Assembly (NCBI GenBank): GCA_902800395.1
Contig: CADCEC010000010.1
Location: forward strand, 92,122-156,121
Reading direction: 5' to 3'
DNA: 64,000 nucleotides
From: an uncultured Bacteroidota bacterium
GTDB taxonomy: Bacteria; Bacteroidota; Bacteroidia; Bacteroidales; P3
Shown here: piece after piece, positions 1 to 64,000 of the stretch
Layout of the letters: every line of letters begins with the position of its first letter
Numbering within the stretch: position 1 is the first letter of the stretch
Notes under the pieces: generated by a model
The model's input: only the letters and a program-made list of their open reading frames with translations
What the model was told of the DNA's origin: nothing
Database searches by the model: none
Position numbers and translations under genes: made by a program

Positions 1-1
1 T

Positions 2-529
2 ATGTTAACGGCCCCGTTGCGGGCACGATTTGGTATCAATAGTCGATTGGAGTATTATGATACTGAGACACTAACAAAGATTGTTAACCGATCGGCGGGG
101 CTCCTGCAGGTGAAGATTACCAGCGAGAGTGCCATCGAGATTGCGCGGCGTTCACGCGGCACTCCCCGTATCGCCAACCGCCTGTTGCGCCGTGTGCGCG
201 ACTTCGCGCAGGTGAAGGGCGACGGCACCATCACCCTCGACATCGCCCGCTATGCCTTGCAGGCTCTCAATGTCGACCGCAACGGCTTGGACGATATGGA
301 TATCCGCATCCTCTCCACCATCATCGACAAGTTCAAGGGCGGCCCTGTGGGTGTCAATACCATTGCCACCGCCGTCGGCGAGGAGGCCGGTACGGTGGAG
401 GAGGTTTACGAACCTTACCTCATCCAGGAGGGCTACCTGATGCGCACCCCCCGTGGCCGCGAAGCCACCATGCTTGCCTACCAGCACCTCGGCAAGATTA
501 AGCAGGGCTCCCAGCAGGAACTATTCTAA
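2..529 (+). CDS. ruvB: Holliday junction branch migration helicase RuvB, C-terminal part (5' truncated by window)
   Basis: This is the last 175 codons of RuvB; the start lies before the window. RuvB is the AAA+ motor that, with RuvA and RuvC, drives branch migration of Holliday junctions in the cytoplasm. The visible part opens with [11 protein letters not shown], which belongs to the AAA+ core just before the small helical lid. It continues with the sensor-2 segment [20 protein letters not shown] and ends in the winged-helix DNA-binding domain with [17 protein letters not shown]. The frame is intact to the TAA at 527-529. About half of the usual ~340 residues is present, and the Walker motifs are outside the window. 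No terminator with a U-tract follows; instead there is the repeat region at 550-605. Confidence 0.97.
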
Positions 530-549
530 CTACCTGTGTTTTACCACAC

Positions 550-605
550 TTCTACCATTGTTTTCCCATTTAAATGAAAGAACAATGGTAGAACAATGGT
601 AGAAC
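550..605. repeat. 13-bp inverted repeat overlapping an 11-bp tandem repeat
   Basis: TTCTACCATTGTT at 550-562 is the exact reverse complement of AACAATGGTAGAA at 581-593, with an 18-nt loop. The right arm is also the first copy of a perfect 11-bp tandem repeat, AACAATGGTAG at 581-591 and 592-602. The left arm can therefore pair with either copy. No U-tract follows on either strand, so this is not a standard intrinsic terminator. It lies 20 nt after ruvB and could be a processing or attenuation structure or a protein-binding site; the function is not known. Confidence 0.7.
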
Positions 606-655
606 AGAGGTTGAAATGGTTGATTGCAAGGAGGTTACAGTGATGTAAAAATAGC

Positions 656-687
656 CCGAAATGTTAAAAAATCTTAACAAATGTTAA
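656..687. promoter_or_regulatory. Alternating TGTTAA/TTAACA half-sites upstream of a T9SS cargo gene
   Basis: Three half-sites alternate in orientation: TGTTAA 662-667, TTAACA 674-679 and TGTTAA 682-687. This gives two overlapping imperfect palindromes about 60 nt before the next gene. The 18-mer CCGAAATGTTAAAAAATC at 656-673 recurs exactly at 63592-63609, in front of another secreted-protein gene. The arrangement resembles an operator for a dimeric regulator; that is inference from shape and recurrence only. Confidence 0.45.
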
Positions 688-692
688 ATATA

Positions 693-721
693 TGACCCAA
701 AAACAGCCCCTCGTCGTCTTA
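693..721 (+). promoter_or_regulatory. 29-nt upstream element shared with the 3932-aa cargo gene (copy 1)
   Basis: The stretch starts TGACCCAAAAAC and ends CGTCTTA. It matches 24 of 29 positions with 6070-6098, which lies upstream of the giant T9SS cargo gene. Both copies are preceded within 3-4 nt by GTTAAA. Here the element ends close to the start codon of the cargo gene, so it may sit in the 5' untranslated region or core promoter. No TAnnTTTG box was found between 600 and 747. Confidence 0.45.
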
Positions 722-746
722 ATTGTATAGAGGAATATTTTGGATT

Positions 747-3323
747 TTGAAAAAAGCCGTACTTCTCACGCTCCTTTTACTGGCTGGTTGCATGACGCAA
801 GCCCAGCAGGTTGAGCCCAGCCTGTCGGGTACTGATTTCTGGGTCTCCTTCATGCCGAATTATGGTGACGTTGGGGTTCACAATATCTGGATTGCTTCTG
901 CCGAGGACTGCACCGTGCATATAGTAAACGCAGACTCGTCGTGGAGCACCACCACGTCTGTCGCCGCCAACCAGGTGAAAAGTGTATATGTGCCAAGGCC
1001 AGACATTCAAACAGTCTACGGTGGTCGGAGGCTGAACTGCAGTTGGCACATCACTACGTCGGCTCCCGCCAGCGTCTATGCCTCCAATTTTATTTCAGCA
1101 TCCCATGACATTACGGCTATTTTGCCCACCTCGACGTTGCGACGGGAGTACATGACGCAGTCTTACGACGCCGGCAGCGATCAGGAAGTGGCCATCGTGG
1201 CCCCATACGACAGCACACGTTTACAATTTGACTTGGCCGGTAACCTGCTCGATCCGAATAATCATACGGTCATCTATGCCGGTCAAACACGGCATGTTAC
1301 GCTTATGCGCGGAGATGTCTACCTTCTCCAAGGCCGCCAGGGTCTCGATGGTTGCCGTTTTGCGGCGAACAAGTCTATAGCGGTGTTCCAGGGTCATATT
1401 TGTGCAACTGTCCCCTATGGCAGTGCCGCCTGCGACCATCTCTACGAACAATGCATCCCCACCGAATATTGGGGGCAGCATTTCGTCGTGATGCCAACTA
1501 CGGATAGAAGTGTCTACCGCAATGAAATCATGGACTCGCTAGGGAACATAATAGGTTATGGTGACACGGCCGGGAACTGCATGGGCGACATGGTAAGGGT
1601 GACGGCATTGAACGACAACTGCGTGGTTACGGTGGGAGACCGCGTGGCCGATACCCTCGCCGCCGGCGAGTCCTACCATTTCCTTCTCGCCAATCGGCCG
1701 CAGGAAGTGTATGGTTTTGATTTTTATCAGCCAATCATTGCCATCGCTTTGGACTGGGATTTCTATCAGAGCGATGCGTTGCCCGTCAACACCTCGGAAC
1801 CCGCCACGGTGTCTTTTTACATCAGCGGAACCACCTTTGGCGGCACTCCCGGCGATCCGGCCATGGTGGTGGTGCCTCCCATCGAACAGGGTGTCCACCA
1901 CGCTGTAGTCGCCGCTTACAATACGGGACGTACGCATAGCCATTACCTCAACATCCTGGCACCCGACAGGGACACTTCGCTGGTTACCATTGACGGACAG
2001 AGCATAGCATCCTACTTTTCCCCCACGGCGGATGGAATCAGCTGGGCGAGGCTCGTCATCGACACGGGCGTCCATGTCGTTGACGCCGACTCGGGTCGTT
2101 TTGTCGCCACCTTTTATGGGTTGGGAGACGCGGAGTCATACGCTTACATCGCCAGTACGGCATTGAGAAAAATCGATTATTTCCTGCAGGCCGACCGTTA
2201 TTCCGTTTGTCCGGGCGACACAGTCTGCGTCGCTGTCCGTTTTGACAATGACAGCCTCAGCGTGAGCTGGGAACTCGACGGTGTCCCGCTCGCCACAACC
2301 GGCGACTCGATACGCATAGTCCTCGACAGCGTGGGGCAGCACTATGTGACAGGGACAATATGGCCGTTGGGGATAGAGAAAACGGTGTGTATCATCGTCA
2401 ACCCAGTCTACTCCGGCTATGAGGCCGATACTGTCTGTGCCGGAGACAGCCTTCTCTGGCATGGGCAATGGGTGGCAAGCGGTGGCCTCCCACTCGCGGA
2501 CACGCTGCAGACCGTGACCGGGTGCGATTCGATAGTCTCCCTGCAACTCACCGTTCTGAATGTCCTGCGGCCCTTCTTTACCCTAGAAACCGACTGCGAG
2601 CACTACCGTTACAGCATCCTCGGCACCTTTGTGGGCGACACCACGGGCTATGCCCTTGAGTGGCAGTCCACACCGCCCGACGCCTCCCTCGCTGGGCAGC
2701 CGTGGGACAGCCTCAGCCTTTCGCCATCGACCACCACCACCTATCGTTTCGCCATCGAGGGGCGCTGCCCCTTCGATACCTCCTTCATGCTTCAGCCCAT
2801 CTCCTGGCCGGTGGCCGATATGACGGTGCTACCCGAGGTGCTCAGCGTCGACCATCTCGACTTTGAAGCCTATGACCATAGCCTCAATGCAACCATTCGT
2901 CACTGGTGGGTCGACGGTCGATACGCTGGCGACGAGTCGGTGCTTTATGATAGGGGAAATGCGTTGGAAGATAGTCTGCTGCTTACGTTAGTGGCAGTCA
3001 ACGAGGCTTGTGCCGACACCCTTGTACGCGTTATTCCGATAACACACGCTGTTGTGTGGGCACCCAATGTTTTCACTCCCGGAGGCCCCGACAACAATCT
3101 CTTTGCCCCGGTGCTCAACGAGAGTGTTGCCGAGGAGCTTTATATCTATAACCGGCAGGGGCTGCTCGTGGCTCATGTCGAAGGGGACAATCCTTTATGG
3201 GATGGCACGTATGACGGTACACCCTGCTCGCAGGGAGCCTATGTCTGGGTGCTTTTTTATCGCACCAGCCACAAACCCTCCCAGCTTCAGAAAGTCGTTG
3301 GAACAGTGCTACTCCTAAAATAA
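747..3323 (+). CDS. Secreted IgGFc-binding-like protein with T9SS type B (CHU_C) sorting domain
   Basis: A large surface or secreted protein of about 859 residues. The N-terminus is a signal peptide rich in leucine (KKAVLLTLLLLAGC), with a possible lipobox LLAGC or an AQA signal peptidase I site a few residues on. The following GTDFWVSFMPNYG segment is typical of the IgGFc-binding N-terminal domain family. A WHGQW...GCDSIVSLQL module sits around residue 590, and the same type of module occurs in the two paralogues at 21180-28090. The last ~90 residues (APNVFTPGGPDNN ... WDGTYDG ... GAYVWVLFY) match the gliding-motility-associated C-terminal domain used for T9SS export. No ATG is available upstream. 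I chose the TTG at 747, directly before AAA AAA; an earlier TTG at 723 is possible. Ligand and role are unknown. Confidence 0.85.
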   Translation: MKKAVLLTLLLLAGCMTQAQQVEPSLSGTDFWVSFMPNYGDVGVHNIWIASAEDCTVHIVNADSSWSTTTSVAANQVKSVYVPRPDIQTVYGGRRLNCSWHITTSAPASVYASNFISASHDITAILPTSTLRREYMTQSYDAGSDQEVAIVAPYDSTRLQFDLAGNLLDPNNHTVIYAGQTRHVTLMRGDVYLLQGRQGLDGCRFAANKSIAVFQGHICATVPYGSAACDHLYEQCIPTEYWGQHFVVMPTTDRSVYRNEIMDSLGNIIGYGDTAGNCMGDMVRVTALNDNCVVTVGDRVADTLAAGESYHFLLANRPQEVYGFDFYQPIIAIALDWDFYQSDALPVNTSEPATVSFYISGTTFGGTPGDPAMVVVPPIEQGVHHAVVAAYNTGRTHSHYLNILAPDRDTSLVTIDGQSIASYFSPTADGISWARLVIDTGVHVVDADSGRFVATFYGLGDAESYAYIASTALRKIDYFLQADRYSVCPGDTVCVAVRFDNDSLSVSWELDGVPLATTGDSIRIVLDSVGQHYVTGTIWPLGIEKTVCIIVNPVYSGYEADTVCAGDSLLWHGQWVASGGLPLADTLQTVTGCDSIVSLQLTVLNVLRPFFTLETDCEHYRYSILGTFVGDTTGYALEWQSTPPDASLAGQPWDSLSLSPSTTTTYRFAIEGRCPFDTSFMLQPISWPVADMTVLPEVLSVDHLDFEAYDHSLNATIRHWWVDGRYAGDESVLYDRGNALEDSLLLTLVAVNEACADTLVRVIPITHAVVWAPNVFTPGGPDNNLFAPVLNESVAEELYIYNRQGLLVAHVEGDNPLWDGTYDGTPCSQGAYVWVLFYRTSHKPSQLQKVVGTVLLLK

Positions 3324-3325
3324 GT

Positions 3326-3356
3326 TTTGCTATGTAAAATAATTGTCGTATTTTTG
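3326..3356 (+). promoter_or_regulatory. Bacteroidota-type promoter for the hutI operon
   Basis: TTTG at 3326-3329 (-33 element) is followed after exactly 19 nt by TATTTTTG at 3349-3356 (-7 element TAnnTTTG). This predicts transcription starting near 3361, giving a leader of about 20 nt before the hutI ATG at 3381. It begins 3 nt after the stop of the cargo gene, so the two genes are probably separate units. Confidence 0.8.
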
Positions 3357-3380
3357 CAGCCAAATTAATAGTTGTAAAAT

Positions 3381-4616
3381 ATGCGAACACTGGTTAAGAA
3401 TATCAAAGAGTTGGTGGGGGTGGAGACCTCGCCGAAGCAGCGGAAAGAGGGCAGGGAAATGTCTGTGCTGGAGACCGTCAAGGATGCCTATCTGGTTATC
3501 GAGGACGGCAAGGTAAGGGCTTTCGGTGAGATGAAGGATTTGAAGGAGGAGAGTGCCGACTGCGTGGTGGATGCTACGGGGAGGTTGGTTTTTCCATCGT
3601 TCTGTGACTCTCACACCCATCTTGTCTACGCCAACTCGCGAGAACATGAATTTGTCGACAAAATTCGTGGCCTCAGCTATGAGGAAATAGCGAAGAGGGG
3701 AGGGGGTATCCTCAATTCGGCCAAAGCTACTGCGGCGGCCTCGGAGAACGAACTATACGATATGGCTCAGCGTCGCCTCGAGGAAGTGATGCGTCTGGGT
3801 ACGGGAGCCATCGAGATAAAGAGCGGCTACGGTCTCTCGACCGAAAGCGAGTTGAAACTGTTGCGTGTCATCCGACGCCTTAAGGAAAACTCGCCTTTAA
3901 CCATCAAATCGAACTTCCTCGGCGCCCACGGCATCCCGATGGAGTATCGTGGACATCAGGAGGACTATGTCGACTTGGTTATCAACGAGATGATTCCGAA
4001 GGTGGCGGCCGAAGGGTTGGCCGACTTCATCGATGTGTTCTGCGACCAGGGCTTCTTCACTGTCGAGGATACCGCACGTATACTCGAGGCTGGCATCAAG
4101 TATGGCATGAAGCCGAAGATTCACGCCAACGAGATGGCCGTCTCAGGCGGTGTACAGGTGGGAGTGAAATACGGTGCCATCTCTGTCGACCACCTTGAGC
4201 AGATGGGCGATGCGGAGATAGAATGCCTGAAAGGCACCGAGACGATGCCTACTATTCTTCCCGGCTGCGCCTTCTTCCTCAACCTGCCGCTCTCGCCGGC
4301 CCGCAGGATGATTGACGCGGGTTTGCCCGTGGCTATGGCCTCCGACTACAACCCTGGTACCTCGCCCTCGGGCAACATGCAGCTCATTCTCTCGATGGCC
4401 TGCATCCGTTATCGCCTGACCCCCGAAGAGGCTTTCAACGCCACTACCCTCAATACGGCATACGCCATGGGTGTTAGTGACCAGTTGGGCTCGATGGCTG
4501 TCGGCAAGAAGGCCAATTTCTATATTACCAAGCCCATCCCGAGCTATGAATATATGCCTTATGCCTACGGCGAAAACAAGGTGGAGCGTGTGTTCCTCAA
4601 CGGCAAAGAAGTATGA
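3381..4616 (+). CDS. hutI: Imidazolonepropionase
   Basis: HutI hydrolyses 4-imidazolone-5-propionate to N-formimidoyl-L-glutamate, the third step of histidine breakdown, in the cytoplasm. The 411-residue length is normal. It is a metal-dependent amidohydrolase: the first metal ligands are in DSHTHLVYA (His78, His80), with further family motifs [16 protein letters not shown] and [13 protein letters not shown] downstream. A strong promoter precedes it. The ATG start is supported by the predicted transcription start about 20 nt upstream. Its stop overlaps the start of the ABC transporter gene by 4 nt (ATGA). The usual partners hutH, hutU and ftcD are not in the window. Confidence 0.95.
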
Positions 4617-5266
4617 TTAAAGCAACAAATATCAACAAGAGTTACGGGGATTTGCATGTGCTGCGTGACATCTCGTTGGAAATCAATCAGGGCGAGGTTG
4701 TCAGCATTGTCGGTCCTTCTGGAGCGGGAAAGACAACCTTGCTTCAGATTCTCGGCACATTGGACCGTCCAGACACGGGGGTCCTGCGCTATGGGGAGAC
4801 GGATGTGTTCAATCTGAAAGAGAAAGAGTTGGCGCGTTTCCGGAACGAGCATATCGGCTTCGTTTTCCAAGCTCACCACCTACTGCCGGAATTTACGGCT
4901 TTGGAGAATGTCTGCATACCAGCCCTTATCAAGGGAGAGAGAATGAAGGAGGTCTCGGAGAGGGCTATGGAGTTGCTTTCGTTCATGCATGTGGACCACC
5001 GGGCGACCCACAAGCCTCAGGCTATGAGTGGAGGGGAACAGCAGCGTGTGGCGGTAGCCAGAGCATTGATAAATAGTCCGTTGGCAGTTCTTGCGGATGA
5101 GCCTTCGGGGAACCTCGACAGCCACCATGCCCGTGAGCTTCATGAACTTTTCTTCCGCCTCCGCGAGCAGTACAACCAAACCTTTGTCATCGTCACCCAC
5201 AATGAGGAACTGGCCGCTATGGCCGACCGTAAAATAACAATCATCGATGGAAAAAACGCAGAATAA
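4613..5266 (+). CDS. lolD: ABC transporter ATP-binding protein, LolD/MacB family
   Basis: A 217-residue cytoplasmic ATPase of the LolD type, which powers release of lipoproteins from the inner membrane when paired with LolC/E-type permeases. Motifs present: Walker A GPSGAGKT (34-41), Q-loop [12 protein letters not shown], signature MSGGEQQ (138-144), Walker B LAVLADEP (157-164) followed by SGNLD, and the H-loop histidine in IVTHNEE (His196). No permease gene lies next to it, so the exact substrate is inferred from family resemblance; MacB-like or FtsE-like roles are possible. It overlaps hutI by 4 nt and the downstream rlmB by 20 nt, implying translational coupling. Confidence 0.85.
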
Positions 5267-5990
5267 ACAACAGGTCATTTATGGCCTTCGTCCCGTCATC
5301 GAAGCCCTTGCCAGTGGGCAGCAAGTGGAACGTGTCTTGATTCAGAATGGACTCAATTCCTCCCTTCTTAACGAATTGAGATCCAAGTTGAAGGAGTGCG
5401 ATGTCCCTTTCCAGTATGTCCCTGTAGAGAAACTCAATAAGATGACCACAGGCAATCACCAAGGAGTGGTGGCGACGATAGCGGCGGTCAAGTACCATAG
5501 TTTTATGGAACTGGTGGAGACATTGCCCGAGATGGCGACGGTGGTGTTGCTCGACCATGTGACCGACGTGCGCAATATGGGAGCTATTGCCCGCACAGCC
5601 GAGTGTACGGGTGTCAGCGCCCTTGTTGTCCCCGACCACGGAAGTGCTGCCATCAATGAGGATGCTGTGAAGACCTCCAGTGGCGCCCTGTTGCGGTTGC
5701 CTGTCTGTCGTGAGCAAAACTTAAAGACGGTTGTTAATCTGGCAAAACAATATGGCTATCAAGTTGTTGCTGCTACAGAGAAGGGGGCTGTACACTATCG
5801 CGAGGTCAATTTCCGTCAGCCTACCCTCCTTGTCATGGGAAATGAAGAAACGGGTATCAGTACGGAGCTGTTGAAGATGAGCGATGTGCGGGCAAAATTA
5901 CCCATTGTGGGCGAGGTGGCCTCATTGAACGTCAGTGTCGCCGCCGGCGTTTTTATGTACGAAGCCCTCGAACAACGTCTGAAAGGCTGA
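5247..5990 (+). CDS. rlmB: 23S rRNA (guanosine-2'-O)-methyltransferase RlmB/TrmH family
   Basis: A SPOUT-class S-adenosylmethionine-dependent RNA ribose methyltransferase of 247 residues. The N-terminal RNA-binding domain begins with [12 protein letters not shown] and contains [10 protein letters not shown]. The catalytic knot shows motif 1 ([16 protein letters not shown]), motif 2 ([12 protein letters not shown]) and motif 3 ([16 protein letters not shown]). RlmB methylates G2251 of 23S rRNA in E. coli; the family also includes TrmH-like tRNA enzymes, so the substrate is inferred. The gene starts inside the end of lolD (20-nt overlap) and is followed by an intrinsic terminator. Confidence 0.93.
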
Positions 5991-6010
5991 AAACCTGTTT
6001 GTTGGCAAAG

Positions 6011-6050
6011 GAAACGTCGCTGGTTCGAGACTGGTGACGTTTCTTTTTTT
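6011..6050 (+). terminator. Intrinsic terminator after rlmB
   Basis: GAAACGTC at 6011-6018 pairs with GACGTTTC at 6035-6042; the stem can be extended inward with G-U pairs. A run of seven T follows directly. The hairpin begins 20 nt after the rlmB stop and ends the hutI-lolD-rlmB unit. Confidence 0.85.
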
Positions 6051-6069
6051 CGTAAAAAAAGTTAAAGTT

Positions 6070-6098
6070 TGACCCAAAAACGACGCTTCGCCGTCTTA
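6070..6098 (+). promoter_or_regulatory. 29-nt upstream element shared with the 859-aa cargo gene (copy 2)
   Basis: The stretch begins TGACCCAAAAAC and ends CGTCTTA; it is preceded by GTTAAA. It matches 24 of 29 positions with 693-721. In this copy the middle can form a small hairpin, GACG pairing with CGTC around CTTCGC. It lies about 80 nt before the -7 box at 6181 and 167 nt before the giant gene, the distance expected of a regulator site rather than a core promoter. Confidence 0.45.
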
Positions 6099-6180
6099 TA
6101 TATGAAGCCTCGAAAATGGAGAGTTCGAAACGAGAAAGGCTTTTTTTTATAGATTTTACGCGTATGTAAAAAAAAGTTTG

Positions 6181-6188
6181 TATATTTG
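6181..6188 (+). promoter_or_regulatory. Probable -7 box for the 3932-aa cargo gene
   Basis: TATATTTG matches TAnnTTTG. No TTTG is found at the -33 position; the spacing region is A/T runs. The predicted leader is about 70 nt. A missing -33 would fit a promoter that needs an activator, perhaps through the element at 6070-6098. Confidence 0.5.
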
Positions 6189-6264
6189 CGTTTGGTTTGT
6201 ACCCGTCCCAAGGGAGGGGTATGATGTACAAATAGCTGATTGACAAAAAATAAAAAGTAATAAT

Positions 6265-9200
6265 ATGAAACTGAGATTTTTCTTGACAGGAGTAATTTTT
6301 GTGTTTTCCGGGCTTGTCTCGCGTGGACAGGTGGTGGAGGCGCTGTATCAAGGCTTCGAGAATGGCGAAACCTCTCGAGTGTCGGCGACGCCGACATCGA
6401 GTATGGCTTACTCGACGACATACCATGCGTCGGGTAGTCGTTCGCTGGAGCTGTCGCAGTCGAACACAGAAGATGTGACGTTGTATCTTGACACGTTGGA
6501 TTTCACGAATGATCTGACAATAAGGTACATTTCGCTGTATTTTGACCATATCTGCAAAGTGCCGAGGGATGATGGCGCGTATCAGATGTGTGCCATATAC
6601 TTCAAGAGGCCGAATCAACCGGACTGGACGAGAGTCACTAACACCTACTACAATATGACGGAAGGCGGTAGTTCTGCTTTCAGTAGTCTGCAGTATTTCA
6701 ATAATAACTCGTACCCGGAATGGGAAGGAAATGCTCCGATAACGAATGATATTTGGAAGAGCGAACGTTTCGATTTCAATAATGTCATCATTCCGTCGCT
6801 TGCTCCGGAAGAGAGAAAGCTGATGTTCAAATTCGTGATTCGGCAGAAAACGAGTTCGGGAGCCGCCACTGGCAAGTGGCTGCTCGACAACGTCAAGGTG
6901 AATGCGAGCTCGGAAATGATGGTGCGACCGAAACTGAAGATGGCCATGTATCCGGATCTGTATTATCATCCCAACAGCCGCGGTGCGCGCATAGAGTTGA
7001 ATGCCACGACGACGTTGGCGGCGAATATCGACCCCGATTCAGTGTATCTGATTTACCGCGTGGGTAGCGACCCGACGCCTGTCAGGGTGCCCATGGCGCA
7101 GGTGACGGGTAGGACGAACTACTTCCGTTGCCAGATTCCTTTCTTTGGCTATGACACGCTGATGGCGTTCTACTGTGTGGCAAAGGATGCAACGAACAAC
7201 CACAATGCGGCTCGTTTCCCAGCGCAGGAAGGAGGCTGGCAGGAGTATGCTTGTGTGCGAGGCGTGGAGCAGCCGGGAGTGGAACGCCCCGGTTTTGTGG
7301 GCACTACATCGACCGCTGACTTCCCGTTCCCGTGGTATGCTGACAACCGTAGCGAGTGGGTTTTCGACTCTGCTTTGATGGCCGAAGCAGGCTACAAGGC
7401 TGGTACCATCACTGCCCTGCGATTCACCACAGGAGCACACACGAATAATGTGACGCGTCAGCAGGTACGCATCATGATGAAGAATGTGCCGACGGACTAT
7501 ACCGTTGATACCTCGGTGTATGAAAGCTACCCCTACACGGAATCGTATATGCATACGGTGTATGATTCGGCGCTGACCATTCCCGAAAGGAATGTCGGCG
7601 GCACCTTTACGATTCAGCTGCAGGATTCGTTCTACTATGCAGGTAAGGATCTTGTGATGCAGATGGCATATCATAATCCCTCGGATATGACGGCCACCTC
7701 GGTGAAGACCATTTCGATGTGTCCCGGTAAGCCGACAATATGGATCACCGCTAGTGAGGCAGATTATGGGCGTAGTGGATTTACCCTTACTGTTCCCAAC
7801 AAAAAGTCGACGCGGCGTCCTGCCATCGTCATCACCCAGCGGAAGAACATCCCGTTGCTGTATGACATGGGATTTGTTACGGACACCGCTTCGCCGGAGT
7901 ATGGCTTGGTGACGCCGAACCACGATGTGCCGATGACACCCACGGACCATAGTCTGCAGGTGAGATTGAAGAACTGGGGTGCGTTGACGGCCAATGCCAT
8001 CCGCATCAGTTATAGCATTGACGGTACGGTGAACGGCTATTATGACTGGAGTGGCACGCTGGCTGGCGGTGCTGTGCAGATGATAACCATTGCGCCGAAT
8101 GTGCCGCTGACAGCAGGTTTCCACACACTGAGAGTGTGGGTGGAGGACTCGCTGACGGCGGGTGGACAGCGTTACCGCGACCACGAGCCGTACAACGATA
8201 CGGTTTATTCGGAGTTTGTCGTCTGCGAGGGCCCGATGCACGGAGTGCGCTATGTCGGCGGCACGAACCGCGACTTCAACACGCTGGAGGAGTTCCTTTA
8301 TGCGTTGAGCCGCTGCGGCGTCGACGACACCCTCGTGGTGAAGCTGGCCGCCGGCCAATATAAGCCTGCCACGATGCTGGCTTTCTCCGGTTCGTCGGCG
8401 AGCAACTATGTGGTGTTCGAGCCGAGGACCAACAATGTGACATTCTATGCCGATGCGACGGTGCCGGAAGCTGTGGCAACGGAGATATTGAATCTGGAAC
8501 AGGTCTCCAATGTGCGCTTCCGCAACATCAAGTTCGTGCGCCGTACGGCGACTGAGGACACCACCGTGCTGGAGAGTATGGTGAGGATGGGCATCAATAC
8601 GGTGAACTGCCGTTTCGAAGGATGCTCGTTCATCGACAGTGTGGCGAATCCTGTAGCAACGCTGCGTATCAATTCGTTGGTTAATAGCGGTTATGCCAAC
8701 GGCATCATCATTGATGGCTGTACCTTCAGAGGCGGCAAGGTGGGTGTGGATTTGAGAGGTATCGCCGAAGATGCCCTTTCGCAAAATAACAAAGTGTCGC
8801 GCAGCCTCTTCTATAACCAGTACGAGAGTGCTATCAACGTGCAGAACCAGACGAATGTGGTGATTGAGAAAAACGAGATGTACGATGTGTTGAGCAACAC
8901 GAGCTATGTGCTGCTGGTGAGCGAGTGCTATGGTGCATCGAAGTTTCTGGCGAACAAGATTTATACCAGTCACGGAGCTGGAGCCATGGGTGTGAGTATG
9001 GCAGTGGGTACGTCGTCGCAGCGAATCCTGATAGCGAACAACATGGTGGTGGGCAACGACGACGGAAGTGCGAACCTGATGCGTTCGCCGCTGAACATCA
9101 TCCAGGCCAGCTATACCGATGTGGTTTATAACTCGGTGAAGATGACGGCTACGACGCGCAGCAACATCGCCGCAGCGACCCTTGGCGGCGGCAGCCTGCT

Positions 9201-12200
9201 GACGAATAACCGCTTCCTGAACAATATTGTGGTCTGTCTGGACAACCTGAATTACGCCTTCTATTATCTTCCCGGAACGGTGACGAGCAACGAGGTGGGA
9301 CACAATGTGTACTATTCGATGGGTACGACGATGAACCGCAAGGGATCGGCCCAGGCGTATGACATGGACGAATGGAGAGTGCTGGAGCCTGCCGACTCGC
9401 TGTCGGTGAAGGTGAATCCCAACTTCCTGAATGGCTCTCTGGTGGACTTGCGCACCTTCAACCGTCAGGTGAAGGGTCTCGGTATTCCGTTGGCGTCGGT
9501 GCCGGTGGATATGTTCGACACGCTGCGTGGCGACTCTGCCACTTGTCCGGGTGCTTACGAGTTTGTGTCGCTGGGTTATGACTTCGAGCCGGAGGCGCTG
9601 GTGAATCCGGAGGCCTCGACCTGCTATATGCCGTTGCAGACTGAACTGGTGTTGAGAATCAGGAATAACGGTACAAGTGTGTATACGGGAAGTGGGTTGA
9701 CGGTGACGTACAAGGTGAACAACCAGGCACCGGTCACGATTTCGGTGACGGACACCATCCCTGCCGACGACACTGCGACCATTCATACGGGAGCGCTGCT
9801 CTCGTTGCCTGCCAGCGGCTTTAACGATGTGACTTATAATATCAGGGTTTGGACGAACTATGCCGCCGACCCCAATGCAACGAACGACACGAATGTGTTC
9901 ACGGTGGTGAGCAAGTACCATCCTGCTGCGCCGGACGATGTGGACCTGCTGATAGACTATGCCACAGAGGCGTCGGTGACGCCGGTGCTGGGTGTGAATC
10001 AGTGGTCTGTGTACACGCATACGGCTGCGCCGCAGCGTCCGTCGACGCTCTATTGGTACCGCGACACCCTGGATGCGGACCCGTTCTATGTGGGCCCGAC
10101 ACTGACGACCGACACCTTGCGTCAGGATACGACGTTCTGGTTCCGCCAGCGTCGTGCGCAGCCCATGGTGCGCATCACGCAGTTGGAGATTAAGCATGGT
10201 GGCACAGGTGTCAATGCCGCCACCGGCGAGACCCCCAATGCTCCCTATTGGCTCGTTGCGACCCGCAAGGCGGCGTTGCAGCTGACCAATGTTGGCGACG
10301 CGCCGGCATGCCTCTATGGGGATACAATAGTGACGGTGAGTCCAACAACCAATTTGAACAACAAGAGCTATCGCTTCAACGACAGCATCTATATCCAACC
10401 CGGCCAGTCTCTGGTGGTGCAGTTCGCCACCGGTAACTCTGTGAGTCCGGCGAACACGGTGCATACGGGCACTCCGCTGAGCGGCGTGCAGATAACGGCC
10501 TCAAGCAATATCGCCATCCAGTATAAGCGCAACGGAGTGGTGGAGGATGCTGTAGTGCTGGGCACTGTCGCAAACCACAACTCGCCCTCGTGGGTGTGGA
10601 CAGGTGGCGGTGTGGATCTTTCGGGCAGCACGACGACGGCAGGTATTGTGAGGACGGGTTTTGTGGGTACCATGAACGACTGGCGTATTGCCACGGATGC
10701 CAATCCAATGATGCTGAACAGCACCGATCCGAACTGGATTTGGTATGTCGACAACGGCTGCGAAGGAGAGTTTGCGACGGCGAGTGTGAGCATGATAGCG
10801 CCTCCTCCGGCGGACCTCGATGTGAGCCATGTACAGCTTCCGACCAGCAGTTGTGGACTGGGGCTCGAAAATGTGACTGTGACGGTGCGCAACTACGGTC
10901 TGCAGCCTGTGAATGGATTTGTGTTGAACTACACCACGGGCAGCGATACGGTGACGGAAGCTTTTGCAGACACGCTCCCCAACAGTGCCGTGAGGAACGT
11001 GACCTTCACCGCCCCGTTGAACCTTGCTTTCGACCATGATACGACTTTGACGGTGAAGGTGTGGGTGAATGCCGTTACAGGCGACCCGATACAGAGCAAT
11101 GACACTAGCAGTGCTACGGTGTTGTCGCGCTATACTCCGTCAGCTCCTGATACCCTTGCCAACCGCATTGTTGAATATGCCACTCGCGATACGGTGACCA
11201 TCACGCCGACGGTGGAGGGATTGATACCGGTGTGGTATGATTATTATGGCAATGCCGTAGACACGGGCTATATGGGAGTGAGCGAGATACTCTATGTCGG
11301 TGGCACGAGGAGTGTGAGCTGGATGGTGTACGACTACCACTGGGGCCAGATTGGCGCCGGTACGGCCACCAATGGCAATACGGCCTATCCCTCGCCTTAC
11401 CAGCCCGGCAGCAAGCATGCCAAGCAGCAGTATATCTATAGTGCCAGTGAGCTGAGGGCTTTAGGCTTGGAGGCCGGTTATATCGACTCGATAGCCTTCG
11501 ATCTGCAGCAAATGGTGGGCAGCACGACATCGGTTAACTTCATTGACTACTATGTGTCGATGGGCTTGACGAGCGACACCATCTTTGCGAACACGTCGGA
11601 CTGGAAGAGCACGGAGGTGGTGATGCACCGTTCGCCTCTGACGATACAATCGAGTGACTGTGGCCAGTGGAAGCCGTTGCGCTTCGACCGACCCTTCTAT
11701 TGGGACGGTGAGTCGAGTGTGGTGGTGCAGCTGGTGCATTATATCGACCCGAAAGTCACCACGGGTGTGAAGAGTGCCTATACGGTGAAGAACAACACCA
11801 CCTTGCACAAGAACGGCGACAATGCTTTGTCGCCCACGACGATGGACTTTGTGGGTGCGGGTACGAAAGGCAACAACCGCCCGAACATCCGCTTGTACAA
11901 CTCGGTCTATGGCTGTGAGAGTGAGGCCACACCTTATGAGGTGCAACTGGTGAACATACCGGCCGTCGATATGGCCATCTTCTGGCCCGACGGGGTAGAC
12001 ACGATAGAATACAACTCGTGTGACAGCTTGGAATTCTATATCAACCTGCGCAACCAGGGTGCCTCGGTGGTAGATACGATGAAAGTGTATTATACCATTG
12101 ATGCCCAAGCGGTGGACAGTGTGGAGGTGACGACGCAGATGGTGCCTGGCGTGATGAACAATGTGCTGCTGCTGAAGCAACCGATGATGCCGGGTCGCCA

Positions 12201-15200
12201 CACGCTGACGGTGGTGACGGGAGCCGAGGGTGACCTGATTCCTGGCAACGACACCATCAGCAGAATGTTCGCCGTGCGCTTCTGTGGAGGCGTCTACACG
12301 ATAGCCCCCACGGGTGCCGACTATCACGCCTTCGGCGAAGCCATTGACACGCTGAATGCTGTTGGTGTGGAGGGCCCTGTGACCTTCAATGTGGGTAGCG
12401 GCACTTATACGGAGCAGGTGGTGCTGAACACCATCCCCGGGGCGTCGTCCGCCAACACCATTGCCTTCATCGGCGTGGGAGAGGATGTGAAGCTCACTGC
12501 CGCCACCACTGCTGCCGACAACTATGTCTTCTTCCTGGACAGCGCGTCGAATGTGACGTTGCGGAACATCTGCATCGAGGCTCGTCCCACGGGCAACGGT
12601 GCCGCGCTGCCGGGCAATGCTTTGGTGATGCAGAAAGGTGCGAACATCACTGTTGACAGCTGCACCATTCGAGTGAAAGGCAACATCAACAACGCCAATG
12701 CCAGCTGTGTGGTGCTGGGCGACAACATCAGCAACTTGCTGTTCACCAACAATGTGGTAGACAGTGGCTTCTACTCCATCCGCACCGCAGGAACGGGCGT
12801 GGGCTACAACGATGTGGTGCTGCGGAACAACGTCTTCCATGGATTCTGGATGATGGGCGCTAACCTGAGAGGAGTCACGAACCTGACGGTGGTAGGCAAC
12901 CGCATCACCTCTGGGGTGTCGACTGCCGGCCGTTCGCTGAGAGGCCTTTACCTGGCGCAGACGGCGGGTGACTTCCTGGTGGACAAGAACCATATCTACC
13001 TGAACGACACGAAGACTGGCGGCAAGATAGGCATCCAGCTGGAGAACATCAGCTGTCTGGGTTCCAATCCGGGCTATGTGACGAATAACATGATAGGATG
13101 TACGGGCACAGGTGTTGCCAACCTGCCGACTGGCATGAAGCCCTGTGGCATCTGGATAGACAGCAGCTCGAGCAACATCAACGTAGTGTATAACACGGTG
13201 CGCATTGAATGCGGCACAGTGGCCGCGAGTGCCACCTTCAGTGAGAACTCGTATGCCTTCTTCACGGGTGCGACGGTGAACAACATCCATGTGATGAACA
13301 ACATCTTCTCGAACTTCCTGAAAGGCTACGCCTACTATGTGACAGAGCTGAACACGGTGACGTTGTCGAACTTCAACGCCTATTATACGGAGAGTGAGCA
13401 CCCCTTCTACTGGAAGCAGGTGAAGGCCTCGCTTGCGGAGTTGCAGGCTGCCAATAGCGACGATGCCAACTCGGTGGTGGACCAGCCCTTCTTCATCAGT
13501 AATGAGGACCTGCACCTGGTGATGATCAACTTCGTTACCTTGGCGCAGTACACCACGGAGGTCACCGACGACATCGACGGCACTATCAGGAGTCAGATCC
13601 CTGCACCCACGATTGGTGCTCATGAGATGTCGGTCTGCACGCACGACCTGGCGGTCATCGAGATACTGTCGCCGACGGTACCTGGAGACACGAACTTCCG
13701 CTATCCCGACAAGATGCCGCCGAACATCGAAGGCGACTCGGTGTGGGTGAAGGCGCGCTTCTTCAACAACGGCCGTTCGCTGGAGAACGGGGTGCAGTGG
13801 TATGCCTATCTGGAGGGCTATGAGAGCATCACGCGGACGCCGAACCGGAACCTGGGTACCTTCAACCCGTCACAGATGAAGATAGACTCGGTGCTGATGC
13901 CGACGCAATTGGGCATCATCAACCGGCAGAAGATACATGTTGTGCTGACGGCAGGAGCCAACGAGTGCTCGCCGGAGGACAACGACAGGGTAGGGGATGT
14001 GTATTTGGCGCCGGCCTACGACTTCAAAGCCGACGGCACCTCGACGATGTCGACAGAAGGCTGCTATAGACAGAACACCACGTTGCAGATCACGGTGAAG
14101 AATGCGGGCTTCAAGGACATCCCTGCGGGCACGCAGCTGACCATCGGCTTCCTGCCGCAGATTACGCAGCCTGCGGGCACTGTGGTGTCGACGATGCCTG
14201 GAGTGTCGGAAGGCACAGTGACGCTGCCGACGGCCCTGCTTTGCAACCAGACGGTGCTGCTGTCGCTCCCCTACACGGTGAACCTGTATCCCACGGGCCT
14301 GTATACGGACCTGCAGGTGAGGATCAGAGGCTGGGTGCATCACGACTTAGATGTGTCGCCCGGCAACGACACCACGGCGGGTTCTGTGGTACCGTCGTAC
14401 TACACCCCTGCGCCGCCGGTTGGATATGACACCACGCTGGCCTACGGTACGTGGGGAGCGGTGCGAGCCTCGCAGGAGAACACTCGACCCATCCGCTGGT
14501 ACCGGGATGTGGGAAGTGACCCGTACTACAGTCCGAGCCAGTATGCCGCTTCGCGCCGCTGGACGAACACGCCGCAGTACTTCCACGATTCGACCTATTA
14601 TCTGAACTGCCTCTCATCGCACAACTGTGCGAGTGACTATTCGCCGGTGACGGTGCATGTGGCGGCGCGGATACCGAATGATATGGCGATGAAGCAGGTG
14701 CTGGCGCCGTTGGGAGACAGGGTGTATATGGAGAACGACACGGTGAGGGTGGTAATCTCGAACTATGGCACCTCGTCGCAGACGAACATCCCCATCACCT
14801 ACCAGCTGAAGAGAGGCAACACGGTGGTGCAGACGGAGACGGAGATATGCAATGCGACGATACCTGCGGGACAGGACTACACCTACACCTTTAGTCACCT
14901 GCTGAACATCACGACGCCGACGTCGGCGCAGAACTACTCGTTGAACATCTGGACGGACCTGGCGACCGATGGCACTCGCCGCAACGACACCTTGCGTACG
15001 CCGCATCTGTTCCATTCGTTGCCGGAGAGCACGTATGACCCGCAGTGTTCGTCGAATCCGAGTTTTGATGTGACGAGGGTGTCGTACAACGAGATAGACT
15101 TCGACCTGCCGCCGTTGGGACGTGGGTTGACAGACTTGGCGAGCTACGCTGCTCCGGACTACCCGGTGCTGCATGTGACGCGAGGGACCACGGACTCGCT

Positions 15201-18063
15201 GATTATCGGGGTGATGCCGCTCGATGCCTCGCAGTTGCGCAACCGCTACAATGCATGGGCTTATATCGACTTTGACCGCAGCGGTACCTTCACGGCCGAC
15301 GAGAAGGTGGTGAACGGGGTGACCTTCTATGACGAGCAGCTGTGTGTGAACCAGGTCACCATCCCGCAGACGGCCTCGTACGGATATATGAGGATGAGGA
15401 TAGCTGTGGGTTCGTACAACTCGACGAACATCACGGGCTTCGACCCTGTGGGCGGTATTCCTGCCGACAAAGATGGTCACACGCTGGAGTTCCTCCTGTT
15501 TGTGGATGAGGAGGTCCCGACGCACGATATCGCCGTTACGCAGGTGGTTGCTCCGCGCAGTTACCTGATTAGTGACGACCTGCCGAAGACAGTGTCGTTC
15601 CGCATAGCCAACAAGGGCTCGATGTCGGTGACTCAGCCGCAGTTCCACTACCGCTTCATCGACTCGCAGAACGACAGTGCCGCTGGAGGATACATCTCTT
15701 ACAACGGCACCCTTGAGCCTGGTGCGAGTGCTGTGGTGAGCCTGCCGGAACATGTGTTCCCCTTCGGCACCACGGTGCTGAACATCTCGTATGAGAGTGA
15801 GGAGGACACCATTCTGGAGAACAATATGCTGGTGTATGAGTACAACCGGTTCCACATCATCACATTGACCTTGGACGACGACTTTGAGGGCGAGAACATC
15901 TGGTATGCGCCGACGGGTTACAATGCCTACTCGCACAACTACTGGGAGCGTGGCTACCCGACGAAGTCGAAGCTCAACGCCCCTTACTCCGACTCGAATG
16001 CATGGGTGACGGACCTGAACAGCAGCATCGTCTCGGGCAAGCGAGGCAATGTCAGCTACCTGTACAGCCCCATCATCAACATTGCGCAAATCAGGGTGGA
16101 CACCATCTCGTTCTACCTGCGGAGAAACCTGACGAACGGAAGTACGCTGCATGTGGAGTTCTTCAATGGCGACCGTCGTTGGGTGAAGCTGGAGACCGAC
16201 TCGGCCAATGCGTGGTACAACAACACGGAAGAGGAGGTGTTTGACGGCACCACACCGGGTTCGTCGTATGGCCACTTCTGGGTGCCCTGCTGGCGTTCGC
16301 GCATTTCGGGTGACTTCCCCGAGAAGCTGCAGTTCCGCCTAGTGTACACGACGCCGATGGGTTCGACGAACACCAGTGCCTTTGGAGAGGGATGTGCCGT
16401 TGACAACTTCCGTATCGGCCGAGCTCCCATCCGTAACGACGCCGGCGTGGTGGCCATCACCTATCCCACCGCTCCCTCTTACGGACAGACCATCTTCCCG
16501 GAGGTGGTGGTGGAGAACTTCGGACTGGACACCATCCGTGAAGCCACCATCGGCTACACGCACTATGGCACCTATATGCCCAAGATGTCCACCGTCTCCT
16601 GCCTCATTGCCCCCGGTGAGACCGACACCATAGCGCTGACCTCGTCGTTCCTTATCACCAGTGACTTCCCGGATACCTTCTATATCAATGCCTTTACGAA
16701 AATCGACGGTGATATCTTCAGGGACAACGACAGTATCTCGGTGGCCTTCCCGTTGGCACCGTTGGCGAACGACATTGCGGCCCATGAGTTCATCTATCCG
16801 TTGGACCGTGTCATTGCTGGCGACACCAATATACAGGTCACAATACGTATCCGTAACTTCGGAGAGAATCCCATCCATCACGCAGTGGCCACCTATATTG
16901 TCAATAGTGGCGAGCGGGTAGACGAGGATATCAACTTCGAGGACTACCTTGGGCGGCCGTTCGAGTCGATGGAATACTTCAACTATACCTTCCGGCAGAG
17001 GATACGTGCCAACATGGGTATCATGAGGATAACGGCCATCATCAAGAGTGACTCGAACGACTACATCTACAACGACACCATCTCGAAGCGAGTGGAGGGA
17101 GTGACGTCGGTATATGACATCGCCGCCAACTCGATTCTTGTGGATACGTCGGCATTCACCACGGTGAGGCTGCAGCTGAACATCGACAACCTGGGAGCCC
17201 GTGGAGCCAATGGCTTCGAGGTGGGCTTCTATCTGGACAACGACACAAGTACCATCCACAAGGAGGTGTACAGTCGAGAACAGCCGCTACCGGCGCTCAC
17301 CAGTGGTTACTTTATGTTCGACACCGTCCTGATGCCGCGTCCGGCGGGTTACCACAACGTCACGGGATTTGTCAGGATGGAGAACGACAATGACCCCTCT
17401 AACGACACCACCTCTGTGTTGGCCAGCTATCTCCGCGACCTCGAGTTCGTGAAGCTCATCGTCGAGGAGACCGCACAATCCGACTGCCGAGTGTTCGCCG
17501 TACTCCGCAATGTCGGCAACCTCTCGGTGCTCGACAATGCCCCCATCCAGCTGCGTGCTGTCATCAATGGTACCACCATCCGCTGGAGCCAGAGGAAGCG
17601 TGTGGAACCTGGCCAGACGGTGAAGATACAGTTCAAGAAGACAGAGGGAATGGACACTGTGGACAACAATATTCCCAAGAGCCCCACGCGTTCCTATACC
17701 GGCAGTGGAACCCTCACGCTGGGTAGCGATATGGACACCTCGAACAATATGACCAGCTTCGTTGAGGTGGCTAACAACGTGGAGGGTGTTCCCGTCGTTG
17801 AGGCTTCGCTGCTCTCCCTGGAGCAGAACTACCCCAACCCCTTCACGGGACGTACCACTGTGGGATTCACGCTGCCAGAGGGAGCCACCGTGCGCTTCTT
17901 CATCGTCGACGCAATGGGACATGTTGTCAATAGCTTCTCGCGCTTCTTCAGCGCCGGAGAGCAGACCATCACGCTCGATATGGAGGCCTACTCCTCGGGC
18001 ATCTACTACTACGGTATTGAAGTGAACGGCGAACGCCGCATGAAGAAAATGATTCTGCGCTGA
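6265..18063 (+). CDS. Giant (3932 aa) T9SS type A cargo protein with beta-helix, CARDB-like and MAM-like domains
   Basis: A very large secreted protein. A signal peptide (MKLRFFLTGVIFVFSG) is followed by a MAM/jelly-roll-like domain starting QGFENGE (about 25-215). Two right-handed parallel beta-helix regions follow, at about 657-1090 (opening GVRYVGGTNRDFNTLEEF) and 2005-2450 (opening VYTIAPTGADYHAFGEA). Many CARDB-like Ig-fold repeats (pattern V..N.G) occupy 550-650, 1100-2000, 2450-2900 and 3395-3830. A GEVED-like segment (AYIDFDRSGTFTADE) lies near 3000 and a second MAM-like domain (DDDFEGENIWYAPTGYN) near 3204-3390. The last ~80 residues (LEQNYPNPFTGRTTVGF ... SGIYYYGIEVNG) form a T9SS type A sorting domain. 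No enzyme motif was recognised; an adhesin or surface-layer role is inferred. The stop overlaps the tilS start by 1 nt. Confidence 0.9.
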   Translation: MKLRFFLTGVIFVFSGLVSRGQVVEALYQGFENGETSRVSATPTSSMAYSTTYHASGSRSLELSQSNTEDVTLYLDTLDFTNDLTIRYISLYFDHICKVPRDDGAYQMCAIYFKRPNQPDWTRVTNTYYNMTEGGSSAFSSLQYFNNNSYPEWEGNAPITNDIWKSERFDFNNVIIPSLAPEERKLMFKFVIRQKTSSGAATGKWLLDNVKVNASSEMMVRPKLKMAMYPDLYYHPNSRGARIELNATTTLAANIDPDSVYLIYRVGSDPTPVRVPMAQVTGRTNYFRCQIPFFGYDTLMAFYCVAKDATNNHNAARFPAQEGGWQEYACVRGVEQPGVERPGFVGTTSTADFPFPWYADNRSEWVFDSALMAEAGYKAGTITALRFTTGAHTNNVTRQQVRIMMKNVPTDYTVDTSVYESYPYTESYMHTVYDSALTIPERNVGGTFTIQLQDSFYYAGKDLVMQMAYHNPSDMTATSVKTISMCPGKPTIWITASEADYGRSGFTLTVPNKKSTRRPAIVITQRKNIPLLYDMGFVTDTASPEYGLVTPNHDVPMTPTDHSLQVRLKNWGALTANAIRISYSIDGTVNGYYDWSGTLAGGAVQMITIAPNVPLTAGFHTLRVWVEDSLTAGGQRYRDHEPYNDTVYSEFVVCEGPMHGVRYVGGTNRDFNTLEEFLYALSRCGVDDTLVVKLAAGQYKPATMLAFSGSSASNYVVFEPRTNNVTFYADATVPEAVATEILNLEQVSNVRFRNIKFVRRTATEDTTVLESMVRMGINTVNCRFEGCSFIDSVANPVATLRINSLVNSGYANGIIIDGCTFRGGKVGVDLRGIAEDALSQNNKVSRSLFYNQYESAINVQNQTNVVIEKNEMYDVLSNTSYVLLVSECYGASKFLANKIYTSHGAGAMGVSMAVGTSSQRILIANNMVVGNDDGSANLMRSPLNIIQASYTDVVYNSVKMTATTRSNIAAATLGGGSLLTNNRFLNNIVVCLDNLNYAFYYLPGTVTSNEVGHNVYYSMGTTMNRKGSAQAYDMDEWRVLEPADSLSVKVNPNFLNGSLVDLRTFNRQVKGLGIPLASVPVDMFDTLRGDSATCPGAYEFVSLGYDFEPEALVNPEASTCYMPLQTELVLRIRNNGTSVYTGSGLTVTYKVNNQAPVTISVTDTIPADDTATIHTGALLSLPASGFNDVTYNIRVWTNYAADPNATNDTNVFTVVSKYHPAAPDDVDLLIDYATEASVTPVLGVNQWSVYTHTAAPQRPSTLYWYRDTLDADPFYVGPTLTTDTLRQDTTFWFRQRRAQPMVRITQLEIKHGGTGVNAATGETPNAPYWLVATRKAALQLTNVGDAPACLYGDTIVTVSPTTNLNNKSYRFNDSIYIQPGQSLVVQFATGNSVSPANTVHTGTPLSGVQITASSNIAIQYKRNGVVEDAVVLGTVANHNSPSWVWTGGGVDLSGSTTTAGIVRTGFVGTMNDWRIATDANPMMLNSTDPNWIWYVDNGCEGEFATASVSMIAPPPADLDVSHVQLPTSSCGLGLENVTVTVRNYGLQPVNGFVLNYTTGSDTVTEAFADTLPNSAVRNVTFTAPLNLAFDHDTTLTVKVWVNAVTGDPIQSNDTSSATVLSRYTPSAPDTLANRIVEYATRDTVTITPTVEGLIPVWYDYYGNAVDTGYMGVSEILYVGGTRSVSWMVYDYHWGQIGAGTATNGNTAYPSPYQPGSKHAKQQYIYSASELRALGLEAGYIDSIAFDLQQMVGSTTSVNFIDYYVSMGLTSDTIFANTSDWKSTEVVMHRSPLTIQSSDCGQWKPLRFDRPFYWDGESSVVVQLVHYIDPKVTTGVKSAYTVKNNTTLHKNGDNALSPTTMDFVGAGTKGNNRPNIRLYNSVYGCESEATPYEVQLVNIPAVDMAIFWPDGVDTIEYNSCDSLEFYINLRNQGASVVDTMKVYYTIDAQAVDSVEVTTQMVPGVMNNVLLLKQPMMPGRHTLTVVTGAEGDLIPGNDTISRMFAVRFCGGVYTIAPTGADYHAFGEAIDTLNAVGVEGPVTFNVGSGTYTEQVVLNTIPGASSANTIAFIGVGEDVKLTAATTAADNYVFFLDSASNVTLRNICIEARPTGNGAALPGNALVMQKGANITVDSCTIRVKGNINNANASCVVLGDNISNLLFTNNVVDSGFYSIRTAGTGVGYNDVVLRNNVFHGFWMMGANLRGVTNLTVVGNRITSGVSTAGRSLRGLYLAQTAGDFLVDKNHIYLNDTKTGGKIGIQLENISCLGSNPGYVTNNMIGCTGTGVANLPTGMKPCGIWIDSSSSNINVVYNTVRIECGTVAASATFSENSYAFFTGATVNNIHVMNNIFSNFLKGYAYYVTELNTVTLSNFNAYYTESEHPFYWKQVKASLAELQAANSDDANSVVDQPFFISNEDLHLVMINFVTLAQYTTEVTDDIDGTIRSQIPAPTIGAHEMSVCTHDLAVIEILSPTVPGDTNFRYPDKMPPNIEGDSVWVKARFFNNGRSLENGVQWYAYLEGYESITRTPNRNLGTFNPSQMKIDSVLMPTQLGIINRQKIHVVLTAGANECSPEDNDRVGDVYLAPAYDFKADGTSTMSTEGCYRQNTTLQITVKNAGFKDIPAGTQLTIGFLPQITQPAGTVVSTMPGVSEGTVTLPTALLCNQTVLLSLPYTVNLYPTGLYTDLQVRIRGWVHHDLDVSPGNDTTAGSVVPSYYTPAPPVGYDTTLAYGTWGAVRASQENTRPIRWYRDVGSDPYYSPSQYAASRRWTNTPQYFHDSTYYLNCLSSHNCASDYSPVTVHVAARIPNDMAMKQVLAPLGDRVYMENDTVRVVISNYGTSSQTNIPITYQLKRGNTVVQTETEICNATIPAGQDYTYTFSHLLNITTPTSAQNYSLNIWTDLATDGTRRNDTLRTPHLFHSLPESTYDPQCSSNPSFDVTRVSYNEIDFDLPPLGRGLTDLASYAAPDYPVLHVTRGTTDSLIIGVMPLDASQLRNRYNAWAYIDFDRSGTFTADEKVVNGVTFYDEQLCVNQVTIPQTASYGYMRMRIAVGSYNSTNITGFDPVGGIPADKDGHTLEFLLFVDEEVPTHDIAVTQVVAPRSYLISDDLPKTVSFRIANKGSMSVTQPQFHYRFIDSQNDSAAGGYISYNGTLEPGASAVVSLPEHVFPFGTTVLNISYESEEDTILENNMLVYEYNRFHIITLTLDDDFEGENIWYAPTGYNAYSHNYWERGYPTKSKLNAPYSDSNAWVTDLNSSIVSGKRGNVSYLYSPIINIAQIRVDTISFYLRRNLTNGSTLHVEFFNGDRRWVKLETDSANAWYNNTEEEVFDGTTPGSSYGHFWVPCWRSRISGDFPEKLQFRLVYTTPMGSTNTSAFGEGCAVDNFRIGRAPIRNDAGVVAITYPTAPSYGQTIFPEVVVENFGLDTIREATIGYTHYGTYMPKMSTVSCLIAPGETDTIALTSSFLITSDFPDTFYINAFTKIDGDIFRDNDSISVAFPLAPLANDIAAHEFIYPLDRVIAGDTNIQVTIRIRNFGENPIHHAVATYIVNSGERVDEDINFEDYLGRPFESMEYFNYTFRQRIRANMGIMRITAIIKSDSNDYIYNDTISKRVEGVTSVYDIAANSILVDTSAFTTVRLQLNIDNLGARGANGFEVGFYLDNDTSTIHKEVYSREQPLPALTSGYFMFDTVLMPRPAGYHNVTGFVRMENDNDPSNDTTSVLASYLRDLEFVKLIVEETAQSDCRVFAVLRNVGNLSVLDNAPIQLRAVINGTTIRWSQRKRVEPGQTVKIQFKKTEGMDTVDNNIPKSPTRSYTGSGTLTLGSDMDTSNNMTSFVEVANNVEGVPVVEASLLSLEQNYPNPFTGRTTVGFTLPEGATVRFFIVDAMGHVVNSFSRFFSAGEQTITLDMEAYSSGIYYYGIEVNGERRMKKMILR

Positions 18064-19295
18064 TGCTTCAACGCTTCAAAGACTACATCCTGCAGCAACA
18101 CCTCTTCTCCCCCGGGGAAGAGGTGTTGCTCGCCGTGAGCGGCGGGAGGGACTCGGTCTGTATGGCTCATCTCTTCCATCAGGCAGGCTTTCCCTTCTCC
18201 ATAGCCCATTGCAACTTCCACCTCCGGGGGGATGACAGCGACCACGACGAGGCCTTTGTGCGGCGGCTTGCCGCCGACTATGGCGTCCCCTGCCATGTGG
18301 CGCAGTTCGACACCCGCGCCGTTGCCGCCGCTACAGGCGAGAGTATCGAAGAGGCCGCCCGTCGGCTTCGCTACGAATATTTTGCCTCCCTCCTTACCTC
18401 CTTATCTCCAACCTCCTTATCTCCTAAAATCGTTGCTACCGCTCACCACCGCGACGATTCCATCGAGACCTTCTTCCTCAACCTCTTCCGCGGTACCGGT
18501 ATCGCCGGCCTTCACGGCATCCGTCCCATCTCGGAAGTAAGAATGAAGAATGAAGAATTAATAATTATTCGACCGTTACTGCCGTTTAGTCGCGCTGACA
18601 TAGACGCTTTTATTGAGGAGAACCACCTCGAATACGTCGAAGACGCTACCAACGCAGAACTTGATGCCCGCCGCAACCAGATACGTCACCGCCTGATGCC
18701 GCTGCTGCGCGAACTCTATCCCTCTGTCGACGCCACTATGGCTGCCAATATCGAGCGCCTCCACGACACCGAATTATTATATAAGGAATATATAGAAACC
18801 CTTCGCTCCCAACTCGTCAAACCTTACCCCTCCCGTCTCCCGCTGGAGATCCTCTCCCTCGACCTCCCCCAACTATTGTCCTTTCACTCCCTTTCACTCC
18901 CTTTCACTCCCTTTCACTCCTTACTTTTTGAGCTTCTCCGTCCTTACGGCTTCAACGCCTCCACCGTCCGCGACATCCTCTCTGTTTTGGAGCGCCAATA
19001 TCCTGCCGGCAATAACCCCTCTGGACAGCTTTTCTATTCTCCCACCCATGTTGCCGAACTCCACCGCGGACAGCTTCTTATAGCCCCCGATGTCGAACCC
19101 GCCCCCGGACGCCATCCGCAGCCGGGCGACCGCATACGATTGAAAAGAGGCAGCCGCCTTCTCAGCGACTACCTCAAAGACTTGGGTCTCTCGCGTATCG
19201 AGCGCCGCCATGTGCTCCTCCGCGTTAATGCGGACGGATTTGTCGAACTGATAGCAGACGGTCAGCTCGGTCGGCAGGCTCGCGATGATAAATAA
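18063..19295 (+). CDS. tilS: tRNA(Ile)-lysidine synthase TilS
   Basis: TilS uses ATP to attach lysine to C34 of tRNA(Ile2) so that it reads AUA; it is essential and cytoplasmic. The PP-loop motif SGGRDS is at residues 26-31, followed by CNFHLRGDDSDHDEAFV, ATGESIEEAARRLRYEYF and TAHHRDDSIETFFLNLFRG, all diagnostic. The 410 residues include three oddities in variable loops made of low-complexity DNA: CTCCTTA-type repeats at about 18387-18428, GAATGAA repeats at 18536-18571 (MKNEELIII), and four perfect 10-bp repeats at 18881-18920 (LSFHSLSLPFTPFHS). All keep the frame. The gene is 1 nt overlapped with the cargo giant and ends inside the opposing plug gene (71-nt overlap). Confidence 0.95.
   Translation: MLQRFKDYILQQHLFSPGEEVLLAVSGGRDSVCMAHLFHQAGFPFSIAHCNFHLRGDDSDHDEAFVRRLAADYGVPCHVAQFDTRAVAAATGESIEEAARRLRYEYFASLLTSLSPTSLSPKIVATAHHRDDSIETFFLNLFRGTGIAGLHGIRPISEVRMKNEELIIIRPLLPFSRADIDAFIEENHLEYVEDATNAELDARRNQIRHRLMPLLRELYPSVDATMAANIERLHDTELLYKEYIETLRSQLVKPYPSRLPLEILSLDLPQLLSFHSLSLPFTPFHSLLFELLRPYGFNASTVRDILSVLERQYPAGNNPSGQLFYSPTHVAELHRGQLLIAPDVEPAPGRHPQPGDRIRLKRGSRLLSDYLKDLGLSRIERRHVLLRVNADGFVELIADGQLGRQARDDK
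18881..18920 (+). repeat. Four perfect 10-bp tandem repeats inside tilS
   Basis: The unit CTTTCACTCC occurs four times without mismatch. As 10 is not a multiple of 3, gain or loss of one unit would shift the frame of an essential gene. The same unit, in the coding orientation, recurs in the signal-peptide region of the unrelated gene at 24623-28090 (27991-28030). Confidence 0.95.
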
Positions 19296-20499
19296 ATATT
19301 GTATAGGTGTTCGGCGTCTCCATGTGGTCGCCCTCAAGCGTCTCTGTGGCACTCATGGTTTCCATATTCCCCATAGTTCCCATCACTAACAACTGGTACG
19401 CATAGTAGCCCTGCTTCAGCAGCAGGCGTTTCACGTAGGCTTTGTATTTGGGGTTATAATCCATGCGGCTCGTCGAGTCGAACTTCCAATCCGTCAACTG
19501 TCCCACCACGTAAACGCTCTTGTCCAGCCACGGTTGCGCCATCGGCAGTGTGATGTTCACCCAAACGTATTCCGCCTCTATTGTCGGCCGCTGTCGCCCC
19601 TGTACATTCACCTTCATGCCGCCGTTGAGGGTGGTCTCGCTGAGGAAGTGCTTCTTCGAGCGGTCCTCCTCGGGTTGCAGGATGGCGAAGAGTTCGCCGC
19701 CGTATTCCTCCACTTTCTGCACGTTGTACATCGGCGCGTAGATGTTGCTGCAGTCGAAGTAGCGGAAGGTGTTGCCGCCCCAGAAGACGTTGCAGGGACG
19801 GAAGCGGTAGCAGAGGGCGGCGCCGTCATAGCCCGAGAACTCGAGCCACCGGGCGTTGTCCTCGCGTCCGTTCTGCTGCACCAGCACCCGTTCGTACTCC
19901 TGCCGCAGCTGGGGCGTGAGAAAACTATTATCTAATATCTCTAAACTCTTAACTGAAATGTCCACTTCCTGCCGTTTTCTGAGGCTCATGCCGTCGTAGG
20001 GTTTCGTCAGTTCGGCCTCGATTCTGGCGCTCTCCTCTGTCACCCAGAAACGGCGCGTCAGCAGGGTGTCGCCTTCGCCGTCCGTCACCGCCAGCAGGTA
20101 GTTGCCGGAGTGGGTGAACTGGGCGAATTTGGCGGGGATGGCTTGGTGGTAGTGTACGTAGGGGCGCCGCGTGGTGAACGAGAAGTCGTAGTTCTCTATC
20201 TCGCCCTGTTCGAAGCCGTTCATGAAGTCGTAAGGCTCCAGGTCGTCGCGCCGCCAGTCGGCATCGCAGTGGGCGATGGACCAGCGGAGGTTTTCGGCCT
20301 CGTCGGCCAGCATGTCGAACTGCAGCACCAGCCGTTCACCGCGTCCCAGTGTCAGCACGGGGCGTTCGAGTTCCACCCCCTCGCGCGTCAGCGAGACGGT
20401 CTTCACCTCCTGTCTCCACGCCGAGTCTGTTATTGGATGTTGTGCGCTGAGAATCAGCCACTGGCAAGCTATCGTCAGAAAAATTGCTGTCCGTTTCAT
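19225..20499 (-). CDS. Type IX secretion system plug protein (DUF5103 family)
   Basis: This family includes the plug that closes the periplasmic side of the SprA T9SS translocon when it is not bound by PorV. About 424 residues with a signal peptide (MKRTAIFLTIACQWLILSAQ). Family features present: SIAHCDADWRRDDLEPYDF, GFEQGEIENYDFSF, YVHYHQAIP, HSGNYLLAV, LTRRFWV and GGNTFRYFDCSNIYAP. I chose the ATG at 20499 because the signal peptide begins there and a -7 box lies just upstream; an upstream in-frame start at 20526 would include that box. Residues encoded at 19921-19955 come from a TTAACT-rich low-complexity string. The 3' end overlaps the end of tilS by 71 nt on the other strand. Other T9SS genes are 25 kb away. 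Confidence 0.9.
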   Translation of the reverse strand: MKRTAIFLTIACQWLILSAQHPITDSAWRQEVKTVSLTREGVELERPVLTLGRGERLVLQFDMLADEAENLRWSIAHCDADWRRDDLEPYDFMNGFEQGEIENYDFSFTTRRPYVHYHQAIPAKFAQFTHSGNYLLAVTDGEGDTLLTRRFWVTEESARIEAELTKPYDGMSLRKRQEVDISVKSLEILDNSFLTPQLRQEYERVLVQQNGREDNARWLEFSGYDGAALCYRFRPCNVFWGGNTFRYFDCSNIYAPMYNVQKVEEYGGELFAILQPEEDRSKKHFLSETTLNGGMKVNVQGRQRPTIEAEYVWVNITLPMAQPWLDKSVYVVGQLTDWKFDSTSRMDYNPKYKAYVKRLLLKQGYYAYQLLVMGTMGNMETMSATETLEGDHMETPNTYTIFIYHREPADRADRLLSVRQIRPH

Positions 20500-20503
20500 G
20501 CTG

Positions 20504-20511
20504 CAAAGATA
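20504..20511 (-). promoter_or_regulatory. -7 box immediately upstream of the plug gene
   Basis: On the minus strand TATCTTTG is followed by only four bases (CAGC) before the ATG. Transcription would then start at or within a few bases of the start codon, giving an mRNA with almost no leader. The -33 element is weak (TTG at 20528-20530, short spacing). The box lies inside the decayed DUF6266 reading frame. Confidence 0.6.
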
Positions 20512-20533
20512 CGAAAAAATCCTCATTCAACGC

Positions 20534-20867
20534 TCCGATATATGCGCTCTCGGAGCAGCGTCCCGCGTTGTCCTGCACGAAGCCGTAGAGGTGCACCTCT
20601 TCGTTCCCCCAATAGGAGGGCAGCGTCACCGTGATGCTCCCCATGCGGCGGTAGACCGGCAGCGACAGCACCGCCTCCTCACGCCTCGCATTGACCGCCG
20701 CCACATACACGCGGTCGTTCCCGTTGCAGTTCCGGTGCTCGGGGTTCTTCTCAAAAGAACTCCTCGGGCATCGCCCGCGTGACCCATATCCCGCGCCACT
20801 GATACCCAACCACTTTTCCAATCTTTCCGACATACGGCCCATTGATGCCGCCTAACTGCTTTCCCAT
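20534..20867 (-). pseudogene. Frameshifted, internally deleted DUF6266 family gene
   Basis: From ATG at 20867 the minus strand encodes 38 residues (MGKQLGGINGPYVGKIGKVV, then GYQWRGIWVTRAMPEEFF) and stops at TGA 20751-20753. This is the typical N-terminus of DUF6266 proteins. Directly after, in the +1 frame, comes a typical DUF6266 C-terminus: NGNDRVYVAAVNA, SLPVYRRMGSITVTLP, WGNEEVHLYGFVQD and SESAYIG. The family is normally about 200 residues; joined, these pieces give only about 110, so the middle is missing as well. The natural stop also appears lost, because the second frame runs on into the plug gene. DUF6266 function is unknown. A programmed shift at TTT TGA cannot be ruled out but would not restore the missing middle. 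Confidence 0.75.
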
Positions 20868-21087
20868 TTTTTTGTAATGTTTAATGGTTAACGGTTAGTG
20901 GTTAACGATTTAACATGGCTTGCGTCAGCCCCGTTAACCTTTAATCTTTAAATTTTAACCCTTATGATAACGTTATCTACTTCTATTTATTGTTTACCAA
21001 AGTAAAATTTAACAAAAATAGCATAAAAAGAATAGTAAAAGAAGATAAGAAGAGGATACTAAGAATTAATAGGTTACAAACAGAAAG

Positions 21088-21122
21088 AAAGTGCCCCGAA
21101 AGTGGTTTTTCGAGGCACTTTT
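21088..21122 (-). terminator. Second terminator of the 19.5-kb surface operon (possibly bidirectional)
   Basis: AAAGTGCC at 21088-21095 pairs with GGCACTTT at 21115-21122, and CGAAA/TTTCG extends the stem past one mismatch around a GTGGT loop. On the minus strand the stem is followed by CTTTCTG. It could work in both directions because T-rich sequence flanks both sides. Confidence 0.65.
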
Positions 21123-21128
21123 CAGCAG

Positions 21129-21158
21129 ACAAAAAAGGAACGCCGGCATCCTGCCGGC
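21129..21158 (-). terminator. First terminator of the 19.5-kb surface operon
   Basis: GCCGGC at 21142-21147 and 21153-21158 forms a strong 6-bp stem with an ATCCT loop. On the minus strand it is followed by GTTCCTTTTTTG, a good U-tract. It lies 21 nt after the stop codon of the last gene of the unit. Confidence 0.8.
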
Positions 21159-21179
21159 AGAAAGGGGTTATTAAAGTCT

Positions 21180-24100
21180 TTAGTCTTTTACGAGGCGGAC
21201 AAACATACTGCTGGATTTTTCGGCAATATGGATGGAGGGATAGTAGATGATGATGATGTTGGGTAAAGTGTATAGATAATATCCAGGCTCCTCTGTATAA
21301 ATATTAACTTTCCAATATAAGTAATTGGCGGAACTTGTCCATGATTGGAAGATGGTGTTCTGCCTATAGCAAGTGCTGCTCCAATAGGAGCCAGGATAGG
21401 AGTTCTCGGCTGTGGTGCCGCTGGTGGGGAGAAACACTGCTCCGGCAGCCTCCATCAGTGCCCATTGGGTGGTGTCATACACATTTTGCGCGTAGTTGCT
21501 TGTTGCTTGGGTGTGGGTGTTCGCAAAAGTGATGCCTGTTGGCGATGTCCAGTTGTCGGGGAGCAACACCATGCCGCGCACGCCATTGACGGTGGCCCAG
21601 CCTTGGAGATTGTGGGCGTTGGGGCGTCCGTTGATAATATACTCCCATTCGTCGCTAGTCAGCGTGCGCCACTGCCCTGGGGTATTGCCGCCGTTGGCGA
21701 TGGAGTTGTGGACACCCCAGTCGTAGTGTGCATTGGTTCCCACGAGATCCCAGTCGGCCATACGGGAAGAAGGCCCACAGCCGGAACTGCTATAATATTG
21801 CAAATAGGGAAGATAATAAGTATTTTCGAAGTCGGTGGGGTCATGGTAGCCGCTGGTGGCCCACGCGAACTGGTCTATCCAGCCGTTGTATGTGGCGGAA
21901 CGATAATTGTTGCCGATGCCGCGGTAGTCGTACTGATGGTTACCGAAACGCCACACGTCGGCGGAGGCTTTGTACTGCAAGTTGCCCTTGGAGAAGCGCA
22001 CCTGATGGGTGTCGCTTACAGAGAAGTAACCGGGCAGCACGCCGGGCTCTTCGATAATGAGCGAGAGGGTAATCATACTGTCGCAGCCAGCGGCATTGGT
22101 GATAACCTCCAGATAGTCGCCTGTCTCGTTATAGGTCTGTCCATGCCATGAGAAGGGACCGTTGCTGACGATAGTGGTGTCGAAATAGGTACACTGGCAA
22201 TCGAACGAACCCGGCGTATTGTTTTGTACCAGACGCACAAAACTTTCCACACTGCGGTTGTAGGAGGCCAACATATTCTGTTCGTTGTTCGTGGCGAAGC
22301 AGTAGGCGCCGCCATTGCCCTTCGACGAGGAGGTCCAGTAGCGTGCTACATCTGATGACCCCAAGGGCAGGAAGACCGCTCCTTGGACTTCCATCCTTTT
22401 CCAGTTGGCAATGGAATAGGTGTTCATCGTGGTTCGCGAGAAGGAAAGTCCCGGCAGGTCTGTCCAGTCATCTGGCAGCAGCACATAGCCCCTCACTGTC
22501 GTTGTCGATCCACTGGGTGTCGGGACATAGTAGATGGTGGCGCGACCCTGTAGGTTGGCGGCATCGGGGCGACGGTAGAGGAGATAGTCCCATTCTTCGC
22601 GAGACATAGTCCGCCAGAGATTTTGATCGGAACCGCCGTTGGAGATAACGTTGTATTGCCCCCAGTCGTAGTAGCGGCTGGTGCCGGTGAGGTTGGTGTC
22701 GGCCATAAAGGTGGAGGGGCCATATCCCTGCAAGTTATATTGCGACAAGGGTTCGGGGAGGTAGGTCTTGTTGTGGTCCCAGGGCGAGAACTGAATGTTT
22801 AGGGTGTCAACGGCATTGTGGTAACCACTGGTGGCCCAGCCGAAGAGGTCGCTCCAAGCAGGATAGTAAGAGGCCACGCAGGAGCTGTTGAGGACATCGT
22901 ATTGATGTTGGGCGAAGCGCCAGTATCTGTCGGATGATAGAAACTGGAGGTTTCCGCTAGAAAAGCGTACCTGAAGTCCTTCGCTGACAGAGAAGAGTCC
23001 TGGAAGGGCACCGATGCCCACATTCGAAGCCACCGAGAGGTGAAGCACGAATATGGAATCACAGCCGTTGACGGCGGTGAGGGTGTCGCCATAGTCACCC
23101 TGCACCGTATAGGTCGTTCCCCGCCAAGTGATGCCCGAAACGGTGCGAGCCACCGTGTCCTGCCTGTAAGAGGGAATGACGACAATCTGCACGCACACCA
23201 CGCTGTCGCAGCCCCCTTGGGCGATGAGACCCAGATGATGCTGGTAGGTGTCCGAAGAGCTGTAATTCCGCCCATACCACATCACACGTCCACAGACGTT
23301 CAGCACTGCTGTGTCGGCAGCGTTACGGTAGGAGTAGCAAGTGTCGGCAGCGATAATATTCAGGTGGAGGGTGTCGGTGCTGGGACATCCCACCTCGTTG
23401 TAATAATGATACTGATAGTGTCCCGATTGACGGTAGATGGTTCCATGCCAGAGGAGCGAATCGACGGCTGTGATGTTATGCGACAAGCGGGAACCGTGCC
23501 GGACGGTGAGGTGAAGTGTGTCGGTACTATAGAAGCCTTCGGCGTTGGAATAATGGTAGAGGTAGGTGCCCGAAGTGGTGTAACGGGTTCCGTTCCACAT
23601 GAAGGTGTCGCAGGTAGAGGTGGTGATAGCGGTATGCGACCCTTGGTCGAGGGAGTCGAGGTGGAGCAGCGAGAGGAGCGAGTCGAGGTAGTGGTATGTG
23701 AGAGCGTCCTGCGGGTCGGTGGGGTCGGCGAGATTTTTGAGTTGGTGGTTTCCTGCACTGTTGCCGAGTGCAGTTGTGGAGTCGAGGGTCTGAATTTCAG
23801 CACGGCGCGGAATCTTCACATAGCTGCCACCCGTGAGGAAAATGGTGTCGTGGGAGATGGAGAGCACCTGCTGTTCGACGAGCATGAAGCCGGCGTCGTT
23901 GGTGAACTGGCTGAGGGCTGTGGGAGTGTTAGTGAGGTGGTTGTAGTTGCCGTCGAAATCAATGGGGATGGTCACGCTGCTACCGCCGGTGAGGGAAATG
24001 GTGCGTCCCGCGATGGAGAGCGCCTGTACCTCGCCCGTGAGGTAGCCGGCATCGTTGGTGAAATGGCTGACATTAGTGGGACGGTTGCGGAGACTGTAAT

Positions 24101-24617
24101 AGTCGCCATCGAAGCGGTCGAGCACCACGAAGCTACCGCCCGTGAGGAAGATGGTGTCGTTGGAGATGGAGAGCATCTGTTTCTCGCGGAAGGAGACGCC
24201 GCGGAGGCTGTCGGTGACATGGACATTGAGGGCGTAAGGAACACTGATAAGCTGGTAGGAGGCCTGTAGGGGCGTACCTCCGTGTACGTCCTCTATCTCA
24301 ACCTTCATGGAGTAAGGACCGTTGCCCCAATCGATATCGCCAGCATTGACGATGGTGGAAAAGGAGCCAAAGCTATTTGTGGTGACGGTCTGTTGCTCCC
24401 GTAGGGGCGTACCCCCATGTACGCCCTCTATTTCGACCTTCAGTTGCAGGTTACAATAGGGCATTAGGTTGCCTTGTGCATCACGCACCACGGCCTGCAG
24501 CGAGAACTGCTGGGGTGAGGTGTTCTCCACTTGGCTGTTTGCCATCGAGGGGAGCAGCAGTGCCAGTAAGAGAGATGCCTGGGCAACTATTGATCTGATG
24601 ATGCTTTTTGGGTTCAT
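21180..24617 (-). CDS. Secreted fibre-like protein with two lectin-fold-like C-terminal domains (paralogue 1)
   Basis: A 1145-residue secreted protein, tandem paralogue of the next gene upstream. After a signal peptide comes a domain beginning FSLQAVVRDAQGN (about 38-135). Then three repeats of the type LSISNDTIFLTGGSF ... NRPTNVSHFTNDAGYLTGEVQ follow, the style seen in phage tail fibres and Bacteroidota surface fibres. Next come several W.G..Y..SG.Y modules ending GCDSI..LHL, with paired cysteines. Finally there are two ~250-residue domains (starting GLFSVSEGLQVRFSSGNLQF and GYFSVSDTHQVRFSKGNLQY). These contain GYGPS, YDWGQYN, WRTMSREEWDYLL and YWTSSS and end FVRLV, resembling Fibrobacter major-paralogous/formylglycine-enzyme-like folds. 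No T9SS sorting domain is visible. Export route and ligand are unknown. Confidence 0.82.
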   Translation of the reverse strand: MNPKSIIRSIVAQASLLLALLLPSMANSQVENTSPQQFSLQAVVRDAQGNLMPYCNLQLKVEIEGVHGGTPLREQQTVTTNSFGSFSTIVNAGDIDWGNGPYSMKVEIEDVHGGTPLQASYQLISVPYALNVHVTDSLRGVSFREKQMLSISNDTIFLTGGSFVVLDRFDGDYYSLRNRPTNVSHFTNDAGYLTGEVQALSIAGRTISLTGGSSVTIPIDFDGNYNHLTNTPTALSQFTNDAGFMLVEQQVLSISHDTIFLTGGSYVKIPRRAEIQTLDSTTALGNSAGNHQLKNLADPTDPQDALTYHYLDSLLSLLHLDSLDQGSHTAITTSTCDTFMWNGTRYTTSGTYLYHYSNAEGFYSTDTLHLTVRHGSRLSHNITAVDSLLWHGTIYRQSGHYQYHYYNEVGCPSTDTLHLNIIAADTCYSYRNAADTAVLNVCGRVMWYGRNYSSSDTYQHHLGLIAQGGCDSVVCVQIVVIPSYRQDTVARTVSGITWRGTTYTVQGDYGDTLTAVNGCDSIFVLHLSVASNVGIGALPGLFSVSEGLQVRFSSGNLQFLSSDRYWRFAQHQYDVLNSSCVASYYPAWSDLFGWATSGYHNAVDTLNIQFSPWDHNKTYLPEPLSQYNLQGYGPSTFMADTNLTGTSRYYDWGQYNVISNGGSDQNLWRTMSREEWDYLLYRRPDAANLQGRATIYYVPTPSGSTTTVRGYVLLPDDWTDLPGLSFSRTTMNTYSIANWKRMEVQGAVFLPLGSSDVARYWTSSSKGNGGAYCFATNNEQNMLASYNRSVESFVRLVQNNTPGSFDCQCTYFDTTIVSNGPFSWHGQTYNETGDYLEVITNAAGCDSMITLSLIIEEPGVLPGYFSVSDTHQVRFSKGNLQYKASADVWRFGNHQYDYRGIGNNYRSATYNGWIDQFAWATSGYHDPTDFENTYYLPYLQYYSSSGCGPSSRMADWDLVGTNAHYDWGVHNSIANGGNTPGQWRTLTSDEWEYIINGRPNAHNLQGWATVNGVRGMVLLPDNWTSPTGITFANTHTQATSNYAQNVYDTTQWALMEAAGAVFLPTSGTTAENSYPGSYWSSTCYRQNTIFQSWTSSANYLYWKVNIYTEEPGYYLYTLPNIIIIYYPSIHIAEKSSSMFVRLVKD
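24266..24293. repeat. GTAGGGGCG palindromic element in frame (copy a)
   Basis: GTAGGGGCGTAC at 24266-24277 is followed after six bases by GTACGTCC at 24284-24291, the partly matching opposite arm (7 of 8, one G-U). On the coding strand it encodes EDVHGGTPL. It is nearly identical to copy b 135 bp away in the same gene. Confidence 0.75.
24401..24428. repeat. GTAGGGGCG palindromic element in frame (copy b)
   Basis: GGGCGTAC at 24405-24412 and GTACGCCC at 24419-24426 form a perfect 8-bp inverted repeat with a 6-nt loop. It starts with the same GTAGGGG. On the coding strand it encodes EGVHGGTPL. Confidence 0.8.
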
Positions 24618-24622
24618 GGCGA

Positions 24623-27600
24623 TTAATCTTTGACGAGGCGGACGAAAAATTTGTTAGATTTGGAAGTATTGGAGTAACTTGTGTAAACATTATATCCAGG
24701 ATCTGCGGACTGAATGTTTATATACCAATAAAAATAATATGCAGACGAAGACCATGCGTGGAACACTCCAGATCGGTAAGTGGTGCTACTCCAGTAACTA
24801 GCGGAATAGGTAGATTCGGCAGTGGTGCCGGTAGTGGGCAAAAAGACGGCACCCGCGGCTTCCATGGTAGCCCACTGGGTGACACCGTAGATGTTCTGTA
24901 AATAGTTATTTCCACCTGAATTAAATGTAATTCCAGCAGGTAACGTCCAACTATCCGGAAGTAACACCATGCCGCGCACGCCATTCACCGTCGCCCAACC
25001 ACGAAGATTATTGGCATTTGTACGTCCATAGAGAAGATAATACCATTCACCATCAGAGAGTGTCCTCCACTGACCTGGGGTGTTGCCACCGTTGGCAATG
25101 GGATTGTGCACACCCCAGTCGTATTGAGCGCTGGTGTTTACAAGATCCCAGTCGGGCATGATACTGGAAGGCCCACAACCACTACCAGCACTCCATGGTT
25201 TGTATGATATGTTTCCAAAATCAGTGCTGTCGTGGTAACCGCTTGTGGCCCAGGCGAACTGGTCAATCCAGCCGGTATAAGTAGCGGACCGTTTGCTGTT
25301 GTCGGCACCGCGGTAGTCGTACTGGTGGTGGCCGAAGCGCCAGACATTGTTTGAGGCTTTGTACTGCAAGTTGCCCTTGGAAAAGCGCACCTGATGTGTG
25401 GCACTCACGGAGAAGTAGCCTGGCAGCACGCCGGGGTCCTCGATAATCAGCGAGAGGGAAATGATGGAATCGCAACCGGCTGCATTGGTAATGGCCTCCA
25501 TATAGTCGCCTGTTTCGGTATAGGTATGACTGTGCCATGTGAAGGGACCGGAAGAGATGATGGTGGTGTCGTAGTAGGTGCAGTTGCAGGTCATTGCATT
25601 GGGGTCGTAGGTTTGAGCCAGACGGACATAGTTCTGGTTGCTGCGGTTGTAGGGAGCGCGGAGGACGGTGGTAGTGGTACCGTTGATGGCCAGACAGTAG
25701 GCCGAGCCTGTGCCGCCGCTAGTAGAAGTCCAGTAGTAGCCCGCGGGCAGGAAGAGGGCACCAACCGCTTCCAGCTGCTTCCACTGGGTGAGAGTGTACG
25801 AATTTGTATTGTAGGAGGTAGCGTTGGCGGTAAAGGGAATGCCTGTGGGCAAGTTGGCATTGCCGTCATCGGCAAGGATAATGTAGCCTTGTACTGTGGC
25901 AGTACCGCCAGTAGCCGTCGGAACTCCCGTGATACGACCAATGGATCGAAGATAGGCGGCATTATTGCGCTGGTTGAGGAGGTAGTCCCACTCGTCGTTG
26001 GAGAGCAAGCGCCAGAGGCCCTCTTCAAAACCACCGTTGGCGATGTTGTTGAACTGACCCCAGTCGTAGTTGGCACTGGTGCCCGTGAGGTTGGTGTCGG
26101 CCATATTCAGCGAGGGTCCATAACCATACTGATTGTAGGTGTAGGCAGCGGTACCTGGAGTGGCTGAATGAGTGGAATGGTCGAAGGGTTGGAAATTGGT
26201 GTTCAATGGGTCTGCGGGGTCGTGGTAACCGCTGGTACCCCAGCCGAAGACATCGCTCCAGGTGGGATAATAGGCAGCAGCACAGGGAGTGTAGAGTACC
26301 TCGTATTGGTTCTCGGCAAAGCGCCAGAACATGTCGGACGAGAGGTATTGCAAGTTGCCGCTAGCAAAACGTACATACTCGCCGTTACCGATGGAAAAGA
26401 GCCCAGGAATGGAACCCACGCCGGAATTCGAACCGATGACGAGATGCAGCGTATAGATGGAATCGCAGCCATTGACGGCGGTAAGCGTGTCGTTGTAGTC
26501 GCCGGTGACGGTATAGCTATTGCCACGCCAGGTGACACCGGTGGCGGTACGGGCGGAGGTGTCGCCATGGAACATCGGCAGTATCACTACCTGTACACGC
26601 ACCACGCTGTCGCAGCCTCCGACGGCGATGTTGCCGAGGCTGTGCTCATACATGCCGGAAGCTGAAATAATGGCCCCATACCAGGAAGCACGTCCGCAGG
26701 CGTTGAGTTGTGCCGTATCATTCTCGAAACGGATGGAGGTACAGTCGGCACTGCCGGCATGGAGGGTGAGGTGCATGGTGTCGACGCTGGGACATCCGTA
26801 GAGGTTGAGGTAGTTGTAGACATAGGTTCCTGAAGCGGTGTAGAGGGTGTCGTGCCATGTGTAGGTACCCGTGGCGGTGATGTCCTCCACGTTGTGGGTG
26901 CCCACACGAACATAGAGTTTCAGTGTGTCGACGCTATAGAAACCTCCTTCGTTGGAGTAGGCATAGGTGTAGGTTCCCGTCAGAGAGTAGTGGGCTCCGT
27001 GCCAGAGAAAGGAGTCGCAAACATCGACCTGTGTGACGTTATGGGTGCTGTAGTTGGCATCAGGATTCTCGGCCAGTAGTGCCCAGATGGAGTCGACATA
27101 GTGCTTAGTGACGGCATCCTGTGGGTCGGTGGGGTCGAGGAGGTTCTTCAGTTGCTCGCCACCGGCGGAATTTCCCAATGCTACTACGTCGGCAAGGGTC
27201 TGCACCTCGGTGTAGTCGGGGATGACGACGTAACTGCCGCCGGTGAGGTAGATGGTGTCGTTGCCAAAAGAGAGCACCTGCACCTCCTGGGTGATGAAGC
27301 CCATATCGTTGGTGAACTGGCTGAGGTTGGTGGGACGGTTGGTGAGGCTGTTGTAGTTGCCGTCGAAGCCCGCAGGGAGCTTCACGAAGCTGCCGCCGGT
27401 GAGGAAGATGGTGTCGTGGGAGATGGAGAGCACCTGCACCTCGCCGGTGATGTAGCCGGCATCGTTGTTGAACTGGCTGATGTTGGTGGGGCGGTTGGTG
27501 AGGTGGTTGTAGTCGCCGTCGAAGTCGGGGGGCAGCACCACGAAGCTTCCGCCGGTGAGGTAGATGGTGTCGCCGTGCATCCAGAGCACCTGCTTCTCCT

Positions 27601-28090
27601 CGAAAGGGACACCCCGTACGCTGTCGGCGATGCCGGCATAAAGGGCATAGGGCACGCTGACGAGCTGCTGGTTGGTGACGATATTGAAGTTGGCTCCCGC
27701 GGTGAGCTGCACCTCAGACTGGAGGTAGTAGGGACCGTTGCTCCAGTCGATGATACCGAGATTGGCATTGGAACCCACCTCGAGGGAGAAGAGACCGAAG
27801 CTGTTGGTGGTGACGGTGGCGTTCTCGGTGTAGACGACGGTGCCGTTGGCGCTCCCCTGTCGGATGGTGATGCGCACGGGGAGGGTGCCGTTCTCGACGA
27901 GACGGCCGTTGGCGTCGCGCACTACGGCCTGATAGTTGAAACGCTGTGGGGCCTGCGCCTGGACGGAAGTGAAGAATGAAAAGAATAAAAGGAGTGAAAG
28001 GAAGTGAAATGGAGTGAAATGGAGTGAGAGGACAAATGATTGTTTTGAAACGTTTGCCCAGATGCTATTGATATTGTTCTTGTTCATCAT
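24623..28090 (-). CDS. Secreted fibre-like protein with two lectin-fold-like C-terminal domains (paralogue 2)
   Basis: 1155 residues, same plan as the gene just downstream (5-nt gap): signal peptide, domain starting FNYQAVVRDANGRLVENGTL, three LTGGSFV ... FTNDMGFITQEVQ-type fibre repeats, four W.G..Y / GCDSI modules, and two ~250-residue C-terminal domains. The latter contain WRLLSNDEWDYLLNQR, WRTLSDGEWYYLLYGR and YWSSTTYRSG and end NKFFVRLVKD. The two paralogues are most alike in the framework of the last domain and differ in the Tyr/Ser/Asn-rich stretch just before FVRLVKD. The signal peptide region is partly made of 10-bp tandem repeats (27991-28030) and reads SLHFTPFHFLSLLLFFSFF. No T9SS sorting domain is seen; the neighbouring 196-aa protein has one. 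Confidence 0.82.
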   Translation of the reverse strand: MMNKNNINSIWANVSKQSFVLSLHFTPFHFLSLLLFFSFFTSVQAQAPQRFNYQAVVRDANGRLVENGTLPVRITIRQGSANGTVVYTENATVTTNSFGLFSLEVGSNANLGIIDWSNGPYYLQSEVQLTAGANFNIVTNQQLVSVPYALYAGIADSVRGVPFEEKQVLWMHGDTIYLTGGSFVVLPPDFDGDYNHLTNRPTNISQFNNDAGYITGEVQVLSISHDTIFLTGGSFVKLPAGFDGNYNSLTNRPTNLSQFTNDMGFITQEVQVLSFGNDTIYLTGGSYVVIPDYTEVQTLADVVALGNSAGGEQLKNLLDPTDPQDAVTKHYVDSIWALLAENPDANYSTHNVTQVDVCDSFLWHGAHYSLTGTYTYAYSNEGGFYSVDTLKLYVRVGTHNVEDITATGTYTWHDTLYTASGTYVYNYLNLYGCPSVDTMHLTLHAGSADCTSIRFENDTAQLNACGRASWYGAIISASGMYEHSLGNIAVGGCDSVVRVQVVILPMFHGDTSARTATGVTWRGNSYTVTGDYNDTLTAVNGCDSIYTLHLVIGSNSGVGSIPGLFSIGNGEYVRFASGNLQYLSSDMFWRFAENQYEVLYTPCAAAYYPTWSDVFGWGTSGYHDPADPLNTNFQPFDHSTHSATPGTAAYTYNQYGYGPSLNMADTNLTGTSANYDWGQFNNIANGGFEEGLWRLLSNDEWDYLLNQRNNAAYLRSIGRITGVPTATGGTATVQGYIILADDGNANLPTGIPFTANATSYNTNSYTLTQWKQLEAVGALFLPAGYYWTSTSGGTGSAYCLAINGTTTTVLRAPYNRSNQNYVRLAQTYDPNAMTCNCTYYDTTIISSGPFTWHSHTYTETGDYMEAITNAAGCDSIISLSLIIEDPGVLPGYFSVSATHQVRFSKGNLQYKASNNVWRFGHHQYDYRGADNSKRSATYTGWIDQFAWATSGYHDSTDFGNISYKPWSAGSGCGPSSIMPDWDLVNTSAQYDWGVHNPIANGGNTPGQWRTLSDGEWYYLLYGRTNANNLRGWATVNGVRGMVLLPDSWTLPAGITFNSGGNNYLQNIYGVTQWATMEAAGAVFLPTTGTTAESTYSASYWSSTTYRSGVFHAWSSSAYYFYWYINIQSADPGYNVYTSYSNTSKSNKFFVRLVKD
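27991..28030 (-). repeat. Four 10-bp tandem repeats in a signal-peptide region
   Basis: In coding orientation the units are CTCTCACTCC, ATTTCACTCC, ATTTCACTTC and CTTTCACTCC, that is, the tilS repeat unit with 0-2 changes. They encode part of the hydrophobic core of the signal peptide. Confidence 0.9.
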
Positions 28091-28093
28091 AGC

Positions 28094-28684
28094 TTATCTG
28101 ATTTTGATTACTTTATACACGTTTGACTGATTTTTCTCCTTGTCCTCGACGCGGAGCATATAGTGGCCGGAGGGGAGGGAGGAGACATTGACGGAGGTCT
28201 GCTGCTGGAAAGTTCCTTCGTGGAGGAGCTGCCCACTGAGGGTGTAGAGGGAGTAGTGGAGAGGGGAGACGGTTTCGTCGCTCTCGAGGGTGAAGCTTTT
28301 GGTGGTGGGATTGGGGTAGAGGTTGAGGGAGCAGGAGAGGGGCTCGATGTCGTCGATGCGGTTCAGCTCGAAGGTGAGGTAGGGCTGCAGCACTCCTTCG
28401 GTGATGGAGGCTGTGCGTACGTTGACGGTGACGGCGGTATCGTAGAGCGTCTGTGTGGCGCACTGTCCCAGGGAGACGGTGAGCTCGCCCGCGGAGCCCG
28501 TGACGTGACCACCCATAGGCACTGTGGCCACCTGGGCGGAGGAGGTGAAAGGTGAAAGGAGAAAGGTGAAAAATATGAGGAGACAGGAGACAGTAGATAA
28601 GGAGATAAGACAATGGTGTCGTCTTGCACATTTGTCTTTAACTTCTTTAACTTCTTTAACTTCTTTAACTACCATTTTAATCAT
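28094..28684 (-). CDS. Small T9SS type A cargo protein
   Basis: 196 residues. After a hydrophobic signal segment ending SSAQ there is a short domain (VATVPMGGHVTGSAGELTVS ... ITEGVLQPY), then a T9SS type A sorting domain: LNLYPNPTTKSFTLES, YSLYTLSGQLLHEG, LPSGHYMLRVEDKE. The N-terminus is odd: MIKMVVKEVKEVKEVKDK is encoded by four 9-bp repeats at 28636-28671, before a long charged and then hydrophobic stretch. A later start may be used, although no ATG with a better signal peptide was found. It lies 3 nt before the start of paralogue 2. A role as the T9SS-exported anchor or partner of the two large proteins is inference from the shared operon. Confidence 0.8.
   Translation of the reverse strand: MIKMVVKEVKEVKEVKDKCARRHHCLISLSTVSCLLIFFTFLLSPFTSSAQVATVPMGGHVTGSAGELTVSLGQCATQTLYDTAVTVNVRTASITEGVLQPYLTFELNRIDDIEPLSCSLNLYPNPTTKSFTLESDETVSPLHYSLYTLSGQLLHEGTFQQQTSVNVSSLPSGHYMLRVEDKEKNQSNVYKVIKIR
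28636..28671 (-). repeat. Four 9-bp repeats encoding VKE repeats
   Basis: Plus-strand unit CTTTAACTT occurs three times exactly and once with a final change. Being a multiple of 3, it can vary without shifting the frame. It encodes VKEVKEVKEVK at the extreme N-terminus of the small T9SS cargo protein. Confidence 0.9.
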
Positions 28685-28723
28685 AAACCTATTAACTATT
28701 ATCTGTTATCTATTATCAATAAA

Positions 28724-30133
28724 CTATTCTTCGTTTTCTTCATAATCGTTTTCCTCGTCGTCGAGGATTTCGAGTTCGGCGTTGCGGTTGGGGGTGCAGT
28801 AGAGCTCGAATTCGACGCGGCGGTTGATGTGGCGGCCATAGTCTGTGCCGTTGCTTTCGATGGGGTAGCGTTCGCCGAAGCCTTCGTAGCTAAGACGTTC
28901 TGCGCTGATGCCGCTATTGATGAGGTAGTTGACGACAGAGGAGGCACGGTTGAGGGAGAGCTGGTCGTTGTACTCGTCGGAACCGATGCTGTCGGTGTGA
29001 CCGCCGACATGGAGGTTGTATTTGGGATATTCTTTGAGGAGTTTCACGATGCGGTCGAGTTGATTGCGGGAGCCGAGGGTGAGGTCGTAAGAGTCAAATT
29101 CAAATTTGATATCGAACATGCAGATGCGGAGGTCGCAAACATCTTTTCCTCGGGCAATCATATTGAGGATGTCACCAAGGGTGTAGCAGCCTTTGTATTG
29201 GTAGTTCTCAACGTGACGACGGGAGGATGTGACATCGGTTTGCGGGAGAGGGGTCTGTGTGTCATCGGTGTCGACGACAACAGTGTCGCTTCGCGGGGTA
29301 GGCGATTGTGAGGTATCGGTGTCACGCTTCAGATAGTCTTCCAGAACGAAGCCGGTACCGCGGAAGGGGCTCCCGGCACGAACGATTTTCCTCTTGACGA
29401 GAGGAATTCCGAGTCCCACGGAGATTTCGATACCGCGGTTTTTGCGGGTGCCGATATTGGTGGTGTGTCCCAGTTCGGGGTTGAGAATCTGGGCGTCGCC
29501 CTCCTGTTCAGCAGAGGCGAAGTTATTGAGGAATCCGATGTCGGCGCCGGCTTCCACCATCAGGAAGAAATCGCGGTTGAAAGCCTCGAAATGGATATCG
29601 GTACCGAGGGCGACGTAGAGTCCGAAGTCAAATCCTTTGATGTTACTCTTGTTCAATGCCAGCGAGGTGGAGGGAAGAGAGTTGGATTCGTAGTTGATCT
29701 CTCCTGGAAGTGTGAAACTACACTCCACGCCTAGGGCGACATAAGGTACCACCTCCCACCAGGGACGGCAAAGGCTGAGGTGCAGCATAGGGCGAAAGTC
29801 GAGATAGGGAACCCACATGGAATAATTGACATCGCACCAATGGAGGTTCACACCCCGCACGGCATAGAGAATGTCGGCACGGAGATAGAGGGGGGATTTG
29901 ATTCGCTGGCGGTAGGTGACTCCCAGTGACGGACCCAAAGCCAGCGAATGCTCGTATTTGTCGTAACCGGAGAAGGAAAGTGACATATCATTCAGGCGTC
30001 CGCCGAGGTGCAGCCCCACAGCCTGTTTGGGAAGGGAAGGCCACTGGAGTTCCACTCCTTGTGCATGAAGGGAAAGGGAGAGAAGCAATCCCATTCCCGT
30101 AACCCATAACCGGTAACCCATAATTTTTTTCAT
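28724..30133 (-). CDS. OmpA-family outer membrane protein with beta-barrel-like N-terminal half
   Basis: 469 residues. A signal peptide (ending SLSLHAQ) is followed by about 250 residues resembling an outer-membrane porin-type barrel (alternating aromatic strands, SLALGPSLGVTYRQR). A linker comes next, then a C-terminal OmpA peptidoglycan-binding domain: IKFEFDSYDLT, VGGHTDSIGSDEYNDQLSLN, RASSVVNYLINSGIS, GFGERYPIESNGTDYGRHIN and RRVEFEL. The last residues are very acidic (DDEENDYEENEE). The first residues (MKKIMGYRLWVTGMG) are encoded by GGGTTA-type repeats. The gene overlaps the lipoprotein gene by 4 nt. It probably anchors the surface complex to the cell wall. Confidence 0.88.
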   Translation of the reverse strand: MKKIMGYRLWVTGMGLLLSLSLHAQGVELQWPSLPKQAVGLHLGGRLNDMSLSFSGYDKYEHSLALGPSLGVTYRQRIKSPLYLRADILYAVRGVNLHWCDVNYSMWVPYLDFRPMLHLSLCRPWWEVVPYVALGVECSFTLPGEINYESNSLPSTSLALNKSNIKGFDFGLYVALGTDIHFEAFNRDFFLMVEAGADIGFLNNFASAEQEGDAQILNPELGHTTNIGTRKNRGIEISVGLGIPLVKRKIVRAGSPFRGTGFVLEDYLKRDTDTSQSPTPRSDTVVVDTDDTQTPLPQTDVTSSRRHVENYQYKGCYTLGDILNMIARGKDVCDLRICMFDIKFEFDSYDLTLGSRNQLDRIVKLLKEYPKYNLHVGGHTDSIGSDEYNDQLSLNRASSVVNYLINSGISAERLSYEGFGERYPIESNGTDYGRHINRRVEFELYCTPNRNAELEILDDEENDYEENEE

Positions 30134-30786
30134 TGTTTCATAATATTAGCGGTGACGGGATTGGGGGAAGCGGTGGGTTGCCAGTTATGAGGGGTGGTGG
30201 TGCCGTCGGAATCGCGGTAGACGCGGAAGTCGCCCACCTCGATAAGTACATTGTAGGGGTCGTTCTTCTCCAGCATGATGTTGGCATATTCGAGTCGGCG
30301 AATGGTGCCGTCGGAGGATCGTTCGCCAGAAATGACGAGCCCAAGGGTGCAGGACCATCCGGCAACGGCGTTGCGCATCTCCGCCCGACCAGCGAAGGTA
30401 AAGTCGTTACCGCGCCCGGTGACAATGGCGTTGTCGCAGGTAAGTTGAGCGGAGGACTGCTCCTCGGTGTAACATATCATGTTGCGGCAACTTTGGGAGG
30501 AGAAGAGGAGACGTGCATTGTAGAAATTGTTGTTTGCGTAGATGTCGGAAGCGTGGACAAGCTCCATCGGGGAGGCGAGGAAGCCACCCTCAATGAGGGG
30601 TGGCTCCTCGCCGTCGTGGATGGTCATGTAGGGTCTCAGCTGATCGATTATCACCGCAGGGATGATGGTCTCCGGGATGGTCTGCTCGTAGGGAGGAATG
30701 ATGAAGGTCTCGTTATCCTTCCCGAGACAGGCGGAGAGGGTAATCGTTAGCAGAAGCAGGAGTTTTGTCCATAACCTATAACCCAT
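30130..30786 (-). CDS. Lipoprotein of unknown function
   Basis: 218 residues with a lipoprotein signal peptide: MGYRLWTKLLLLLTITLSAC, lipobox LSAC, followed by LGKDNE. The rest is probably periplasmic or surface-exposed. It contains paired cysteines (SQSCRNMICYTEEQ, LTCDNAIV, GWSCTLGLV) and a beta-rich C-terminal half; I do not recognise the family. The start region lies in a run of ATAACC repeats (30770-30800). It overlaps the OmpA gene by 4 nt and follows the LRR giant after 14 nt, so it belongs to the same transcript. Confidence 0.75.
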   Translation of the reverse strand: MGYRLWTKLLLLLTITLSACLGKDNETFIIPPYEQTIPETIIPAVIIDQLRPYMTIHDGEEPPLIEGGFLASPMELVHASDIYANNNFYNARLLFSSQSCRNMICYTEEQSSAQLTCDNAIVTGRGNDFTFAGRAEMRNAVAGWSCTLGLVISGERSSDGTIRRLEYANIMLEKNDPYNVLIEVGDFRVYRDSDGTTTPHNWQPTASPNPVTANIMKQ

Positions 30787-30800
30787 AACCTATAACCTTT

Positions 30801-33800
30801 TTACCGAATTACTACGACGCGTCTGGCGGGGGCTTTGCCGACTTTGACGAAGTAGACGCCAGAAGCGGAGAGGCGGAATTCGACGGTGGAGAGGACATCC
30901 TGTTTACGGTCTATCACGCGTCCGTTGACATCGTAGACATAGACATCGTTTCCTTCGGCTCCCTGGACGATGATGCGACCATCGACGGAGAATATCTCGA
31001 CGTTGTCGGGAATGACATCGGAGACACCCACGCCGCTGCCGTTGGTGGCAATGTTGGAGAGGACGATGTTGGAGGACTTGGAGGGGTTGCAGGGGTTGGC
31101 GAGGATGATACCCACCTGATAGTAGACGTCACCCGTGGGAGCGTCCTCGTCGGTGTAGGTCGTGTTGCCGCCAGAGGGCATGATGTCTATCTGCTCGATG
31201 TTGTAGGCATTGGTGCCACGGTAGATGACGTAGGTGGTGTAGTCGGCACCCTCGTACTCCGTCCACACAAGGTTCCAGCTGGTTCCGATACCCTGACTGA
31301 TGGTCAGATGCATGGTTTTGTGAACGGTGCCGAAGTCGGATTCGTAGCCGTAGATATCGGTAGCGGTCATCTTGTAGCGGTAGCTGCGGGTAGTGGGACG
31401 CGATGTGGTGTCAATCCATATCGAGACCGAGTCGTAGGGAATGGAGGCTATCATAGCGTAGACACCGGCGGTGTTGGCCTCGCGGTAGATGTTGTAGCGC
31501 TGCACCTCGAGGTCTTTCGGCCAGCCGAGTACATTGCGTCCGTTCTGGACGGAGACCATGCAAAGGTTCGGTGTGACGTCGTCGGTGAAGACAACGGCGA
31601 AGAGGGTGTCGGAGGTAATGGTGACGGTACGCACGGGTGTGCGGTCTCCATTGTCCCATTCGGCGAAGTGGTAGCCCTCGGAAGCGACAGGCTGGAGGGT
31701 TAACGTGGCACCGTAGGGGAAGGAGAGGGCGTTGAGGCCGCTGCCGTCGTCAACAGTGATGCTACCGCAGGCGTCGTTGTCGAACACTCCGTCGGCAGAG
31801 CCAGCGCGTGTGAGGGTGACAACACTGTGCGAGTCGATGGCGAAGATGGCGGTGAGGGAGAGGCTGGAGTCGAAGTCGAAGATAATCTCACGAGAGCTGG
31901 CAGTGACGCCGTCGCTCCACTGGACGAAGTGGTGGTGGGCTGCGGTGCAGGTGGCCGAGATAAAGGCAGTGTCGAGGTAGAGGTAGTTGCCGGCGCCGGA
32001 GACCGTACCGAGGGCGGCATCGTTGACGGAGAGGTAGAGCGAGACGGTGTTAGGAGCGAACTGGGCGGTGAAGGCGGTGTCGCACGTGAGGGTGAAGGTG
32101 CGCGGGTTGTCGGTGACGCCGTCGTTCCAGGAGGTGAAGTGGTAGCCGTAGTTGGGTGTGGCGGAGATGGTGCGCGTGCTGAGGTACTGCGAGGCGCTGT
32201 CGCCAGAGACGGTGCCGTGGAGGACGTCGTCGACGGCGAGGGTGACATTATAGATATTGTAGTCAAACTGGGCGGTGAACGTGATGTTGTCGGTCACCTG
32301 CACGGTGCGCGGGTTGTTGGTGTTGCCGTCGTTCCACTGGGTGAAGTGGTAGCCGTAGTTCGGCGTGGCGGTGAAGGTGACATAGTCGAGATATTCCGCA
32401 GAGGTCTCTGAAGCCAAGGCGTTACCCATGGTGAGGTTGGCAGAGAGAGCGGTGACGTCGTAGATGTTCTTGTCGAAGGAGGCTGTGAAGGCAGTGTCCT
32501 GCGTCAGGGTGACGGTGCGCGGATTGACCGTGACGCCGTCGTTCCACTGGCTGAAGTGGTAGCCGTAGTTGGAGTTGGCGGTGAGGGTGTGGAGCGAGAG
32601 GTAGTTGTCATCGGCGGCGTTGTTGTCGGAGGCGGAGCCGTAGGCGGCATTGTTGACGTTCACGGTCAGCGTGTAGTGGTTATAGCCGAAGATGGCGTAG
32701 ACGGTCTTGCTGCGGTCCGCCACCACGGTGTGGGGATTCTCGGTGGCACCGTCGCTCCACTTGATGAAGTGGTAGCCGTAGCCCGCAACAGCCGTCAGCG
32801 TGACGGAGTCGAGGTAGTCGACGGTGTCGTTGCCCGTCACCTCACAGGTGCCTGAGAAGATGGGGCTAGGCAGGGTCTGGCCCATGCTGAGGGTGATATT
32901 GTCCACAGCGGCAGCAGGCGTGTGCATCACCGAGTTATCGTTGCGCCAGTAGAAGACGAGGTAATAGTTGCCTTCGGTTGCCACGTCGATTGTGCCGTTT
33001 TGGAGGGTCCAGTCGCTGTTTAGGTTGAGTTTGTGTCCGCCGTCGAGGGCGATGGCGCCGTCGGGGACGGAGGTGGTGCCCCAGGAGGTTTGGAAGTAGG
33101 TTCCGTCGGGGACGAGGGCCACGCGGAGGTAGTCGTAGGAGCTCTCGCCGTTGCAGCGCCAGTCATAACTGTAGCTGTACTGTCCGGCAGGCAGGTAGAG
33201 CGAAGTGTAGGCATAGACGTCGGAAGGCTGGGTTCCGTCATAGCTGTTGGTGGCGCCATTGTCGTTGCTGATGAAGAGGGCGTTGTTCGAGCCTTCCAGG
33301 TTGGCGATATACCAGCGGTTGACGTAGTTGTTGTTGGAGAGGGTCCAGTTGCTGCCGCCGTCCTCGAAGTTGAAGCTAAAGAAGGAGCCGTCCATGTTGC
33401 CGATGGAGTCTGCCTGACTGTCCTCAAGCACCATCGCCATACCGTTCACATCGAACTGGCTGATGGCGAAGGAAGCTGTGAAAGCGGTGTCCTGCGTGAG
33501 GGTGAGGGTGCGGGGGTTGTCGGTATTGCCGTCGTTCCAGGAGACGAAGTGGTAGCCATGGTCGGGGGTGGCGGCGACGGTTACTTCGGTGAGATAGGGG
33601 TAGTAAGCGGTGTCGGCTGCGACCTGGCCATAGGGTGTGGTCTCGTCTACCGAAAGGCTGACAGCGTAGTTGTTGGGCTCGAAGTAGGCGGCAATATTAT
33701 AGTGCCATATAGCCTGCAGGGTGAGGACGCTGTCATCCCACCGATTGGTGTCAGTCCAGTGGTCCCAATAGAGGAAGTGATAGCCGTAGTTGGCGTGGGC

Positions 33801-36800
33801 GATGAGGGAGAAGGTGTCGAGCGCGGTGACGGTATCGCAGCCCTCTACACTTCCGTAGGCATCAGAGGGTGATGCAAAACCGCAGACATAGTAGGTGTCG
33901 ATGACGAAGACGGGCGTGAGCACGGTATCCTGTGTGAGGGTAATGGTACGCGGGTTGTCGGTGTTGCCGTCGGTCCAGCGCACGAAGTGGTAGTAACTGT
34001 CGTTCCATGCTGTAACCTGTGTGGAGGTGGTACAGGTGGGCTCGATGGTGATGCCGGCATTGCCGTGGGGTGCACCGCCGAAGCGGAGGGCATAGGTATT
34101 GCTCTCCACGAGGTTGGCGTCCTGCCAGACGGGTGTGGTCTGGTAGGTGTTAAGCAGACCGCAGGGGACATACACGACGGCGGTGCTGTCGAGGCGGTCG
34201 AGGACGTCGCCCGTCACTGAGGGCGGGTAGCCCTGCATCCTCAAATGGCGAATATTGCCGGTGATGAGGTAGAGCGGCAGCGACTGCACACCCTCGTCGA
34301 CATAGACGGTGTAGAAGTTGGGCATGGCGTTAGCCATCACGTTGCAGTTGACGGCGTTGTAGTAGAGGGTTTGGCCACTCTGGATGGCATATTCTTCAAT
34401 GCGGGCGACTGTGGAGGGAATGGTAAAGTTTACGTTCCAAGAGCTGTACTCAAAGGCATGGTGTCCGATGGAGAGGAGTCCTTCGGGGAATTCGACGGTG
34501 CGGAGATCCGACAAGCCGTAGAAGGCGTAGGGCTTGATGGCTGTGACCCCCTCGGGAACCACGAGGTTTCTGACGGCCTCGCCGCCAATATAGAGGTTGC
34601 GGGAATAGGAGATTGGGTTGCAGTCCCAACCATTGTTGAAGCCGATGCGGCACCAGTCGGCGACAGTTCCAGTGAAGTTGGTGCGCTGCAGGCCGTTGCA
34701 TTCGTTGAAGGCATTGTAATCAATGCTGTCGAGCGTGGACGGCAGGGTGACGGAAGCGAGGCTGGAGAGGCGCATAAAGGCGTACTTTTTGATTTCGGTG
34801 ATTCCTTCAGGAACCACGAGGTTGACCACCTCAGAGCCGTTCATAAAGAGATGGCGTGCGTAGCTGATGGGATTGGAGTACCAGCATTCGAAGTCGATGT
34901 TGCACCAATCGGCTATGGTGCCACCCCAGTTGACGCGGGTGAGGCTGCTGCAGTTGTCGAAGGCGCCGCAGCCCACACGGGTAAGGCCTTTGGGCAGGGT
35001 AATCCAGGTCATTCCGCTCTGGCTGGAGAAGACGGATCCGTCGATCTGGGTGACGGGCAGCATCTGTCCTTCGTACATCACGCTATCGGGGATAGTTACG
35101 ATGCCGTTGAGGGTGCCATTGACACCGGAGAGGGTGAGTCCGACACCGTTATAATAGTAATGGAATATGGAGCCGTCGGGCAGGGTGTCGTAAAAATCTT
35201 CGACAAAGACGGGGGTTATCACGGTGTCCTGAGTGAGGAAAATATCGCGAGGGTTCTCGTTGTTGCCATCGGCCCAGTGGGAGAAATGCCAGCCGTTGTT
35301 GCTCCAAGCGCTGATAGTAGCCGGGGTGGTGCAGGTGCCCTCCTGGTTGATGCCGGCGCTGCCATGCTCGGAGGTGCTGAAAGTGATAGTGTAAACCGAG
35401 GTCTCCATCAGATTCGTGCTGCCCCATTCGGAATCAGCTTGGTAAAGGCTCAGTAGGCCGCACTTCACAAGCACTTCGGCAGTGGGACGCAGGCGGACGA
35501 GGGCATTCTCTTCCACGGTGGGAGGGGGACACATCATTTTGAGTCGCCAGAGGTTGTTTGTGAGTATGTTAGTCGGCAGGAACTGCACGCTGTCGCCCAC
35601 TATCAGGATGTTTGTATTCGGGCAGGCGTTACTGGCTACTTCCGTGCAGCTCACGGCATTGAACCTGAGCGTCGGGCTCATGCTCATTGCCCACTCGCCG
35701 ATTGCGGTGACGGTTGAGGGTATTGTGAAGGAGTTGTTGCTGGGATACACCTCATGCAGGGCGTAGCGCTCGATTCTCTGAAGTCCTTCGGGGAGTGTCA
35801 CCGTGCCCACATGCTGCAGGTTGTTAAAGACATACTGTTTGAGTACGGTTATCCCCTCAGGAATCACAATGTCGTGAATCCTGGTGTTGCCAAGATAGAG
35901 ATTGTGAGCAGCAGATATTGGGTTGGACCACCAGTCTTCGAAGTTGATATTGCACCATTGATCCAATGAGCCTCTGAAGGTGACGCGGGTGAGCTGGTAG
36001 GAACTGTTGAATATGCTCGGCCCCATTCTTGTCAATCCTTTGGGCAGGGTGATAGCTGTCATGCCGCTCTGTTCGTAGAAGACCCAGCCGTCGATGGCGG
36101 TGACGGGCTGCATGGTGCCTTCGTACATGATGCTGTCAGGAATTTCCACGCTTCCGGTGAGAGTACCGTTGACGCCACCGAGGGTGAGGCCAGCACCATT
36201 ATAATAATAGTAGAAAATGGAGCCGTCGGGTAGGGTGTCGTAGAAGTCTTCGACAAAGACGGGAGTCAGCATAGTATCCTGGGTGAGGACAATCTCACGG
36301 GGATTATCGGTGTTGCCGTCGGCCCAGCGGGCGAAATGCCATCCATTCGTGTTCGACCAGGCAGACACTATGGCTGGGGTGGTGCATGAGGCCCCCTGAC
36401 TTAAGCTGGCATAGCCATGCTCGGAGGCGTCGAAGGTGAGGGTGTATGTGTTGGCCTCCTGCAGGTTGTATTCGTTCCACTCGTCATTGGCTTGGTAGAG
36501 ACTCAGCAGTCCGCAGGCCACCTGGATGGTGGCGTCGCTGCGCAGGCGGTCGAGAGCGAAGTTCTGCACCGTGGGCGGCGTGCATTGCATCTTGAGAGTG
36601 GTGATATTGTTGTTGATAAGGCCATAGGGCAGCACCTGCACGCCTTCGCCCACCACAATGGTGTTGTTGTAGGGAATGGCATTGTTGGCCATATTGGTGC
36701 AGTTGACGGCGTTGAAGATTACTGTGCGGTCGGTGTAGATGGCCTCGCTGCCGATGGCAGTGACGCCTGCGGGAATAGTCACCACAGCGTTCCAGCAGTA

Positions 36801-39800
36801 CCAGAAGGCCCAGGAGTCGATGGCTTCGAGCGATGCGGGCAGGTCGAAATGACTTACACTGCTACAGTTTTGGAAGGCACTCATGTCGATATAGGTGAGG
36901 TTGGACGAGAAGTTCACCGCCGTGAGGTTTTCACAGTTTTGAAAGGCGAACATGCCGACGGTCAGGATGTCGTCGGACATGGTGACGGAGTTGAGGCTGT
37001 TGCAGCGATAGAAGGAGTAGGGCTTGATTTCGGTGACGCCTGCGGGGATAACCAGGTCGGTCACGCGGCTGTTTCCGAGGAAGAAATTGCGCGAGTAGTA
37101 GATGGGGTTCGACGAGGGCTCAGAGAAGTCGATGTTGCACCATTGAGACACAGTACCCGTGAAGCGGGTGCGGCCGAGGGAGTTGCAGTCCTCGAAGGCA
37201 CCGAAGCCGATGGACTGGAGGGTGGAGGGCAGCGTGATGTTGGCTAGCTGGTTGCCACCGCGGAAGGCATACTGGCCGATGGAGGTGACGCCCTCGGGGA
37301 TGATGGGGTTGATGACCTCCTCACCGCCGATGTAGAGATGGTGGGCATTGTTGAGGGGGTTGGCCTCGCGGTTCTCGAACCAAATGTGGCACCACTGTGC
37401 CAGCGTGCCGGTGTAGTAGACGGCCGTGAGACTATTATTGTAGGCCAATGCATACTCGCCTAGGGAATCTATGGTGGCAGGGAGGGTAATGGCGGTCATA
37501 TTGTTTTGCGAGTGGATTGCCCAGCTGTCGATGCCGACGACGGGGTAGCTGACGCCTTCGAAGGTGACGGTGTCGGGGATGACGAGGTGGCCTTCGATGT
37601 CGCCGTTGTGGCCGGTGACGACCATACCACTACCATTGTAGCGGTAGTAGAGCTGTCCTAGTTCATACGATACAACCTCAAAATTGGCGCAGATATTGTC
37701 GCTGTAGGAGGGTTCGTAGGTGCGGACGGCTTCGCCGTTGCCGTCGCTCCAGCCGGTAAAGTGGTAACCAGTGTTGGCGTAGGCGGCGATGGTGACCGTA
37801 CCGCCGGCTTCGACGGTGTCGCCACCAGTGACGTAGCCGCGGTCGTTCCAGTCGTTGCACACCGTGGGCACGACATAGTAGGTGTCGATGACGACTACAG
37901 GGGTGAGGAGGGTGTCCTGAGTGAGGTCGATGGTACGGGGATTGTCGGTGACGCCATCGCTCCAGCGGAGGAAATGATGGTGGTTGTAGCCCCATGCGTA
38001 GACTGTGGCGGGTGTGGTGCAGGTGGCTTCTTGGCGCACCTCGGCGTCTGCGTACTCAGACAGGGCGAAGCGGATGGCATAGGTGTTGCTCTCCGACAGG
38101 CGGCTGCCCAGGGTGCTCCAGGTGGTGTTCTGCTGATAAAGCGACAGCTTGCCGCACTTCACCTTCACCCGGGCATTTTCCGACAGGCGGTCGAAAGCGT
38201 TACTCTCCACTTGGGGCGGATCGCAATTCAGCCTGAGAGAGTTGATATTGACGGTGAAGAGGTTTATCGGTAGCGATTGCACGTTTTCTCCCACCACCAC
38301 TGTGAAGAAATTGGGTAGCGCATTGGTGGCCATGTTAGTGCAGTTGACTGCATTGTAGTAGACTGTTCCGCCTGCAGTGATGGCATTCTCGCCGATGGAG
38401 GTGACGGTGGAGGGAATAGTGAAGTTGTAGTTGCAGCTGAAGGCATACTTTCCGATACGTTGCAGTCCTTCCGGCAGCACAACCGAATTGATGCCGTGCT
38501 GGCTGTAGAAGGCGTAGGGCTTGATAACGGTCACCCCCTCGGGAATCACTAAGTTGGTTATTTTGCTGCCTCCGATGTAGAGGTTGCCCGAACGAGCAGT
38601 GGGGTTGCTGCCCCAGCCGTCGTAGAAGCCTATGCCGCACCATTGGGCGACAGTGCCGTTGTAGTAGGTGCGTGTCAGGTTGTTGCAACCCTCAAAGGCA
38701 CTGGGACACACGGTGTCGAGAGTGGAGGGCAGTGTTACGGTGGTGAGGTTGCTCAATCCGTAAAATGCGTATTTCCCGATGGAGGTGACGCCTTCGGGAA
38801 TGACGAGATTAGTCACCGCGCTACCTCCAATATATAAGTTATGGGCGTAATGACATGGATTCGAAGCCCAGTAGTCAAAGTCGATGGCACACCACTGTTC
38901 GATGGTGCCGTTGAAGTACACCCTTGTCAAACCTGTGCACTCGTAGAAATCATTTACGTAGTTCAGATTTTTCGGCAGCGTTACTGAGGTCATGTTGCGC
39001 TGTTCATGGAAACCGCTGGTCCAAATCTTGGTCACGGGCAGCAGTGAGCCGTCGTATATTACGCTGTCGGGAATCACTAGGGCTCCGTTGATGGTACCGT
39101 TGATGCCGCCGAGGGTGAGGCCTTCGCCGTTGAAGTAGTAGTATGCCATTACTCCGTCGGCTATGGAGTCGTAGAAATCCTCGGCGAAGATGGGAGTGAT
39201 CACGGTGTCCTGAGTGAGCGTGATGGTGCGGGGGTTGTCGGTGACGCCGTCGCTCCAGCGGACGAAATGGTATCCGTTGTCGGGCCAAGCGTTGATGATG
39301 GCCGGCAGTGTGCAGGTGGGGGTCTGGTTATAACCCGCGCCGCCGTGCTCATAGCAGCCAAAGGTGAGGTTGTAAGGAGTGGTCTCCTGATAGGTGTTGG
39401 GCAGTTCGCTCCAAGTGTCGGCGGTGCTATACAGCTGTGCCATGCCGCAGGGCACCTGGATGACGGTCGAGGCAGGTAGGTTGTCGAGGGCGAAGTTGGC
39501 TACAGTAGGCGGAGGGCATCGCATTTTGAGCGTACTGACATAGCCCTCATAGTAGGGGAGGAGATAGCGAGGGATGTACTGCACATCGGGACCCACCACA
39601 AGGGTGTAGATATAGGGCAGTGCTGAGAGGTCCCATGTGTTGTTATTGGGGTTGGTCACGGTGCAGTTGATGGCGTTGTAATGGACGGGACCGCCGCCGT
39701 AGATGGCGTGGTCGGCGATGGAAGTCACCGTTGAAGGAATGGTGTATTCAGTATTCCAGTCGCAATCCCAGAAGGCGTAGTAGCCGATGCTCTGCAAGCC

Positions 39801-40577
39801 CTCAGGCAGCACGACGGAAGTCTGGTTGCTCAGGCGGTAGAAGGCGTAGGGTTTGATGGCCGTGACGCCCTGGGGAATGACGAGATTGGTCACGCGGGTG
39901 TTGCCCACATAGAGCTTGCGGGCATAGTAGACGGGGTTGGCTGACCCGTTGGTGAAGGCTATGTTGCACCAGTCAACTAGCGAGCTGCAATAGATGCGTG
40001 CCAGACCGGAACAATTTTGGAAAGCCTCCGACCCCACGCTGTCGAGTGAGGAGGGAAATGTCACCGTTTCTAGACCCGTGCAGCCGTAGAAGGCATATTG
40101 CTTGATGGTGGTGACACCCTCCGGAATTACTAAATTAACCACCTCCTGATTGTCGATATACAGGTGCTGGGCAAAATGGAGGGGGTTGCTGTACCACTCG
40201 AAGTCGATGGCCACCCATTGGTCAATCGTACCACCGTAATTCGCCCGTGTTAAGCCTGAGCAGTCGCCGAAGGCATAATAGCCGATGGTGGTTATCGAGG
40301 CGGGAATGGTGACAGATGTCATGCCGGAGCAACTACTGAACGCCCAGCTATTGATGCGGGTGACGGAGTAGGAGACATTCTCATACATCACGCTGCTGGG
40401 GATGGTCAGTGCGCCGCTGAGGGTGCCGGTGTAGCCGTTGAGCACAGCCTCGCCGTTGTCGAGGTAGTAAGTCAGTGTTTGCCCTGTAGGGGCAACGGAT
40501 TCAAACGATTGTGCCGTTGCTTTCGGCAGCAAGGTCATCAGCATTAGCACAAAAACAAGAGATAATACTTTTTTCAT
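30801..40577 (-). CDS. Giant (3258 aa) BspA-like leucine-rich-repeat T9SS cargo protein
   Basis: Signal peptide MKKVLSLVFVLMLMTLLPKA, then five super-blocks starting near residues 22, 476, 974, 1454 and 1802. Each block opens with YYYNG-type strands and IPDSV, continues with BspA-type LRR_5 repeats (LVIPEGVTAIKPYAFYGLS, SLDSVGSEAF) and most end with a HFVRWSDGVTDNPRTITLTQ module of the InlB-B/Flg_new kind. About eight more of these W.DG modules fill 2230-3000, interrupted near 2390-2570 by a MAM-like domain (FNFEDGGSNWTLSNNNYVN). Two fibronectin-like segments and a T9SS type A sorting domain (VEIFSVDGRIIVQG ... SASGVYFVKVGKAPAR) close the protein. BspA-like proteins bind host proteins in oral Bacteroidales; binding here is not known. 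It heads the 19.5-kb unit. Confidence 0.92.
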   Translation of the reverse strand: MKKVLSLVFVLMLMTLLPKATAQSFESVAPTGQTLTYYLDNGEAVLNGYTGTLSGALTIPSSVMYENVSYSVTRINSWAFSSCSGMTSVTIPASITTIGYYAFGDCSGLTRANYGGTIDQWVAIDFEWYSNPLHFAQHLYIDNQEVVNLVIPEGVTTIKQYAFYGCTGLETVTFPSSLDSVGSEAFQNCSGLARIYCSSLVDWCNIAFTNGSANPVYYARKLYVGNTRVTNLVIPQGVTAIKPYAFYRLSNQTSVVLPEGLQSIGYYAFWDCDWNTEYTIPSTVTSIADHAIYGGGPVHYNAINCTVTNPNNNTWDLSALPYIYTLVVGPDVQYIPRYLLPYYEGYVSTLKMRCPPPTVANFALDNLPASTVIQVPCGMAQLYSTADTWSELPNTYQETTPYNLTFGCYEHGGAGYNQTPTCTLPAIINAWPDNGYHFVRWSDGVTDNPRTITLTQDTVITPIFAEDFYDSIADGVMAYYYFNGEGLTLGGINGTINGALVIPDSVIYDGSLLPVTKIWTSGFHEQRNMTSVTLPKNLNYVNDFYECTGLTRVYFNGTIEQWCAIDFDYWASNPCHYAHNLYIGGSAVTNLVIPEGVTSIGKYAFYGLSNLTTVTLPSTLDTVCPSAFEGCNNLTRTYYNGTVAQWCGIGFYDGWGSNPTARSGNLYIGGSKITNLVIPEGVTVIKPYAFYSQHGINSVVLPEGLQRIGKYAFSCNYNFTIPSTVTSIGENAITAGGTVYYNAVNCTNMATNALPNFFTVVVGENVQSLPINLFTVNINSLRLNCDPPQVESNAFDRLSENARVKVKCGKLSLYQQNTTWSTLGSRLSESNTYAIRFALSEYADAEVRQEATCTTPATVYAWGYNHHHFLRWSDGVTDNPRTIDLTQDTLLTPVVVIDTYYVVPTVCNDWNDRGYVTGGDTVEAGGTVTIAAYANTGYHFTGWSDGNGEAVRTYEPSYSDNICANFEVVSYELGQLYYRYNGSGMVVTGHNGDIEGHLVIPDTVTFEGVSYPVVGIDSWAIHSQNNMTAITLPATIDSLGEYALAYNNSLTAVYYTGTLAQWCHIWFENREANPLNNAHHLYIGGEEVINPIIPEGVTSIGQYAFRGGNQLANITLPSTLQSIGFGAFEDCNSLGRTRFTGTVSQWCNIDFSEPSSNPIYYSRNFFLGNSRVTDLVIPAGVTEIKPYSFYRCNSLNSVTMSDDILTVGMFAFQNCENLTAVNFSSNLTYIDMSAFQNCSSVSHFDLPASLEAIDSWAFWYCWNAVVTIPAGVTAIGSEAIYTDRTVIFNAVNCTNMANNAIPYNNTIVVGEGVQVLPYGLINNNITTLKMQCTPPTVQNFALDRLRSDATIQVACGLLSLYQANDEWNEYNLQEANTYTLTFDASEHGYASLSQGASCTTPAIVSAWSNTNGWHFARWADGNTDNPREIVLTQDTMLTPVFVEDFYDTLPDGSIFYYYYNGAGLTLGGVNGTLTGSVEIPDSIMYEGTMQPVTAIDGWVFYEQSGMTAITLPKGLTRMGPSIFNSSYQLTRVTFRGSLDQWCNINFEDWWSNPISAAHNLYLGNTRIHDIVIPEGITVLKQYVFNNLQHVGTVTLPEGLQRIERYALHEVYPSNNSFTIPSTVTAIGEWAMSMSPTLRFNAVSCTEVASNACPNTNILIVGDSVQFLPTNILTNNLWRLKMMCPPPTVEENALVRLRPTAEVLVKCGLLSLYQADSEWGSTNLMETSVYTITFSTSEHGSAGINQEGTCTTPATISAWSNNGWHFSHWADGNNENPRDIFLTQDTVITPVFVEDFYDTLPDGSIFHYYYNGVGLTLSGVNGTLNGIVTIPDSVMYEGQMLPVTQIDGSVFSSQSGMTWITLPKGLTRVGCGAFDNCSSLTRVNWGGTIADWCNIDFECWYSNPISYARHLFMNGSEVVNLVVPEGITEIKKYAFMRLSSLASVTLPSTLDSIDYNAFNECNGLQRTNFTGTVADWCRIGFNNGWDCNPISYSRNLYIGGEAVRNLVVPEGVTAIKPYAFYGLSDLRTVEFPEGLLSIGHHAFEYSSWNVNFTIPSTVARIEEYAIQSGQTLYYNAVNCNVMANAMPNFYTVYVDEGVQSLPLYLITGNIRHLRMQGYPPSVTGDVLDRLDSTAVVYVPCGLLNTYQTTPVWQDANLVESNTYALRFGGAPHGNAGITIEPTCTTSTQVTAWNDSYYHFVRWTDGNTDNPRTITLTQDTVLTPVFVIDTYYVCGFASPSDAYGSVEGCDTVTALDTFSLIAHANYGYHFLYWDHWTDTNRWDDSVLTLQAIWHYNIAAYFEPNNYAVSLSVDETTPYGQVAADTAYYPYLTEVTVAATPDHGYHFVSWNDGNTDNPRTLTLTQDTAFTASFAISQFDVNGMAMVLEDSQADSIGNMDGSFFSFNFEDGGSNWTLSNNNYVNRWYIANLEGSNNALFISNDNGATNSYDGTQPSDVYAYTSLYLPAGQYSYSYDWRCNGESSYDYLRVALVPDGTYFQTSWGTTSVPDGAIALDGGHKLNLNSDWTLQNGTIDVATEGNYYLVFYWRNDNSVMHTPAAAVDNITLSMGQTLPSPIFSGTCEVTGNDTVDYLDSVTLTAVAGYGYHFIKWSDGATENPHTVVADRSKTVYAIFGYNHYTLTVNVNNAAYGSASDNNAADDNYLSLHTLTANSNYGYHFSQWNDGVTVNPRTVTLTQDTAFTASFDKNIYDVTALSANLTMGNALASETSAEYLDYVTFTATPNYGYHFTQWNDGNTNNPRTVQVTDNITFTAQFDYNIYNVTLAVDDVLHGTVSGDSASQYLSTRTISATPNYGYHFTSWNDGVTDNPRTFTLTCDTAFTAQFAPNTVSLYLSVNDAALGTVSGAGNYLYLDTAFISATCTAAHHHFVQWSDGVTASSREIIFDFDSSLSLTAIFAIDSHSVVTLTRAGSADGVFDNDACGSITVDDGSGLNALSFPYGATLTLQPVASEGYHFAEWDNGDRTPVRTVTITSDTLFAVVFTDDVTPNLCMVSVQNGRNVLGWPKDLEVQRYNIYREANTAGVYAMIASIPYDSVSIWIDTTSRPTTRSYRYKMTATDIYGYESDFGTVHKTMHLTISQGIGTSWNLVWTEYEGADYTTYVIYRGTNAYNIEQIDIMPSGGNTTYTDEDAPTGDVYYQVGIILANPCNPSKSSNIVLSNIATNGSGVGVSDVIPDNVEIFSVDGRIIVQGAEGNDVYVYDVNGRVIDRKQDVLSTVEFRLSASGVYFVKVGKAPARRVVVIR
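40486..40520. repeat. GTAGGGGCA palindromic element in frame (copy c)
   Basis: GTAGGGGCAACGG at 40486-40498 has a matching arm CCGTTGC at 40514-40520, giving a 7-bp inverted repeat (GCAACGG/CCGTTGC) with a 15-nt loop. It lies just after the signal peptide of the LRR giant and encodes part of SFESVAPTGQT. It shares GTAGGGGC with copies a, b and d. Confidence 0.6.
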
Positions 40578-40663
40578 GGTTTTTATTATTTTGTTATTGT
40601 TATAATTCTGTAATAATTTGTATACTAATTCAGTATATAATTTTGCGATTTATTTCATAGGTG

Positions 40664-40694
40664 CAAACTTAAGAATAAAAAATCATTTTTGCAA
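40664..40694 (-). promoter_or_regulatory. Promoter of the 19.5-kb surface operon
   Basis: On the minus strand TTG (40692-40694) is followed after 20 nt by TAAGTTTG (40664-40671), a TAnnTTTG -7 box. The leader to the ATG at 40577 would be about 80 nt and very A/T-rich. It is divergent from the miaB promoter, and the two core promoters overlap in the same 70-bp region. Confidence 0.6.
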
Positions 40695-40723
40695 GAAAAT
40701 AGTAAAAAACATAAAAGTTTTTG

Positions 40724-40731
40724 TAATTTTG
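40724..40731 (+). promoter_or_regulatory. -7 box for miaB
   Basis: TAATTTTG matches TAnnTTTG and predicts a leader of about 18 nt before the ATG at 40755. There is no clear TTTG at -33; the upstream bases are A-rich. Confidence 0.6.
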
Positions 40732-40754
40732 CAACTCGTTTTTATTGCCACCCA

Positions 40755-42089
40755 ATGGAGAAAGTATATATAGAAACCTATGGTTGTCAGATGAATTTCG
40801 CCGACAGCGACGTCATCGCCGCCATCCTGACAAAGGACGATTATGCGATTTGTGAGGGTGCGGAAGAGGCCGATTTCATCCTTATCAACACCTGCGCCAT
40901 CCGCGACAACGCCGAGCAACGTGTGCGCCACCGCGTGCGCGAACTTCGCGCCCTCCAAAACCGTCGCCACCAGCTCCGCGTGGGTGTGCTGGGCTGCATG
41001 GCCGAACGCCTCCAGAGCCGCCTGATGGCCGAAGAGGACAACGTCTCCTTTGTCTGCGGCCCCGACGCCTACAGGAAGCTGCCGGAGCTGATGAAGGAGG
41101 TTCGTAGGGGCGTGTCCCAGAGTGCGCCCGTAAGCGCCGTAGAACTGAGCGAGACGGAGACCTACGCCGATATCGAGCCTGTACGCTTGTCGGGCAACGG
41201 CATTTCGGCCTTTATCAGCATTATGCGCGGCTGCCAGAACTACTGCGCCTATTGTGTGGTGCCCTACACTCGGGGTCGCGAGCGGAGCCGCGACCCCGAG
41301 ACCATCGTCCGCGAGGCGCGCACCCTCTTCGAGCAGGGCTACCGCGAGGTGACGCTGCTGGGACAGAACGTGAACTCGTATTCTTGGGGAGAGCAAGACA
41401 ATACCGTGGGATTTCCGGATCTTATGGATAGGGTGGCATCTATCGACCCGCGGCTGCGGGTGCGCTTTGCAACGTCGCACCCGAAGGATTTGAGCGACAG
41501 ACTGCTGGAGGTGATGGCGGCGCACGAGAACATCTGCCGCTGCATCCACCTGCCTGTGCAGAGCGGCAGCAACAGGATGCTGAAGCTGATGAACAGGAAA
41601 TATACCGTGGAGTGGTACCTCGACCGAGTGGAGGCCATCCGCCACTACCTGCCCGACTGCTCGATTACCACCGACGTGATAGCGGGCTTCAGCACCGAGA
41701 CGGAGGAGGACCACCAGGCGACACTGGAACTCTTCCGAAAGGTGCGCTACGACTACGCCTATATGTTCATGTATTCGCTTCGCGAAGGCACCTATGCCTG
41801 GAAACATTTGGCGGACGATATTCCCGAGGAGGTCAAGAAACGGCGGCTGAACGAAATCATCGCTTTGCAGGGAGAGATAGCGCTGGAAAACAACCGGCGC
41901 GAGGTGGGACGCGAATACGAAGTGCTTGTGGAGGGCGTCAGCCACCGCTCGAAGGAGCAGCTCTTCGGTCGCAACAGCCAGAATAAAGTAATCGTGTTTG
42001 ACAAGGGAGACGCGGTCCCCGGCAGCTACCGCCGTGTGAGGGTGAAGGATTGCACCCAGGCGACGCTCCTCGGCGAGCTGACACAATAA
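40755..42089 (+). CDS. miaB: tRNA-2-methylthio-N6-dimethylallyladenosine synthase MiaB
   Basis: A radical-SAM methylthiotransferase that adds a methylthio group to i6A37 in tRNAs. 444 residues from the ATG at 40755, which directly begins the conserved MEKVYIETYGCQMN. The auxiliary cluster cysteines are Cys11, Cys47 (NTCAIRDNAEQ) and Cys81 (LGCMAER). The radical-SAM motif RGCQNYCAYC gives Cys160, Cys164 and Cys167. A TRAM domain closes the protein (YEVLVEGVS ... GRNSQNKVIVF). Residues 117-127 (RRGVSQSAPVS) are encoded by a GTAGGGG palindromic element in the linker before the radical-SAM domain. It is probably cotranscribed with the PASTA gene 28 nt downstream. Confidence 0.96.
   Translation: MEKVYIETYGCQMNFADSDVIAAILTKDDYAICEGAEEADFILINTCAIRDNAEQRVRHRVRELRALQNRRHQLRVGVLGCMAERLQSRLMAEEDNVSFVCGPDAYRKLPELMKEVRRGVSQSAPVSAVELSETETYADIEPVRLSGNGISAFISIMRGCQNYCAYCVVPYTRGRERSRDPETIVREARTLFEQGYREVTLLGQNVNSYSWGEQDNTVGFPDLMDRVASIDPRLRVRFATSHPKDLSDRLLEVMAAHENICRCIHLPVQSGSNRMLKLMNRKYTVEWYLDRVEAIRHYLPDCSITTDVIAGFSTETEEDHQATLELFRKVRYDYAYMFMYSLREGTYAWKHLADDIPEEVKKRRLNEIIALQGEIALENNRREVGREYEVLVEGVSHRSKEQLFGRNSQNKVIVFDKGDAVPGSYRRVRVKDCTQATLLGELTQ
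41104..41132. repeat. GTAGGGGCG palindromic element in frame within miaB (copy d)
   Basis: GTAGGGGCGTGTC at 41104-41116 is followed by GCGCCC at 41124-41129. GGGCG/CGCCC forms a 5-bp stem extended by G-U pairs. It encodes RRGVSQSAPVS in an indel-tolerant linker. Confidence 0.6.
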
Positions 42090-42117
42090 AAAAGAGAAGA
42101 CAACGTTAACCATAAAC

Positions 42118-42999
42118 ATGGAAAAAATTAAAGCATTTTTCAAGAAACAGTGGGTGCGGCATTTGCTGGTGATGATAGGCATCTCGGTGGTGCTGCTGTT
42201 ACTTATCTCGCTGTTCATCAAGCTCTATGCCCGACAGGGGAAGGAATACGTGATGCCGCAGTTCGCGCTGACAGACAGCACGAAGGGGGTCACTGTGGAG
42301 GCGGCTGAGAACGACAATGACTTGGACTTAGAGTTCGTAATTCTGGATTCAATCTACACCCCCGGAGTCAATGCGGGCATCATCCTCACGCAGGATCCGC
42401 AGGCGGGCACGATGGTGAAGAAGGGGCGCAAGGTATATGTCTCCGTGGCTGCTGCAAGTGCGGCAGACCTGATTATGCCGGAGCTGACGGGTCTCTCGGT
42501 CCGTCAGGCGGTGTCGGAAATCTATGCCAGTGGCTTGAAGGTGGGGACGCTGACCTTCGTCGACGATCCCTTCAAGAATAACGTCAAAGAGCAGCGTGTG
42601 GGTGGCCGCATCATCTATGCGGGCCAGAAGGTGGCTCCCGGCACAATGATAGACCTTGTTGTCGGCAACGGCGACGGCAGCGGCGGTGTCTCTGTACCGT
42701 TCCTTATCGGTAAAACGGCCGAACAGGCTCGCCGCGACATCCATGCCCTCTCGCTGAATGTGGGACGGGAGCATTGGAACGGTGTAACCGACAAGATGAA
42801 GGCTGTCGTCTACCGACAGGAGCCCGACTATACGGGAGTCAACAAGTACCCCTTCGGTACTTCGATAGAGCTTTGGTATATCGATGCCAGCGATGCCGAT
42901 GTGCAGAAAATGATTTCCGACTTCAAGGTCGACTCCAGCAAGATTATAGAGAATCCTGAGTTGCCCGATATTGAGGATTTGGAGGAAATGGAATGGTAG
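42118..42999 (+). CDS. Membrane-anchored protein with three PASTA domains
   Basis: 293 residues: a short cytoplasmic N-terminus (KIKAFFKKQWVR), one membrane segment at about 15-37, and three periplasmic PASTA domains at about 45-112, 115-188 and 190-262. An acidic tail (DLEEMEW) follows. The PASTA signature is visible in GIILTQDPQAGTMVKKGRKV and in PELTGLSVRQAVSEIYASGL. In other bacteria PASTA domains sense peptidoglycan or lipid II in kinases and penicillin-binding proteins. This protein has no kinase or PBP domain, so it is a stand-alone PASTA protein as found in many Bacteroidota. Its stop overlaps the next gene by 7 nt, and it sits between miaB and the RluD-type gene. Confidence 0.9.
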   Translation: MEKIKAFFKKQWVRHLLVMIGISVVLLLLISLFIKLYARQGKEYVMPQFALTDSTKGVTVEAAENDNDLDLEFVILDSIYTPGVNAGIILTQDPQAGTMVKKGRKVYVSVAAASAADLIMPELTGLSVRQAVSEIYASGLKVGTLTFVDDPFKNNVKEQRVGGRIIYAGQKVAPGTMIDLVVGNGDGSGGVSVPFLIGKTAEQARRDIHALSLNVGREHWNGVTDKMKAVVYRQEPDYTGVNKYPFGTSIELWYIDASDADVQKMISDFKVDSSKIIENPELPDIEDLEEMEW

Positions 43000-44909
43000 A
43001 TTTAAGATTATATAAGCAGGCTCTCCATTATGCCACCCACAAGCCGGCACCCCTCCTCCTATTTCTCATTTCTCATTTCTCATTTCTCATTCCCCTGTCG
43101 GCGCAGGAGGTTCTTTTGCCTTTGCAGAGCCGTCCTGTGGTCTCTCGGGCCATCAAGCAATCGAGCAATCAGCCCATCGCGCTGCCGCTCTTCTGTGACT
43201 TCAGTTCCGCCCCGCACGAATGGGAGGCGGCGGGAGGCGCCACAGTGGGAGAGGGAGAGCGACTGCTGCCCCCCACCATCGGTGTGGTGACGCTTGATGC
43301 CCTCGACGCTTCCGGCAATCTCTATCCCGGAGCTTCCATCACACCTTTTGCTGCCGACACGCTTACGTCGCTCCCCATCCGACTAGAGGGACTGACAGCT
43401 GCCGACTCCGTTGTGCTGAGTTTCTACTACCTCCCCGGAGGAGGGGAGGGAGACCTATGGCAGCGAGTGGGTGATGCCCCTAATCCACAGGATTCGCTGG
43501 TGCTGGAATTCTATCGTCCAGCCGACAGCATGTGGGTTGTTGTCTGGTCGCGAGGCGGTGTGACGGTCGATTCGCTTATGGAAACCACAGGGCACCATTG
43601 GCAGTATGTGACGGTTCCCATCAGTCATCCTGTCTATTTCGACAGCCTCTTCCGCTTCCGTTTCCGGAACTTCTGCAGCCTCAGTACTTCCACGAAGCCT
43701 GGCCTGGTGGGTAACTGCGACTACTGGCATCTCGACTATTTCGTCCTCGATGCCCACCGGAGCCCCTCGCGAACGCCGGTGTTCCATGATGTGGCTTTCG
43801 CTGCTCCCGCCCCATCGGCACTCACCAACTACCGGGCGATGCCGGCACGTCAATATGATCCTTCGGAGATGGCATCCCATTTCGACATGAAGATAGTGAA
43901 CCTCTTCAACTCTACCCTTGCTACACAATATTCCTACGCTGTTGTTGACGCTACGGGAGACACCCTCTACCGCTATGACGGAGGCTACGACAATGCTCCG
44001 CCCTTCCTCCCCGACGAGACCTACCAGACGGCAGCTCCCCATGCACATCCGTCGCTGGAGTACTCTTTCCCCCTCTCCTCCCAACCTGCCACCTATACCA
44101 TCGTTCATACGGTGCGTGAAGGTGCTTCTGGCGACGACTATCCCACCAACGACACGGTAATCTTTCGGCAGGTTTTTGACAACTACTATGCTTACGACGA
44201 CGGTACGGCAGAGAACGGCTATGGTCTTACCTCCACGTCGGAAAATCTCTATCTCGCCTATCGTTTCGACCTCAACAATGCTGATACCCTTACCGCTCTC
44301 GACCTCTATTTTAACCGCACCGACGATGGTGAGAACGAGTGGGTGCCTTTCTATATCACCGTATGGCGGTTGGAGAACGGACAGCCGGGTGCTGTGCTGT
44401 ATAAAGACCAGCACCGCCGTTATCCTCTCTTCGACGGGCTGAACCGCTATCAGCGTTATGTGTTGGAAAGCCCTCTTCTTGTCGACGGAGAGATTTTCGT
44501 AGGTTTTCAGCAGCAGAGCAATTACTATATCAACATTGGTTTCGACCGGAGTTACAATACCGCCGACCACATCTTCTACCGCACCTCCACCGACTGGCAG
44601 CAGAGCATCCTTAGCGGTTCCCTCATGATGCGTCCCTGTTTCGGTGCTGCCGCCACTGTGGGGATTGACGAAGTGGGAAGTGGGAAGAGGGAAGTGACAA
44701 TTTATCCCAATCCGGCGTGTGAGCAGGTGACCGTCAGCGGTCTTCCAGAAGGGAGCCGCGTTGAGCTATATGATGCTATGGGACGCCGAATCAACGTATC
44801 AACCCATCAACGTATCAACGTATCAACCATTCCCTCGGGCATCTATCTGTTGCGCTGCATTGCTCCCGATGGCGTCGTTCATACCGAGAAACTAATCATC
44901 CGCCACTGA
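42993..44909 (+). CDS. T9SS type A cargo protein of unknown function
   Basis: 638 residues. The signal peptide includes LLLFLISHFSFLIPLSAQ, partly encoded by four 7-bp repeats. The body is beta-rich with a MAM-like segment (VVLSFYYLPGGGEGDLWQR) and a region starting YYAYDDGTAENGYGL that is often seen before sorting domains. The C-terminus is a T9SS type A sorting domain: VTIYPNPACEQVTVSGLPEG, VELYDAMGRRI, PSGIYLLRC. Within it five 8-bp repeats encode RINVSTHQRINVST, an insertion between the first and last strands. It overlaps the PASTA gene by 7 nt and the next gene by 1 nt (TGATG). Function not recognised. Confidence 0.85.
   Translation: MVDLRLYKQALHYATHKPAPLLLFLISHFSFLIPLSAQEVLLPLQSRPVVSRAIKQSSNQPIALPLFCDFSSAPHEWEAAGGATVGEGERLLPPTIGVVTLDALDASGNLYPGASITPFAADTLTSLPIRLEGLTAADSVVLSFYYLPGGGEGDLWQRVGDAPNPQDSLVLEFYRPADSMWVVVWSRGGVTVDSLMETTGHHWQYVTVPISHPVYFDSLFRFRFRNFCSLSTSTKPGLVGNCDYWHLDYFVLDAHRSPSRTPVFHDVAFAAPAPSALTNYRAMPARQYDPSEMASHFDMKIVNLFNSTLATQYSYAVVDATGDTLYRYDGGYDNAPPFLPDETYQTAAPHAHPSLEYSFPLSSQPATYTIVHTVREGASGDDYPTNDTVIFRQVFDNYYAYDDGTAENGYGLTSTSENLYLAYRFDLNNADTLTALDLYFNRTDDGENEWVPFYITVWRLENGQPGAVLYKDQHRRYPLFDGLNRYQRYVLESPLLVDGEIFVGFQQQSNYYINIGFDRSYNTADHIFYRTSTDWQQSILSGSLMMRPCFGAAATVGIDEVGSGKREVTIYPNPACEQVTVSGLPEGSRVELYDAMGRRINVSTHQRINVSTIPSGIYLLRCIAPDGVVHTEKLIIRH
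43061..43088 (+). repeat. Four 7-bp tandem repeats in a signal peptide
   Basis: The unit ATTTCTC is repeated four times without mismatch. It encodes the hydrophobic core (LISHFSFLI). A 7-bp unit is frame-changing, so a change in copy number would switch the T9SS cargo gene on or off. Confidence 0.95.
44790..44828 (+). repeat. 8-bp tandem repeats in a T9SS sorting domain
   Basis: Units ATCAACGT, ATCAACCC, ATCAACGT, ATCAACGT and a partial ATCAACC follow each other. Copy-number change would shift the frame before the end of the sorting domain and so could block export. Confidence 0.9.
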
Positions 44910-45967
44910 TGGAAGACTTAGAGTTAGAAGAACAGCAACAGGAGCTCTATGAGCACCACCGCATCACCGTCGACCGTGGGCAGGAGATGCTGCGTATCGA
45001 CAAGTACCTCCAGATGCATCTGCAGGGAGTGTCGCGCAACAAGATACAGGCGGCGGCCAAAGCCGACTGCATAGTGGTGAATGAGAAGCCTGTGAAGTCG
45101 AACTACCGAGTGAAACCCTTGGATGTCATCAGTGTCCTGCTGCCTGAGCCGCCTCACGAATTCGAACTTGTTCCAGAAGAGATACCCTTGAAAATCGTCT
45201 ATGAGGACGACGATGTCCTGGTGGTCGACAAGCAGGCGGGGTTGGTGGTGCATCCTGGCGTGGGCAACTGGACAGGCACGCTGGTGAACGGGCTGCTGTA
45301 TTATATGCAGAAGCATCGGGATAATCAGGGGGCACAGGAAGCGGCAGCTCCATTTCTGGTACATAGAATCGACAAAGACACCTCGGGACTGCTGCTGGTG
45401 GCGAAGAACGAGGATGCTCAGGCGGTCCTTGCTCGGCAGTTCTTCTACCACACCATCGAGCGAAAATACACCGCCCTTGTATGGGGTGATTTCGAGGAGG
45501 AGAGTGGCACTATTACGGGCAACCTGGGGCGTTCGCCTCAGGACCGCCGTGTGATGTGTGTCTATCCCAACCAGGAGGGACTTCCGGAGGAGTTGCAGCG
45601 AGGCAAGCATGCCGTTACCCACTGGCGCGTCCTAGAGCGTTTTGGATATGTCACCCTTGTGGAGTGTGTCCTTGAGACGGGACGCACGCACCAGATACGT
45701 GCGCACATGCGTTACATAGGACATCCGCTCTTCAGCGATGCGGCTTATGGAGGCGACGCCATCTTGAAGGGAACCACCTTCACGCGCTACAAGCAGTTCG
45801 TCAACAACTGTTTCGACATCCTGCCGCGTCAGGCTTTGCATGCGCGGGTGCTTGGTTTCGAGCATCCTACCACGGGCGCACACATGCATTTTGAGAGCCC
45901 TCTTCCCGACGATATGCAGCAGTGTATCGAAAAATGGCGAAAATACACTGACCATTTGGGTGATTGA
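44909..45967 (+). CDS. rluD: RluA/RluD family 23S rRNA pseudouridine synthase
   Basis: Converts uridine to pseudouridine in large-subunit rRNA. 352 residues with an N-terminal S4 RNA-binding domain (LRIDKYLQMHLQGVSRNKIQ, about 27-80) and the catalytic domain containing HRIDKDTSGLLLVAKN, in which Asp155 is the expected nucleophile. Other family motifs are KQAGLVVHPG, GRTHQIRAHM and LHARVLGFEHP. RluD is the closest well-known member, but RluA-family specificity cannot be fixed from sequence alone. It starts inside the stop of the cargo gene (TGATG) and ends 2 nt from the opposing gldN copy, leaving no space for a terminator. Confidence 0.9.
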   Translation: MEDLELEEQQQELYEHHRITVDRGQEMLRIDKYLQMHLQGVSRNKIQAAAKADCIVVNEKPVKSNYRVKPLDVISVLLPEPPHEFELVPEEIPLKIVYEDDDVLVVDKQAGLVVHPGVGNWTGTLVNGLLYYMQKHRDNQGAQEAAAPFLVHRIDKDTSGLLLVAKNEDAQAVLARQFFYHTIERKYTALVWGDFEEESGTITGNLGRSPQDRRVMCVYPNQEGLPEELQRGKHAVTHWRVLERFGYVTLVECVLETGRTHQIRAHMRYIGHPLFSDAAYGGDAILKGTTFTRYKQFVNNCFDILPRQALHARVLGFEHPTTGAHMHFESPLPDDMQQCIEKWRKYTDHLGD

Positions 45968-45969
45968 AA

Positions 45970-46845
45970 TCAATAATCCCACATCTCGTTATCGATTTCG
46001 AAGACCTTTTCTTCGATATTTTCGGCCTCTATGATAGCGCCTGAGCCGAAAGTGTAGTCGGAGATGCTGACATCGCGCATATTTGATTCGCGTGTGGTGT
46101 AGGCGGTGTAATGCTGGTTGAGGAAGACCCAATCCCAGGAGGGCTGGTTAACGATGTTCTGCGGGTCGATATAAGCTGCGTAGCGCACCAGAAGGTTGCG
46201 GACGCGAGGATTTTGCATCGGTATCCAGAAGATGGGGAGACGTCCGAGGTAGATATCGGGTACGCCGCCACCCACGACGCGGTAGGTCTCCTTGAGGGGC
46301 GCCAATGCGATGCGGCGTGAATCCTGTCGGGTATCCTGTCGGCCGACGAACCACACCTCGCGCAGGCTCCAGGCGAGGACCTCGGAACCGTCGAAATAAC
46401 GGGGCTTGATGACCGTCTCGTAGAGTTCGTTGTCATCGTCGTCGTAGCCGATTTCGAGGAGGATGGTGTCGGGTCGAGTGTAACGTTTGAAGAAAGCCTC
46501 GTTATCGAGCGGAATCTTCAGGCCGTCATCCTCGTAGATGGGTATTTCGCCAGCCACCATAGCATCCCAGATGATGTAGGCCAAACTCTTCTTGCCGAAG
46601 GTGATGTATTCGTCGCTGGGGAAATAGAAGAACTGGTTGAAGAGTTCGTTGCAGTCGATGGTTTTCCAGAGGGTGGTGGACCACACTACGTCATCCTCGC
46701 GCAAGAAGGGGAAGGGGATAGGTTTGGCTTTTCCTCGAGGTTGCGAAAGGTGGAAGTCGTTGGGGTTCTTTTGCTCCACGGTCTGCCCCTGAACCAGTGT
46801 GATGAGAAGCAGAGAAAACCCTAGTATGAGCAATGATTTTTTCAA
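45970..46845 (-). CDS. gldN: Gliding motility/T9SS protein GldN, second copy
   Basis: GldN (PorN) is a periplasmic protein that joins GldK in the ring of the T9SS under the outer membrane. About 291 residues with a signal peptide LKKSLLILGFSLLLITLVQG. Shared features with the adjacent copy are NPNDFHLSQP, VVWSTTLWKTIDCNELFNQF, FYFPSD, AGEIPIYEDD, FWIPMQNPRVR and the end DNEMWDY. No ATG precedes the signal peptide; I chose the TTG at 46845 directly before AAA AAA, while a GTG at 46890 would add 15 residues. A TTAACCGTTAACC-rich spacer of 45-90 nt separates it from the first copy. It resembles the gldN/gldO pair of Flavobacterium in arrangement, but whether it is functionally equivalent is unknown. 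Confidence 0.87.
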   Translation of the reverse strand: MKKSLLILGFSLLLITLVQGQTVEQKNPNDFHLSQPRGKAKPIPFPFLREDDVVWSTTLWKTIDCNELFNQFFYFPSDEYITFGKKSLAYIIWDAMVAGEIPIYEDDGLKIPLDNEAFFKRYTRPDTILLEIGYDDDDNELYETVIKPRYFDGSEVLAWSLREVWFVGRQDTRQDSRRIALAPLKETYRVVGGGVPDIYLGRLPIFWIPMQNPRVRNLLVRYAAYIDPQNIVNQPSWDWVFLNQHYTAYTTRESNMRDVSISDYTFGSGAIIEAENIEEKVFEIDNEMWDY

Positions 46846-46934
46846 AAAATATAGATTGAAAAGAGTTGAGGTCAAGAAAAATCTCAACACTCAACTCTTA
46901 ATCGTTAACTGTTAACCATTAACCGTTAACCATC

Positions 46935-47831
46935 CTAGTATTCCCACATGTCGGATTCGATGTCGTAGATCAAATCTTCGAGGCGTTGCGACTCGAGGAC
47001 GGCATCCAGATCGGCCATGTATTCCGAGATGGAACGGTTGGGAGTATTGGAGGTACGGATAACGTAGCTATCGAAGTAGCGCTGGATAAAGATATCGTCG
47101 TAGGAACGTTCCACCACATCGTTGTTCTCATCGTAGGCATTGGCATTGACGAGAACCTGGCGCACGCGCATATCATCCATTGGAATCCACCACGACCAGG
47201 TGTAGTTGCGCTCACCGGCAGCGTTTTCTTTCTGATAGTAGAAACTGAGGCCGACGATACGGACTTTCTGGCGGGTGTCCTGTTTGTCGATGTACCATTT
47301 CTCTTTCAGTTTGATTTTTACTGCAGATGTGCTGTCGAACGAACGTGTTTTGATGACGCTTCTCTTCTTGATTTCATCCGTTTCGTCGTCGTAAACGGGG
47401 TTGCCGTATTCGTCGGTAATTTCTTCCTCAACGGTATAGGGCGCACCCGCGAGTTGGATGATGGCGTCGTTCAAATCGAGTTCTTTCTCCATGTCGTCGT
47501 CTTCATAGACGGGGATTTCGCCGCTACGGACACCGCGCATGATGAGGTTGACCAGGCTAATACGGCCTTGAGTGCTTTGCTCTGCATTTTTTGGGAAATA
47601 GAAGAACTGATTGAATTTCTCGTTGAAGTCAATCTCTCTCCATACCACTTCTTCCCAAATCACATCATTCCATCTGACAGAGGGATACGGCATCGCTTTT
47701 TTCCCAATGAACTCGGGCTTCTGGTAGAAGTCGTTAGGGTTGCGCTGGTCGTTGCCGTCGATGATGCTTTGCGCTTCGGTCGCTGTGCAATAGGCAATGA
47801 TTGCAAGCACAGTAAACAGGACTCTTTTCAT
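46935..47831 (-). CDS. gldN: Gliding motility/T9SS protein GldN
   Basis: 298 residues, signal peptide ending ATEAQ. Family features: RNPNDFYQKPEF, DVIWEEVVWREIDFNEKFNQ, FFYFPKN, SGEIPVYEDDD, WSWWIPMDDMRVRQVLVNA, YDDIFIQRYF and the end ESDMWEY. It follows gldM after 22 nt in the usual K-L-M-N order, so this is the canonical copy. The second copy downstream is shorter in the central acidic segment. Confidence 0.95.
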   Translation of the reverse strand: MKRVLFTVLAIIAYCTATEAQSIIDGNDQRNPNDFYQKPEFIGKKAMPYPSVRWNDVIWEEVVWREIDFNEKFNQFFYFPKNAEQSTQGRISLVNLIMRGVRSGEIPVYEDDDMEKELDLNDAIIQLAGAPYTVEEEITDEYGNPVYDDETDEIKKRSVIKTRSFDSTSAVKIKLKEKWYIDKQDTRQKVRIVGLSFYYQKENAAGERNYTWSWWIPMDDMRVRQVLVNANAYDENNDVVERSYDDIFIQRYFDSYVIRTSNTPNRSISEYMADLDAVLESQRLEDLIYDIESDMWEY

Positions 47832-47853
47832 ATGATTAAGAATTTTGGGTCTA

Positions 47854-49530
47854 TTATCTGAGGGTTGCAGTATAGGTTACGGACTTGGGTTTGCCATCGG
47901 GCATCATGACGTCGGCCTGGATGACCAGCTTCTCACCCTTAGTGGCTTTTCTAACCATGGAAGCGATGCTCTCGTTGAAACGCGGACCGTTGACCGTCTC
48001 TTCCTTGGCGCCTACTGAGACAAGCATCTTGATGATGCGGATGCTGCGGTTGTCAATCTTCAGCAGGAAGTCGGGATTCTTAATGGGAATGACGACGGTG
48101 CTGGCCGACAGTTCTTTTTTGTCGAGACGTCCACCGCTCTCAACACCGGCCACCTTGATGATAGGAGCGGGAATGTCTTTGACGATGACGGTCTGCGATC
48201 CCATGGTGCTAGTTCGTTTATCGATGGTGGCGTTGACGGAGAGGGTGAGTTTCTTGGCTCCCGGTTTAGGCTTGACAATAAAACTGCCCTCACCTTCCGC
48301 TTTGGTGATGTCGGCTTGACCTGCGGGCTCGATATGGAGGCTCAGGCTACGTCCGTCGACACCGGCCGCAGATATGGTCACAGGGTTCTCCAGACCAGCA
48401 TACATGACCTGCAGGCCATCGAGACGCACCACACCGGCAGGTTTGGCGACGAAGTAGAAATCATTGATGGGATACTCTTCGACACCATTGTCACCAGTCA
48501 CATAGGCGGTACCAGTGATGCGCTGCGGACCTAGAGTATTGCAGGTGGCCCTGTAAACGACCGTGCCACTGTCTCCGCTGGTCAGGTGCTGGCCATTCAC
48601 GGTGGCAGTAAATTTCTGCTTCGAGTCGTAAGCAGCCACATTGATACGAGTCTCGTAGGTGCCTCCCTGCAGGATGTAGGTGGCACGGGGACGCGAAATC
48701 ATCGCAATGTTGCTGAACTTCTTATCACCTTTGGATACCTGTTTGAAAAGTTCCTCGACAACGGCATATTCAGCATTCATCATTTCGGTCTTCAGTCGGG
48801 TGAGAGTGACAAGAGCGGCACCCGTAATCACCTCGTTGAAAGTGTTGACCTCCCAAGGTACCAGTTCGCCCTCCTTATTGTAGCCATCGGCCAGATTGAG
48901 CTCCTTCATTGCAGGAGCCACTTTGATGGAGTCGACACCAAGGACGTTGTTCACCTTCTCTTTGAATTCAAGAATCTTGTTCTTGATTTGGATGGCGGCG
49001 AGGTTGGGGTCGGGATTCTTCACGTCGGGACCGATGAAGTACTGTGCGGGGCCGTGGTTGTCTTCGAGTTGTTTGTCAGTAAACCAGGCAAAGCCGATGC
49101 TGTCGAGAGCCGTGCGAACGTTTTCATTGATAGCATTGCCGCTCTCATCGCGTAGTTGCAGTGCCCATTCCCTATTGGTCCTCGGGTCTGTGTAGTTGAC
49201 TGAACTAGCCACTTTGGAACCAATAAAGTCGCATTCAATACTATCGATATAATTCTTGATTCCGTTTGAAAGCTCGCGTACCTCCAAGGCAATGGTATAG
49301 AGGGAGTCGTATTTACCGTTATTCAAGCTATCGGCAATACGGAAGTTGTCATAGGAATCATGCAGTTTGAACTCCAGGTTTTTATTTGACTCGTGCAATG
49401 CCGTACCCACACTCTTGAAGCCTTGGATGACCTCAGCGGAGACATTCAGAGCCAACATGGCGGTGTACACGAGGTACATCATGGTAATCATTTTTTGTCG
49501 CGGGGTTTCCGGACAGTTTGTTGCGCCCAT
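47854..49530 (-). CDS. gldM: Gliding motility/T9SS motor protein GldM
   Basis: GldM (PorM) forms, with GldL, the proton-driven inner-membrane motor; its long periplasmic arm contacts the GldKN ring. 558 residues. A short N-terminus (MGATNCPETPRQK) is followed by one membrane segment MITMMYLVYTAMLALNVSAE, then four periplasmic domains. FKSVGTALHESNKNLEFKL begins the helical first domain and MYAGLENPVTISAAGVDG marks the first Ig-like domain. Length and order match the family. It lies 59 nt after gldL; the spacer holds TTTAAAG repeats (49541-49575). Confidence 0.97.
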   Translation of the reverse strand: MGATNCPETPRQKMITMMYLVYTAMLALNVSAEVIQGFKSVGTALHESNKNLEFKLHDSYDNFRIADSLNNGKYDSLYTIALEVRELSNGIKNYIDSIECDFIGSKVASSVNYTDPRTNREWALQLRDESGNAINENVRTALDSIGFAWFTDKQLEDNHGPAQYFIGPDVKNPDPNLAAIQIKNKILEFKEKVNNVLGVDSIKVAPAMKELNLADGYNKEGELVPWEVNTFNEVITGAALVTLTRLKTEMMNAEYAVVEELFKQVSKGDKKFSNIAMISRPRATYILQGGTYETRINVAAYDSKQKFTATVNGQHLTSGDSGTVVYRATCNTLGPQRITGTAYVTGDNGVEEYPINDFYFVAKPAGVVRLDGLQVMYAGLENPVTISAAGVDGRSLSLHIEPAGQADITKAEGEGSFIVKPKPGAKKLTLSVNATIDKRTSTMGSQTVIVKDIPAPIIKVAGVESGGRLDKKELSASTVVIPIKNPDFLLKIDNRSIRIIKMLVSVGAKEETVNGPRFNESIASMVRKATKGEKLVIQADVMMPDGKPKSVTYTATLR

Positions 49531-49589
49531 AGTCTAATTTTAAAGTTTAAAGGTTTAAGTTTAAAGGTTAAAGGGTAGGGTAACTATGG

Positions 49590-50459
49590 TTAGATGCGCG
49601 TCTGCATGGCGGCCAGCATGTTGCCGTAGACATTGTTCAGTTCAGCAACCTTGCGGGTGAGGGCGTCGACTTGTTCTTTGTATTTCTTGATGCCGTCGGC
49701 AGAATCGGAGAAGTTGGCAAGCATTGTGCCCATCTTCTCTTCGAACTCCTTGTTGAGGGTCATCTGCGTAGAGGCATTGTTGATCTGCATCTCATACATG
49801 GCGTTGATGCTGCTGAGGCTGGCGGACATCTTCTTCATCTCTTCAGCATAGGAAACCTCGCCGCTGAGCGACTGGGCGGTCTCCTGATAGATGGTGGAGA
49901 GAGTGGAGATGGCCTCGGGAGCACCCTGCATGCTTTCGAGCAGACGTCCAGCCTGGTTGGCCACGCCGTCCATGTTGCTGACAAATTTGTCGGTGGCGGC
50001 GGTGACGTTAGCCATATTGTTCATCGAGTTGGCGCTGTCGGCGAGGTTCTGCATACCCTGGCCGAGGCGGTCGATAAGTTCGGAACTGATATGAGCATCT
50101 TCGAGCATCTTGTCGAGTTTGGCAGTCAACGGGTCGGCACTTACGGGTGCTTTCTCGATGGGATTGCCGTTCTCGTCGAATTCTACCTCACCGGCATCGA
50201 GAGCGGCTTCGTCGACCATACCCGCTAATTCGGGATAGACCAAGCTCCAGTCCCATTCTTTGTGAGGCGGTTCGAATGCCGAAAGGAAGAAGATGATACC
50301 TTCGGTGCTCATACCGGCGATAAGCATCTCATTGGCGAAAGGCCAGTGCATGATTTTGAACAGGGCACCGACGATAACAACAGATGCACCCCAACCATAA
50401 AGATAAGCCATGAAGGTTTTGTAACCTTTACTACGGACGAGATTATTGATGAAGCTCAT
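49590..50459 (-). CDS. gldL: Gliding motility/T9SS motor protein GldL
   Basis: GldL (PorL) is the inner-membrane stator-like partner of GldM. 289 residues. Two membrane segments lie at about 15-36 (FMAYLYGWGASVVIVGALFK) and 42-60 (EMLIAGMSTEGIIFFLSAF), with the conserved MHWPFANEML between them. After EPPHKEWDW comes a long cytoplasmic helical region rich in heptads (KLDKMLEDAHISSELIDRLG, VDALTRKVAELNNVYGNML). The ATG is at 50459. It is located between gldK and gldM in the standard order. Confidence 0.97.
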   Translation of the reverse strand: MSFINNLVRSKGYKTFMAYLYGWGASVVIVGALFKIMHWPFANEMLIAGMSTEGIIFFLSAFEPPHKEWDWSLVYPELAGMVDEAALDAGEVEFDENGNPIEKAPVSADPLTAKLDKMLEDAHISSELIDRLGQGMQNLADSANSMNNMANVTAATDKFVSNMDGVANQAGRLLESMQGAPEAISTLSTIYQETAQSLSGEVSYAEEMKKMSASLSSINAMYEMQINNASTQMTLNKEFEEKMGTMLANFSDSADGIKKYKEQVDALTRKVAELNNVYGNMLAAMQTRI

Positions 50460-50534
50460 AATTTATAATGTTTTGTGTTGCTTGTTAATATAATGTGTTA
50501 CTTGCTTGTGTTATATGTTTGAGAAGAGTTGTCT

Positions 50535-51896
50535 TTAGCGAGCGACGTTGGAGGCAGTACGGAGGTTGTCTCCCTTCACACGACCCAAGTAGGGCTGCAC
50601 GCAGCGGAAGCCAATATAGCACTTGGCGGTATCCATGAATTCGAAGTCACGAGTCTGCACCTGGATGAAATATTTCTGGTCCTTCCAGCTGCCGCCACGA
50701 ATGACTTTGCGCTTCATGAGCAACGGGTCGTCGTCCTTTGCATTGTAGTTGTAATAGGGAGTGATGGCGTTGGCGACAATGTAAGTCGACTCATTGAAGG
50801 CATCGAGGCACCATTCGCTGACATTACCGGCCATATCATACAGACCGTAGTCGTTGGGAGCGTAGTGGCCGACCATGAGGGTCTTCACACCACCATCGTC
50901 GTCATAAGCGCCCTTCAGGGGCTCGTAGTTAGCCAGGAAGCAGCCATTCGGGTTGCGCACATAGGGGCCGCCCCAAGGATAGGACTCACTGGCGATGCCG
51001 CCACGGGCAGCGAACTCCCATTCGCTCTCGGTGGGCAGACGGAAGTCGTTGAGCGTCGAGTAGTTGATACTTTCAAGGTAGTTGTTGAGCATGTTGGAAC
51101 GCCACACGCAGAAAGCACGGGCCTGACGCCAGCTGATGCCGACCACAGGGTAGTTGTCGTAGGCAGGTGAAGAGAAGTAGCTGCGAGCATAGTCCTCGTT
51201 CATGCTATAGGCATAGTCATGAACCCAGCACAGGGTGTCGGGGTAAATGTTGACATATTCACGCTGAATCTGAGAGTTGCGGTTGTTCAGACCTTTGGGA
51301 CGCACGGCGAAAGAGGTGCCTTTGTGCTCGTTTTTGGCCTGCACGCCGTTTTCTTTCTCGGAGACCTGGGCGTAGTCGATGAAGTAGTACTCGTAATTGA
51401 GTTTCGACACATCGACGACGCGACGGTGGTAGATGTCCACGATATAGTAGCCACCGTCGATAAGGTACTGACGAATCTCGGGATTGGAGTAGTCAATCTC
51501 AGTCTTGTAGTTGAGCGTCGGGGGGTCGAGGGGCTCACCATACTGGTCTTCTTCGATGAGGAAGCCTTCCACACCGGCTTCGCCGAGGATACGGCGTGCG
51601 ATGGAATCTTTGACGGCAGCAACAAACTGACGGTACTCGTTATTGGTGATCTCTGTCTCGTCCATGAAGAACGATCCAATCTGCATCTTGCGGGGCTGGG
51701 GGGTGCGGCCGTAGGTGACGTTCTGCACGCCGGCGCCCATGGTGTAGTTGCCTTGGTTGATGAATACCATACCCTTGAGGTCGATGTCCTCGAAATAGGG
51801 ACGGTCGTTGACGCCTACCAATTCTCCGTTATTGGTCGACTTGCAGCTCCAGAGGAGTGCGGTCGAAGCGGCGAGGATGAAAAACAACTTCTTCAT
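50535..51896 (-). CDS. gldK: Gliding motility/T9SS lipoprotein GldK
   Basis: GldK (PorK) is the outer-membrane lipoprotein of the T9SS periplasmic ring. 453 residues with lipobox LWSC (MKKLFFILAASTALLWSC). The body is a formylglycine-generating-enzyme-like (sulfatase-modifying factor) fold: MVFINQGNYTMGAG, FFMDETEITNNEYRQFV, VVGISWRQARAFCVWRSN, RLPTESEWEFAARGG, YDMAGNVSEWCLDAF, KVIRGGSWKD and IGFRCVQPYLG. This fold is used for structure in GldK rather than for catalysis. It starts 83 nt after porP. Confidence 0.97.
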   Translation of the reverse strand: MKKLFFILAASTALLWSCKSTNNGELVGVNDRPYFEDIDLKGMVFINQGNYTMGAGVQNVTYGRTPQPRKMQIGSFFMDETEITNNEYRQFVAAVKDSIARRILGEAGVEGFLIEEDQYGEPLDPPTLNYKTEIDYSNPEIRQYLIDGGYYIVDIYHRRVVDVSKLNYEYYFIDYAQVSEKENGVQAKNEHKGTSFAVRPKGLNNRNSQIQREYVNIYPDTLCWVHDYAYSMNEDYARSYFSSPAYDNYPVVGISWRQARAFCVWRSNMLNNYLESINYSTLNDFRLPTESEWEFAARGGIASESYPWGGPYVRNPNGCFLANYEPLKGAYDDDGGVKTLMVGHYAPNDYGLYDMAGNVSEWCLDAFNESTYIVANAITPYYNYNAKDDDPLLMKRKVIRGGSWKDQKYFIQVQTRDFEFMDTAKCYIGFRCVQPYLGRVKGDNLRTASNVAR

Positions 51897-51979
51897 ATGG
51901 TCAATGTTTTATTATTTACTAAACGTATTTTTCTCAAAAAAGTTTCGTTTTCCCTTTTTTTAAAGAATAATCTATAATA

Positions 51980-53023
51980 TTATAGTTGATAACGAGTGTT
52001 ACGCGATACTGTAGGTTTCTGTTTCGGGTTGTCGATACGGAAGCTTCCGTTGACAAAGATTTCAATGGTACCGAAGCTGCGACCAGATTTCATGGTGCCC
52101 AGTTTCGAGACGGTGAGGTCATAGGCGATACCAATGCGTGCCCATTTCCAGTTGACGCCGCCCATAAAGGTGAAGGCGTCGCCGACACGGTATCCGAGAC
52201 CGCCCCAGAAAGCGTTCTCGTAGTCAAGCAGCAGTGCAACCTCAGCTTCCAAGACCGAAAAGTCGGCCGTCTTGATAAGTGCGGAGGGTTTCAGGCGGAA
52301 AGAGGGGTTATAGGGGAAGGTGTATTCATAGCCGCCCATGAGGTAGAGTGTGCGGGCGTTTTCGTAGTGCAATTTGTCACTCTTCGACCCCAGCAGGTTC
52401 TTGACTGAGAGGCTGGCGTACCATTCGCCCGGCACCTGGTAGTAGAGACCCGTGGAGAAGTCAACCATGAAGTCCGACAAGTCTTGTCCATCGACCGCAG
52501 GGTCACCGGAACTGCTGGAGGGGTTGTTGGGATCGCCGGTCAGGTCGTCGCATCCGTAGAGGTTCTCCGTATTGAATCCGAAACTGTATAGGTTGGCTTC
52601 GACAGCGGCGGAGAGGTTACCGGGACCCCAATAGAGACGGAAGGCGTAGTCGATATTGATGGTGTTGTTGGTATGGTAGCCGAGGGACTGCGAGTTGAAC
52701 AGAAGTCCGATACCGCCGTGGAGGAACGAGATGGGCATGTCGAAGGAGAAAAGGTAGTTTGTGGGGGTGACGCCGGGTTTGACGTTGGGAATAGGCGACT
52801 GGAGGGTCAGGCCGAGCCATTGTTTGTTGTAGAGAAGGGTGAAGGAGATGGCTCCGGAGCTGCCAGCGTAAGCAGGGTTATAACTGAGCCGATTGAACAT
52901 AAAATGGGTGTACTGTCCTTCGTTTTGGGCAGTACAGACAGAGGAAAATAGCATCATTATCATGAAAAATGACCCTATTTTTCGTGCCCAGCGTGTAGTT
53001 CCCTGTCTTTTTTCTATTGCCAC
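51980..53023 (-). CDS. porP: PorP/SprF family type IX secretion membrane protein
   Basis: An outer-membrane beta-barrel of 347 residues that heads the T9SS core operon. The N-terminus has the family hallmark AQNEGQYTHFMFNRLSYNPA followed by YAGSSGAISFTLLYNKQWLG. Barrel strands include SFDMPISFLHGGIGLLFNSQ, LGYRVGDAFTFMGGVNW and KWARIGIAYDLTVSKLG. The start is a GTG at 53023, which gives a signal peptide ending VCTAQ; the first ATG would leave too short a signal. PorP/SprF proteins are linked to the motor ring and to type B cargo such as the 859-aa protein at 747-3323. Confidence 0.93.
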   Translation of the reverse strand: MAIEKRQGTTRWARKIGSFFMIMMLFSSVCTAQNEGQYTHFMFNRLSYNPAYAGSSGAISFTLLYNKQWLGLTLQSPIPNVKPGVTPTNYLFSFDMPISFLHGGIGLLFNSQSLGYHTNNTINIDYAFRLYWGPGNLSAAVEANLYSFGFNTENLYGCDDLTGDPNNPSSSSGDPAVDGQDLSDFMVDFSTGLYYQVPGEWYASLSVKNLLGSKSDKLHYENARTLYLMGGYEYTFPYNPSFRLKPSALIKTADFSVLEAEVALLLDYENAFWGGLGYRVGDAFTFMGGVNWKWARIGIAYDLTVSKLGTMKSGRSFGTIEIFVNGSFRIDNPKQKPTVSRNTRYQL

Positions 53024-53100
53024 AATGGCCTGTTTTTTAGTTTCTTATATAACCTAGTTTTCAGTTTCCGAAGCCTTCTCGTGGCCTGAAAATGATTGTG

Positions 53101-53133
53101 CAAAGATAATAATAATTATTCAAATAAAGCAAA
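53101..53133 (-). promoter_or_regulatory. Promoter of the porP-gldKLMN operon
   Basis: On the minus strand TTTG (53130-53133) precedes TATCTTTG (53101-53108) with a 21-nt spacer, near the Bacteroidota consensus. The leader to the GTG at 53023 is about 70 nt. It overlaps the 3' flank of the RlpA-like gene. Confidence 0.65.
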
Positions 53134-53150
53134 AAAAATTATTTTTTTTT

Positions 53151-53675
53151 TCATTTCGACTTTTCCGAGCCCTCTTTTTCCTTCTTTTGGACGGTACTTT
53201 TTTTCGTCTTTTTGCCTTTGGATTGCTTGTTGAGCGCATACTTTCCCGTGGCAAAGCGTGAGGCCACGGAGTCGAATAATGCATCCTGTGAGGCCCAGGC
53301 CTCTTCGTAAGTGGGCGGTAGCACACGAACCTTTACAGGCTGGCAGCCTTTGATGCCGATACCATTGGCGGCACGGCGCGTCATATCGAGTACCGTCTTT
53401 TTGGGGCAACGATCGTTGACTTTCACTATCACGGAGAGACCCGTGTTCTTGTTGGTGACAAGTAGTAGGGTGCCGAATTTGAACTTTCGGTGAGCGGCGG
53501 TGAAGAGGTTGTGGTTGAAAATCTCGCCGTTGGCGGTTTTGCGGCCCTCGAACTTGTTGTGGTATATAGTGCCTTTCAACGAATACCTCGTCACGGTGTC
53601 GGTGGAAGAGAATTTCTGTGCCGACACTGTCACGCCCGCGAGGAGCAGCAAGAGAAAGGTGAGTGCTCTTACCAT
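53151..53675 (-). CDS. RlpA-like double-psi beta-barrel protein with basic tail
   Basis: 174 residues. A signal peptide (MVRALTFLLLLLAGVTVSAQ) is followed by a double-psi beta-barrel of the RlpA/septal-ring type: YHNKFEGRKTANGEIFNHN, LFTAAHRKFKFGTLLLV, NTGLSVIVKVNDRCPKK and LDMTRRAANGIGI. RlpA proteins bind or cleave peptidoglycan; the SPOR domain of the E. coli protein is absent here. The C-terminal 25 residues are highly basic and Lys/Ser-rich (KSKGKKTKKSTVQKKEK). The start ATG at 53675 overlaps the end of kdsC by 7 nt. Confidence 0.88.
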   Translation of the reverse strand: MVRALTFLLLLLAGVTVSAQKFSSTDTVTRYSLKGTIYHNKFEGRKTANGEIFNHNLFTAAHRKFKFGTLLLVTNKNTGLSVIVKVNDRCPKKTVLDMTRRAANGIGIKGCQPVKVRVLPPTYEEAWASQDALFDSVASRFATGKYALNKQSKGKKTKKSTVQKKEKEGSEKSK

Positions 53676-54190
53676 ACCACCGCGTCTTGGTGAAACCATT
53701 GGCCGTGAAGCCGTAGCACCTGCTCGATAACATCGCGCACGCAGCCTCGGCCGCCAGGGTGAATGGAGATATAGTCGGCAATCTCTTTCACCTCTACAGC
53801 GGCATCTGCCGGACAGGTGGCCACGCCGGCACGTTGCAGGAGCGGGTAGTCGGGGATATCGTCTCCCATGAATAGCACTTGGTTGTCTGTTAAATTGTTG
53901 TGTTTTAGAAATTGCTCGTAGGTCTTGATTTTGTCGCCACAGCCGGTATACACTTGTGTCACTCCCAGCATCGCCATGCGGTTGTCTATGCTTTTCGAGG
54001 TGGCTCCCGAGATAACGGCGATGATGTAACCTTTCTTCACGGCATACTGGATGGCGAAGCCGTCTTTGATATTGCCGCAGCGCACTGTTTCGCCATCGCC
54101 GAAAGTCCATACGCTCCCGTCGGTCATTACGCCATCGAAGTCGAAGACGAAAGCTCTTACATCTCCCAGTTTTTCCTTATAATTTATCAT
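53669..54190 (-). CDS. kdsC: 3-deoxy-D-manno-octulosonate 8-phosphate phosphatase KdsC
   Basis: KdsC removes phosphate from KDO-8-P, a step in making the inner core of lipopolysaccharide, in the cytoplasm. 173 residues, normal for this C0-type HAD phosphatase without a cap. Motif I is DFDGVMTDG (17-25, nucleophile Asp17), with VISGATSKSIDNRMAMLGV after it and motif IV MGDDIPDYPLLQRAG. It follows the deacetylase-like gene after 43 nt of TTAACC-type spacer and overlaps the RlpA-like gene by 7 nt. Confidence 0.93.
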   Translation of the reverse strand: MINYKEKLGDVRAFVFDFDGVMTDGSVWTFGDGETVRCGNIKDGFAIQYAVKKGYIIAVISGATSKSIDNRMAMLGVTQVYTGCGDKIKTYEQFLKHNNLTDNQVLFMGDDIPDYPLLQRAGVATCPADAAVEVKEIADYISIHPGGRGCVRDVIEQVLRLHGQWFHQDAVVW

Positions 54191-54233
54191 ATTTTGATTA
54201 CTGTTCTTTTCTTTAACCGTTAACCCTTAACCG

Positions 54234-55535
54234 TTACTTGGCGTATTCAATCATTTGTTCGTAGACTTCGCGCCATCCCGCCCAGCCGTAGAGGTCTGTC
54301 AGGTTCTGGTTGTGGATGATGCAGCAGAAGGTGCCGCCGACGGCGCGAATGCTGTCTATCAGGTGTTTGTATTGTTCAAGGCCCTCCTCGGGACTCAGTT
54401 TCATGTATTTCTGCAGGGTGGTGTCCATGATGCAGAAAGGATGGATGAGCAGTTCGATTTCATGGTCGCGCTCGAGGTCATAGAAAGGGTAGGAGACGCT
54501 GATGCCGGCGCGGAAGCCGAGGGAGTCGGCAAATCCCATGGAATAGTCTTCGTTGATTCCCAGACGTTTCAGTATACGGTAGGAGGTCGGCAGGTGGAAA
54601 CGCAGGAAGTGGAAACGGCTGCGTATGATGGGACGGTGGATGATGCTCTCCAGACGTTTGATTTCTGTGTCGGCCAGTTGCGGCTGCTCCAGGGTGTTGT
54701 ATCCGGGATGGATGCCCATCTTGGCATAGTCGTCGAGGTGTTGCACCAGTTCGCGCATGTGCCGGTTGAGGTAGGAGGCGGGTTTGTCGTAGGTGCCATA
54801 GTCGGCCAGCAGCGCAAAGAAAATGGGGTGCGACCCATCGGCGCGTTGCAGGATATAATCGAAGGAATCGAAAGGGTCGGGTTCGCGATGTGTCAGCACG
54901 CGGAATCGACGGACCACTTCGGAAAAATCGCGTCGTGCAAAGATGTCACGTGCAAATCCCATGGTGCTGCGGTAGAAGCCTTTGTGGAGATAGGCCCAGG
55001 CGGCGTCGATGTCCACTGTCTGCACAAAGAGGTAGTTCTGTTTGGTCATCTCGTAGTTGGGATAGCGCTCGGTGATCTTCTTTTTTATCATCTGAGCCCA
55101 CTGATCCACAACGGGTTGGTCGATGAATCCTTTCTGGTAGGCCAGGCTCTCCTGCGTGAGAAATCGTCCATGGATGTCCTCATGGTGGGGCAGGTATTCC
55201 TCGTAGCGTGTCACCATGTAAAATGTGGCTGCAAGAGGGTCGAAAGAGAAATCGAGGTCGCGTCCGTAGACGGGGAACAGAACCCATTGTCCATCAATGC
55301 ATTCGGCTCTTGGTTCCTGCTCCTCGATAGTGGTTTCAAAAAGCAGTGAGTGGCTTTTGATAAACAGACTGTCTCCGAGCCTTTCCTGTCCGTAACTGAG
55401 TTTGGCATCACCATATTGCAAAAAGTATTGTGCATCGGTGGTGATGCTGTGTTCGGCATGGAGCAGGTGGTTGAATACCACATTCAGCGTGTATCCCAGC
55501 CGATTGGTCAGTTTAGGGACGTGAATCAGTAACAT
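54234..55535 (-). CDS. Polysaccharide deacetylase-family protein
   Basis: About 433 residues. The Bacteroidota-typical N-terminal domain begins MLLIHVPKLTNRLGYTLNVV and contains PVYGRDLDFSFDPLAATFYM and VTRYEEYLPHHEDIHGRF. The C-terminal NodB-like barrel has VQTVDIDAAWAY (the first Asp-x-Asp) and GIHPGYNT, then SRFHFLRFHLP. These place it in the carbohydrate esterase 4-like superfamily, often in surface polysaccharide loci. Substrate unknown. I chose the ATG at 55535 because the -7 box covers the alternative upstream TTG. Cotranscribed with kdsC. Confidence 0.85.
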   Translation of the reverse strand: MLLIHVPKLTNRLGYTLNVVFNHLLHAEHSITTDAQYFLQYGDAKLSYGQERLGDSLFIKSHSLLFETTIEEQEPRAECIDGQWVLFPVYGRDLDFSFDPLAATFYMVTRYEEYLPHHEDIHGRFLTQESLAYQKGFIDQPVVDQWAQMIKKKITERYPNYEMTKQNYLFVQTVDIDAAWAYLHKGFYRSTMGFARDIFARRDFSEVVRRFRVLTHREPDPFDSFDYILQRADGSHPIFFALLADYGTYDKPASYLNRHMRELVQHLDDYAKMGIHPGYNTLEQPQLADTEIKRLESIIHRPIIRSRFHFLRFHLPTSYRILKRLGINEDYSMGFADSLGFRAGISVSYPFYDLERDHEIELLIHPFCIMDTTLQKYMKLSPEEGLEQYKHLIDSIRAVGGTFCCIIHNQNLTDLYGWAGWREVYEQMIEYAK

Positions 55536-55544
55536 TACAAAATG

Positions 55545-55576
55545 CAAAAATACGAAAATTGTGCGACATGGCCAAA
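55545..55576 (-). promoter_or_regulatory. Promoter for the deacetylase-kdsC-rlpA unit
   Basis: On the minus strand TTTG (55573-55576) and TATTTTTG (55545-55552) are separated by 20 nt. The leader to the ATG at 55535 is only a few bases. It is divergent from the AEP operon promoter, 24 bp away. Confidence 0.75.
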
Positions 55577-55600
55577 TTTTTTTTCAAAAGAAAAAAATTT

Positions 55601-55631
55601 TTTGCTGTATAATTTTTATTTTGTATCTTTG
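55601..55631 (+). promoter_or_regulatory. Promoter of the aminoethylphosphonate operon
   Basis: TTTG at 55601-55604 and TATCTTTG at 55624-55631 are separated by exactly 19 nt, a consensus Bacteroidota promoter. The leader to the ATG at 55709 is about 70 nt. Confidence 0.85.
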
Positions 55632-55708
55632 CAAATCTTATTATTATTAAAGCGCGCGTAAATAACTATAAAGGAACGTTTAACAAAAATTAATATTATT
55701 AAACGAGC

Positions 55709-56692
55709 ATGAAAGAGACAATTTCATCTACTCTCAAGTCCTCCGAAACCGAAGATTGGTTTGACTACCATGTGGTGCGACCGATGGGTTATCTTTGGGC
55801 AAAATTATTCGCCAAAATAGGCATGCATCCCAATACCGTCACCGTTATCTCCATGATTATCGGTGCCGCCAGTTGCTTCTTTTTCGCTCATGGGAGCAGT
55901 TATTATGAAGGTTGTAGCGGATTGGTGCTGAACCTCGTGGGATTTTTGTTGCTTTTCTGGGCATACGTCTACGACTGTACCGACGGTCAGTTGGCGCGTA
56001 TGACGGGCAAGAAAAGCAAGTTGGGCCGTATTCTTGACGGCGCTGCGGGCTATGCGTGGTACATCCCCATTTATGCGGCGCTGATTTACAGATTCTACTG
56101 TCATCATGATATAGAGTTCGGCTGGTTGGGTATTGCGGAGAGTGAGACTGCCGCCCTCGTAGCCGCCGGCGTGGCTTTCGTGCTGGCTGCCATTTCGGGC
56201 ATCGTCTGCCTCGCTGGACAGCAGCGCACGGCCGACTACTACATCCAGGTGCATCTCTTCTTCCTCAAAGGCGAAAAAGGTGCCGAGCTCGACAATTCCG
56301 TCAAGCAGCAGGAACTCTACGACCAGATGGGTCCCGAGACCTCGTGGATTGAGCGGCTCATCCAGAAGACCTATGTAACTTATACCAAGCAGCAGGAGCG
56401 TCGCACGCCGCAGTTCCAGAACCTCATGGTTCGCCTGAAGGAGAAGTTCGGAGACGCCAACAACACCCCTGCCGACATTCGTGAGGAGATTCACCGTGAG
56501 AGCCGCAAGGTGATGCTGTTCAACTTTATGCTGGTGTTCAACTTCCGCACTCTCTTCCTCTTTATCTTCAGTCTGCTTGACATCCCGGTGCTGTATTTCC
56601 TGTTCGAGATCATCGTCATCAGCCTTATTGAGTGGTATGCCATCCATCGCCACGAGGCTTTCTGCAAACGTATCGCCCAATCCCTCAACTAA
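55709..56692 (+). CDS. CDP-alcohol phosphotransferase (putative CDP-AEP transferase)
   Basis: A 327-residue polytopic membrane enzyme of the CDP-alcohol phosphatidyltransferase family, which moves a phospho-alcohol head group from CDP to an acceptor. The catalytic motif is present at 89-114: Asp89, Asp92-Gly93, Ala96-Arg97, Gly106, Asp110. The last aspartate, expected at 114, is Gly (LDGAAG). A soluble helical insertion follows the third or fourth membrane segment (EKGAELDNSVKQQELYDQMG). As the first gene of the AEP operon it is the likely enzyme that uses CDP-AEP to decorate a lipid or glycan. That role is inferred from the neighbours. Confidence 0.85.
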   Translation: MKETISSTLKSSETEDWFDYHVVRPMGYLWAKLFAKIGMHPNTVTVISMIIGAASCFFFAHGSSYYEGCSGLVLNLVGFLLLFWAYVYDCTDGQLARMTGKKSKLGRILDGAAGYAWYIPIYAALIYRFYCHHDIEFGWLGIAESETAALVAAGVAFVLAAISGIVCLAGQQRTADYYIQVHLFFLKGEKGAELDNSVKQQELYDQMGPETSWIERLIQKTYVTYTKQQERRTPQFQNLMVRLKEKFGDANNTPADIREEIHRESRKVMLFNFMLVFNFRTLFLFIFSLLDIPVLYFLFEIIVISLIEWYAIHRHEAFCKRIAQSLN

Positions 56693-56701
56693 GAGTGCTG
56701 C

Positions 56702-58471
56702 ATGAAGAAGTGGAAGTGGACTAAACAAAGGGTCACGAATCTGTTTTTCGTCATCGGAGTGGTGGCGGTGGTGGTGATGTTCTTCTCGTTCGACATGAGT
56801 TTTGCCGACCTGTGGAAGCGCATCTGTGACGCCGGCTATTGGCTGATACCCATTCTGGGATTGTGGCTCTTCATCTATGCGATGAATGCCGTCTCATGGG
56901 GTATGATTACCAACAATGTGAAGGAGAAGCATCACCGTATTGGCCTCTGGCGCACCTATAAGCTCACTATTTCGGGCTATGCTTTGAACTACACTACGCC
57001 TGTGGCGGGGTTGGGCGGCGAGCCGTATCGCATCATGGAGCTCTCGAAGGACATCGGGAATCAGCGCGCTACCTCGTCGGTCATTCTTTACGTGATGACG
57101 CATATCTTGGCGCACTTCATCTTCTGGCTTGTCGGCATCGCCATCTTCGTGGTGCTAGCGTTGACGGGATTTGCCGAGTGTACCACTGCCATCGCCATCA
57201 TGACGGTTATCACCACCGCCATTATCGCCTTCGGCATCTATGCCGCCTCGCTGGGCTACCGGCACGGCTTGGTGGTGAAGATGATAAAGGCCGTGGGACG
57301 TATTCCGGGACTCGGCAAGTGGTCCCTCCGCATCCTCCGTCGTCACGGGCACACCTTCCTGAACATCGACGAGCAGATACGCATGCTCAACCAGCAGGAC
57401 AAGCGCACCTTCTACAGCAGCTTGGGTGTCGAGTTTCTCTCGCGCATGGTGCAGAGCTTGGAGATATTCTTCATGCTGCAGTTGGCGGGCGCAGGTTCCG
57501 AGAATCTGGGGATGCTCTATCTCCAGTCGGTGGTCATCCTGACGGTCACCACGATTATGTCGAATCTCCTGGGTTTCCTGCCCATGCAGCTGGGAGGCCA
57601 GGAAGGCGGTATCGCCATCGGCCTTGCGTTGTTGGGCTTCATGAAGGAGCCGACGGGTGCCGATGCGCTCCTCTGCATCGGTGTTTTCTGCCGGGTGAGG
57701 GAGATCTTCTGGATTATCGTGGGCCTCGTACTAATGAAAATCAATCAGACTGTGAAAATGAAGACAGCTGTTATCATGGCCGCGGGGATGGGCACCCGTT
57801 TCGGCGACAAGACCAAGGTGATGCCCAAGGGTTTCATCCCCTTCAACGGGGTGCCTATGGTGGAGCGCTCCATCCGCACGCTTGTGCGCTGCGGCATCCG
57901 CCGTATCATCATCGGCACGGGCTACCACAAAGAGTACTATGAGGAATTGGCGAAGAAATATCGACCCTTTGTCGAGTGTGTCTTCAGTCCCCGTTATGCG
58001 GAAACCAACAGCATGTATACGTTGTGGAACTGCCGCGAAGCTATCGGTAACGACGACTTCGTGCTCCTCGAGTCGGACCTTGTCTATGAAAAATCCGCCA
58101 TCGAGAGTCTGAAGACCTGCCCCTTCGACTCTGCGATGCTTATCACGCCGGTGACGAAGTTCCAGGACCAGTACTATGTGCAGATGAACGACCGCGCGGA
58201 GCTGGTGAACTGTTCCACCAACGAGAACGACATCGAACCCTCGGGCGAGCTTGTGGGCATCCATAAGGTCAGCAACAAATTCTACAAGATTCTCTGCTCC
58301 GAATATGAGAAGATAGTCGACGAGAAACCCAAACTCGGCTACGAGTTCATGCTCCTCGATGTCTCGCAGCGTGTCACCCCGATGCACGTCATGAAGATGA
58401 ACGGCCTCCAGTGGTACGAGATTGACGACGACGATGACTTGAGATATGCAGAAGAAAATGTAATGATTTAA
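56702..58471 (+). CDS. Fusion of flippase-like membrane domain and phosphonate cytidylyltransferase-like domain
   Basis: 589 residues in two parts. Residues 1-344 form a polytopic membrane domain of the UPF0104/lysylphosphatidylglycerol synthase TM (flippase-like) family. Motifs are YAMNAVSWGMITNNV, GYALNYTTPVAGLGGEPYRI and LGFLPMQLGGQEGGIAIGLA. Residues 353-589 form a nucleotidyltransferase, VIMAAGMGTRFGDKTKVMPK with LLESDLVYE and GYEFMLLD, like the PntC enzymes that make CDP-AEP from CTP and AEP. There is no stop between them; ATG codons at 57734 and 57758 could also start the second part internally. It lies 9 nt after the phosphotransferase gene. PntC is better known fused to the transaminase, which is separate here. 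Confidence 0.85.
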   Translation: MKKWKWTKQRVTNLFFVIGVVAVVVMFFSFDMSFADLWKRICDAGYWLIPILGLWLFIYAMNAVSWGMITNNVKEKHHRIGLWRTYKLTISGYALNYTTPVAGLGGEPYRIMELSKDIGNQRATSSVILYVMTHILAHFIFWLVGIAIFVVLALTGFAECTTAIAIMTVITTAIIAFGIYAASLGYRHGLVVKMIKAVGRIPGLGKWSLRILRRHGHTFLNIDEQIRMLNQQDKRTFYSSLGVEFLSRMVQSLEIFFMLQLAGAGSENLGMLYLQSVVILTVTTIMSNLLGFLPMQLGGQEGGIAIGLALLGFMKEPTGADALLCIGVFCRVREIFWIIVGLVLMKINQTVKMKTAVIMAAGMGTRFGDKTKVMPKGFIPFNGVPMVERSIRTLVRCGIRRIIIGTGYHKEYYEELAKKYRPFVECVFSPRYAETNSMYTLWNCREAIGNDDFVLLESDLVYEKSAIESLKTCPFDSAMLITPVTKFQDQYYVQMNDRAELVNCSTNENDIEPSGELVGIHKVSNKFYKILCSEYEKIVDEKPKLGYEFMLLDVSQRVTPMHVMKMNGLQWYEIDDDDDLRYAEENVMI

Positions 58472-58516
58472 CGGTTAACGGAATAAATTGAACAATTAAA
58501 TAAACAATAATACACT

Positions 58517-59830
58517 ATGGCAAACAAGAAAGTTTATCTCGGCATGATTGCCGACATCATGCATCCCGGCCTGATTAACATCATCAACGAGGGTGCGAAA
58601 TATGGTGACGTGGTCATCGGCCTCTTCACCGACAAGGCGATAGCCACCCACAAGCGCTTGCCTTACCTCACCTATGAGCAGCGCGAAACTGTCGTCCGTT
58701 CCATCAACGGCGTCAGCGAGGTGGTCCCGCAGGACGAATGGAGCTATGTGCCCAACCTGCTGAAGTACAAGCCCGACTACATCATCCACGGCGACGACTG
58801 GCTGGAAGGTCCCGACAAATACCTCCGCGACGAGGTCTTCGCCACCATGGAGAAGCTGGGCGGCAAGGTGATAGAGATTCCCTACACCAAGGGCATCACC
58901 TCCTCGGGCCTCGCCTCCGAAATCGAGTCGCTGGGCACCACGCCCCAGGCCCGCATGAAGAGCCTGCGCCGCCTCATCACCGCCAAGCCCATCGTCCGCA
59001 TCATGGAGAGCCACTGTGGCCTCACTGGCCTCATCATCGAGCACACCAAGTTCCAGGAGGGCGACGCCACCCGTGAGTTCGACGGCATGTGGGCCTCGTC
59101 GCTCACCGATTCCACCTCGAAGGGTAAGCCCGACATCGAGGCTGTCGACCTCACCACCCGTCTCCACGACCTCAACGACTCGCTCGAGGTGACCACCAAG
59201 CCCGTCATCTACGACGGCGACACCGGCGGAAAGGTCGAGCACTTCGTCTTCACCGTCCGCACCCTCGAGCGTCTCGGCGTCTCCGCTGTCATCATCGAGG
59301 ACAAGGTGGGCCTGAAGCAGAACTCCCTCTTCGGCACCGACGCCGTACAGACGCAGGACACCATCGAGGGCTTCTGCCACAAGATTCGTTCCGGCAAGGA
59401 GGCACAGGTCACCCGCGACTTCATGATCATCGCCCGCATCGAGAGCCTCATCGCCGGCAAGCCCGTCGACGACGCCCTCGAACGCGCTTTCGCCTATGTC
59501 GAGGCCGGCGCCGACGGCATCATGATTCACTCCAAGAACAAGGACGGCATGGACATCAAGGAGTTCTGCCAGCGCTTCCGCGAGAAAGACAGCCACACCC
59601 CCATCGTGGCCGTCCCCACCACCTACGCCCAGTTCACCGAAGAGGAACTGGCCGAATGGGGCATCAACATCGTCATCTACGCCAACCACATGCTGCGTAG
59701 CGCCTATCCCGCTATGGTGAAGTGCGCCGAGAGCATCCTCGAACACCACCGCTGCCAGGAGGCCTCCGCCGACTACTGCATGCCTATCAAGGAAATCCTC
59801 AACCTCATCCCCGGAACGAAAAAGAAATAA
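58517..59830 (+). CDS. pepM: Phosphoenolpyruvate mutase with N-terminal cytidylyltransferase-like domain
   Basis: 437 residues. The C-terminal part (about 150-437) is PEP phosphomutase, which converts PEP to phosphonopyruvate, the entry to C-P bond compounds. Motifs include FDGMWASSLTDSTSKGKPD, IYDGDTGGKVEHF and the diagnostic EDKVGLKQNS (261-270). The N-terminal part (about 1-140) resembles the glycerol-3-phosphate/TagD cytidylyltransferase fold: GMIADIMHPGLINII, VVIGLFTDKAIA, IIHGDDW. The second histidine expected in its HxGH signature is Leu19 here, so this domain may be inactive or non-catalytic. Next in the operon, after 4 nt, is the decarboxylase that pulls the unfavourable reaction forward. 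Codons strongly prefer C at the third position. Confidence 0.93.
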   Translation: MANKKVYLGMIADIMHPGLINIINEGAKYGDVVIGLFTDKAIATHKRLPYLTYEQRETVVRSINGVSEVVPQDEWSYVPNLLKYKPDYIIHGDDWLEGPDKYLRDEVFATMEKLGGKVIEIPYTKGITSSGLASEIESLGTTPQARMKSLRRLITAKPIVRIMESHCGLTGLIIEHTKFQEGDATREFDGMWASSLTDSTSKGKPDIEAVDLTTRLHDLNDSLEVTTKPVIYDGDTGGKVEHFVFTVRTLERLGVSAVIIEDKVGLKQNSLFGTDAVQTQDTIEGFCHKIRSGKEAQVTRDFMIIARIESLIAGKPVDDALERAFAYVEAGADGIMIHSKNKDGMDIKEFCQRFREKDSHTPIVAVPTTYAQFTEEELAEWGINIVIYANHMLRSAYPAMVKCAESILEHHRCQEASADYCMPIKEILNLIPGTKKK

Positions 59831-59834
59831 AAAA

Positions 59835-60983
59835 ATGATTTCCCCCAAATTCTTTATCGAGAAGCTGAAAGAGAACGATATCGACTTCTACGCCGGTGTG
59901 CCTGACAGCCTGCTGAAGAACATCTGCGCCTATATCGCCGACAATGTCGACGCCAGCCACAACATCATCACCGCCAACGAAGGTGCCGCCGTCGGCCTCG
60001 CCGCCGGCTACCACCTCGCCACCGGCAAGATAGGTGTCGTCTATATGCAGAACTCCGGCGAGGGCAACATCATCAACCCCATCGCCTCGCTCACCGACAA
60101 GGAGGTCTATAATATCCCCGTGCTGCTGCTCATCGGCTGGCGCGGTCGTCCGGGGGTCCACGACGAACCCCAGCATGTGAAGCAGGGCAAGGTGACCACC
60201 GGCCTCCTCAACACCATGGGCATCAACTACGAGGTGCTCAGCAAGGAGGAGGACAAGGCCGAGAAGCAGATAGCCAAAGCCGTCAGCGCCATGAAGTCCA
60301 CCGGCGAGGTCTTCGCTCTGGTCATCGAGAAGGACACCTTCGACAGTTACAAACTGCAGAATGTCGAGAAGAACGACTATCCGATGTCTCGCGAAGAGGC
60401 CATCCAGACTGTCGCCGCCGCCATGGGTGAGAAGGATGTCGTCGTCTCCACCACCGGCATGATTTCCCGCGAACTCTTCGAATACCGTGCCGCCAAAGGG
60501 CAGGGACATGAGCGCGACTTCCTCACCGTCGGCTCCATGGGTCACGCCTCCCAGATAGCCCTCGGCATCGCATTGGCGCAATCAAGCAATCAAGCAATCA
60601 AGCAATCTCGCCGCGTATGGTGCTTCGACGGCGACGGCGCCGCCATCATGCACATGGGCTCTATGGCCATCGTGGCCGAGAAGGCCCCGAAGAACTACGT
60701 GCATGTGGTCTTCAACAACGGCGCCCACGACAGCGTGGGTGGACAGCCCACCGTGGGCCTCAAGATCGACCTCCCCGCCATCGCCCGCGCCGTCGGCTAC
60801 AAAGCCGCCTACAGTGTCGACAGAATGGAAACTCTAAACTCTAAACTTTTAACTCTTAACTCAGAAGAAGGTCCCGTCCTTCTCGAGGTGAAGGTCCACA
60901 AAGGCAACCGCGCCGACCTCGGCCGCCCCACCACCACCCCCATCCAGAACAAAGAAGCCCTCATGAATTTTTTAAAAAAATGA
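59835..60983 (+). CDS. ppd: Phosphonopyruvate decarboxylase
   Basis: A thiamine-diphosphate enzyme converting phosphonopyruvate to phosphonoacetaldehyde. 382 residues. The N-terminal half shows FYAGVPDSLLKNI and ANEGAAVGLAAGYHLATGK (catalytic Glu in NEG). The C-terminal half has the ThDP/Mg motif GDGAAIMHMG through FNNGAHDSVGGQPT. Two low-complexity stretches are in frame: 8-bp repeats at 60579-60607 (SSNQAIKQS, directly before the GDG strand) and CTAAACT/TTAACT strings at 60829-60863 (METLNSKLLTLNSE). Both replace variable loops. The stop overlaps the transaminase start by 4 nt. Confidence 0.95.
   Translation: MISPKFFIEKLKENDIDFYAGVPDSLLKNICAYIADNVDASHNIITANEGAAVGLAAGYHLATGKIGVVYMQNSGEGNIINPIASLTDKEVYNIPVLLLIGWRGRPGVHDEPQHVKQGKVTTGLLNTMGINYEVLSKEEDKAEKQIAKAVSAMKSTGEVFALVIEKDTFDSYKLQNVEKNDYPMSREEAIQTVAAAMGEKDVVVSTTGMISRELFEYRAAKGQGHERDFLTVGSMGHASQIALGIALAQSSNQAIKQSRRVWCFDGDGAAIMHMGSMAIVAEKAPKNYVHVVFNNGAHDSVGGQPTVGLKIDLPAIARAVGYKAAYSVDRMETLNSKLLTLNSEEGPVLLEVKVHKGNRADLGRPTTTPIQNKEALMNFLKK
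60579..60607 (+). repeat. 8-bp tandem repeats in the phosphonopyruvate decarboxylase gene
   Basis: CAATCAAG is repeated three times followed by CAATC. It encodes AQSSNQAIKQS. A gain or loss of one unit would break the frame just before the ThDP-binding motif. A related string occurs at about 43150-43180 in the T9SS cargo gene (AIKQSSNQPIA). Confidence 0.9.
60829..60863 (+). repeat. CTAAACT/TTAACT low-complexity string in frame
   Basis: AACTCTAAACTCTAAAC is followed by TTTTAACTCTTAACTC. It is A/T-rich inside a C-rich gene and very like the intergenic TTAAC strings in this window. It encodes ETLNSKLLTLNS. Confidence 0.8.
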
Positions 60984-62080
60984 CCATCAAACGTAACGTC
61001 CTCCTCAATCCCGGTCCTGCCACCACCACCGACACCGTCAAGATGGCCCAGGTGGTGCCCGACATCTGCCCGCGCGAGAAAGAGTTCGCAGGCCTCATGC
61101 ACGGCCTCCGTGCCGACCTGCTCAAAATCGTCCATGCCGATCCCAAGGACTACACCTCCGTCCTCTTCACCGGCTCCGGCACCATCAACATCGACATCTG
61201 CCTCAACTCCCTCCTCCCCGAGGGCAAGAAGGCCCTCATCGTCAACAACGGCGCCTATTCGTCGCGCGCCGTCGAGGTGTGCCAGTACTACCACCTGCCG
61301 CATATAGACCTCAAGAGTAGCGTCTTCGAGCGTCCCGACCTCGCCCTCGTGGAGAAGACCCTCCAGGAGAACCCCGACATCGCCCTCGTCTACACCACCC
61401 ATCACGAGACCGGCACGGGCGTCCTCAACCCCATCCGCGAAATCGGCGCACTGGCTCATAAGTACGGCGCCATCTCGGTCTTCGACACCACCTCGTCGCT
61501 GGCCATGATTCCCATCGATGTGGAGAAGGACAACGTCGACTTCTGCATGGCCTCCGCCCAGAAGGGCATCATGGCTATGTCGGGCCTCTCGTTCATCATC
61601 GGCCGCACCGAGGAGATCCGCAAGTCCAAGAGCTATCCCACGCGCTCCTACTACTGCAACCTCTACCTGCAGTACGAATACTTCGAGAAGACCGGCGAGA
61701 TGCACTTCACGCCCCCCGTGCAGACCATCTACTCCGCCATCCAGGCCCTCAAGGAGTACTTCGCCGAAGGCGAGCAGGCCAAGTGGGCCCGCCACCTCCG
61801 CGTCAACCGCGCCATCAAGGAAGGCATCGCCTCCCTCGGCCTCAAGGAGGCCATCCGCGACGAGCTCCAGTCGGGCCTCGTCGTCTCCGTGCTCTATCCC
61901 GACATGCCCAACTGGGACTTCGAGAAGGTTCATGACTACTGCTACGAGCACGGCTTCACCATCTATCCTGGCAAAATCAGCACCACCAACACCTTCCGCC
62001 TCTGCTCCCTCGGCGCCATCGACGAGGACGACATCCACGCCTTCATCCCCGTCCTCAAAGCCGCCATCGAGCGCCTTTGA
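60980..62080 (+). CDS. phnW: 2-aminoethylphosphonate:pyruvate aminotransferase
   Basis: A PLP-dependent class V aminotransferase of 366 residues. In this context it works in the biosynthetic direction, turning phosphonoacetaldehyde into AEP. Motifs: LLNPGPATTT, FTGSGTINIDICLNSLLPEG, VYTTHHETGTGVLNP, SVFDTTSSLAM and the PLP lysine Lys195 in SAQKGIMAM. The start overlaps the decarboxylase by 4 nt. No phosphonatase or phosphonate importer is present, arguing against use for AEP breakdown. An intrinsic terminator follows after 42 nt. Confidence 0.95.
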   Translation: MTIKRNVLLNPGPATTTDTVKMAQVVPDICPREKEFAGLMHGLRADLLKIVHADPKDYTSVLFTGSGTINIDICLNSLLPEGKKALIVNNGAYSSRAVEVCQYYHLPHIDLKSSVFERPDLALVEKTLQENPDIALVYTTHHETGTGVLNPIREIGALAHKYGAISVFDTTSSLAMIPIDVEKDNVDFCMASAQKGIMAMSGLSFIIGRTEEIRKSKSYPTRSYYCNLYLQYEYFEKTGEMHFTPPVQTIYSAIQALKEYFAEGEQAKWARHLRVNRAIKEGIASLGLKEAIRDELQSGLVVSVLYPDMPNWDFEKVHDYCYEHGFTIYPGKISTTNTFRLCSLGAIDEDDIHAFIPVLKAAIERL

Positions 62081-62122
62081 CGGCATCGGGGAACGCTTGA
62101 AATTATAAAAAATGTTAAATAT

Positions 62123-62157
62123 CACCCCTCGAAATTGATTTTCGGGGGGTGTTATTT
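62123..62157 (+). terminator. Intrinsic terminator of the AEP operon
   Basis: CACCCCTCGAAA (62123-62134) pairs over 12 positions (one G-U) with TTTCGGGGGGTG (62140-62151) around a TTGAT loop. TTATTTCT follows. Confidence 0.85.
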
Positions 62158-62160
62158 CTA

Positions 62161-62178
62161 TATTATATATATAAGGTT
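62161..62178 (+). promoter_or_regulatory. TATTATATATATA motif before the sigma-factor operon
   Basis: TATTATATATATAAGGTT lies 10 nt before the chosen start of the sigma gene. A near copy with a 2-nt insertion is at 63719-63738, before the next secreted-protein gene. It may be a shared promoter element or an unwinding region; AAGG could serve as ribosome binding site. Confidence 0.35.
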
Positions 62179-62187
62179 ATTATTTTA

Positions 62188-62685
62188 GTGACGATAAATA
62201 GACATATCCAGCGCGAGGCCGAGCGGCTTGTCGCCAAATACGGAAAGCTCATCCGCTTTCTGTGTCTTCGTGCGTCGTATGGACAAGATGTCTACTACTG
62301 CGACCTCTTGCAGGAGTGCTACCTGATGTTGATAAACAGGCTAGAAGAACGGAAGCCCGGCATGTCGGAACTCCAAGAGCATGCTTGGGTCTACTGGTGC
62401 TGTCGCGACGCCATCGCACGCTTCCGCAACCACGCAAAGCGTTTCCCCTCGGTGCTGCCCGCCGAGTTGCTGCCCGACACAAGGGAAGCTCCCAGCGTGG
62501 TGACACAAAACATCATCGACGACCTGGCCTCCTGCCTCAAGGGGACGGAGCGCCTCTGTTTCCTCCGCATGGCCAACGGCCTCTCCGACGAGGAGATAGA
62601 AAAGGAATTCGGAATCTCCCATCACCACCTCCTCCAGCTTCGCCACACGATAAAGAAAAAACTAGAGCAATATATTAAACAATGA
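62188..62685 (+). CDS. Sigma-70 family (ECF-like) RNA polymerase sigma factor
   Basis: About 165 residues. Region 2 is recognisable as VAKYGKLIRFLCLRASYGQD, DVYYCDLLQECYLMLINRLE and AWVYWCCRDAIARFRNHAKR. Region 4 is LKGTERLCFLRMANGLSDEE followed by IEKEFGISHHHLLQLRHTIK, a helix-turn-helix. I chose the GTG at 62188: no ATG is available, and the longest reading frame would begin inside the terminator stem. AAGG lies 12 nt upstream. The gene overlaps the next by ATGA. The downstream membrane protein could be an anti-sigma factor in this arrangement, but it lacks a recognisable anti-sigma motif. Confidence 0.8.
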   Translation: MTINRHIQREAERLVAKYGKLIRFLCLRASYGQDVYYCDLLQECYLMLINRLEERKPGMSELQEHAWVYWCCRDAIARFRNHAKRFPSVLPAELLPDTREAPSVVTQNIIDDLASCLKGTERLCFLRMANGLSDEEIEKEFGISHHHLLQLRHTIKKKLEQYIKQ

Positions 62686-62957
62686 ATACAATAGAAAATA
62701 ACGACATCCAGACCTCTCCGGTCGCCCTTGCCGCCGCCCTTGCCGCCGCCCAGGGTGGAGACTGCGGGAAGACCTGCCGCCGCTGGCGCTTCCATGCCGC
62801 CATCCGTCGCTGTGTCGCGCTGGCCCTGGTGGCGGTGCCGATGCTGCTCCTCGTCGGCAGCGTAAGCTCCGCCCTGGCCCATAGCACATGGGCCACGGGA
62901 GCAAGCTCCACCGACGAGTCGGTGGCCAATGTCCGTCAAATGCTCAACAAAGAATGA
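62682..62957 (+). CDS. Small single-pass membrane protein next to sigma factor
   Basis: 91 residues: N-terminal segment with an Ala-rich run (VALAALAAAQGGD-like, 14-26) and two cysteines (GDCGKTCRRW), then a basic stretch RRWRFHAAIRRC. One membrane segment at about 45-67 (VALALVAVPMLLLVGSVSSA) and a short outer tail follow. ATGA overlaps on both sides tie it to the sigma gene and to the next gene. The topology (cytoplasmic N-terminus, short periplasmic tail) would suit an anti-sigma factor, but no family was recognised. Confidence 0.7.
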   Translation: MNTIENNDIQTSPVALAAALAAAQGGDCGKTCRRWRFHAAIRRCVALALVAVPMLLLVGSVSSALAHSTWATGASSTDESVANVRQMLNKE

Positions 62958-63466
62958 AACCGAAGAAAATAAAACTGTTCTGGGCAGTGGGGCTGACGGT
63001 GATCCTGTTGGCATCCGCTGCTGCAGCGTTGTCGATGCTCTGGCCCCGTCTCCTCCCCTCGTTCTATGTCAGCGACCTCTACCGCCGCTACGAGCACAAC
63101 GACTATATCCGCGCCACCGAACTCCACAACTTCCCCGTCAACGACACCCTCGCCACAGATGCGTTACTGCTGGAAGCCGCCACCGACTCCGCCTGGTACG
63201 CATTGTTGGCCGACTTCGGAATGCCGGAAGAGATGATTGAAATGTATAAGTCAAACAAAGAATCATTTGTGGGTGAAGGAAAAAATTCCATCATTAAGTT
63301 TTTCGTTAATAAAAACAACATAAAAGAAAGAATACCTAAAAAAAATCCAAGTAGCCGTTTAGTACTTGGGGATCTTGCAAAAAAATCATTATGTATCTTC
63401 TTAACAGAAGACAACAACAAAAAAGAAAAAATAAGTTTATTTAAAATTAAAGAATTAGAAAAATGA
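62954..63466 (+). CDS. Membrane-anchored protein with abrupt composition change
   Basis: 170 residues from the ATG at 62954 (MKPKKIKLFWAVGLTVILLA); an earlier in-frame start at 62888 would lie deep in the previous gene. Membrane segment at about 7-30. Residues up to about 95 (YRRYEHNDYIRATELHNFPV, DSAWYALLADFGMPEEM) are encoded by C-rich codons. From about 63236 on, the DNA becomes strongly A-rich and the protein Lys/Asn/Ile-rich (IIKFFVNKNNIKERIPKKN, EDNNKKEKISLFKIKELEK). This looks like two segments of different origin joined in frame. No family recognised. Confidence 0.7.
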   Translation: MKPKKIKLFWAVGLTVILLASAAAALSMLWPRLLPSFYVSDLYRRYEHNDYIRATELHNFPVNDTLATDALLLEAATDSAWYALLADFGMPEEMIEMYKSNKESFVGEGKNSIIKFFVNKNNIKERIPKKNPSSRLVLGDLAKKSLCIFLTEDNNKKEKISLFKIKELEK

Positions 63467-63585
63467 ACATCAATTACAAAAAGTTGGCACTCATCGCAGT
63501 GCTGGGCTTGACCGCTACTGGCTGTCAAAAAGAAAACGTGTTACCGCTTAGCGGCAACGAACAGACAATGGAAACCATCCAGTGA
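63463..63585 (+). CDS. 40-residue lipoprotein
   Basis: ATG at 63463 overlaps the previous stop (ATGA). The product is a lipoprotein precursor: MNINYKKLALIAVLGLTATG, then Cys and QKENVLPLSG, ending MNETIQ-like (QTMETIQ). The lipobox is TATGC. After lipidation only about 21 residues would remain. It could be a functional small lipoprotein or the truncated start of a longer one; the stop TGA at 63583-63585 is clear. Confidence 0.65.
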   Translation: MNINYKKLALIAVLGLTATGCQKENVLPLSGNEQTMETIQ

Positions 63586-63841
63586 CGGCGACCGAAATGT
63601 TAAAAAATCGGCCCAAATGTCATAATTTGCATCTTTGGCGGTTATATATATACATGTAATTCGCATCACGAAATGTTAAAAAAACACTCGTTTTGTCACA
63701 TTTTGCCAAAAAAAGTACTATTATATATATAGAAGGTTTTCTTTCAAAATCACTTTTTAAGGCATAATGCACCTAAAAAAAACGCATTATTGTATAGCAG
63801 GAATAGAAGCACCAGAAAACAAAATATTAACCAATAATACC
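63586..63841. other. Intergenic region with repeated AAATGTTAAAAAA motifs
   Basis: No gene is seen in these 256 nt. CCGAAATGTTAAAAAATC at 63592-63609 is an exact copy of 656-673. CGAAATGTTAAAAAA recurs from about 63668. The TATTATATATATA motif is at 63719-63738, and an inverted repeat at 63764-63790. CATCTTTG at 63630-63637 is one mismatch from a -7 box. Confidence 0.6.
63764..63790. promoter_or_regulatory. 7-bp inverted repeat in the leader of the next gene
   Basis: ATAATGC (63764-63770) and GCATTAT (63784-63790) are perfect reverse complements around a 13-nt A-rich loop, 52 nt before the next start codon. It may be an operator or leader hairpin. Confidence 0.4.
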
Positions 63842-64000
63842 ATGAATAAGACAACATTTCTCCTTATTTTCATCGTGCTGTTCTTGGGCGAACCCTTTGC
63901 TCAGGACACCGTCCATATTCGCGACTTCCGCACCGTTGACAAATACTATGTCCCCGTGTGGCCTTATGCTTTCCCCAAACGTACTTATGGTGATAATACC
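63842..64000 (+). CDS. Secreted protein, N-terminal part (3' truncated by window)
   Basis: ATG at 63842 opens 53 codons that run off the window. MNKTTFLLIFIVLFLGEPFA followed by QDTVHIRDFRT is a clear signal peptide with cleavage after FA. The visible mature part (YYVPVWPYAFPKRTYGDNT) is not enough to name a family. Its upstream region shares motifs with the sigma operon and with the cargo gene at 747. Confidence 0.8.
   Translation, partial: MNKTTFLLIFIVLFLGEPFAQDTVHIRDFRTVDKYYVPVWPYAFPKRTYGDNT

Follow-up and report, generated by a model that had tools for sequence, protein, structure and literature searches.

Six closely spaced genes on the minus strand of a contig from a gut bacterium of the phylum Bacteroidota raise the question of which of their products form a common surface structure, and of how the long fibre-like proteins among them are brought to the cell surface and kept there. 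An ORF check of the window, i.e., the whole stretch of 64,000 nucleotides that was analysed, recovered the six ORFs (hereafter G1 to G6) exactly as the original prediction had described them, with intergenic gaps of 14, -4, 39, 3, and 5 nt in order from G1 to G6. The locus is a conserved surface-fibre gene unit, whose most widely conserved pair consists of a fibre gene and a small gene for a T9SS type A protein directly upstream of it.

Transcription signals of the locus

Two terminators and one promoter had been predicted for the six genes. Two terminator-like hairpins, recognized by consensus only, are indeed present on the minus strand directly after G6 (21141-21159 and 21088-21121, together spanning 21088-21159), but such sites are no commoner in the region than in shuffled sequences (15 found versus a shuffle mean of 14.4). 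The single promoter was not borne out. The exact Bacteroidetes-type motif has no minus-strand match before G1, where the -7 half alone occurs at 40664-40671, and sigma-70-like sites are found before G1 (40790-40763 and 40614-40585) as well as within the unit, including one immediately before G4 (28709-28680). A single transcript carrying G1 to G6 is plausible.

Lipoprotein and barrel-OmpA genes of the lineage-specific cassette

The order of lipoprotein, barrel-OmpA protein, small T9SS protein, and fibre (G2-G3-G4-fibre) is kept in 18 of 20 related genomes. These 20 were those with strong G3 matches among 149 genomes, this genome counted in, and G028, whose match strength is like that of G005 and G038, was left out. 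Since 18 of the 20 keep this order, the objection that related genomes show no conserved neighbourhood fails. Two fibres per unit, as seen here, are not general; among the 17 relatives with a contig that extends further, 3 have two fibres and 14 have one.

The first gene of this conserved, lineage-specific cassette, G2 (30130-30786, minus strand), encodes a 218-aa protein. Its prediction as a lipoprotein agrees with a lipobox, LSAC, seen by inspection, but no credible family match was obtained in Pfam and none in the PDB by sequence. G3 (28724-30133, minus strand; 469 aa) encodes an outer-membrane beta-barrel fused with an OmpA domain of the peptidoglycan-binding type. The barrel part (29519-30022, residues 38-205) matches OMP_b-brl_2 closely below the cut-off (26.7 bits versus 27), and the OmpA domain (28820-29104, residues 344-438) was recovered at E 5e-23 in the Pfam scan, with D381 and R396 invariant across 19 aligned rows, which confirms the OmpA-type label given earlier. 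The OmpA domain is absent from five of the 21 G3 homologues of the second homologue set described below (L167, L168, L169, L172, and L173), so that the cassette does not depend on a tie to the cell wall. The best reading of the barrel-OmpA protein and the lipoprotein is that they may serve as a lineage-specific anchor.

The LRR gene is a neighbour

G1 (30801-40577, minus strand) encodes a 3258-aa protein with BspA-type LRRs (12 LRR_5 stretches) and InlB-B repeats, which had been predicted to be a T9SS cargo and the scaffold of the whole structure. The repeats were recovered, but the sorting domain scored below both cut-offs (TIGR04183, 20.2 of 23 bits; Por_Secre_tail, 16 of 27), and a type A sorting domain in G1 is probable but not secure. 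As for the role of scaffold, 22 G2 homologues from 21 loci were examined, and only one of them has a G1-like LRR relative as the nearest upstream same-strand ORF; the LRR gene was rejected as a unit member by this count. The comparison considered only the nearest same-strand ORF of at least 150 aa within 6 kb, some of which are probably spurious, and L181 has no such ORF. In the closest relative, G087, whose G3 is 77% identical, G2 is preceded, at a distance of about 40 nt, by an ORF of 133 aa, the nearest upstream ORF of at least 150 aa (locus L162) is 1204 nt away, and an LRR-containing ORF (E 3.5e-45) ends 1.8 kb from G2 and does not abut it. No LRR ORF abuts G2 in G087 or in G095, the other of the closest relatives, while an LRR-like ORF of G123 is on the opposite strand and likewise not abutting; in L188, whose contig is as long as that of G077, 173 nt separate G2 from a 1491-aa LRR relative upstream. 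We judge G1 to be an abutting local neighbour outside the conserved unit.

G4 and its pairing with the fibre gene

G4 (28094-28684, minus strand) encodes a small protein of 196 aa, whose sorting domain (28103-28321, residues 122-194) matches TIGR04183 (T9SS type A) with 51 bits against a cut-off of 23, in full agreement with its earlier description as a small T9SS cargo. TIGR04183 was also found, at E up to 0.01, in all 31 G4 homologues scanned (31 of 33 having been aligned for this purpose), a count that is partly built in because the profile by which G4 homologues were selected includes the sorting domain. The beta domain in front of it (28340-28534, residues 51-115), delimited by alignment and a phylum search, is the proposed fibre-binding part. 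In the predicted structure, the sorting domain has pLDDT values of about 85-97 and the N-terminal domain low ones, about 50-70.

The widespread core is smaller than the four-gene cassette and consists of the small T9SS type A protein directly upstream of the fibre. Two sets of fibres were compared. The phylum set comprised 40 regions from 38 genomes with the stronger base-domain matches (E about 1e-27 or better); it did not extend to the weaker matches, some of which are very large proteins, and left out G174, G186, G248, G286, and G311, which are of like strength, as well as second matches in some genomes. The second set, drawn from the best 80 of 576 confirmed candidates, held 45 fibres, reduced to 43 by leaving out L178 and L185 with less than 700 nt upstream, and it overlaps the 20-genome order sample (contigs of equal length in L162/G087, L163/G095, L164/G134, and L165/G142). 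An ORF was labelled G4-type if it was shorter than 320 aa and matched the full-length G4 profile, sorting domain included, at E up to 0.001; the match covered both G4 domains in 32 of 33 and 30 of 33 labelled ORFs.

A G4-type ORF lies at most 300 nt upstream of 33 of 43 fibres in the phylum set and, again, of 33 of 43 in the second set, compared with 1/176 and 1/491 for other ORFs used as controls. A directly adjacent G4 is absent for ten fibres in each set, three of which are linked to G4 via a tandem fibre, leaving 7/43 per set without G4. L144, counted among those without, has a G4-like ORF of 339 aa, beyond the 320-aa limit, and L158 has one downstream of its fibre. Among relatives that share the tip and not the base domain, none of 38 has an adjacent G4, so it is the base domain that the pairing follows. 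The N-terminal domain of G4 alone is weakly conserved, with a match in 7 of 296 phylum genomes versus 69 with a fibre base, so the wider set rests on the full-length profile; in each of the other six genomes with such a match, a same-strand fibre-base match follows it about 330-360 nt downstream. Among the partners of the fibre, G4 is thus the one with the widest conservation, and no description of this pair was found in the literature searched.

Fibre proteins and their distribution

The two fibres, G5 (24623-28090; 1155 aa) and its 59% identical paralogue G6 (21180-24617; 1145 aa), are both encoded on the minus strand. Directly behind the signal peptide, the fibres carry a conserved beta-rich base domain, as do members of the mosaic adhesive trimer (MAT) superfamily of Bdellovibrio bacteriovorus (about 130 aa; Caulton et al. 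2024, PMC10769870). In G5 this domain (27656-27955, approximately residues 46-145) matches NF053851, the model of the Bdellovibrio MAT base, with E 1.8e-8 and 34.3 bits (cut-off 60), and G6 reaches 21.1 bits. The model was matched at E up to 0.01 in 22 of 23 lineage fibres (best 2.2e-9, below the cut-off) and in all ten phylum fibres scanned (6.7e-5 to 3.8e-11, at most 43 bits), mostly over its first half. Scores under 60 bits indicate a relative of MAT and not a member of the Bdellovibrio subfamily.

Behind the base, G5 contains shaft repeats of tail-fibre type (27221-27598; LTNRPTNxSQFxNDxGY / DTIYLTGGSYV, with a 156-nt tandem unit). Two tip domains, delimited by profile and model, end the protein, the FISUMP-related tip 1 at 25613-26443 (residues 550-826) and tip 2 at 24626-25441 (residues 884-1155); those of G6 are at 22224-23027 and 21183-22052. 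The lectin-fold-like tips that had been predicted are supported indirectly, in that the tip profile matched the FISUMP profile in hhalign (95.3%, E 2e-8 for that single comparison), a partial match over 140 columns with 14% identity. Direct matches of the fibres were weak (TIGR02145 in 4/23, best 0.0034; Lcl_C in 2/23, best 0.0093), and a search of this genome with PF09603 at 1e-10 gave nothing. A profile comparison indicated that the tip is unrelated to the fibre base. FISUMP-type, S74-type (3 of 10 Bacteroidota relatives scanned), and unassigned C-termini occur behind one base domain, i.e., the base is conserved and the tips are exchangeable.

By sequence, no PDB match was obtained for the base (best E 0.36) or the tips. 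The monomer model of G5 has a pTM of 0.42 and a shaft pLDDT mostly under 45, and therefore no fold claim rests on the full-length model. Its best PDB fold match, the neck of Aureispira GhpA (E 2e-7), has an rmsd of 67.5 A along a chain of several domains and was read as reflecting shared beta-sandwich repeats only.

Neither G5 nor G6 has a sorting domain, a lipobox, or a barrel. A profile built from the sorting domain of G4 matched 0/43 and 0/45 fibre homologues of the two sets, and the NCBIfam sorting-domain families, which cover other kinds, were absent from the 23 lineage and 10 phylum fibres scanned. With weak matches counted (E up to 0.001), the fibre base occurs in 69 of 296 phylum genomes, and 45 of the 140 genera sampled have it. 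SprA, the T9SS translocon, is present in 228 of these 296, and all 69 fibre genomes are among the 228 and none among the 68 without it (Fisher 1.4e-9, uncorrected for kinship, with tables compared by eye). In this sample, the fibre is restricted to T9SS genomes.

Proposed function and alternative explanations

We propose that the product of this unit is a long, MAT-type adhesive fibre on the cell surface, for which G4 supplies a T9SS export or anchoring signal in trans and G2 and G3 provide the anchor of this lineage, a reading to which we assign a probability of about 0.55. Signal peptides, identified by inspection, would take G5 and G6 into the periplasm, and the chains may form trimers. Each would run from the base domain through tail-fibre-type shaft repeats and beta spacers to two FISUMP/C-type-lectin-like tips, which might bind a glycan or protein. 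The N-terminal domain of G4 is predicted to hold the fibre base, and the T9SS with its attachment machinery would export or fix the fibre via G4, while G3 and the lipoprotein G2 would tie the complex to the outer membrane and cell wall. A bolder version, which we offer only tentatively, is that the T9SS exports a large, probably trimeric fibre via the type A domain of its small neighbour in trans, that this is a common system of Bacteroidota, and that the small partner corresponds to whatever surface element holds the MAT base.

Bdellovibrio is not known to have a T9SS. Its display of MAT fibres (PMC10769870) consequently implies that another route exists for a relative of the fibres studied here, and this favours a different account, in which G4 is only a surface socket, exported by the T9SS and fixed to LPS, on which a fibre that crosses the outer membrane otherwise would dock. 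The adjacency of G4 and fibre fits this account equally, but no other exporter was seen, by inspection, among the listed neighbours of the fibre genes, and the confinement of fibres to SprA-bearing genomes of the sample also argues against it; we consider it less likely. The structure originally predicted, with all six proteins assembled on an LRR scaffold, is improbable. It is consistent with the 14-nt gap between the same-strand genes G1 and G2 and with the LRR relatives upstream of G2 in L188 and G087, and it conflicts with the single case in 22 G2 neighbourhoods and with the closest relatives, where no LRR gene abuts G2.

Still less probable is a phage origin of the cluster, be it as what is left of a tail-fibre region or as a particle derived from a phage. 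The tail-fibre-type shaft, the S74 domains of some relatives, and fold matches, albeit weak, with tail proteins of phages would suit it, but inspection showed a signal peptide or a lipobox in all six proteins, G3 is an outer-membrane barrel, and the flanking genes are ordinary bacterial ones (miaB, by inspection, tilS, and a T9SS plug); with PHROGs giving one match, at 0.0021, for the five proteins scanned, and the fold matches being weak, it was rejected. C-type-lectin-like domains are usual targets of diversity-generating retroelements (DGRs), and the tips are related to such domains. Diversification of the tips by a DGR has nevertheless a negligible probability and is contradicted for this genome, within its completeness of 94.6%, because retron families, at scores under their cut-offs, are the best matches of the one PF00078 reverse transcriptase found in it, and in the 3.6 kb surrounding that gene (1.5 kb each way) no fibre-gene sequence is copied apart from a 14-nt match.

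Comparison with known systems

That the locus is not a described system, as was first supposed, holds for the pair of small T9SS protein and fibre, but the fibre base is related to MAT. G5 and G6 resemble the surface fibres by which predatory Bdellovibrio recognises its prey in having a signal peptide, a beta-rich base (NF053851, below cut-off), a shaft, and exchangeable C-terminal tips, and MAT members include one with a C-type-lectin tip (Bd2740) and S74-ended ones (PMC10769870). They differ in the small T9SS-type protein encoded directly upstream and, in this lineage, the barrel-OmpA protein and lipoprotein.

The T9SS type B CTD/PorP-SprF/PorE arrangement, as outlined in passages of PMC9143113 and PMC12618676, similarly has a surface protein held by an outer-membrane beta-barrel and an outer-membrane-associated partner, and NF052230 matched the OmpA part of G3, in line with the OmpA-type domain that PorE has. 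According to the same passages, however, the type B adhesin itself bears the sorting domain and the barrel gene is commonly downstream, whereas here a type A sorting domain is on the separate small protein G4, and barrel and OmpA form one protein, G3, encoded upstream of G4. PorP/SprF was absent from the 25 listed of 40 family matches of G3 and was also unseen for three OmpA-less barrel homologues. FISUMP (PF09603/TIGR02145)/Lcl_C surface proteins share the tip domain, but the matches are partial and weak. In two-partner secretion, TpsB is the pore and TpsA the large surface adhesin. The likeness, by analogy only, would be that export of a large adhesin depends on a separately encoded neighbour; G4, unlike the pore TpsB, is a cargo of the T9SS type.

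According to a passage of PMC12618676, a T9SS substrate is recognised through its own C-terminal domain. If the proposal is true, a signal borne by another, small protein would extend the range of what counts as T9SS cargo, since genome surveys based on sorting domains would miss such fibres. Moreover, the surface element holding the MAT base in Bdellovibrio has, by the authors' own account (PMC10769870, Discussion), not been identified, and a conserved partner gene in Bacteroidota makes this question testable. A small export-tagged neighbour suggests how such fibres may get to the surface of the cell and remain there.

Gene layout and the conserved unit

The six minus-strand ORFs (G1 to G6, from 40577 down to 21180) agree exactly in strand and gaps with the original prediction when checked ORF by ORF. 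According to domain searches, G1 (30801-40577, 3258 aa) is a BspA-type LRR/InlB-B-repeat protein, and G3 (28724-30133) combines a barrel with an OmpA domain. G2 (30130-30786) is a lipoprotein, its lipobox being recognised by eye, and a family search with it returned no match. G4 (28094-28684, 196 aa) is a small protein whose C-terminal end is a type IX secretion system (T9SS) type A sorting domain, followed by two fibres, G5 (24623-28090, 1155 aa) and G6 (21180-24617, 1145 aa), which are 59% identical. Two terminator-like hairpins lie downstream of G6. No full Bacteroidetes-type promoter motif was found upstream of G1; sigma-70-like sites lie upstream of G1 and within the unit, one of them immediately upstream of G4. 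Behind the hairpins, a same-strand gene (19225-20526, minus strand) encodes a plug protein of the T9SS (NF052315, 1.6e-91). The plus-strand gene at 6265-18063 overlaps the start of tilS by one base at 18063; in its 3932-aa product, a T9SS type A sorting domain scores above cut-off.

A search with G3 covered 149 genomes of the family, own included, and regions were fetched from 20 with strong matches. The order G2-G3-G4-fibre is present in 18 of these, while G005 and G038 carry a G3 relative only, without the rest of the cassette. Two fibres, each of 1102-1160 aa, occur in three relatives (G095, G142, and G134), the contig of G087 stops within the first fibre, and the remaining 14 relatives have one fibre of 569-758 aa. 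The gene neighbourhood is conserved for G2-G3-G4-fibre, but not for the LRR gene. Counting same-strand ORFs of at least 150 aa, a G1-like LRR protein is the nearest upstream neighbour of only 1 of 22 G2 homologues (L188; 21 loci of the named set, the best 80 of 576 confirmed candidate loci). The LRR protein is therefore dropped from the unit, and, judged by gene neighbourhood, the conserved unit is 21180-30786, with G1 a neighbour that merely abuts here.

G2 and the G3 barrel seem to be confined to this lineage: in 40 fibre regions elsewhere in the phylum, the G2 profile had zero matches, and a single ORF was hit by the G3 profile, solely through the OmpA part. The wall tie would be optional, because the G3 homologues of 5/21 named loci (L167, L168, L169, L172, and L173) have no OmpA domain. 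In locus L182 the G2 lipoprotein gene is present twice (3112-3762 and 5353-6012) close to one cassette. The nearest loci among these best 80 of 576 candidates are those of the uncultured Bacteroidales RUG156 and RUG153, which places the host close to rumen Bacteroidales.

Short tandem repeats are found in the window at 20875-20905, 28635-28670, 28689-28728, 30771-30798, 43061-43091, 46898-46931, 49540-49574, 54213-54236, and 60829-60862, several of them in intergenic positions or where a gene begins. The commonest unit is 7 nt (11/35 rows, which may overlap). The G2 start codon falls within four 7-nt units, a short tandem repeat of this sort makes up the G3-G4 gap, and a 9-nt unit at the start of G4 encodes KEVKEVKEV. 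Among exact arrays of at least 2.8 copies in the window, period 7 is represented twice and periods 8, 9, and 10 once each, while 20 first-order Markov sequences gave zero such arrays of period >=6. Since 7 nt does not make a whole number of codons, copy-number change in the 7-nt repeats could act as a frame or spacing switch.

Fibre architecture

In the predicted single-chain model of G5, the base domain spans approximately residues 46-145 (from residue 51 onwards, pLDDT is mostly 74-92), the shaft repeats are disordered (mostly <45), and after the shaft come beta spacers and then two tip domains, the tips with pLDDT mostly 75-96. Spacer-like repeats also turn up in a number of other very large ORFs that the genome encodes. 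The model spacers, at residues ~345-555, match repeats in ~5800-aa ORFs elsewhere in the genome, and the G5 model finds its best PDB fold match in GhpA, the Aureispira grappling hook, with poor superposition; the spacer is possibly a common module of giant Bacteroidota surface proteins. The genome's sole PF00078 reverse transcriptase match (L241, G000:C1:142710-143267) lies inside a 1003-aa open frame; scanned as the reverse transcriptase part alone, it best matches retron families (Ec67-type and TIR-type), below cut-offs.

The tip profile aligns with a FISUMP profile made from PF09603 matches in related genomes (hhalign 95.3%, E 2e-8 for a single comparison, 140 columns, 14% identity), and only a small number of weak direct matches to TIGR02145 and Lcl_C were obtained. 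FISUMP is grouped with C-type-lectin-like folds. S74 domains occur in 3/10 phylum fibres; 13/21 mosaic adhesive trimer (MAT) fibres of Bdellovibrio carry them (PMC10769870).

Genomic pairing of G4 with the fibre base

The fibre N-terminal domain matches the NCBI Bdellovibrio MAT model, below its curated cut-off, in 22/23 lineage fibres and, likewise below cut-off, in 10/10 fibres elsewhere in the phylum. Among 296 phylum genomes, the fibre-base profile (E<=0.001) was found in 69 genomes and 45/140 genera. The G4 N-terminal domain, searched separately, was seen in just 7/296 genomes, own included, and by sequence is therefore weakly conserved by itself; in all six other genomes it lies ~330-360 nt upstream of a same-strand fibre-base match.

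In the phylum set (40 regions from 38 genomes, around the stronger fibre-base matches only), a G4-type ORF lies within 300 nt upstream of 33/43 fibres, three more are reached via a tandem fibre, and seven have none, against 1/176 other ORFs of at least 200 aa. The named set, which overlaps the family genomes, gave the same fibre counts for adjacent upstream ORFs (33/43, three via a tandem fibre, seven none), with 1/491 other ORFs as control. Because tip-sharing relatives without the base domain have a G4-type ORF upstream in 0/38 cases of the named set, as compared with 33/43 fibres, G4 pairing is judged to track the base domain, not the tip. Most pairs in the phylum regions are separated by 2-30 nt, and some Bacteroidales have wider gaps; in the isolate Salibacter halophilus (L174) the pair is 7 nt apart.

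Proposed route to the surface

The type A sorting-domain model was matched by all 31 G4 homologues scanned, a result partly built in by a picking profile that included that domain. The G4 sorting-domain profile matched no fibre (0/43 and 0/45), and NCBIfam (E<=0.01) gave no sorting domain of any kind in 23 lineage and 10 phylum fibres. SprA, the T9SS translocon, is present in 228/296 phylum genomes, and all 69 fibre-bearing genomes fall among them (Fisher p 1.4e-9, kinship ignored); 16 of the 20 SprA-less genomes listed belong to one family.

Most likely, the fibre is exported or anchored through G4, whose sorting domain would be read by the T9SS. The fibre would enter the periplasm and assemble there, presumably as a trimer, and G4 would carry it out or fix it at the surface; G3 and G2 may contribute an outer-membrane and wall tie in this lineage. 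The G4 model has low confidence outside the sorting domain. To our knowledge, Bdellovibrio displays related fibres without a T9SS, which counts against this reading, as do the 7/43 fibres in each set that have no G4 neighbour after the tandem cases. Among these fibres, that of L144 is directly preceded by a longer G4-like ORF, and L158 has a G4-like ORF downstream. A known parallel to the proposed G4-mediated assembly is the complex of a type B CTD protein, PorP barrel, and PorE; in that system (PMC9143113, PMC12618676), the adhesin itself bears the sorting domain, whereas here a separate protein, G4, bears one.

The literature already describes MAT fibres, T9SS cargo, and FISUMP domains; among the open-licence papers searched, no description of the small-T9SS-protein/fibre pair was found. 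Two loci, L227 and L230, have a MAT-type base and, by eye, FISUMP-like ends (SVRCLRD) without an adjacent G4, and would reveal how a fibre manages without its G4 partner.
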